Assembly: GCA_026770585.1 (NCBI GenBank)
Contig: MU647129.1
Span: forward strand, 3,621 to 24,976
DNA from: Baffinella frigidus
Lineage: Eukaryota; Cryptophyceae; Cryptomonadales; Baffinellaceae
Direction: 5' to 3'
Length of the DNA stretch: 21,356 nucleotides
Positions 1 through 21,356 of the stretch are shown here, piece by piece. The notes beneath the pieces were generated by a model. It was not told the origin of the DNA. It saw nothing but the letters and a program-made list of their open reading frames with translations, and did not search any database. The translations under genes and the position numbers were made by a program. The stretch's first letter is position 1, and each line of letters begins with the position of its first letter.

Positions 1-427
1 CCCCCTAACCCCCTCAACCCCTTCAACCCTCGCAACCCCAACCCCCAACCCCTAAACTCCAAACCCCCTAAACCCTAACCCCCCTAAACCTGTACACCCC
101 AAACTCCCAAACCCTCAAAAGCCAACCTCTTCACACCTACACCCCAAACACCCAAACCCCGATCGAGACCTGGTATTCCATGTAGGCTTCGGAGGCGGCG
201 ACGCGCGTCTCGGGGGCGCGAAGCAGCGCGTACAACCCCTCGCTAACCCCCTAACCCCCTAATCCCCTAACCCCGCAACCCCCTAAACCCTCTCAACCCC
301 AAACCCCACACCCTGAACTCCAAACCCTCAACCCCCTAAACCATAAAGCCACTAAATCCTCAACTCCAAACCCCTCTCAACTCCAACCCCTCAAACCTCA
401 ACCCTCAAACCCCAAAGCTATCAGGAC
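1..427 (-). repeat. Degenerate telomere-like arrays, C-rich strand on +
   Basis: Imperfect CCCTAAA, CCCCTAA and CCCCAAA words fill this stretch around the exon copy at 170-238. The C-rich strand is on the given strand, opposite to most of the window, so the TTTAGGG sense lies on the minus strand. The array is too degenerate and too interrupted by coding-like sequence to be an active telomere; it reads as intron filler. Confidence 0.7.
170..238 (-). CDS. Exon X21, left copy (C-terminal part only)
   Basis: On the minus strand an acceptor-like GAG precedes GGGTTGTACGCG, and the block ends at CAG followed by GTCTCG, a good donor. The 69 nt give 23 residues in phase 0 at both ends, including YALLRAPETRVAASEAYMEY. 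This matches the second part of the fuller copy at 428-535 almost base for base, and lacks the SLVPPYDAFH part. The gene should continue leftward beyond the window, because this copy ends in a donor and not a stop. Function not recognised. Confidence 0.5.
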
Positions 428-535
428 CTGGTATTCCATGTAGGCCTCGGAGGCGGCGACGCGCGTCTCGGGTGCGCGAAGCAGCGCGTACACCCCGCGC
501 CGCACGTGGAACGCGTCATAGGGCGGGACCAGGCT
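428..535 (-). CDS. Exon X21, full copy
   Basis: The minus-strand block runs from CAG|AGCCTGGTC to GAATACCAG|GTCCTG. It has 108 nt, 36 codons, phase 0 at both ends, and no stop. It begins SLVPPYDAFHVRRG and ends RVAASEAYMEYQ. Of all the exon-like blocks it looks least like simple coiled coil: the PPYDAFH start suggests a structured segment. The two partial copies to its left and right share its two halves and agree in reading frame, which supports coding. I cannot assign a domain family. It is the most downstream complete exon in the window. Confidence 0.6.
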
Positions 536-696
536 CTGCCGCGTGCAGGGGTCGGGGGTGAGCGTTTGGGACTCTCCGCCCGTCGCGTAAACCCTAAACG
601 CGAAACGCTAAATCCGGCCGCCCCTCCCGTCCCATCTGGGGGTTAGGGTTCGGGTGTAGGGTTAGGGTGGGGGGGTTAGAGGAGGAGTGCGTACAC
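536..696. other. Intron-like spacer with repeat orientation switch
   Basis: Between about 590 and 660 the telomere-like words change from the C-rich to the G-rich strand on the given strand (aaccctaaac, then gggttagggttcggg). The spacer also holds a short GC-rich non-repetitive patch. No gene is seen. Confidence 0.5.
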
Positions 697-738
697 CCCC
701 CGCCGCGCGTGGAAGGCGTCGTAGGGCGGGATCAGGCT
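697..738 (-). CDS. Exon X21, right copy (N-terminal part only)
   Basis: The minus-strand block begins after AATCAG with AGCCTGATC and encodes SLIPPYDAFHARRG (14 codons, phase 0). It ends at GGG|GTGTACGC if that GT is the donor. It aligns with the first half of the copy at 428-535; beyond the possible donor the match continues only through VYA before decaying. Differences from the full copy are mostly silent or conservative (V/I, V/A). Confidence 0.5.
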
Positions 739-759
739 CTGATTGCGTTAGGCTTCAGG

Positions 760-1165
760 GGTTAGGTTTGAGGGTTTAGGGTCTCGGGTTTGGGGTTTTG
801 GGTTTTGGGTTTAGGGTTTGGGGTGTAGGGGTGAGGGTTCATGGTTTAGAGTTTGAGGGGAGGGGAGGCACACAGGGGAGGGGTTTAGATGGGAGGGGTT
901 TAGGGTGTAGGGTTTGGGGTGTAGGGTTGAGGGTGTAGGGTTTAGGGTTTAGGGTTTAGGGTGTAGGGTGCATGGTGTAGGGTGTATGGTGTAGGGTGTA
1001 GGGTGTAGGGTGTAGTGTGTAGTGTGTAGTGTGTAGTGTGTAGTGTGTAGTGTGTAGGTTGTAGTGTGTAGTGTGTAGGTTTTAGTGTGTAGTGTGTAGT
1101 GTGCAGTGTGTAGTGTGTAGGGTGTAGTGTGTAGTGTGTAGGGTGTAGGGTGTAGGGGTTGGCAC
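760..1165 (+). repeat. Heptamer arrays TTTAGGG, TGTAGGG, TGTGTAG
   Basis: Arrays of 7-bp units change composition along the stretch: first TTTAGGG/TTTGGGG, then TGTAGGG (about 945-1010), then TGTGTAG (about 1010-1140). The unit length stays seven while the unit sequence drifts in blocks. Long open frames here (TLHTTPY-type peptide) are products of the repeat and not genes. Confidence 0.85.
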
Positions 1166-1218
1166 CGGGCCACGTGAGGCAAAGAGCGCCAGACGCGCAC
1201 GGTCCGCCTCTGTCAACC
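1166..1218 (-). CDS. Exon X20
   Basis: A strong minus-strand acceptor (CTCGCAG) is followed by 53 nt ending CCG|GTGCCAACC. The coding-like frame needs one nucleotide from the previous exon and ends in phase 0. It encodes LTEADRARLALFASRGP, an amphipathic helix followed by a turn. Its start phase matches the one nucleotide left over by X19 at 1670-1721, and its end phase matches X21. A single copy was found. Product unknown. Confidence 0.45.
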
Positions 1219-1267
1219 CTGCGAGGGATTAGGGGGTAAGGGTTAGGGGGTAAGGGTTAGGGGTTCG

Positions 1268-1302
<35 letters not shown>

Positions 1303-1303
1303 T

Positions 1304-1344
<41 letters not shown>

Positions 1345-1540
1345 CGAGAGAGGGTTAGGGTTCAGAGAGAGAGAGAGATGGAGAGAGAGAGAGCGAGCGA
1401 GAGAGCGAGCGGGTTAAGGTTTAGAGAGAGAGGGTTGAGGTTTAGAGAGAGAGAGGGTTGGGGTTAAGAGAGAGAGAGGGTTGGGGTTGAGAGAGAGAGG
1501 GTTGGGGTTGAGAGAGAGGGGGCGACCACGCGATTAAGGA
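1219..1540. repeat. (GA)n microsatellite broken by TTAGGG words
   Basis: GA dinucleotide runs from about 1266 to 1515 are interrupted at intervals by ggttagggtt or ggttggggtt. The alternation suggests repeat expansion inside a telomere-like intron. The flanks at 1219-1265 are TTAGGGGG-like. No exon-like block is seen. Confidence 0.85.
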
Positions 1541-1669
1541 GAGACGCCACGCGTGAAGAAAGAGAGAGCAACCACTTGTTTCAAGAGATAGAGAGGGGGA
1601 AGGGGGAAGGGTGAAAGGGGAAGGGAGGCGGGAACGGAGGGAGGAGGGAGGGGGCGGGGGGGGGGTTAC
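1541..1669. other. Purine-rich intron-like spacer
   Basis: A GA/GGGA-rich stretch on the given strand (a pyrimidine tract in the minus-strand transcript) lies directly downstream of the donor of the exon at 1670-1721. Nothing else is seen. Confidence 0.4.
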
Positions 1670-1721
1670 CAGCAGCAGTGGCGTCGGAGGTGGTCCACGG
1701 TTGTCTGGACCCGGACCCGCC
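1670..1721 (-). CDS. Exon X19
   Basis: The minus-strand acceptor CCACCAG and donor CTGCTG|GTAACC bound 52 nt. In phase 0 it reads GGSGSRQPWTTSDATAA with one nucleotide left over, which is the phase X20 requires. It is Gly/Ser/Thr-rich and not a coiled coil, so it may be a linker. Only one copy is present, so the frame rests on splice-phase logic and absence of stops. Confidence 0.35.
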
Positions 1722-1735
1722 CTGGTGGAGGGTGG

Positions 1736-1890
1736 AGGGTGTGGGGTTTGGGGTTTGGGGTTTAGGGTTTAGGGTAGGGCGCACCGGAAGGGACAAATCG
1801 AGGCTTGTCGATTCTCCCAGGAAGGGTTTAGGGTTTGGGGTTTGGGGTTCAGGGTTTAGGGTTTAGGGTTTAGGGTTTAGGGTGTAGGGG
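1736..1890 (+). repeat. TTTGGGG / TTTAGGG heptamers
   Basis: Two heptamer arrays flank a short unique patch (1778-1822). A related patch, a CACCGAAAG-like word, recurs near 1895, suggesting local duplication. Confidence 0.7.
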
Positions 1891-1960
1891 GGAGCACCGA
1901 AAGAGACAATAGGGAGGTGCTCGCGCCGACCAGCAGCCCGCCTCCCACCCCCTGCACCGG

Positions 1961-2118
1961 CAATTAATTTCATCTCGGAAGATAACTGAACCGGTTCCCT
2001 AATTACCGTTTGCATTTAATTAGAAGGCCTAATTAAATTTACTATGCCCTTCCTAATTTCTCCTATTCAACCTCCTATTGAAAAGGAAGTGATTCAGTTA
2101 TCTTCCGAGTTGAAATTG
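1961..2118. mobile_element. Foldback element, about 158 bp
   Basis: The left arm (1961-1990) and right arm (2093-2118) are near-perfect inverted copies sharing CTCGGAAGATAACTGAA, with CAATT at the outer ends. The interior is AT-rich with AATTA words and codes for nothing credible. Composition differs sharply from the GC-rich surroundings. It has the form of a non-autonomous foldback/MITE; I see no clear target-site duplication. Confidence 0.6.
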
Positions 2119-2494
2119 TCAGGTTTCGGGTGCGCTTTGGTTTTTCGTTGTGGGGATGAGCCGTCGTTCATAGCGTGTAGTGTTTTTTTGTTTTTTATTT
2201 TTTATTTTTTGTTGTTTTTTGTTTTTTGTTTTTTGTTTTTTGTTTCATGTTTAGGGTTCAGGGTTTTGCACAGGTCAAGTTTTAAGATTGTAACGGCGTT
2301 TTCCGTTCACGGTAAAAGCCCGGACGTGGAGAGGACGAGGAGCCGCGTCTCACCGGGTCACGCACACTCATTCAGTACCACGAAACGAACCGTCGCGTTC
2401 TGAAATTCCTACTTGTGATCTGGCGTGGGAGGGCGAATAACCTCCAGACCTAACTCGCAACACGTCGATTGTAAACGCGGGACCGTGGTACAAT
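2119..2494. other. T-rich tract and unique spacer
   Basis: 2187-2245 is an almost pure G/T tract of TTTTTTG-like units. The rest (2275-2445) is unique sequence without an exon signal I can defend. An open frame across 2044-2403 overlaps the foldback element and the T-tract and is not credible. At 2446-2494 one copy of the dispersed AAGTCGATTGTAAAC repeat begins. Confidence 0.4.
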
Positions 2495-2670
2495 TTTAAA
2501 ACGCTCTGGTACAAAACGTTGTAACTTTAAAACGTTCTGGTACAAAACGTTGTAACTTTAAAACGCTCTAGTACAAAACGTTGTAACTTTAAAACGATCT
2601 GGTACAAAACGTCGTAACTTTAGAAAGCTCTGGTACAAAACGTTGTAACTTTAAAACGCTCTGGTACATT
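2495..2670 (+). repeat. 31-bp tandem repeat, about 5.7 copies
   Basis: Units start at 2495, 2526, 2557, 2588, 2619 and 2650, each TTTAAAACGCTCTGGTACAA followed by AACGTTGTAAC, with one to three changes per unit. The unit is the end portion of a dispersed repeat found elsewhere in the window (about 3214-3298, 5041-5970, 17150-17228, 17325-17402), so the array looks like local amplification of part of that element. Confidence 0.85.
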
Positions 2671-2703
2671 TTTTTTGACGGGGAGCAGGTGAGGGCTCGC
2701 AAC

Positions 2704-2721
2704 CTCCAGCCCCGGCTCAGC
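2704..2721 (-). CDS. X18 microexon-like block, copy 1
   Basis: 18 nt encode AEPGLE on the minus strand, preceded by GGAGAG and followed by GTTGCGAG (GT donor). It is the first of five near-identical blocks between 2704 and 3357. The flanking minus-strand words TGATCGGAGAG and GTTACGAGCC also recur, so what repeats is exon plus splice context. As phase-0 18-mers they could be included or skipped without breaking frame. They could equally be pieces of a non-coding repeat. Confidence 0.35.
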
Positions 2722-2847
2722 CTCTCCAATCACCGATAGGAATTTCAGATACACGCCCGGATTTTAAGTTTGTACCGGGTCGTGACACAATTTAAAAATA
2801 CTCTGGTACAAAACGTAGTAACGGGGGGGGGGGATGAGGCGCGTAAC

Positions 2848-2865
2848 CTCCAGCACCAGCTGAGC
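2848..2865 (-). CDS. X18 microexon-like block, copy 2
   Basis: Diverged copy encoding AQLVLE, with GAG before it and GTTACGCG after it. Confidence 0.3.
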
Positions 2866-2974
2866 CTCTCCGACCACAAGTGGGAATTTGAGAGATACAA
2901 GTCAGGGGTGTACGTTTGTGCCGGGGTTTTCGGTTCGAGGAAAAGGGGGGCAGGTGAGGTGTAGGGGTTGGAAC

Positions 2975-2992
2975 CTCCAGCCCCGGCTCAGC
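2975..2992 (-). CDS. X18 microexon-like block, copy 3
   Basis: Encodes AEPGLE and is followed by GTTCCAACC. Confidence 0.3.
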
Positions 2993-3167
2993 CTCCCCGA
3001 TCACCCCCCGCCCCCCCCCCACGACTGTTGACTAATTCTCTCTTTCTCTTGCTGGTACAGTTGACTAATCAGAGGCGTTCCTGGTACAAACCCTTCCCGG
3101 TTTAGTTACCCCTCCGGTTCAAACCCTGCACGGTTCAGTCAACCGTCATACGGGGGGGGCTCGTAAC

Positions 3168-3185
3168 CTCAAGCCCCGGCTCAGC
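3168..3185 (-). CDS. X18 microexon-like block, copy 4
   Basis: Encodes AEPGLE. This copy alone has a consensus CAG acceptor (GTACGGCAG) and keeps the GTTACGAGCC donor, so it is the best candidate of the five for real use. Confidence 0.4.
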
Positions 3186-3204
3186 CTGCCGTACCGGGAC
3201 CTCT

Positions 3205-3300
3205 CTCCTCGCGCAAACTCGCCACAAGTCGATTGTAAAATCGGTGTCGTGGTACAAATTTAAAACGCTCTGGTACAAAACGTTGTAACAAAACATTGTA
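3205..3300 (+). repeat. Dispersed palindrome-rich repeat, + copy
   Basis: Starts with GCAAACTCGCCACAAGTCGA, continues TTGTAAAATCGG, GTCGTGGTACAAATTTAAAA and CGCTCTGGTACAAAACG. It is the same family as the copies at 17150-17228 and 17325-17402 (same strand) and those in 5041-5970 (opposite strand). The core holds CGTTTTAAAACG-like palindromes and paired GGTACAA words, suggesting a small mobile repeat. Confidence 0.6.
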
Positions 3301-3339
3301 ATTCCTACTTGTGATCTGGCGTGGGGGTGGGCTCGTAAC

Positions 3340-3357
3340 CTCCAGCCCCGGCTCAGC
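3340..3357 (-). CDS. X18 microexon-like block, copy 5
   Basis: Encodes AEPGLE, with GAG before it and GTTACGAGCC after it. Confidence 0.35.
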
Positions 3358-3392
3358 CTCTCCGATCACAAAGTCCGCCTGTACGGGCGAGT

Positions 3393-3567
3393 TAAGGGTT
3401 TAGGGTTTAGGGTTTAGGGTTTAGGGTTTAGGGTTTGGGGTTTAAGCGGTAAAGATTTCAGGCTTAGGTTTAGGGTTCAGGGAACTGACCTAGCGCACAA
3501 CAGGCTTCTCGTCACAAGTAGGAATTTCAGAATTCCTTGTGATCTACGAGGCACAGCCCGACCGCTA
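3393..3567. other. TTTAGGG array and spacer left of MITE copy 1
   Basis: 3397-3480 holds TTTAGGG/TTTGGGG heptamers. 3511-3545 holds words (CACAAGTAGGAATTTCAG, CTTGTGATCT) that also occur near 2400, 2735 and 3301. No gene is seen. Confidence 0.5.
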
Positions 3568-3770
3568 TTGTCGATCTGGGCTTCGCGCGGAATCGAGGTC
3601 AGGTCAGGAAATCAGGAATTTTTCCAAAAATGGACTTTTATGCTATCTTAGGCATGGTTTTTATCTCAAAATAGCATCTCCCACCCATAAGATGACACAA
3701 AAAGACAAAAAAATGAAAAAATGTTGCTGACCTGACCTCGATTTTTTCCGCGCGGAGCCCAGATCGACAA
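3568..3770. mobile_element. MITE copy 1 (TA target duplication)
   Basis: A 203-bp element with terminal inverted repeats of about 30 bp (left TTGTCGATCTGGGCTTCGCG; right end its near-perfect complement), flanked by TA on both sides (3566-3567, 3771-3772). Subterminal GAGGTCAGGTCAG / CTGACCTGACCTC is also inverted. The interior carries TTTTATGCTATCTTAGGCAT and AAAATAGCATC, themselves partly inverted. It encodes no transposase. A second full copy is at 14159-14371. The TA duplication is typical of Tc1/mariner-type and Stowaway-like non-autonomous elements. Confidence 0.8.
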
Positions 3771-3781
3771 TATCCCTCAGC

Positions 3782-3850
3782 TTGACGGACTGTTCTCAAG
3801 TTGACTCTCTTGGCCCGCGGTACGAATCTGTCAACTTAGGAGCAAACAGG
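3782..3850. repeat. Short inverted-repeat family (AAGTTGAC...GTCAACTT)
   Basis: GGACTGTTCTCAAGTTGAC is followed after about 30 bp by GGTACGAATCTGTCAACTT. A related copy is at 16954-17023 and partial copies lie at about 4890-4940. The arms are complementary, so this may be another small foldback repeat. Confidence 0.5.
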
Positions 3851-5040
3851 ACCCCCTGGAGAAGGAGGAGAAGAGCTAGGAGGGCTGACCTCCTAGGGCT
3901 CGTCTTGAGGCTCATAGACGTTTGGATCACCCATCTCTAGGCTGAGAGTATCTAAGGAGAAGTAGAAGAAGAGCCAGGGGGGCTGACCGAGCTCAGAAGA
4001 GGATCGCTGTCAGGCAGCGGGAGCAGGGTTTATAGTTTCTGGTTTCTGGTTTCTGGTTTCTGGTGTACGATTTCTGGTTCATGACTTCTGGTTTCCGGTT
4101 CATGGTTTCTAGTTTATGGTTGGGGGGGCTGACCGAGCGCAAGAGAGGATCGCTTTCAGGCAGCCAATCCCCGAGGTCATCCTGTACTATTTCCTAGCGC
4201 TGCTTCAGTCTATTCGGGATTTCGGGTGTAGCGAGGTGACCCGGAGGGTTTGGGGTAGAGGGGGCTGACCGAGCGCAAGAGAGGGTCGTCCTCCGGCAGC
4301 GGGAGCATGGTTGATTGTTTATGGTTTATTGTTTATTGTTTATTATATAATATTTATTATTTATTGTTTATTGTTTATTGTTTATGATTGATGGTTGGGG
4401 GGACTGACCGAGCGCAGAAGAGGATCGCCTTCTGGTTTCTGGTTTCTGGTTTCTGATTTCTGATTTCTGGTTTATTGTTTGTTGTTTATTGTTCATTGTT
4501 TATTGTTTATGGCTTATAGTTTATTGTTTATTGTTTATTGTTTATTGTTCATGGTTTATGATTGATGGTTGGGGGAACTGACCGAGCACAGATGGTTTCT
4601 AGTTTCTAGTTTATGGTTGGGGGAACTGACCGAGCGCAAGAGAGGATCGCTTTCAGGTTTCTGATTTCTGATTTCTGATTTCTGATTTATTGTTTATTGT
4701 TTATGGCTTATTGTTTATTGTTTATTGTTTATTGTTTATGGCTTATTGTTTATGGCTTATTGTTTATTGTTTATTGTTTATTGTTTATTGTTTATTGTTT
4801 ATTGTTTATGGTTCGGGTTGGGGAAACCGAGCGCAGAAGAGGATCACTTTCAGGCAGCCAATCCCCGAGGTTGTCCTGTACCTGCTTTCCGGACTATTCT
4901 TAAGTCGACACTTTTCTGACGGGTTATTCTTAAGTTGACCCACTGAGCTCTCGAGACACAACGCCGTTCAACGAAGGTATCGCCGGAATGCTTTTGTGTT
5001 TGCAAAGCGGTCCGTGATCGAGCGACACCGCACCTGCCCC
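3851..5040. repeat. GACCGAGCGC blocks separated by TTTCTGG and TTTATTG heptamers
   Basis: Seven copies of a 25-35 bp block containing GACCGAGCGCAGAAGAGGAT or a close variant lie near 3987, 4128, 4264, 4406, 4580, 4629 and 4827. Some carry an extension with CAGGCAGCCAATCCCCGAGG (4160, 4852). Between them the filler is not TTTAGGG but TTTCTGG and TTTATTG heptamers (4027-4130, 4310-4400, 4430-4560, 4660-4815). By analogy the blocks may be decayed exons (minus strand CTGCGCTCG|GTCAG), but I could not settle a frame. 3851-3980 holds two related AGAAGAGC-rich patches. Confidence 0.55.
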
Positions 5041-5421
5041 CCGCTAAAACGTTTTTGCTCCGGCGCGTTTTAAAATCGTACCACACCCCCGAGTTTACAA
5101 TCGTCTTGTAGCGAACGTGGTCCCCTGTACAGCAGGTTACTGACTCTCGCCCCCCAAGAGGCGACACACAGTTATTATTTTTGTACCAGAGCGTTTTAAA
5201 ATCGTACCACGACCCTGAATTTACAACCGACTTGTAGCGAATTTGCGCGACGAGAGTCCCTCACAGTGGACTTCCCAGATCGGTCCATTTATTTTCGCGG
5301 TACTGATTAATAATTGCTCGGTACAAAGACATTTTATTAACCGACAGTTCGACCAGATTTCTGGTCAAAATGTCCTGCGAAGCCCACTGCCCTAAAACCT
5401 AAACCCTGTGCGGCATGGTAC

Positions 5422-5449
5422 CTGCCCCCGCGCCGCCAGAAGTGACACA
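5422..5449 (-). CDS. X17 28-nt microexon, copy 1
   Basis: On the minus strand the acceptor TATAGCAG is followed by 28 nt and the donor GGGGCAG|GTACCATGCC. In the preferred frame (two nucleotides taken from the previous exon, phase 0 at the end) it encodes VSLLAARGQ. Differences between the four copies fall mostly at third positions of that frame (TCA/TCG, CGG/CGA) or are conservative (GTG/TTA), which favours it over the alternatives. The donor context GTACCATGCCG is conserved in all four copies. Confidence 0.5.
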
Positions 5450-5595
5450 CTGCTATAACGTTTTCTACCGTTGTTAAATTTCTGGTCGAAGTTCCCAGCG
5501 ACGCCCACTGTGTGGATTTCATAGGAGAACGGACTGACAACCGGGTTGTTAAGCCTACGGTATTGACTACGGTAGGACGCTGAACGGCATGGTAC

Positions 5596-5623
5596 CAGCC
5601 CTCGCGCCGCCAGAAGCGATAAA
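5596..5623 (-). CDS. X17 28-nt microexon, copy 2
   Basis: 28 nt between TTAGCAG and CTG|GTACCATGCC, encoding LSLLAARGL: one conservative and one non-conservative change relative to copy 1. Confidence 0.45.
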
Positions 5624-5737
5624 CTGCTAAAACGCTGTTAAAACGAGCGTTTTTAAATCGCACCCCCCCCCCCTCGCGTTTACAACCGACTTGTAGCGGG
5701 TTTGCACGACGAGAGAGGCCCCTGTACGGCATGGTAC

Positions 5738-5765
5738 CTGCCCCCGCGCCGCCAGAAGCGACACT
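5738..5765 (-). CDS. X17 28-nt microexon, copy 3
   Basis: 28 nt between TTTTTAACAG and CAG|GTACCATGCC, encoding VSLLAARGQ. It has the cleanest pyrimidine-tract acceptor of the set. Confidence 0.5.
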
Positions 5766-5991
5766 CTGTTAAAAACAAATCAAAAACACACAGAGCTTTT
5801 TAAAATTGTACCACGAACTCGAGCTTACAATCGACATGTAGCGACTTTACAATCGACTTATAGCGAGTCCCCTGTGCAGCATGTTACCTGCCCTCGCCCC
5901 TCGCCCATAAACCTTAAAAACCGTTATTAAATTGTACCACGAACTCGACTTTACCATCGACTTATAGCGAGTCCCCTGTACGGCATGGTAC

Positions 5992-6019
5992 CTGCCCCCG
6001 CGCCGCCAGAAGCGACACG
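5992..6019 (-). CDS. X17 28-nt microexon, copy 4
   Basis: 28 nt between GAGGTTCAG and CAG|GTACCATGCC, encoding VSLLAARGQ. The acceptor lies downstream of a long C/T tract in the sense strand only in part; the region to its right (6020-6065) is C-rich on the given strand. Decayed copies lacking one splice site are visible near 5018, 5138-5166 and 5892-5910. Confidence 0.5.
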
Positions 6020-6065
6020 CTGAACCTCCCCTCCTCCCCCCCCCTCCCCGCGCCCCGCCCGGGCG

Positions 6066-6390
6066 TGACAGCCTGCAAACCGGTTCAGGATTTAGGATTT
6101 AATATTTAGGGTTTAGGGTTCAGGTTTGAACTTTCAGGTTTCAGGTTTCAGGTTTCAGGTATTAGGTTTGAGGTTTGGGGTTTGAGTTTTGAGTTTTCAA
6201 GGTTTGAGTTTTGAGTTTTGAGGTTTCCTCCTCCCCGCGCCCTGCTCCGGCGTTACAGCCTGCAAACCGGCTTAGGATTTAGGGTTTAGGGTTTAGGGTT
6301 GAGGGTTCAGGGTTTTAGGTTTTGGGTTTGGGGTTTGGGGGTTGGGGTTTCGGATTTGCGTGCTTCACTTTGTTTTCTCAAACAGCAAAC
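6066..6390 (+). repeat. TTTCAGG / TTTGAGT / TTTAGGG heptamers
   Basis: Heptamer filler is split by a duplicated unique word (CAGCCTGCAAACCGG at 6069 and 6255, each preceded by a CCCCGCGCCC-like patch), showing a local duplication with period of about 186 bp. No exon is seen. Confidence 0.6.
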
Positions 6391-6985
6391 ACGATTTAGG
6401 GTTTCGGATTTACAGGAGGCGGCGGTAGCGGCTTCGCTTTAGGGTAGATGGTTTAGGCTATAGACTGTGGGGTTTGGGGCTTTGGGTTTTGGGTTTTGGG
6501 TTTTGGGTGCAGGGTTTCGGGTTTCGGGTTTCGGGTTTCGGGAGTACAGGAGGCGGCGGTTTATGATTGAGGGTTTAGGGTTTAGGGTTTGCGCCCCGCC
6601 CCGGCCTCTGGTGAGGGGTTCGGGGCGAGGGGTATGGAGATTAGAGTTTGGGGTTGTAAGGTTGAGGGTCTAAGGTTTAGGGTTTGGGGGGGCTAGTACG
6701 GAGTTGGACGGCGGCGGCGGCGGGAGCGGCTTGGCTTTAGGGCAGATGGTTTAGGCTATAGACTGTGGGGTTTGGGGCTTTGGGTTTTGGTTTTTGGGTT
6801 TCGGGTTTCGGGTTTCGGGAGTAGAGAAGGCGGCGGCAGCTGGGGCGGCTTTGTTTTAGGGGTTTAGGCTATAGACTAAACGGTTTCGGGTTTAGTTTTT
6901 AGGCTGTAGACTATACGGTTTCGGGTTCAGGGTGTAGAGAGTAGGGAGTACAGGAGGCGGCGGGAGCGGCTTGGCTGATGCGGGG
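6391..6985 (-). CDS. X16 Pro/Ala-rich exon-like blocks (about five copies)
   Basis: Blocks near 6408-6431, 6547-6560, 6694-6731, 6828-6856 and 6949-6976 share, on the minus strand, CCGCTCCCGCCGCCTCCT followed by GTACTCC or GTAAATCC (donor-like). The rightmost block has acceptor GCATCAG and 23 nt up to CCTCCT|GTACTC, which would start in phase 0 and leave two nucleotides, as X17 needs. Frames are low-complexity, so coding is uncertain. Between the blocks the words TTTAGGCTATAGACT recur four times, so exon-like block and spacer are duplicated together. Confidence 0.3.
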
Positions 6986-6989
6986 ATTG

Positions 6990-7207
6990 GGATCTCCGTA
7001 GGGGGAGGTGTCGCCTGAATTAGGGTTAAGGTTTGGAGTTTAGGGTTTGAAGTTTAGGGTTTAGGGTTTGGGGTTTGGGGTTTGGGGTTTGGGGTTTGGG
7101 GTTTGGGGTTTGGGGTTTAGGGTTTAGGGTTTATAGACTAGGGTTCAGGAGCGAGAGGAGAAGATGTTTAGGGTTTAGGTTTTAGGGTTTTGGGTTGTTC
7201 GGTTTTG
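6990..7207 (+). repeat. TTTGGGG heptamer array
   Basis: Mostly pure TTTGGGG units (7060-7115) flanked by TTTAGGG units. No exon is seen. Confidence 0.8.
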
Positions 7208-7262
7208 GGGCTTACGGGGGGCGGGGAGGATTGCGGGGGGGATGGAGGGGGCGTGGATGAGG
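7208..7262 (-). pseudogene. X15 remnant (3' tail only)
   Basis: Matches the tail of the exon at 7430-7528 (SSTPP... and the CCCCCCGTAAGCCCC donor context) but lacks the EIHQ...EEDQ part. Confidence 0.45.
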
Positions 7263-7304
7263 TTCAGGTTTCAGGTGTAAGGTTTAGGGTTGTTCAGGGT
7301 TGAG

Positions 7305-7395
7305 GGTCGAGTGTTGAGTGTTGAGTGTTGAGTGTTGAGTGTTGAGTGTTGAGTGTCGAGTGTCGAGTGTTGAGTGTCGAGTGTTGAGTGTTGAG
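7305..7395 (+). repeat. TGTTGAG heptamer array
   Basis: About 12 units of GTGTTGA or GTGTCGA, again exactly seven bases per unit though unlike TTTAGGG in sequence. Confidence 0.85.
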
Positions 7396-7429
7396 GGTTC
7401 CTTCTTCTTGCTAGGGTTTGGGGGCTTAC

Positions 7430-7528
7430 GGGGGGTGGGGAGGAGTGCGGCGGGGATGCAGGGGGCGTGGATGAGGCGAGGAGTTGGTCCTCCTTCATGT
7501 CGACGCGTCGCCGCATTTGGTGGATCTC
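7430..7528 (-). CDS. Exon X15, copy 1 (long tail)
   Basis: Acceptor CAACCCCAG, then 99 nt to CCC|GTAAGCCCC, phase 0 at both ends. It encodes EIHQMRRRVDMKEDQLLASS and a Pro/Ser tail (TPPASPPHSSPPP). The first 22 codons align with the other X15 copies; the usual ACT|GTATCAG donor is lost and an excellent GTAAGC donor further on takes over. It is the most downstream copy of the array. Confidence 0.55.
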
Positions 7529-7578
7529 CTGGGGTTGGGGTTGAGGGGTTGAGCGTTGGGTTTTGGGGCATCTGATAC

Positions 7579-7650
7579 AGTCCCGGGCGTGGCTGAGGCG
7601 AGGAGTTGGTCCTCTTCCGCGTCGACTTGCCGCCGTAGCTTGTGGATTTC
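7579..7650 (-). CDS. Exon X15, copy 2
   Basis: 72 nt, phase 0 at both ends, between GAACGCAG and GGGACT|GTATCAG. It encodes EIHKLRRQVDAEEDQ then LLASATPGT: a charged amphipathic helix with a Pro-Gly end. The intron to copy 1 is 50 nt, that to copy 3 is 66 nt. Confidence 0.6.
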
Positions 7651-7716
7651 CTGCGTTCGATGTTTAGTGGTTTAGTGGTTGAGGGGTTTAGGGGTCGAGT
7701 GTATGGTGTCTGATAC

Positions 7717-7788
7717 AGTCCCGGGGGTGGCTGAAGCGAGGAGTTGGTCTTCTTCCGCGTCGACCTGCCGCCGTAGCTTGTGGATTTC
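7717..7788 (-). CDS. Exon X15, copy 3
   Basis: 72 nt, same splice words as copy 2, same protein (EIHKLRRQVDAEEDQ, LLASATPGT), with a few silent differences such as GAG/GAA and GCC/GCT. Silent divergence between copies 2 and 3 is the clearest sign of coding constraint in the array. Confidence 0.6.
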
Positions 7789-7846
7789 CTGCGTTCGATG
7801 TTTAGTGGTTTGGGGGTTGAGGGTTGGAGTTCAGGGTATCTGATAC

Positions 7847-7918
7847 AGTCAAGGGGGTGGATGAGGCGAGGAGTTGGTCTTCCTCCAAATCGACGCGCCG
7901 TCGCAGTTGGTGGATTTC
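7847..7918 (-). CDS. Exon X15, copy 4
   Basis: 72 nt encoding EIHQLRRRVDLEEDQ then LLASSTPLT, with acceptor GAACGCAG and donor ACT|GTATCAG. Confidence 0.6.
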
Positions 7919-7984
7919 CTGCGTTCGGGGTTTAGTGGTTTAGTGGTTGAGGGGTCTAGGGGTCGGGTGTAGGGTGTCTGATAC

Positions 7985-8102
7985 AGTCCCGGGGGTGGAT
8001 GAAGTGACAAGTTCTGTCGATGGGTTCAGGGTACGATTTAGTAAAGTCACTTTCTTGTGGAGTTGGTCTTCCTGCATATCGACCCGCCACCGCACGGATC
8101 TC
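7985..8102 (-). pseudogene. Exon X15, copy 5, disrupted by insertion
   Basis: It keeps acceptor AATTCAG, the RVDMQEDQL core and the ACT|GTATCAG donor, but two bases are missing near the start and about 50 bp replace the LLA codons. The total of 118 nt is not a multiple of three. The inserted stretch (about 7997-8055) is the reverse complement of sequence near 8650-8705, so it came from, or gave rise to, that neighbouring locus. Confidence 0.5.
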
Positions 8103-8152
8103 CTGAATTCGGGATTGAGGGGTTGAGGGTTGGGGTTTGGGGCATCTGATAC

Positions 8153-8224
8153 AGTCCCGGGGGTGGATGAAGCGAGGAGTTGGTCTTCCTCCAAATCGAC
8201 GCGCCGCCGCAGTTGGTGGATTTC
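8153..8224 (-). CDS. Exon X15, copy 6
   Basis: 72 nt, phase 0 at both ends, between GCGCTCCAG and ACT|GTATCAG. It encodes EIHQLRRRVDLEEDQ then LLASSTPGT. I use it as the reference copy of the family. Confidence 0.6.
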
Positions 8225-8282
8225 CTGGAGCGCGAAAGAGCGAGTGACGATATTGATAGAGATTGGAGTCGTGCAGCTGAGC

Positions 8283-8344
8283 GTGGATGAGGCGAGGAGT
8301 TGGTCTTCCTCCATATCGACGCGTCGTCGCAGTTAGTGGATCTC
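8283..8344 (-). pseudogene. Exon X15, copy 7, stop codon
   Basis: Acceptor AAACGCAG is intact, but the fourth codon is TAA where the other copies have CAA or AAG (GAGATCCACTAACTGCG), and no GT follows the LLASSTL codons. Downstream of the stop the frame is open all the way into copy 6. It is broken unless skipped. Confidence 0.55.
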
Positions 8345-8857
8345 CTGCGTTTGGGGTTTAGGGTTGTAGGGTTTAGGGGTTTAGGGGTGGGGTTTAGGTT
8401 ACTTAATACATTTCATCATATAGGGTTGCGGGCGAAAGAGCGATTGACTTACTGATAGAGACTTTACTGAGAGAGGTTGACTTTGCTGAGAGAGAATGAC
8501 TTTACTGAGAGAGATTCACTTCACTGAGCGAAATTGACTTGACTGGAATCGTGCTGCTGAGCCGGGAGATTTCAGGGAGATTTCAGTAAAGCCACCCGAG
8601 AGTGACTTGAAGTTACAAGAAAGGGACTTGAGAAGTCACAAGAAAGTGACTTGAAAAGTCACAGGAAAGTGACTTTACTAAATCGTACCCTAAACCCATC
8701 GACAGAACTTGTTACCCGAACTTCGAGGGACACGTTATCTCCTAAACCCTCAACCCTGAACAACCCTGAACCCTAAACCCTGAACCCCAATTCTCGAACC
8801 CTAACCCCCATCTTTACCCTCAACCTGAACCCCACACCCTACACCCTAAGCCCAAAC
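8345..8857. repeat. GACTTTACTGAGAGA and AAGTGACTTGA short tandem repeats
   Basis: 8450-8545 holds about five imperfect copies of a 22-25 bp unit with GACTTTACTGAGAGAG. 8585-8680 holds units of AAGTCACAAGAAAGTGACTTG. 8650-8705 is the inverted partner of the insertion in X15 copy 5. From 8738 the filler is CCCTAAA/CCCTGAA on the given strand, a change of repeat orientation. No exon is seen. Confidence 0.6.
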
Positions 8858-8910
8858 ATCGAGGGTAGAGGTGTCTCCGAGAGTTGAGCAGTCTGAAGCG
8901 GCGGCAGCTC
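8858..8910 (-). pseudogene. Exon X14, copy 1 (5' truncated)
   Basis: It keeps AAAASDCSTLGDTSTLD and a possible donor GAT|GTTTGG but lacks the ALEAGAFQEARK start. A GAG just upstream could serve as acceptor. Confidence 0.4.
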
Positions 8911-8954
8911 TCCTCACCCCTAACCCCTAACCTCCGAATAACCCTAAACCTTGA

Positions 8955-9090
8955 AACCCTAAACCCTGAACAACCCTGAACAGCCCTGAACAGCACTGAA
9001 CAACGCTGAACAACGCTGAACAGCCCTGAACAACGCTGAACAGCCCTGAACAACGCTGAACAGCCCTGAACAACGCTGAACAGCTCTGCA
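8955..9090 (+). repeat. CTGAACAACG / CTGAACAGCC tandem repeat
   Basis: About ten units of a 12-bp word family (CCTGAACAACGC, CCTGAACAGCCC) that look derived from CCCTGAA filler. Non-coding. Confidence 0.8.
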
Positions 9091-9114
9091 CAACCCTACA
9101 CCCTAAGTCCGAAC

Positions 9115-9170
9115 CTCGAGGGTGGAGGTGTCTCCGAGGGTTGAGCAGTCTGAAGCGGCAGCCGCCAACC
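9115..9170 (-). pseudogene. Exon X14, copy 2 (5' truncated)
   Basis: LAAAASDCSTLGDTSTLE then GTTCGG. A CTTTAG-like acceptor comes from the telomere-like filler itself (TTTAG|GGTTGG). The N-terminal half of the exon is missing. Confidence 0.4.
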
Positions 9171-9299
9171 CTAAAACCCCCTAAACCCTAAACCCCCCTA
9201 AACCCTAAACCCGATCCCTACCGAACCCTACTTCCTAATCCTAAACCCAACCCCAACCGAACACGTCGAAACCCTGAAACCTAAACCCTACGCGTGAAC

Positions 9300-9392
9300 C
9301 TCGAGGGTAGAGGTGTCTCCGAGAGTTGAGCAGTCTGACGCGGCTGCCGCCAGGGCTTTCCTTGCCTCCTGAAAAGCGCCTGCCTCTAACGC
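9300..9392 (-). CDS. Exon X14, copy 3 (complete)
   Basis: Acceptor CCCAACGCAG, 93 nt, donor CTCGAG|GTTCACG, phase 0 at both ends. It encodes ALEAGAFQEARKALAAAASD followed by CSTLGDTSTLE. An Ala-rich helix is followed by a Ser/Thr segment. Copy 4 preserves the same frame with silent changes (GCG/GCA, TTA/CTG, GGC/GGG), which argues for coding. Confidence 0.6.
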
Positions 9393-9429
9393 CTGCGTTG
9401 GGGTGTGGGGTTTCGGGTTCAGGATTTGG

Positions 9430-9570
9430 GGTTAAGGCTACATGATGCAGGGATTAATTCAGGTGTAGGGATGTAGGGATTGATTCAGGTGTAGGGATGT
9501 AGGGATTGATTCAGGTGTAGGGATGCAGGGATTAATTCAGGTGTAGGGATGCAGGGATTAATTCAGGTGG
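9430..9570 (+). repeat. 26-bp tandem repeat (ATTCAGGTGTAGGGATGTAG)
   Basis: About 4.5 copies of a 26-bp unit combining TGTAGGG with GGGATTGATTCAGG. It is intron filler between X14 copies 3 and 4. Confidence 0.8.
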
Positions 9571-9575
9571 AGGGT

Positions 9576-9659
9576 TCAGGTGTCTCCGAGGGTTGAGCAG
9601 TCTGATGCGGCAGCCGCGAGAGCTTTCCGGGCTTCCTGGAAGGCCCCTGCTTCCAGTGC
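9576..9659 (-). pseudogene. Exon X14, copy 4 (runs into TGA)
   Basis: Acceptor CCCCTCAG and a clean frame ALEAGAFQEARKALAAAASD, CSTLGDT, then TGA at the position where copy 3 continues with TCTACC. No GT donor is seen before the stop. It is either a decayed copy or a cassette that would end the protein early. Confidence 0.45.
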
Positions 9660-9886
9660 CTGAGGGGGGGGTTAGCGGTTAGGGTTTACGGTAAAAACGT
9701 GTTCAGGTTTCGGGCTTAGGATTCAGGGTTTCGGGGTTAGAGTCTTGGGGTTTCGGGTTTCGGGTTTCGAGTTGCAGTCTTCGGGTTTGAGTTTTTGGGG
9801 TGCTGGGTTTCGGGTTTCGGGTTTCGGGTTTCGGGTTTCGGGTTTCAAGTTTCGGGATTCGGGATTCGGGGTTTTGGGTTTCTGAC
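9660..9886 (+). repeat. TTTCGGG heptamers
   Basis: Mostly TTTCGGG units (9745-9865), with GGGATTC variants near the end. Open frames here (GFRVSGFGF, and TRNPKPE on the other strand) are repeat translations. No exon is seen. Confidence 0.8.
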
Positions 9887-9956
9887 CCCCTGGGCCTCCT
9901 CCAGCGCTCCCGCGACCGCTCTCTGCTTCTCTTGCCGCTCCACCCCCCGCTCCACC
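9887..9956 (-). CDS. Exon X13, copy 1
   Basis: Acceptor AACCTGGCAG, 70 nt, donor CAGGGG|GTCAGAAA. It takes two nucleotides from the preceding exon and ends in phase 0. It encodes VERGVERQEKQRAVAGALEE then AQG, a typical coiled-coil helix. Joined to X12 at 10992-11044, whose exon leaves CG, the junction codon is CGG (Arg) and the frame is continuous. Confidence 0.55.
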
Positions 9957-10137
9957 CTGCCAGGTTACGAGACACACGCAAATCTTCAGGCTCACCGAAC
10001 AGGTTATGCGCCTCGAAGTTATGAGCCTCGAAGTTATGAGCCTCGGAGAAAAGTTGTGAGCCTCGACGGAAAATTGGTACAGGACTTGGAGCCATTTCCC
10101 GGTGTTGTCAGAGGGTTTGTGCCAGAAAGACACGAGG
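9957..10137. other. Intron-like spacer with GTTATGAGCCTCG repeats
   Basis: Four copies of AGTTATGAGCCTCG or near variants lie at 10005-10065, with more near 10212 and 10255. The word GTTATGAGCC also follows the exon at 16517-16648 on the minus strand and recurs near 11795, 11865 and 12050 on the given strand, so it is a dispersed short repeat. No gene is seen. Confidence 0.4.
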
Positions 10138-10197
10138 CAAGTAGCGGTTTGCCGGGGCATGCTTTTCGTCCCACTCCACCCCCCGCTCCACTCTGTC
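10138..10197 (-). pseudogene. Exon X13, copy 2 (diverged)
   Basis: Acceptor CCTGACAG followed by VERGVEWDEKHAPANRYLPR: the first half matches copy 1, the second half is unrelated and shared with copy 3. No clear donor. It lies in a tandem duplication of about 215 bp (10077-10290 and 10291-10435) that also duplicates GGACTTGGAGCCATTTCC and TGTGCCAGAAAG. Confidence 0.4.
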
Positions 10198-10369
10198 AGG
10201 TTACGAGGCAAGTTATCGTAGGTTACGAGCCTCGAACATTGGGAAGATTAGCACGGGACGTTATGAGCCTCGAGCACGAAGAAAATTAGTGTGGGACTTG
10301 GAGCCATTTCCTGGGGTTGTCAGAGGTGTTGTGCCAGAAAGGTGTTGTAAGAGGTGTTGTGCCAGAAAG

Positions 10370-10434
10370 GCAACTAGCGGTTGGCCGGGGCATGCTTCTT
10401 CACATCCCGCTCCCAGCCCCACTCCACCCTGCCA
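10370..10434 (-). pseudogene. Exon X13, copy 3 (stop)
   Basis: Acceptor AACCTGGCAG, then VEWGWERDVKKHAPANR and a TAG stop. It shares the KHAPANR stretch with copy 2. Confidence 0.4.
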
Positions 10435-10765
10435 GGTTTGGGGTTTGGGGTTTGGGGTTTGGGGTTTGGGGTTTGGGGTTTGGGGTTTGGGGTTTTGGGG
10501 TTTAGAGTTTAGAGTTTAGGGTTTAGCGCAGTCCAGGTGTAAGGACCAGGGTTTCGTGTTTAAAGGTTAGGGATCAAAGATCAGCTGTAGGGGAGGGAGT
10601 AGGGGTTCAGGGCGTGGGGGTTCTGATTTCGGGTTTAGAGTTCTAGGGTTTCCGGTTCAGAGTTTGAGGTTTCGGATTTCGGGTGTCAAGTTTCGGATTT
10701 CGGGGGTTTGCGGTTCAGGGTTTCAAGGTTCGGATTTCGGGTTCCAAGTTTCGGAGTTTTGGGGT
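10435..10765 (+). repeat. TTTGGGG then mixed TTTCGGG / TTTAGAG filler
   Basis: 10436-10500 is a clean TTTGGGG array. The rest is degenerate heptamer filler with TTTCGGA and GGGTTCA words. No exon is seen. Confidence 0.75.
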
Positions 10766-10777
10766 TCAAGGCCGCAC

Positions 10778-10803
10778 CGCGCCATCTCCGCATCGAGCGC
10801 CAA
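10778..10803 (-). pseudogene. Exon X12, copy 1 (truncated at a G/C palindrome)
   Basis: LALDAEM and the GCGCG|GTGCGG donor match copy 2, but the upstream part is replaced by an uninterrupted C11/G10 palindrome at 10804-10824, leaving no acceptor. Confidence 0.45.
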
Positions 10804-10824
10804 CCCCCCCCCCCGGGGGGGGGG

Positions 10825-10991
10825 TTATTTACAAAGGGATTTGCGAGATGGGCCGACTTTCCGTTGCCTTATCCGTAGGAACCCCCGTATGTCCCTACGT
10901 GTTGCCTACCGTAGGGTCCTAGGTCTTATCACTTCGGGGTTATTCAAAATCCCTTCGCAGTCCGCTGTGTGGGTGGGGTTCAGGGCGGCAC
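10825..10991. other. Unique spacer with CTACCGTAGG words
   Basis: Unique sequence holding CCGTAGGAACC, CCCTACGTG and CCTACCGTAGGG. Related words occur at 5550-5577, 11536-11565 and 19429-19440. No gene is seen. Confidence 0.35.
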
Positions 10992-11044
10992 CGCGCCATC
11001 TCTGCATCCAGCGCCAACATCACCTCCTCCCCCGGCGCGCCCGC
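10992..11044 (-). CDS. Exon X12, copy 2 (complete)
   Basis: Acceptor GAAGTGCAG, 53 nt, donor GATGGCGCG|GTGCCG. It starts in phase 0 and leaves CG. It encodes AGAPGEEVMLALDAEMA plus part of an Arg codon. The donor position GCG|GTGC is identical in the truncated copy. Start phase suits X11 (ends phase 0) and end phase suits X13. Confidence 0.5.
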
Positions 11045-11099
11045 CTGCACTTCGGGTTTCGGGGTTAGCGGTTGGGGGCACTTCGGGTTTCAGATTGAG

Positions 11100-11150
11100 C
11101 GGTTGGGGTTTGGGGTTTGGGGTTTGGGGTTTGGGGTTTGGGGTTTGGGG
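11100..11150 (+). repeat. TTTGGGG heptamers
   Basis: Seven clean units; the filler then turns to TTTCGGG up to about 11240. Confidence 0.85.
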
Positions 11151-11252
11151 TTTCAGGGATTCGGGTTTCGGGGCGGCGGGTTTCGGGTGCAGTGTTTCGG
11201 GGTTGGGTTTTCGGGTTTCGGGTTTCGGGGTTAGGAGTTATGGGACGCGCGC

Positions 11253-11297
11253 CTGTTCCGCGAGGTTTCTCGCGTCGACCAGAAGCATGCTCGAAAT
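11253..11297 (-). CDS. Exon X11, copy 1 (3' half)
   Basis: Acceptor CGCGAG, 45 nt, ending CAG|GCGCGC with a possible GC donor. It encodes ISSMLLVDARNLAEQ in phase 0. It lacks the AGLAAGRRAG start of the fuller copy at 11623-11716. Confidence 0.4.
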
Positions 11298-11336
11298 CTC
11301 GCGGTTTCGGGTTTCGGGTTCAGGGTTGGAAATCGC

Positions 11337-11380
11337 CTGGTATGCGAGAACTCTTGCGTCTTACAAGAGCGTACGCGCGG
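11337..11380 (-). pseudogene. Exon X11, copy 2 (stop or alternative donor)
   Basis: Contains TACGCTCTTGTAAGACGC: in the family frame this is a TAA stop, or else a good GT donor (CTT|GTAAGA). It ends CAG|GCGATT, like its neighbours. Confidence 0.4.
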
Positions 11381-11427
11381 TTTCGGGTTTCGCATTTCTG
11401 CTTCTGTTTTCGGGGTTGGGGAAGTGC

Positions 11428-11511
11428 CTGTTCCGCAAGAACCCTCGCGTCTTACAAGAGCGTTGATGCGTGCGCGAAATCCCGCGCCGCTCCCGCCCGC
11501 CGCGAGCCGCG
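11428..11511 (-). pseudogene. Exon X11, copy 3 (deletion plus stop or alternative donor)
   Basis: An 8-bp deletion in the GCGGGGCGGCGG stretch relative to copy 4 shifts the frame. The same CTCTT|GTAAGACGC appears as in copy 2. It ends CAG|GCACTT. I see no CAG acceptor. The DFAHAST core is intact. Confidence 0.4.
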
Positions 11512-11622
11512 CAGGCGTAGGGGCCCTAGGAAGGTCCTACCGCCTACCGTAGTCAATACCGTAGGCTCAACTACCCGGAATTTAGGCCGTTACCGTATTA
11601 GTGTGGTGAGGGGGAAGCGTGC
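11512..11622. other. Spacer with inverted copy of a 5.5-kb-region word
   Basis: 11536-11580 (CCTACCGTAGTCAATACCGT and flanks) is the reverse complement of 5540-5577, an isolated shared dispersed repeat. Otherwise unremarkable. Confidence 0.45.
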
Positions 11623-11716
11623 CTGTTCCGCAAGAAGCCTCGCGTCTTGCAGGAGCGTTGATGCGTGCGCGAAATCCCGCGCCGCTCCCGCCCGCCGCCC
11701 CGCCGCGAGCCCGGCC
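11623..11716 (-). CDS. Exon X11, copy 4 (complete)
   Basis: Acceptor CACACCAG, 94 nt, ending GCGGAACAG|GCACGC, so the donor would be GC, not GT. It takes two nucleotides from upstream and ends in phase 0. It encodes AGLAAGRRAGAARDF then AHASTLLQDARLLAEQ, an Ala/Arg helix. All four copies that reach this end keep CAG|GC while the following bases vary, which is what a functional GC donor would look like. A second possible donor, CCT|GCAAGA, is internal. Confidence 0.55.
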
Positions 11717-11921
11717 CTGGTGTGTGTTTCGGTTTCAGGGGTTGTAGGGTTCAGGGGCAGACGAGCGGAACAGGTTACGAGGCTGCCGCTAACGTTATGA
11801 GCCCCCCCTCCCGTACAACTGTTGCCTTAGTCTGAATGTCACATCAGGGAGGCGATCGGAACATGTTATGAGCCCCCCCCCGTGCGGCTGTTGACTTAAG
11901 TGTGAATGTCACGTGAGGTAC

Positions 11922-11973
11922 GTGCGAGAAATCCCGCGCCGCTCCCGCCCGCCGCCCCGCCGCGAGGCCGGCC
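11922..11973 (-). CDS. Exon X11, copy 5 (short form)
   Basis: Acceptor CAG|GGCCGGCCTC and 52 nt to TCGCAC|GTACCTC. It encodes AGLAAGRRAGAARDFSH, same start phase as copy 4. The second half (STLLQDARLLAEQ) is absent. Confidence 0.45.
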
Positions 11974-12100
11974 CTGGATTCGGTGTGGAGATTTCGGGGT
12001 TAGGGAATAGGGGCAGGGAGGCGAGGGTCTCAGGTTATGAGGCTGCCGCAAACGTTATGAGCCCCCCCCCGTGCGGCTGTTGACTTAGTGTGAATGTCAC

Positions 12101-12161
12101 TTGAGGGAGGTAAAAGAAATCTCGCGCCGCCCCCGCCCGTCGCCCCACCGCGAGGCCGGCC
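12101..12161 (-). CDS. Exon X11, copy 6 (short form)
   Basis: Acceptor CGCCAG and 61 nt to CCTCAA|GTGACATTC. It encodes AGLAVGRRAGAARDFFYLPQ. Copies 5 and 6 lie in a tandem duplication of about 190 bp that also repeats GTTATGAGCCCCCCC, GCGGCTGTTGACTTA and TGTGAATGTCAC. Confidence 0.45.
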
Positions 12162-12189
12162 CTGGCGTGGGGTTTGTGGGGTTTGGAGT

Positions 12190-12345
12190 TTTGGGGTTTG
12201 GGGTTTGGATTTGGATTTGGGTTTGGGGTTTGGGGTGTGGGGTGTGGGGTGTGGGGTGTGGGGTGTGGGGTGTGGGGTGTGGGGTGTGGGGTGTGGGGTT
12301 TGGGGTTTAGTGTTTAGTGTGCAGGGTCAAGAATTCAGTGTGCAG
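12190..12345 (+). repeat. GTGTGGG and TTTGGGG heptamers
   Basis: About nine GTGTGGG units (12235-12298) lie between TTTGGGG units; seven bases per unit throughout. Confidence 0.85.
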
Positions 12346-12397
12346 GGATAAGAGTCCAGGATCAAGAGTTGAGGGTAAGGAGGTGAGGGGTACACAC

Positions 12398-12417
12398 ATG
12401 GAGTCCGCTGCGAGTTG
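12398..12417 (-). pseudogene. X10 remnant (3' end only)
   Basis: QLAADSM codons with acceptor-like AAAG and donor CCAT|GTGTGTACC. The bulk of the exon is missing. The spacer to its right (12430-12490) duplicates 12655-12705. Confidence 0.35.
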
Positions 12418-12510
12418 CTTTACTATTATTAGTACGACCCGTAAGTGTAGTAACTCTCACTGACCACACCCACGGTGACGATTGAGGGGTAGGAGGTGAG
12501 TGGTACGCAC

Positions 12511-12606
12511 ATGGAGTCAGCAACGAGTTGCAGAATCCGGCGTTGCTCGCTCTCTCTCCTCTCCATCTCCCTCTCCACTCTCTCCCCCTCCTCGGCCGGT
12601 TTGGGG
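12511..12606 (-). CDS. Exon X10, copy 1
   Basis: Acceptor TTGCCGAG, 96 nt, donor GACTCCAT|GTGCGTACC. It takes two nucleotides and leaves two, as copy 2 does. Residues include PKPAEEGERVEREMER, RESEQRRI and LQLVADS. Strongly charged coiled coil. The shorter length compared with copy 2 comes from the Ala-rich first half being absent. Confidence 0.5.
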
Positions 12607-12642
12607 CTCGGCAATGAAACTTACCACACAACTGCTGTACTA

Positions 12643-12705
12643 TTACTACTACGATTCTTCAGTGTAGTAACTCTCACTGACCACACCCACGGTGACGATT
12701 GAGGG
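12643..12705. repeat. Conserved intron segment, duplicated at 12430-12490
   Basis: AGTGTAGTAACTCTCACTGA and CCACACCCACGGTGACGATT recur almost unchanged in both copies, and the minus-strand frame stays open in both (IVTVGVVSESYYT). It may be a recent duplication or an extension of exon X10. Confidence 0.55.
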
Positions 12706-12727
12706 TGAGGAGGTGAGGGGTACACAC

Positions 12728-12889
12728 ATGGAGTCAGCAACGAGCTGCAACACCCGGCGCTGCTCCTCCTCTCTCCGCGCCATCTCCCGCTCCCGCCTCT
12801 CGATCTCCTCCCCCTCCGCCCGTTCCTTCTCCGCGTGTGCCTGAGCCGCCGCCGCCTCTGCCCGCGCCGCCGCCTCTTCTTCCTCGGCC
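12728..12889 (-). CDS. Exon X10, copy 2 (complete, longest exon)
   Basis: Acceptor CCCAACGCAG equivalent (CAACGCAG|GGCCGAGG) and donor GACTCCAT|GTGTGTACC bound 162 nt. The frame takes two nucleotides and leaves AT, so that AT+G of X11 gives Met. It encodes AEEEEAAARAEAAAAQAHAE, KERAEGEEIERREREMARRE, EEQRRVLQLVADS: an uninterrupted charged coiled coil. Joining X9 (leaves AG) restores an Arg codon AGG. Reading is open well beyond the proposed donor (VPLTSSPSIVTVG), so an extended exon is possible. Confidence 0.6.
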
Positions 12890-12930
12890 CTGCGTTGGGC
12901 TTTGGAGTTTGGGGTTTCGGGTTTCGGGTG

Positions 12931-12932
<2 letters not shown>

Positions 12933-12975
<43 letters not shown>

Positions 12976-13020
12976 AGCGACTCTCTCCCCCTCTCTCTCT
13001 CCCTCTCTCGATCTCCTCCC
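12933..13020 (+). repeat. (TC)n microsatellite
   Basis: Almost pure CT dinucleotides, interrupted by TGTAAAGCGA at 12971-12980, which also occurs at 13233-13242 and in the X1 introns. Confidence 0.9.
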
Positions 13021-13097
13021 CCTCCGCCCGTTCCCTTTCCGCGTGTGCCTGAGCCGCCGCCGCCTCTGCCCGCGCCGCCGCCTCTTCTTCCTCGGCC
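12982..13097 (-). pseudogene. Exon X10, copy 3 (3' half replaced by GA repeat)
   Basis: Acceptor CAACGCAG and the same AEEEEAAARAEAAAAQAHAE, RERAEGEEIER start as copy 2, then the frame runs into the GA microsatellite (RERERER). The LQLVADS end is lost. Any GT (GAGA|GTCGC) gives the wrong phase. Confidence 0.5.
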
Positions 13098-13136
13098 CTG
13101 CGTTGGGGTTTGGAGTTTCGGGTTTCGGGTTTCGGG

Positions 13137-13138
<2 letters not shown>

Positions 13139-13173
<35 letters not shown>

Positions 13174-13191
13174 GTCTGTCTGTCTCTGTCG

Positions 13192-13231
<40 letters not shown>

Positions 13232-13242
13232 TTGTAAAGCGA
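13139..13242 (+). repeat. (TC)n and (TCTG)n microsatellite
   Basis: About 16 TC units are followed by about 15 TCTG units. Non-coding filler between X10 copies 3 and 4. Confidence 0.9.
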
Positions 13243-13254
13243 CCCCCCCCCCTC

Positions 13255-13329
13255 TCCATCTCCTCCCCTCCGCCCGTTCCCTTTCCGCTTGTGCCTCGGC
13301 CGCCGCCGCCGCCTCCGCTTCCCCGCGTG
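13255..13329 (-). pseudogene. Exon X10, copy 4 (frameshifted)
   Basis: AEAAAAAEAQAERERAEG aligns with the middle of copy 2, but one G is missing in the GGGGGAGGAG stretch, shifting the frame; the block then enters a G run. Confidence 0.45.
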
Positions 13330-13401
13330 CGGGTTTGGTGTTTGGTGTTTACAACCCCAACCCGGAGTCCCCTCCCCCGCGCCTTGAGGGAGGATGAGAA
13401 C

Positions 13402-13418
13402 CTGAGGCGGGCCTGATC
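13402..13418 (-). pseudogene. Exon X9, copy 1 (17 nt, next to hairpin)
   Basis: Only GATCAGGCCCGCCTCAG remains, followed by donor GTTCTC. The AG in front of it (CAATAG) is supplied by the end of the 54-bp hairpin element and its TA. Its phase does not suit the neighbours, so it is probably skipped. Confidence 0.4.
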
Positions 13419-13421
13419 CTA

Positions 13422-13475
13422 TTGTCAAGTTGTCAAACTTTCGGGAAACTTCCCGGGAGTTTGACAACTTGACAA
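13422..13475. mobile_element. 54-bp hairpin element with TA duplication
   Basis: Arms TTGTCAAGTTGTCAAACT and AGTTTGACAACTTGACAA are perfect complements of 18 bp, the centre (CGGGAAACTTCCCG) is itself inverted, and TA flanks both ends (13420-13421, 13476-13477). The first five bases, TTGTC, equal those of the 203-213 bp MITEs. It reads as a minimal foldback derivative using the same target. Confidence 0.7.
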
Positions 13476-13520
13476 TAGCCTTTTCGGTCTTGTGACCTGA
13501 GGTTGGGGGAGGTTCGTAAC

Positions 13521-13591
13521 CTGAGACGGGCCTGATCCTCGACGCGGCGTCTTGCCACCTGCTCCTCCCTCTCGCGCTTCCCCCCCGTTCC
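13521..13591 (-). CDS. Exon X9, copy 2
   Basis: Donor CTCAG|GTTACG is clear. Two acceptors are possible: TTCCTAG giving the 71 nt listed (phase 0 start), or an internal GAGAG that starts one nucleotide into the Arg codon and suits joining to copy 3. It encodes KREREEQVARRRVEDQARL plus AG of an Arg codon. It aligns throughout with the second half of copy 3. Confidence 0.5.
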
Positions 13592-13619
13592 CTAGGAAAG
13601 GCCCTAGGAGGCGATCGGT

Positions 13620-13715
13620 TCCCAACCCCTACACCCAAATCCCCAAACCCGAAACCCGAAACCGAATCCCCAAACTCCTAACCCGAATCCCCAAACCCCA
13701 CGTTCCTCCCTTTCT
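13620..13715 (-). repeat. C-rich telomere-like filler
   Basis: CCCGAAA/CCCAAAT words on the given strand: a short patch in the orientation opposite to most of the window. Confidence 0.6.
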
Positions 13716-13735
13716 TTTAAGGTGCAGATCAAAAC

Positions 13736-13827
13736 CTGAGGCGGGCCTGCTCCTCGGCGCGGCGGCGCGCAGCCTGCTCCTCCTGCGCTCGCTTTTCTCC
13801 CTTCTGCTGCGCGATCAGCGCCTCCAC
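13736..13827 (-). CDS. Exon X9, copy 3 (complete)
   Basis: Acceptor GGCTTCCAG, 92 nt, donor CTCAG|GTTTTG. It starts in phase 0 and leaves AG. It encodes VEALIAQQKGEKRAQEEQAA then RRRAEEQARL, a long charged coiled coil. The start phase matches X8 and the AG left over joins the G that begins X10 to make AGG (Arg). All three X9 copies share the CTCAG|GTT end. Confidence 0.6.
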
Positions 13828-14098
13828 CTGGAAGCCCCGGGGAACCCTTTCATTTGATTGACGATTTTCGGCAACAAAAAATGGCGCAAGTGCTTCGTTT
13901 AATTAGCTTTTGGCAGTGAAAATTACTACACAGTTGCAAGCTCCAGGGGGTCTTTTTATTTGATTATGTACTTTCAGGATCTGAACTGGCCGCACAGTAC
14001 GACTTTTAGGCCAAAAAGTCGTACTTTGCGGCCATTTTTCCAAAAACAAAATCTGAAAATAATCATTTTTCCAGCCTCGAGTGGGGGAAAAAGGTCAC
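13828..14098. other. AT-richer intron with hairpin
   Basis: Unique, AT-richer sequence with duplicated words GGCARTGAAAATTAC (13913, 14126) and TCATTTGATT/TTATTTGATT. It contains the hairpin listed at 13987-14034. No exon signal. Confidence 0.4.
13987..14034. mobile_element. 48-bp hairpin
   Basis: TGGCCGCACAGTACGACTTTT pairs with AAAAGTCGTACTTTGCGGCCA (one mismatch) around a 5-6 base loop. It could be another minimal foldback element or an RNA hairpin within the intron; no target duplication is obvious. Confidence 0.5.
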
Positions 14099-14137
14099 CT
14101 TTTCGGCCTCGCGCTCTGAGGTTTCGGCAATGAAAAT
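14099..14137 (-). pseudogene. Exon X8, copy 1 (acceptor unclear)
   Basis: IAETSEREAEK then donor AAG|GTGACC. It is homologous to IDEISEREAEK of copy 3. The only AG acceptor (CCTCAG) lies inside the block, leaving 17 nt. Confidence 0.4.
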
Positions 14138-14158
14138 TACCGTTCAGCTTTGCTACTA

Positions 14159-14371
14159 TTGTCGAAATGGGCTCCGCGAGGAATCGAGGTCAGGTCAGGA
14201 ACGAGCCGGATTTCTCAAAAAATGAACTTTTATGCTATCTTAGGCATTGTTTTTATCCCAAAATAGCATCCCACACCCATAAGATAACACAAAAAGGCAA
14301 AATTTCCGAAAAATGTTGGATCCGTGCCTGACCTGACCTCATTTTTTCCCGCGCGGAGTCCATTTCGACAA
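14159..14371. mobile_element. MITE copy 2 (TA target duplication)
   Basis: 213-bp element flanked by TA (14157-14158, 14372-14373). Ends TTGTCGAAATGGGCTCCGCG and its complement; subterminal GAGGTCAGGTCAG / CTGACCTGACCTC; interior TTTTATGCTATCTTAGGCAT shared with copy 1 at 3568-3770. The terminal arms differ from copy 1 at the same positions on both sides (GATCT versus GAAAT), so each copy has kept its arms matched. No coding capacity. Confidence 0.8.
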
Positions 14372-14440
14372 TACTAGTAAGATGATTCTATGCAGTAACA
14401 TTCAGTGCCCGTACTACGTATATGCGTCCCCCGGAGCAAC

Positions 14441-14455
14441 CTTTTCGGCCCCCGA
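14441..14455 (-). CDS. Exon X8, copy 2 (15 nt)
   Basis: Acceptor CCCTGAG, 15 nt (SGAEK), donor AAG|GTTGCTCC, phase 0 at both ends. It retains only the end of the family. Confidence 0.3.
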
Positions 14456-14459
14456 CTCA

Positions 14460-14605
14460 GGGTGTAAGGTTGTGATTTGTTGTGGTGTGTGGTTTGAGGT
14501 GTGTGGTTTGAGGATTAGGGTTTAGGCTGAGTTTGTGATGTATGGTTTGAGGATTAGGGTTTAGGCTGAGTTTGTGGTGTGTGGTTGGAGGATTAGGGTT
14601 TAGGA
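14460..14605 (+). repeat. TGTGGTTTGAGGATTAGGGT repeat
   Basis: Three copies of a unit of about 50 bp combining GTGTGTGGTTTGAGG with ATTAGGGTTTAGG and GCTGAGTTTGTG. Confidence 0.75.
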
Positions 14606-14619
14606 AGGCGGGTTTCGAC

Positions 14620-14664
14620 CTTTTCGGCCTCACGCTCGGAGATTTCGTCAATGAGCGCGTGCAC
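14620..14664 (-). CDS. Exon X8, copy 3 (complete)
   Basis: Acceptor AAACCAG, 45 nt, donor AAAAG|GTCGAAAC, phase 0 at both ends. It encodes VHALIDEISEREAEK, two heptads of coiled coil. Both splice sites are close to consensus. Confidence 0.55.
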
Positions 14665-14785
14665 CTGGTTTGGGGTTTGGAGTTTGGGGTTTAGGATTTA
14701 GGGTTTGGGGTTTGGGGTTAAGGGTTTGGGGTTTGGGGGTTTAGGGTTTGGGGTTCGGAGATGAGGGGTTAGGGTTTGGGGCCAC
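14665..14785 (+). repeat. TTTGGGG / TTTAGGG filler
   Basis: Heptamer arrays only. Confidence 0.75.
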
Positions 14786-14818
14786 CTCCGCCTCGGCTTG
14801 CTCGCCCACGCCCGCCTC
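14786..14818 (-). CDS. Exon X7, copy 1
   Basis: Acceptor AACCCGCAG, 33 nt, donor GCGGAG|GTGGCC, phase 0 at both ends. It encodes EAGVGEQAEAE. Small, acidic; copy 2 at 14936-14954 supports it. Confidence 0.45.
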
Positions 14819-14935
14819 CTGCGGGTTTAGGGTTTAGGATTAAGAATTAAGAATTTTGGTTTTCGGTTTCGGGTTTCGGGTTTAGGTTTCAGGGTTTAGG
14901 GTGGGGTTGAGGGTTTTGGGGTTAGGGTGTATTAC

Positions 14936-14954
14936 AATTTTTTTCGCCCGCCTC
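14936..14954 (-). pseudogene. Exon X7, copy 2 (truncated)
   Basis: Acceptor CCACGCAG, EAGEK codons, then AATT|GTAATAC. 19 nt, out of phase with copy 1. Confidence 0.35.
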
Positions 14955-14999
14955 CTGCGTGGTTGAAAGCCTTTCAGGGTTTCGGGTTTCGGGTTTCGG

Positions 15000-15165
15000 G
15001 TTTAGGGATTTTGGGGTTGGGGGTTTGGGGTTTGGGGTTTGGGGTTTGGGGTTTGGGGATTAGGGATGAGGGTTTGGGGATTAGGGATGAGGGTTTGGGG
15101 ATTAGGGATGAGGGTTTGGGGATTAGGGATGAGGGTTTGGGGATTAGGGATGAGGGTTTGGGGTT
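15000..15165 (+). repeat. 21-bp compound heptamer repeat
   Basis: Five near-perfect copies of a 21-bp unit made of three heptamers (TTTGGGG, ATTAGGG, ATGAGGG), preceded by TTTGGGG units. It shows higher-order repeat formation within the heptamer filler. Confidence 0.9.
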
Positions 15166-15373
15166 CATTCACAAGGGCGCCATGCCATCCTCGTCTACGC
15201 GGCTGGCACGGCTTAGGGTTTAGGTATATGGTTTGGGGGGGTGGATCCCTGGAGCGCGGGCCATCGCACGACCCCCCCCCCGGTACAAACCTGGCCCCTC
15301 CGGTAAACCCCAATAAACCCTAAGCGATCGGAGGCTTCAATAAACCCTAAGCGATTGGAGGCTGGAAGCTTGC
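15166..15373. other. Spacer between X6 copy 1 and X7
   Basis: 15175-15212 weakly resembles the start of X6 (ARRRxMG-like codons, damaged by a stop). 15240-15360 carries CCCCGGTACAAACCTGGCCC and AATAAACCCTAAGCGATC, repeated at 15520-15600 beside X6 copy 2, so exon and spacer duplicated as one segment of about 250 bp. No further gene. Confidence 0.4.
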
Positions 15374-15469
15374 CTGGAGAACAAGCCCGGCCTCGCGTGC
15401 GAGTTGGCGAGCCTGCTCGAAGGCGTCTTTCCCCAGGGCCAGACGCGCCTTCCCCATCTTCCTTCGCGT
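15374..15469 (-). CDS. Exon X6, copy 1
   Basis: Acceptor GCAAAAAG, 96 nt, ending CTCCAG|GCAAGC: a GC donor with otherwise perfect consensus. Phase 0 at both ends. It encodes TRRKMGKARLALGKDAFEQA then RQLAREAGLVLQ, a long amphipathic helix. If the GC is not a donor, the frame runs on for about seven codons to a TAG. Confidence 0.55.
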
Positions 15470-15621
15470 CTTTTTGCAAACGCCGATTTGTACCACGAGG
15501 GGTCCGCCGCACGACCCCCCCCCGGTACAAACCTCACCCCTCGGTTCATCCCCAATAAACCCTAAGGGATCGGAGGCTTCAATAAACCCCAAGCGATCGA
15601 AGGCTGGAAGCGAAAGCTTGC

Positions 15622-15723
15622 CTGGAGAGCAAGGCCGGCCTCGCGAGCGAGTTGGCGAGCCTGCTCGAAGGCGTCTTTCCCCAGGGCCACACGCGCCTCT
15701 TCCATCTTCCGCCGCGCCTCCGC
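15622..15723 (-). CDS. Exon X6, copy 2 (complete)
   Basis: Acceptor GTTCGTAG, 102 nt, again CTCCAG|GCAAGC. Phase 0 at both ends. It encodes AEARRKMEEARVALGKDAFE then QARQLAREAGLALQ. Comparison with copy 1 shows mostly silent or conservative change and identical donor words. Confidence 0.6.
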
Positions 15724-15734
15724 CTACGAACACG

Positions 15735-15838
15735 ATGAGGGTTTAGGGTGTAGGGTGTAGGGTGTAGGGTGTAGGGTGTAGGGTGTAGGGTGTAGGGTGT
15801 AGGGTGTAGTGTTTAGGGTTTAGGGTGTAGGGTGTGGG
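15735..15838 (+). repeat. TGTAGGG heptamers
   Basis: About ten perfect GTGTAGG units with TTTAGGG at both ends. Confidence 0.9.
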
Positions 15839-15844
15839 GGCTAG

Positions 15845-15883
15845 GGCAGCGCGTGCCTCCCCCATCTTCCGCCGAGCCTCCGC
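15845..15883 (-). pseudogene. Exon X6, copy 3 (5' half)
   Basis: Acceptor TGGCGTAG followed by AEARRKMGEARAA; no clear donor before the filler. The KDAFEQARQLAREAG half is missing. Confidence 0.45.
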
Positions 15884-15966
15884 CTACGCCACGTCAGGGC
15901 ACACGTGAGATTCTCACAACACGAAACCTGGTACAAATCCTGGGAATCAATTCTAGGTTTTTTTTG

Positions 15967-16008
15967 CAGGGCCAGACGCGCCGCCCCCATCTTCCTCCTT
16001 GCCTCAGC
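15967..16008 (-). pseudogene. Exon X6, copy 4 (5' half)
   Basis: Acceptor GGTCGTAG followed by AEARRKMGAARLAL, then an A-run (GCAAAAAAAACC) that could be a GC donor. Confidence 0.45.
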
Positions 16009-16049
16009 CTACGACCACGATTCGGGTGTAGGGTGTAGGGTGTGGGGTT

Positions 16050-16091
16050 TAGGGCCGAAGGCGCCTCCCCCAGCTTCCTTCGCGCCTCCAC
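16050..16091 (-). pseudogene. Exon X6, copy 5 (5' half)
   Basis: Acceptor GGGAGCAG followed by VEARRKLGEAPSAL; merges into CCCTAAACCCC filler without a donor. Confidence 0.45.
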
Positions 16092-16178
16092 CTGCTCCCA
16101 TACAGATAATTAGAACCCAAGGGGCCGTCGCTATTGCTGGTTACCAAAAAGGCATGCGCACGAGCATCGGTGACAAAC

Positions 16179-16212
16179 TGGGAGCCTCCCCCATCTTCCT
16201 CCGCGGCTCCGC
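16179..16212 (-). pseudogene. Exon X6, copy 6 (5' half)
   Basis: Acceptor GGTGTAG, AEPRRKMGEAP, possible donor CCCA|GTTTGTC with one nucleotide left over, out of phase with copies 1 and 2. Confidence 0.4.
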
Positions 16213-16516
16213 CTACACCCTTACATATAATTAGCAATAAATACAGGTCCATGCCTGCAGCTAATTACCGTAAATACGAACGGACCTACCTACAGCTAAT
16301 TAAGGACCCGTAATTACTGCGCCCTTGCAGATAATGAGAAACCACTGGGCCCTGATTCAAAACCATGGGGATAATTGCAAAGGCATCGAGCGAGCACCAA
16401 TCGCACACTTAGAGCCATAGTCGCTGCTGGATACGTTCTTCAGCTTGGGTCCGTGGATATTTCGGGTCCGTGGATATTCCGGATCCGTGGATACGCGGAG
16501 GTGGCAGGCTCATAAC
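16213..16516. other. AT-richer spacer, possible small exon
   Basis: 16220-16320 has several CAGNTAATTA words and no heptamers, so it is unlike the other introns. 16411-16443 on the minus strand reads AEERIQQRLWL after an AAG, but then a stop; the alternative frame is open with donor TAA|GTGTGCG. I could not settle it. 16447-16497 is a tandem GGGTCCGTGGATATT repeat (three units). Confidence 0.35.
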
Positions 16517-16648
16517 CTCGCCCGCGCGGCGCCTTCCCTCCGCCTGGACCGCTGCCGCCTGCACCAGAGCGTCGACGCGCTCGAGCTCTCTGAGGGCGTG
16601 GATCGGCACGTCGGCCAACCCCTCGAGGAGGGTCGCCGATCGCTCCAC
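16517..16648 (-). CDS. Exon X5 (single copy)
   Basis: Acceptor GACACCAG after a pyrimidine-rich ACACCAACACC tract, 132 nt, donor GGCGAG|GTTATGAG, phase 0 at both ends. It encodes VERSATLLEGLADVPIHALR, ELERVDALVQAAAVQAEGRR, RAGE: two helices separated by a Pro-containing turn. It is the only family between X1 and X18 for which I find one copy alone, so it may be a position where duplication is not tolerated. The 44-codon open frame with two consensus splice sites makes it one of the firmest exons. Confidence 0.6.
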
Positions 16649-16654
16649 CTGGTG

Positions 16655-16890
16655 TCGGTGTTGGTGTTGGTGTTAGGGTTGGGTTTGGGGTTAGGGACGG
16701 GGAGGGTTAGGGTTTGGGGTTGAGGGTTTGGGGTTTGGGGTATAGGGTTTAGGGTTTGGGGTTTGGGGTTTGGGGTTTCGTGTTTCGTGTTTGGGACATA
16801 GGGTTTGAGGCTTAGGGATTTAGTGAACAGGGTTTGGTGCATAGGGTTTAGGAGATAAGGGCAAGGTTTCACGGTTTTAGGGCTCAGTGT
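16655..16890 (+). repeat. GGTGTT and TTTGGGG/TTTAGGG filler
   Basis: A short GGTGTT hexamer run (16650-16675), then heptamers to about 16790 and degenerate GGGTTT words. Confidence 0.75.
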
Positions 16891-16894
16891 TTAC

Positions 16895-16948
16895 CTGTGC
16901 GCGGGCTTCCGGGACAAAAGCGTCGGCGAGGAGCGCTTCGGCCGCCGC
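16895..16948 (-). CDS. Exon X4, copy 1
   Basis: Acceptor CCGGGAAG, 54 nt, donor GCACAG|GTAAACAC (consensus). Phase 0 at both ends. It encodes AAAEALLADAFVPEARAQ. Compared with copy 2 it lacks the ALSAAE insertion, i.e. an internal six-codon difference. Confidence 0.6.
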
Positions 16949-16953
16949 CTTCC

Positions 16954-17023
16954 CGGACTATTCTTAAGTTGACACGCAGGGTCCCCGGTACGAATCCGTC
17001 AACTTTGGAGCGAAAAGGAGCCC
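16954..17023. repeat. Short inverted-repeat family, second copy
   Basis: GGACTATTCTTAAGTTGACA and GGTACGAATCCGTCAACTTT resemble 3782-3850 and lie directly upstream of the X4 copy 1 acceptor. Confidence 0.5.
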
Positions 17024-17053
17024 GGTTTCGGGTTTTGGGTTTCGGGGTTGAAC

Positions 17054-17125
17054 CTGGGCGCGGGCCTCGGGGACAAACGCGTCGGCGAGGAGTGCTTCGG
17101 CCGCTGAGAGCGCTTCGGCTGCCGC
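17054..17125 (-). CDS. Exon X4, copy 2 (complete)
   Basis: Acceptor ACCCCACAG, 72 nt, donor GCCCAG|GTTCAACC, phase 0 at both ends. It encodes AAAEALSAAEALLADAFVPE then ARAQ. Silent third-position differences from copy 1 (GTC/GTC, CCC/CCG, GAG/GAA, GCC/GCA) support coding. Confidence 0.6.
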
Positions 17126-17149
17126 CTGTGGGGTGTGGGTTTGGGGTTG

Positions 17150-17228
17150 AGCAAACTCGCCACAAGTCGATTGCAAACGCGAGATCGTGGTACAATTTAA
17201 TAACGCCCTAGTACAAAAGGTTTTAACG
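17150..17228 (+). repeat. Dispersed palindrome-rich repeat, + copy
   Basis: GCAAACTCGCCACAAGTCGA, then TTGCAAACGCGAGATCGTGG, TACAATTTAATAACGCCC, TAGTACAAAAGGTTTTAACG. It ends in a G run. Confidence 0.6.
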
Positions 17229-17239
17229 GGGGGGGGGTT

Positions 17240-17282
17240 AGCGTCGGCGAGGAGCGCTTCAGCCGCCGAGAGCGCTTCCGCC
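17240..17282 (-). pseudogene. Exon X4, copy 3 (3' truncated)
   Basis: Acceptor CCCAAAG, AEALSAAEALLADA, then GCTAACCCCC where the others continue with FVPEARAQ. No GT; a GC donor (GAC|GCTAAC) is conceivable. Confidence 0.4.
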
Positions 17283-17324
17283 TTTGGGGTTTGGATTTAG
17301 GGTTTAGGGTTTGGGGTTTGGTCC

Positions 17325-17402
17325 GCAAACTCACCGCAAGTCGATTGTAAACTCGAGATCGTGTACAGTTTTAAAACGCCCTGGTACAAAACGTTTTAAC
17401 GG
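17325..17402 (+). repeat. Dispersed palindrome-rich repeat, + copy
   Basis: Near-identical to 17150-17228 (CAAGTCGATTGTAAACTCGA, CCCTGGTACAAAACGTTTTA). The fragment GGTTAGCGTCAT at 17410 is a leftover of an X4 copy, so repeat and exon were duplicated together. Confidence 0.6.
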
Positions 17403-17471
17403 CAGGGGAGGTTAGCGTCATAAAGCCCCCGGTTTAGGGTTTAGGGTTTAAGGTTTGGGGTCAAGGGCTTA

Positions 17472-17490
17472 GAGTGGCTCCGCCGCCGCT
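17472..17490 (-). pseudogene. X4 fragment
   Basis: Minus-strand AAAEPL codons resemble the start of X4; no splice sites on both sides. Confidence 0.25.
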
Positions 17491-17539
17491 TGCAGGAGGG
17501 TTTAGGGGTTGGAGGTTAGGGTTGAGAGTTCAGGATTGA

Positions 17540-17590
17540 GGGAAAGCGTCGGCGAGGAGTGCTTCGGCCGCTGAGAGCGCTTCGTTCTAG
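17540..17590 (-). pseudogene. Exon X4, copy 4 (3' truncated)
   Basis: Acceptor CCCTAG from the telomere-like filler, NEALSAAEALLADAF, then CCTCAATCC without donor. Confidence 0.4.
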
Positions 17591-17738
17591 GGGTTAGGGT
17601 TTAGGGGTTGGGGTGTAGGGGAGGGCGTAAAACACGTGCCATCCGATACTCGACCCCAGCACCGAGGAGGCAGGGCACCTGGAGGGGGGAGGGATCACAA
17701 AACCCTGAACCCTAACCCCGGAGGGAGGGGGACGGGAC
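17591..17738. other. Intron-like spacer
   Basis: TTAGGGG filler, then a GGGAGGG-rich patch with two copies of GGGACCTGGAGG(A/G)(G/T)G-like sequence (17666, 17735), the second forming the donor of the next exon. No gene. Confidence 0.4.
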
Positions 17739-17816
17739 CTGGAGGGTGGAGCGGCGGTCATCCTCTTCCCGCTGGGCGGCCAGCGCCAGGCTCCTCTGTT
17801 CCGCCCGCCACGCCAT
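17739..17816 (-). CDS. Exon X3, copy 1 (complete)
   Basis: Acceptor AACCATAG, 78 nt, donor CTCCAG|GTCCCGTC, phase 0 at both ends. It encodes MAWRAEQRSLALAAQREEDD then RRSTLQ, an amphipathic charged helix. It is the only one of five neighbouring copies with an open frame and a consensus donor. The internal ATG is not taken as a gene start, because the AG before it is in splice context in the other copies too. Confidence 0.6.
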
Positions 17817-17839
17817 CTATGGTTTGAAAGAAACTTTGG

Positions 17840-17922
17840 TTACCGCCAAGACGACCGCCATGTATATGCACGCCAAGGATCGTGGACAGGGCCGGGGTCT
17901 TCTGCTCCGCCCGCCACGCCAT
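17840..17922 (-). pseudogene. Exon X3, copy 2 (diverged)
   Basis: Acceptor ACACAG and MAWRAEQ are kept; then KTPALSTILGVHIHGGRLG is unrelated, up to a possible donor GCG|GTAACC. Confidence 0.4.
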
Positions 17923-17989
17923 CTGTGTTTTCGGGTCCAATGTGTATGGTTTATACATGAGATGTTAGGGTCTGTGGGTTAAGGTTAAG

Positions 17990-18048
17990 GACTCCTCGCC
18001 GAGCTGCGCAGTCAGGGCCAAGGCCCTCTGTTCCACCCACCATGCCAT
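17990..18048 (-). pseudogene. Exon X3, copy 3 (no donor)
   Basis: Acceptor CCCCAG, MAWWVEQRALALTAQLGEE, then filler with no GT at the expected place. Confidence 0.4.
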
Positions 18049-18059
18049 CTGGGGTATGG

Positions 18060-18215
18060 GGGTTCGGGTTTAGGGCTGATACACGAGTACTTCAGGGGTT
18101 ACACACGAGTATAAACACGAAGTGGGAGATTGGGTTCTAGGGATTAGGGATTAGGGATTAGGGATTAGGGATTAGGGATTAGGGGTTAGGATTTGGGGGT
18201 TAGGTTGTGGAGGAT
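18060..18215 (+). repeat. ATTAGGG heptamers and spacer
   Basis: About seven GATTAGG units at 18138-18190. 18075-18130 holds ACACGAGTATAAACACGAAGT-like words, repeated near 18335. Confidence 0.7.
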
Positions 18216-18273
18216 GGCGCGGCGGTCATCTTCCTCTCTCTGTGTGGCCAGGCTCCTCGGCTCACCACGCTAC
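18216..18273 (-). pseudogene. Exon X3, copy 4 (stop, deletion)
   Basis: Acceptor CCCCAG, VAW then TGA; a deletion joins into LATQREEDDRRA in another frame. Clearly broken. Confidence 0.5.
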
Positions 18274-18456
18274 CTGGGGTGTGGTTTAGGGTTCAGGGTT
18301 TTCGCCTTCTGAGGTGCGGGGTTGAGGGTAGACACACGAGCATAAACCCTGAATGAGAGATTGGGTTCTAAGGTTTAGGGTTTAGGGATTAGGGATTAGG
18401 GGTTTGGGGTCAGGGTTTAATGATTAGGGGTGCGGGTTTAGGGATTAGGGTTGAGG

Positions 18457-18483
18457 ACCCGCTGCTCTGCCCGCCATGCCATT
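18457..18483 (-). pseudogene. Exon X3, copy 5 (first nine codons only)
   Basis: QMAWRAEQR then GTCCTCAACC; acceptor GGGGAG. A 27-nt block in phase 0. Confidence 0.35.
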
Positions 18484-18768
18484 TGCTCCCCCCACATAGG
18501 GTATAGGGATTAGGATTGAGGTTTGAGGGATTATGGTGCTGGGTTTAGGGGTTGGGGGTGAAGGTTTGAAGGTTCAGGGATAAGGTTTAGGGTTTAGGGT
18601 TGAAGGTTCAGGGATAAGGTTTAGGGTTTAGTTCAGGGATAAGGTTTAGGGTTTAGGGTTTAGGGTGTAGGGTGAAGATGGAGAGTTAGCATTGAGGGTC
18701 AGTGTCCAGGGTCAACATGTAGGGTTTAGGGTTGAGGCTTAGCATCTAGCATTTAGGGTTATTAATAC
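18484..18768 (+). repeat. GATAAGGTTTAGGGTTTAG filler
   Basis: Degenerate heptamers with a GTTCAGGGATAAGG word repeated three times (18573, 18606, 18632). No exon. Confidence 0.65.
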
Positions 18769-18827
18769 CTCCTCCTGACGCATTTCCTCTTCCTGAGCGA
18801 CGATCTCTGCCTCCAACTTTGCGTCCC
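18769..18827 (-). CDS. Exon X2, copy 1
   Basis: Donor GAGGAG|GTATTAAT is clear. Two acceptors are possible: GCAAAG, giving 48 nt in phase 0 (LEAEIVAQEEEMRQEE), or GGGGAG eleven bases upstream, as listed. The short form fits the phases of X1 and X3. Highly acidic coiled coil. Confidence 0.5.
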
Positions 18828-18889
18828 CTCCCCTCCTCGCTAGGGGACTAACGTCTAGGGCTCAGGGTTGTAGAGTAGGGTTCAGGGTT

Positions 18890-19015
18890 CAGGGTACACG
18901 ATATATGGTATATGGTATAGGCAGGAGAGTTCCTGGTATAGGGTGTAGGGTACAGGATATATGGTGTATGGTACAGGGTGTAGGGGTGTAGCGTACAGGG
19001 GCTAGGGATTGAGGG
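18890..19015 (+). repeat. TATGGTATA / GGTATAGGGT filler
   Basis: Units such as ATATGGT and ATAGGGT, a further heptamer variant. The TLHPIPY-like peptide on the minus strand is a repeat translation. Confidence 0.75.
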
Positions 19016-19038
19016 TTCGGGTGCAGGGTTATTGACAC

Positions 19039-19094
19039 CTCCTGACACATCTCCTCTTCCTGAGCGACGATCTCTGCCTCCAATCTTGCGTCCC
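19039..19094 (-). CDS. Exon X2, copy 2
   Basis: LEAEIVAQEEEMCQE then donor GAG|GTGTCAAT. One codon shorter than copy 1. The change GCAAAG to GCAAGA moves or destroys the nearer acceptor, so it may be out of frame. Confidence 0.4.
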
Positions 19095-19139
19095 CTCCCC
19101 TCCTCGCCAGGGGACTAACGTCTAGGGCTCAGGGTTGTA

Positions 19140-19350
19140 GAGCAGGGTTCAGGGTTGGGGGTGTAGGATTATATGGTATAGGGTAGATGGTATAGGGTAT
19201 AGGGTATGGGGTATGTGGTATAGGACACAGGGTATATGGTATAGGGTGTAGGGTGTAGGGTGTAGGGTACAGGGTGTAGGGTACAGGGTGTAGGGTGTAG
19301 GGTGTAGAGTACAGGGCGTAGGGTACAGGGTTTGTAGAGGGTGTGGGGTT
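19140..19350 (+). repeat. TATAGGG and TGTAGGG filler
   Basis: Heptamer filler as at 18890-19015, duplicated together with the exon (period about 270-320 bp). Confidence 0.75.
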
Positions 19351-19358
19351 ATAGATAC

Positions 19359-19417
19359 CTCCTCTTGACGCATCTCCTCTTCCTGAGCGACGATCTCTGC
19401 CTCCAACTTTGTGTCCC
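19359..19417 (-). CDS. Exon X2, copy 3
   Basis: LEAEIVAQEEEMRQEE then donor GAG|GTATCTAT; acceptor CACAAAG gives 48 nt in phase 0. Protein identical to copy 1 with silent changes (GAA/GAG, CAG/CAA). Confidence 0.5.
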
Positions 19418-19429
19418 CACCTCTCCTTG

Positions 19430-19670
19430 CCTACCGTAGGGTTTAGGGTTTGGTGTTTAGTGTTTAGTGTTTAGTGTTTAGTGTTTAGTGTTTAGGGTTT
19501 AGTGTTTAGGGTTCAGGGTTTGGGGTTTAGGGTTTGGGATTTAGGGTTTAGGGTTTAGGATTCAGAGTGTCGAGTTTGGGTTCTAGGTTTCGAGGTTTAG
19601 GGTTTGGGATTATGGATAAGACGCACCAGGGTTCCGGATTCCAAGGTTTAGGGTTTAGGATTCAGGGTGT
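19430..19670 (+). repeat. TGTTTAG and TTTAGGG heptamers
   Basis: About seven TGTTTAG units (19450-19505), then TTTAGGG/TTTGGGG units. No exon. Confidence 0.8.
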
Positions 19671-19675
19671 GCAAC

Positions 19676-19740
19676 AGGGTGCGCGCTGCGGCGAGGAGTC
19701 GCCCCGCCTCGGCCGCGTTGTGCTCTTCACGCCAAAAGGC
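19676..19740 (-). CDS. Exon X1, copy 1 (5' end unclear)
   Basis: AFWREEHNAAEAGRLLAAAR then T and part of Leu, with donor CCT|GTTGCAC or an unrecognised one a base later. The only acceptor-like AG is GTAAAG at its start; homology to other copies continues about seven codons further upstream. Confidence 0.4.
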
Positions 19741-19764
19741 CTTTACGCATCCGGATTCAACACG

Positions 19765-19815
19765 GGTTTGTACCAGGGAGGGGACCGATTTCCGGCGACC
19801 CCTGGTACAATCCGG
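19765..19815. repeat. GTACCAGG...CCTGGTAC inverted repeat
   Basis: TTGTACCAGG, then TTTCCGGCGACC and CCTGGTACAA. Related copies are at 20005-20045 and 20170-20215, each just upstream of an X1 copy. They form short hairpins. Confidence 0.5.
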
Positions 19816-19894
19816 GGGCGCGGGAGATTCGTGATCTGAACCGCGTGACTCCTGGTCAAAATCGGGGGTGGGATCGGGGGAGTTTGGACGCAAC

Positions 19895-19959
19895 AGGGTG
19901 CGCGCTACGGCGAGGAGTTGCGCCGCCTCGGCAGCGATGCGCTCCTCGAACCAAGAGGC
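19895..19959 (-). CDS. Exon X1, copy 2 (5' end unclear)
   Basis: ASWFEERIAAEAAQLLAVAR then TL, with donor CCT|GTTGCGTC as in copy 1. Same GTAAAG start. Confidence 0.4.
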
Positions 19960-20097
19960 CTTTACTCCTTCCGGATTCAACACGCGGGTTTGCACCAGGG
20001 GGGGGAGGGTGGTTTCCGGCGACTGTAGTACAAATCGGGGGTTTCGGGTTGAGTTTTCCCTATTCCAGTAGGGGAGTTCGGACGTACCAGCGTGCGT

Positions 20098-20153
20098 GCG
20101 GCTGCGAGGAGTTGTCCCACCTTGGCCGCGTTTCGCTTTTCGCTCTTAGAGGA
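20098..20153 (-). CDS. Exon X1, copy 3
   Basis: SSKSEKRNAAKVGQLLAAAR then TL, donor ACGCTG|GTACGTCC (near consensus). Starts at GTAAAG. Several charge-changing differences (E to K) relative to the other copies. Confidence 0.45.
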
Positions 20154-20257
20154 CTTTACGCGTCCGGGTGATACCAGGCGGGGGGGGCGATTTCGGGCGA
20201 CGCCTGGTACAAATCGGGGGTGGGATGGGGAACATCGGAGAGTTTAAGGGTGTGCAC

Positions 20258-20349
20258 CAGAGTGCGTGCGGCGGCGAGGAGTTGGCCGGCTTCGGCGGCG
20301 TTACGCTCTTCGCGCCAGACCCGCTTCGCCGCACGTGCCGCCTCCAACC
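20258..20349 (-). CDS. Exon X1, copy 4 (reference)
   Basis: Acceptor CTCTCAG, 92 nt, donor ACTCTG|GTGCACAC. It takes one nucleotide from upstream (frame GG TTG GAG) and ends in phase 0. It encodes LEAARAAKRVWREERNAAEA then GQLLAAARTL, a basic/acidic amphipathic helix with a conserved Trp. Of the eight copies or fragments this one has both the full length and a simple donor, so I use it as the start of the chain; the true 5' end of the gene lies to the right of the window. Confidence 0.55.
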
Positions 20350-20415
20350 CTGAGAGAGCGAGATGGGAGGGGGGGGGTTATTGTAAAGCAACACCAGACC
20401 ACACCAGCTGCAGAC

Positions 20416-20558
20416 CTGCGTCAGGCCTCTAGTTCTGCCCATAGAGCGAACGCGGGAGAGAGGTTTAGAGTTTAGAGAGGCTGAGAGGAGCTGGCCGTCT
20501 TCGGCGGCGTTGCGCTCTTCGCGCCAGACCCGTTTCGCCGCACGTGCCGCCTCCAACC
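20416..20558 (-). CDS. Exon X1, copy 5 (extended form)
   Basis: Acceptor CTCTCAG, 143 nt, donor ACGCAG|GTCTGC. LEAARAAKRVWREERNAAED, GQLLSASLNSKPLSRVRSMG, RTRGLTQ: the last 21 codons come from what is intron in copy 4. 143 is not a multiple of three, so copies 5 and 6 cannot both be included in frame unless another donor is used. Confidence 0.45.
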
Positions 20559-20624
20559 CTGAGAGAGCGAGGGGGGGGGGGGGAGGTTAGTGTAAAGCGA
20601 CACCAGACCACACCAGCTGCAGAC

Positions 20625-20767
20625 CTGCGTCAGGCCTCTAGTTCTGCCCATAGAGCGAACGCGGGAGAGAGGTTTAGAGTTTAGAGAGGCTGAGAGGAGC
20701 TGGCCGGCTTCGGCGGCGTTGCGCTCTTCGCGCCAGACCCGTTTCGCCGCACGCGCCGCCTCCAACC
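20625..20767 (-). CDS. Exon X1, copy 6 (extended form)
   Basis: 143 nt, nearly identical to copy 5; the 5' ends of copies 4, 5 and 6 are exactly 209 bp apart (20349, 20558, 20767). Acceptor GTCGGCAG. Same donor ACGCAG|GTCTGC. Confidence 0.45.
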
Positions 20768-20879
20768 CTGCCGACAGACCGTAGAGTGTAAGAAAGAGAG
20801 AGAGGTTTTGTGTAAGGCCCCACAACCTCAGACTCCAGCCCTGCCGATCAAGAGTGCTATATTTACTGTAAAGCGAAAC

Positions 20880-20904
20880 TTTTGGAGTTGTCCGGCCTCC
20901 AACC
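20880..20904 (-). pseudogene. Exon X1 fragment
   Basis: Acceptor CTCTCAG and LEA codons joined by deletion to GQLQK-like codons (GGAGGCCGGACAACTCC). About 65 bp of the exon are missing. Confidence 0.5.
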
Positions 20905-20970
20905 CTGAGAGGGCGAGAGGGGAGGGGGGGGGCTACTGTAAAACAATACCAGACCACACTAGCTGCAGAC

Positions 20971-21111
20971 CTGCGTCGTCTCTAGTTCTGCCGATTGAGT
21001 GAACGCGGGAGAGAGGCTTAGAGTTTAGAGAGGTTGAGAGGAGTTGGCCCGCCTCGGCGGCGTTACGCTCTTCGCGCCAGACCCGTTTGGTCGCACGCGC
21101 CGCCTCCAACC
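20971..21111 (-). CDS. Exon X1, copy 7 (extended form, 141 nt)
   Basis: Acceptor TATCGGCAG, donor GACGCAG|GTCTGC. LEAARATKRVWREERNAAEA, GQLLSTSLNSKPLSRVHSIG, RTRDDA plus one nucleotide. A 2-bp deletion relative to copies 5 and 6 makes the length a multiple of three, so this copy alone of the extended forms could splice in frame to another X1 copy. It is the most upstream exon seen. Confidence 0.45.
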
Positions 21112-21141
21112 CTGCCGATAGAGGGAGAGGTGTTTTATGTT

Positions 21142-21195
21142 TTGTAGATAAAACTGCTGCTGTACCGTTCCTGAAACGAGTTGTTTTATCTACAA
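21142..21195. mobile_element. 54-bp hairpin
   Basis: TTGTAGATAAAAC (21142-21154) and GTTTTATCTACAA (21183-21195) are perfect inverted arms around TGCTGCTGTACCGTTCCTGA. The left arm and centre are repeated without the right arm at 21217-21257. Probably a small foldback element partly duplicated in tandem. Confidence 0.6.
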
Positions 21196-21216
21196 TCTCT
21201 CCCCGAGAGATTTAGT

Positions 21217-21341
21217 GTAGATAAAACTGCTGCTGTACCGTTCCTGAAACGAGTTGTAAGCTACAACACAATTTCAATGGTTGTAGAAGCTACCCCACGG
21301 TTTCAATGCGAAGCTACAACACGATTCAAATCATTGTAGAC
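21217..21341 (+). repeat. GTAGATAAAACTGCTGCTGT copy and AAGCTACAACAC repeats
   Basis: After the second GTAGATAAAACTGCTGCTG copy come three imperfect units of AAGCTACAACACAATTTCAA type (21259, 21286, 21310). The window then ends in a C homopolymer, which may mark an assembly edge. Confidence 0.6.
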
Positions 21342-21356
21342 CCCCCCCCCCCCCCC

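Follow-up and report, generated by a model that had tools for sequence, protein, structure and literature searches.

The window, that is, the whole stretch of 21,356 nucleotides analyzed here, is predicted to be part of one spliced, intron-rich protein-coding gene on the minus strand, whose introns carry partial copies of its own exons. We observe a chain of intact exons, its coding frame, the polarity and locality of the copies, and the recurrence of the pattern in other genes. The account as a whole, of one gene with intact exons and with introns holding pieces of these exons left by local tandem duplication, is in our judgement probably correct.

The window belongs to a eukaryotic assembly of 382 Mb and lies on a contig of 25 kb, with the contig end on one side and N on the other. 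Re-derivation of the exons gave 22 minus-strand exons encoding 571 residues, the gene being incomplete at both its 5' and 3' ends. Nearly all exons are short and have one complete copy each; as chosen, they have AG acceptors (22/22) and GT (20) or GC (2) donors. An untrained rule, that of the lowest G+C at codon position 2, agrees with the chain for 18 of the 22 exons (binomial p = 4e-6) and misses the frame in E14, E16, E20 and E21, while a leave-one-out codon composition model selects it in 21/22, compared to a mean of 7.4 and a maximum of 17 for 1000 random frame assignments. Codon composition was used in place of phase agreement by stop codons, which is too weak, and partly circular, to serve as main evidence, because the exon borders were set with the frames in view and one of the three start phases is open throughout the chain (expected number of such chains 0.012). 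The original prediction of one spliced minus-strand gene is backed by the chain, the splice sites and the codon-composition frames, and the phase compatibility it described holds through one complete copy per family.

All exons lie on the minus strand. The first is E1 (20258-20349, 92 nt), followed by E2 (18769-18816, 48 nt), which is one of three full-length copies, any of which may be used; the other two lie within 19346-19430 and 19029-19123, the latter with its acceptor AG displaced. Then come E3 (17739-17816, 78 nt), E4 (17054-17125, 72 nt), the single-copy E5 (16517-16648, 132 nt), E6 (15622-15723, 102 nt, GC donor), E7 (14786-14818, 33 nt), E8 (14620-14664, 45 nt), E9 (13736-13827, 92 nt), E10 (12728-12889, 162 nt), E11 (11623-11716, 94 nt, GC donor), E12 (10992-11044, 53 nt), E13 (9887-9956, 70 nt) and E14 (9300-9392, 93 nt). 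The remainder of the chain comprises E15 (7430-7528, 99 nt), the proline-rich E16 (6952-7014, 63 nt), E17 (5992-6072, 81 nt), E18 (4828-4881, 54 nt), E19 (3340-3378, 39 nt), the single-copy E20 (1670-1721, 52 nt) and E21 (1166-1218, 53 nt), and E22 (428-535, 108 nt). E22 has no stop codon, and the gene would therefore continue towards the unreadable part of the contig. Compared by length, since no single-exon coordinates had been given, 17 of the 21 exons first proposed recur (the first 14 and the last 3), but the stretch of 72, 23, 28 and 18 nt gives way to exons of 99, 63, 81, 54 and 39 nt. Indeed, the copies with the 72-nt reading are 3'-truncated copies of E15, and the lengths of E17, E18 and E19 have no counterpart in the earlier chain.

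The protein had been described as belonging to no recognizable family, and our searches agree. Pfam gave one match below the curated cut-off (E 0.098, 13.4 bits versus 25), PDB two chains at E 0.073, the protein database no relative among 7994 scored candidates (E<=0.001), and Rfam no match at gathering scores; residues 470-571 had no relative among 724 candidates (E<=1). All 25 matches of the spliced protein in the readable genome fall on this contig, and the readable part of the assembly yielded neither a second haplotype nor a paralogue. Ala, Glu and Arg are abundant in residues 1-407, and Pro and Gly scarce, but the proposed coiled coil was not recovered: none of 13 sliding windows over these residues has significant heptad periodicity (lowest p 0.074) by a simple periodicity measure, as distinct from a dedicated coiled-coil predictor. 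In viral contigs, no relative was detected with a pattern built from exon 15, and E1-E6 matched none of 50 stretches. The last residues, from E17-E22, matched two loci of 17 stretches, both phage, which we judged to be chance; the phage match overlaps the E18/E19 junction by 24 residues and its E-value covers the candidate stretches only. An inverted-repeat element had no counterpart among phage records in a distant DNA comparison.

Searching the window for copies of the 22 exons, with a minimum of 18 nt, returned 69 rows, of which 7 were dropped by judgement and 62 counted. The dropped rows were two self alignments (14746-14858 and 3300-3418), an alignment of E10 with a copy of E9 at 63% (13527-13586), and four rows made mainly of telomere-like stretches (15135-15200, 14702-14762, 6713-6808 and 6390-6508); the last two also hold short E16-like pieces, so that E16 copies are undercounted. 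The 62 further copies belong to 18 of the 22 exons and sit within introns, beside their own exon: at E<=0.001, 57 matches are local and on the same strand, one is distant and none is inverted. The same-sense families of exon-like blocks reported earlier on the minus strand are thus present, each kept to its own neighborhood. The reading of them as families of micro-exons is not borne out, since both ends are kept in only 3 of the 62 copies (two of E2, and one of E18 with a displaced acceptor AG) and nearly all others lack the splice site on the predicted side. Among the 30 upstream copies, 26 keep the acceptor and are cut at the 3' end, two are full, one is cut at the 5' end and one at both ends; among the 32 downstream copies, 31 keep the donor and are cut at the 5' end, and one is full. 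This is the polarity expected of tandem duplication across an intron-exon boundary (26/30 and 31/32), the exceptions to polarity or completeness being the full E2 copies, a degraded, near-full upstream copy of E3 and the full-length E18 copy at 4098-4187. Distinct truncations number 37, versus at most 4 full-length copies, which is fewer than expected from random breakpoints if the duplicated units are of 200 bases (P(<=4 of 41) = 4e-8) and less clearly so for 100-base units (0.08).

Several exons illustrate this arrangement on the minus strand. E1 is flanked upstream by three copies with an acceptor and no 3' end (20479-20598, 20688-20770 and 21038-21114) and downstream by three with the donor side and no 5' end (20086-20143, 19890-19953 and 19661-19734), and its copies form an array with a 209-base period. 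E6 has four copies without the 3' end (16184-16216, 16051-16093, 15967-16048 and 15843-15888) and one downstream 5'-cut copy (15340-15471), while E7 has, within 14900-14980 upstream, a very short acceptor-bearing copy that falls under the 18-nt limit. For E11, two upstream copies are 3'-cut (12116-12174 and 11921-11977) and three downstream copies are 5'-cut (11424-11503, 11335-11372 and 11242-11286). E15 has six copies between 7585 and 8373 that lack the 3' end, four of them sharing a cut at exon base 66, and one downstream 5'-cut copy (7201-7262). Copies retaining the donor side without the 5' end number four for E17 (between 5120 and 5768), which also has one upstream 3'-cut copy (6227-6299), and four for E19 (between 2673 and 3187). 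Finally, E22 has an upstream 3'-cut copy at 673-741 and a downstream 5'-cut copy at 131-238. Telomere-like heptamers were considered as mediators of the breakpoints and rejected: the word lies near 9 of 57 cut ends, compared to a background of 32%, that is, fewer and not more.

One-sided exon copies are not peculiar to this gene, as they recur in four kinesin genes of this genome, where universal motifs show which copy is intact. Ten exon segments were examined, from two genes chosen for overlapping matches already visible (C506 and C112) and two chosen for several exons within 8 kb (C101 and C123). Nine of the ten have copies, 33 in all: 14 are upstream, acceptor-kept and 3'-cut, 13 are downstream, donor-kept and 5'-cut, and 6 are cut at both ends, whereas none is full, of the wrong polarity or on the opposite strand. 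The polarity of tandem duplication is thus seen in 14/18 upstream and 13/15 downstream copies, the remainder being those cut at both ends. C506 carries a repeat with a unit of about 369 bases, which contains two versions of the DLAGSE exon. A PRP8 domain, sought as a conserved test gene, had no match in the readable genome. The likeness of the four kinesin genes to the window gene hints at how the introns of this genome grow.

Tandem duplications in which one of the two breakpoints falls within an exon would leave copies of this geometry. We propose that local tandem duplications, with a spacing of roughly 100-350 bases, generated the partial copies: a second breakpoint located in the upstream intron would leave, upstream of the exon, a copy that bears the acceptor but has no 3' end, and one located in the downstream intron would leave, downstream of the exon, a copy that bears the donor but has no 5' end. 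Each partial copy is short of one splice site and could therefore be passed over by the spliceosome and skipped in the mRNA, the intact chain keeping one frame. Whole-exon duplications would mostly have been lost, presumably because selection removed full copies. Simulated tandem duplication, under the rule that one complete exon remains, places 0-4% of copies on the wrong side, as compared to 33-38% for simulated insertion at random nearby places; it also leads one to expect that 12-18% of copies are full-length with damaged flanks, a larger share than the 3/95 observed.

The copies differ from their exons mainly at synonymous sites. The pN/pS of partial copies versus the intact exon is 0.25 in the window, for upstream and downstream copies alike, and 0.13 (upstream) and 0.20 (downstream) in the kinesins, while neutral copies simulated with the window's exons and search settings give 0.61-0.67; copies that were simply identical at birth on the same chromosome and neutral afterwards do not reproduce the data. 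Among 60 copies of at least 12 codons, 14 (about 9 of them independent) combine pS>=0.3 with a ratio <=0.1, versus 1 of 284 simulated. Low pN/pS is found between fragments too, and amino-acid change is nearly absent in copies of E14, E4 and the SSRSH exons of C101 and C123. Either the source exons had already diverged, or the fragments are constrained. Given the rest of the account, the route we prefer is perhaps unequal exchange between homologous chromosomes, or haplotypes, that had diverged, because many copies appear to stem from exon versions already diverged at synonymous sites; we hold this tentatively, at somewhat less than even confidence. Such a route requires synonymous divergence of up to about 0.5, which exceeds usual allelic diversity, and the failure to find a second haplotype or paralogue in the readable assembly also counts against it.

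The copies might instead be plain neutral junk: replication slippage on one chromosome would have produced each from its own exon, and they would have drifted freely since. Polarity and locality are equally expected in this case, and changes private to one fragment are about equally frequent at codon positions 1 and 2 (0.040 and 0.044 per site), as in unconstrained sequence, but they are still commoner at position 3 (0.074) and plain junk fails to account for the synonymous bias; we regard it as unlikely. An assembly artefact, in which pieces of diverged haplotypes or strains were joined end to end and not merged, would cover the one-sided geometry and the synonymous bias together, and 15 of 20 sampled assembly stretches are entirely N, which hides the quality of the assembly. 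The cut shared by four E15 copies and the regular arrays of E1 and C506 speak against it, and we give it little weight. Dscam is the known case of mutually exclusive exon clusters, with tandem, same-sense, complete exon copies at one gene place. The same-sense tandem families seen at 18 of the 22 exons recall that arrangement, with one family member used per transcript, but every member of such a cluster has an acceptor and a donor, whereas almost all copies here lack one end, both being kept in none of the 33 kinesin copies and in just the three window copies given above. The missing splice sites largely refute this reading, which we consider very improbable.

It is conceivable, though again unlikely, that the copies function under protein-level selection: they could act as alternative exons joined to new splice partners, serve as first or last exons of alternative transcripts, or donate sequence to the intact exon by gene conversion. 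Their low pN/pS, also between fragments, and the near-absence of amino-acid change in the four exons named above would follow. Moreover, an in-phase open GT lies within 60 nt in 18 of 26 upstream 3'-cut window copies and an in-phase open AG near the cut in 21 of 31 downstream ones (for example, E4 16873-16945, E9 13518-13586 and the downstream E6 copy), and 14/21 upstream copies, or 10/16 after merging repeated arrays (p = 0.016), have an in-phase first GT beyond the cut. This excess is suggestive and would fit use of the copies as exons, but it is not repeated in the kinesins: no GT occurs within 45 nt in 5 of 14 copies there, and the other 9 include 3 with an in-phase first GT; pooling with the window gives 12/24 (p = 0.07). 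All AG near downstream cuts are spread over the phases without preference (36, 35 and 28), all GT near upstream cuts number 19, 11 and 10 with E15 and E1 copies each repeating one event, an in-frame stop lies within 50 nt behind the cut in 11 of 26 upstream copies, and the motor exons of kinesins would tolerate few such variants. That half-exons are, as a rule for intron-bearing genes, a long-selected working part of the genome, serving as alternative exons or as a store from which recombination renews or varies the intact exon, seems to us doubtful.

Local tandem duplication, which we favor, has known relatives. A limited literature search found only tandem-duplication introns of single or few genes. 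In one such gene, a local tandem duplication that broke within an exon left a small exonic segment in the intron beside the intact exon, which matches the geometry of the 3'-cut copies found upstream here. That case is one event in one gene, whereas the present pattern extends to 18 of the window's 22 exons and to nine of the ten kinesin segments, often with several copies, on both sides, many strongly diverged at synonymous sites. The AGGT proto-splice site model explains novel Drosophila intron positions by tandem duplication of coding sequence (PMC2891723); it shares with the window a tandem duplication of which one copy is lost to an intron, but there new intron positions arise inside coding sequence, whereas in this genome introns already present seem to be growing.

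Provided that the assembly is correct, the introns of this genome would be an archive of tandem duplications, whose copies allow one to gauge how often small duplications occur, how long they are and what becomes of them. The bias towards synonymous change would imply either large-scale recombination of hidden diverged haplotypes or the retention of exon pieces that would otherwise be junk. For most examined exons, the side on which copies are truncated would also reveal the true exon borders without RNA, making gene annotation possible from sequence alone; here, it altered exons 15-18 of the earlier chain.

Exon borders were set by aligning the copies of each family and locating their common acceptor and common donor, and the chain was built from the copy in each family that has both. 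It comprises 22 minus-strand exons (E1 to E22 in transcript order), running from 20258-20349 to 428-535 and totalling 1715 nt and 571 residues with no stop; all acceptors are AG, and donors are GT in 20 cases and GC in 2. Of the 21 exon lengths in the original prediction, 17 were found again, but its 72-23-28-18 nt stretch was not: the E15 copies read as 72 nt end before the end kept by the copy at 7430-7528, which continues to the full end of the exon, into a GTAAGC donor, and the exons that follow measure 63, 81, 54 and 39 nt in place of 23, 28 and 18. The agreement of phase between exons, also predicted, has a chance probability of about 0.01 by stops alone, with borders that were set with the frames in view. 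As this makes for a weak test, codon composition was used as the main coding evidence. In 18 of the 22 exons, the frame lowest in position-2 G+C is that of the chain (p = 4e-6). A leave-one-out position model picks the chain frame in 21 of 22; 1000 random assignments score at most 17. Of the 19.9-kb span, 8.6% is coding. The introns range from 121 to 1771 nt, and the longer ones may hold additional exons.

Comparison of every exon with the introns on both sides of it gave 69 rows, 7 of which were dropped by judgement, leaving 62 copies from 18 exons. Upstream of the intact exon, 26 copies retain the acceptor side but are missing the 3' end; two are full (both of E2), one lacks the 5' end and belongs to a degraded near-full E3 copy, and one lacks both ends. 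Downstream, 31 copies retain the donor side but are missing the 5' end, and one is full (E18, at 4098-4187). Exon matches across the window are local and on the same strand in 57 cases, distant in one and inverted in none. No copies of E5, E20 or E21 are present in the introns on either side, and none of E7 of at least 18 nt once rows were dropped, a shorter one being seen in the family alignment.

Kinesin motor domains were chosen because conserved motifs, and not the author, decide which copy is intact. A search of the readable genome gave 45 matches, from which four genes were taken, not at random: those on contigs C506 and C112 for overlapping matches already listed, and those on C101 and C123 because several exons sat near each other. 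On C506, the VDLAGSE exon has five 3'-cut copies upstream and donor-bearing copies downstream, the P-loop exon has one 3'-cut copy upstream and one donor-keeping copy downstream, and the HIPYRDSKLT exon has two 5'-cut copies, downstream. The tally covers 10 exon segments, two of which lack a proper acceptor as delimited (their start being that of the profile match) and one of which has no copies. Among the 33 copies, 14 are upstream with the acceptor kept and the 3' end cut, 13 are downstream with the donor kept and the 5' end cut, and 6 are cut at both ends; none is full, of the wrong polarity or on the opposite strand. Short exon-like pieces repeated behind AG, similar to this one-sided pattern, were also seen in another sampled stretch of the assembly (L021, 6980-7868).

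A tandem duplication with breakpoints in the upstream intron and the exon would place a copy lacking its 3' end before the intact exon, and one with breakpoints in the exon and the downstream intron would place a copy lacking its 5' end after it. Simulated tandem duplications, accepted while exactly one complete exon remains, reproduce the polarity, with 0-4% of copies on the wrong side, versus 33-38% when copies are scattered to nearby places. In the same simulation, 12-18% of copies stay full-length but have damaged flanks; the observed share of full-length copies is smaller, at 3 of 95. With random breakpoints, full copies should form a large minority, and half of events for 200-base units; the observation of at most 4 full copies against 37 distinct truncations has P = 4e-8 for 200-base units and 0.08 for 100-base units. 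Since full copies are scarcer than random breakpoints would give, whole-exon duplications seem to have been purged by selection, and one-sided copies, which the spliceosome would be able to skip, seem to have been retained. Telomere-like heptamers, which occupy 20% of the window and 2% of the exons, were considered as breakpoint marks and ruled out, as the cuts are not marked by them. These heptamers (GGGTTT[ACG], mainly in introns) are degenerate and strongly one-stranded, with a plus-strand density of 101 per 10 kb versus 17 for NAAACCC, and occur at 30-241 per 10 kb in five other (partly) readable genome stretches.

For neutral junk derived from the same exon, the expected divergence at the first two codon positions is roughly half that at synonymous sites, or higher. 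Mismatch to the intact exon at positions 1, 2 and 3 is 0.097, 0.069 and 0.221 for the window copies and 0.037, 0.059 and 0.255 for the kinesin copies, and pN/pS is 0.25 both upstream and downstream in the window, and 0.13 and 0.20 in the kinesins. A neutral simulation, in which the window's exons were copied, the intact exon was constrained and the window search settings (E <= 0.05) were applied, gave 0.61-0.67; the kinesin copies, unlike these, were searched at a threshold of 0.005. A pS of at least 0.3 with a ratio of at most 0.1 was found in 14 of 60 copies of at least 12 codons, versus 1 of 284 simulated, the 14 amounting to about nine independent cases as some arrays repeat one event. The bias is also seen between fragments, and the low change at positions 1 and 2 speaks against an origin as neutral junk copied from this same exon. 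Divergence per aligned site is 0.21 and 0.25 in the flanking introns and 0.24 at position 3, and 0.11 and 0.08 at positions 1 and 2; in the 9 of 26 flank-compared rows whose clean flanks were chosen by eye, the bias is less pronounced, with values of 0.11 in the introns, 0.10 at positions 1 and 2 and 0.19 at position 3. Introns and position 3 being alike, and positions 1 and 2 lower, these alignments suggest either that the divergence of many copies is largely older than the cut or that constraint acts on the fragments. Diverged homologous chromosomes as the source of copies would explain the bias; a second version of the gene was not found in the readable assembly, a weak negative because 15 of 20 sampled stretches are entirely N. 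As a separate observation, two beta-tubulin genes on other stretches (L009 and L010) were compared over 417 codons, and all 48 differing sites are third positions.

The partial copies might instead serve as exons through new splice sites, a reading that looks weak. At least one in-phase, open AG lies near the cut in 21 of 31 downstream copies, but the candidate acceptors there show no preference for phase (36, 35 and 28). Of the 21 copies with a GT past the upstream cut, 14 have the first one in phase, or 10 of 16 with repeated arrays merged (p = 0.016). In the kinesins, however, this holds for 3 of 9, no GT occurs within 45 nt in 5 of the 14 copies, and the pooled and merged set gives 12 of 24 (p = 0.07). 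One-sided copies may also be an artefact of multi-haplotype assembly, against which it counts that arrays repeat identical breakpoints.

Duplications that span an intron-exon border, or that copy coding sequence, are already on record (PMC4974935, PMC2891723), and searches of an open-licence library brought up no genome with such copies around most examined exons on the predicted sides. On that literature, what appears new is that one-sided copies flank most examined exons, the duplication type itself being known. Constraint on the fragments is the aspect that could prove more than a variation on known duplications.

The encoded protein contains 25% Ala, 18% Glu, 13% Arg and 10% Leu over residues 1-407, followed by a proline-rich part and then a differing tail. 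The predicted coiled coil was not borne out, no heptad signal being significant, and the lack of a recognised family held: Pfam and PDB matches were sub-threshold only, the protein database gave none, and no paralogue of the spliced protein was found in the readable genome. A helical scaffold is the most that we would infer of its role. A match of the E18/E19 peptide (4828-4881 joined to 3340-3378) to a phage protein, over 24 residues at 63% identity, was judged to be chance.

The assembly comprises 382,457,362 bases in 1364 contigs, and its tubulin genes and kinesin genes (in pieces) mark it as eukaryotic. The contig bearing the window is 24,976 bases long, ends with the window in a run of C (21341-21356) and reads N over the 3620 bases on the opposite side; a 42-base exact duplicate lies at 21143-21184 and 21216-21257. 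Two copies (82% identical) of a short inverted-repeat element, each about 210 bases long, are present at 3565-3772 and 14156-14373, with a third copy elsewhere (L017, 4190-4397, 90%); the element is probably a small transposon. Interspersed short elements at 10830-10972 and 10850-10977 match L034 3175-3322 (84%) and L021 4467-4595 (87%), respectively, and others at 16924-17018 and 16943-17018 match L034 (77%) and L032 (80%). Stretches related to a tandem array of a 31-base unit (2495-2668; 5.6 copies, 91% matches) lie at 3212-3289, at 17154-17400 and, in inverted orientation, from roughly 5032 to 5972. Two near-perfect palindromes, with about 90% self-complementarity, lie at 13419-13478 (60 bases) and 13984-14037 (54 bases).
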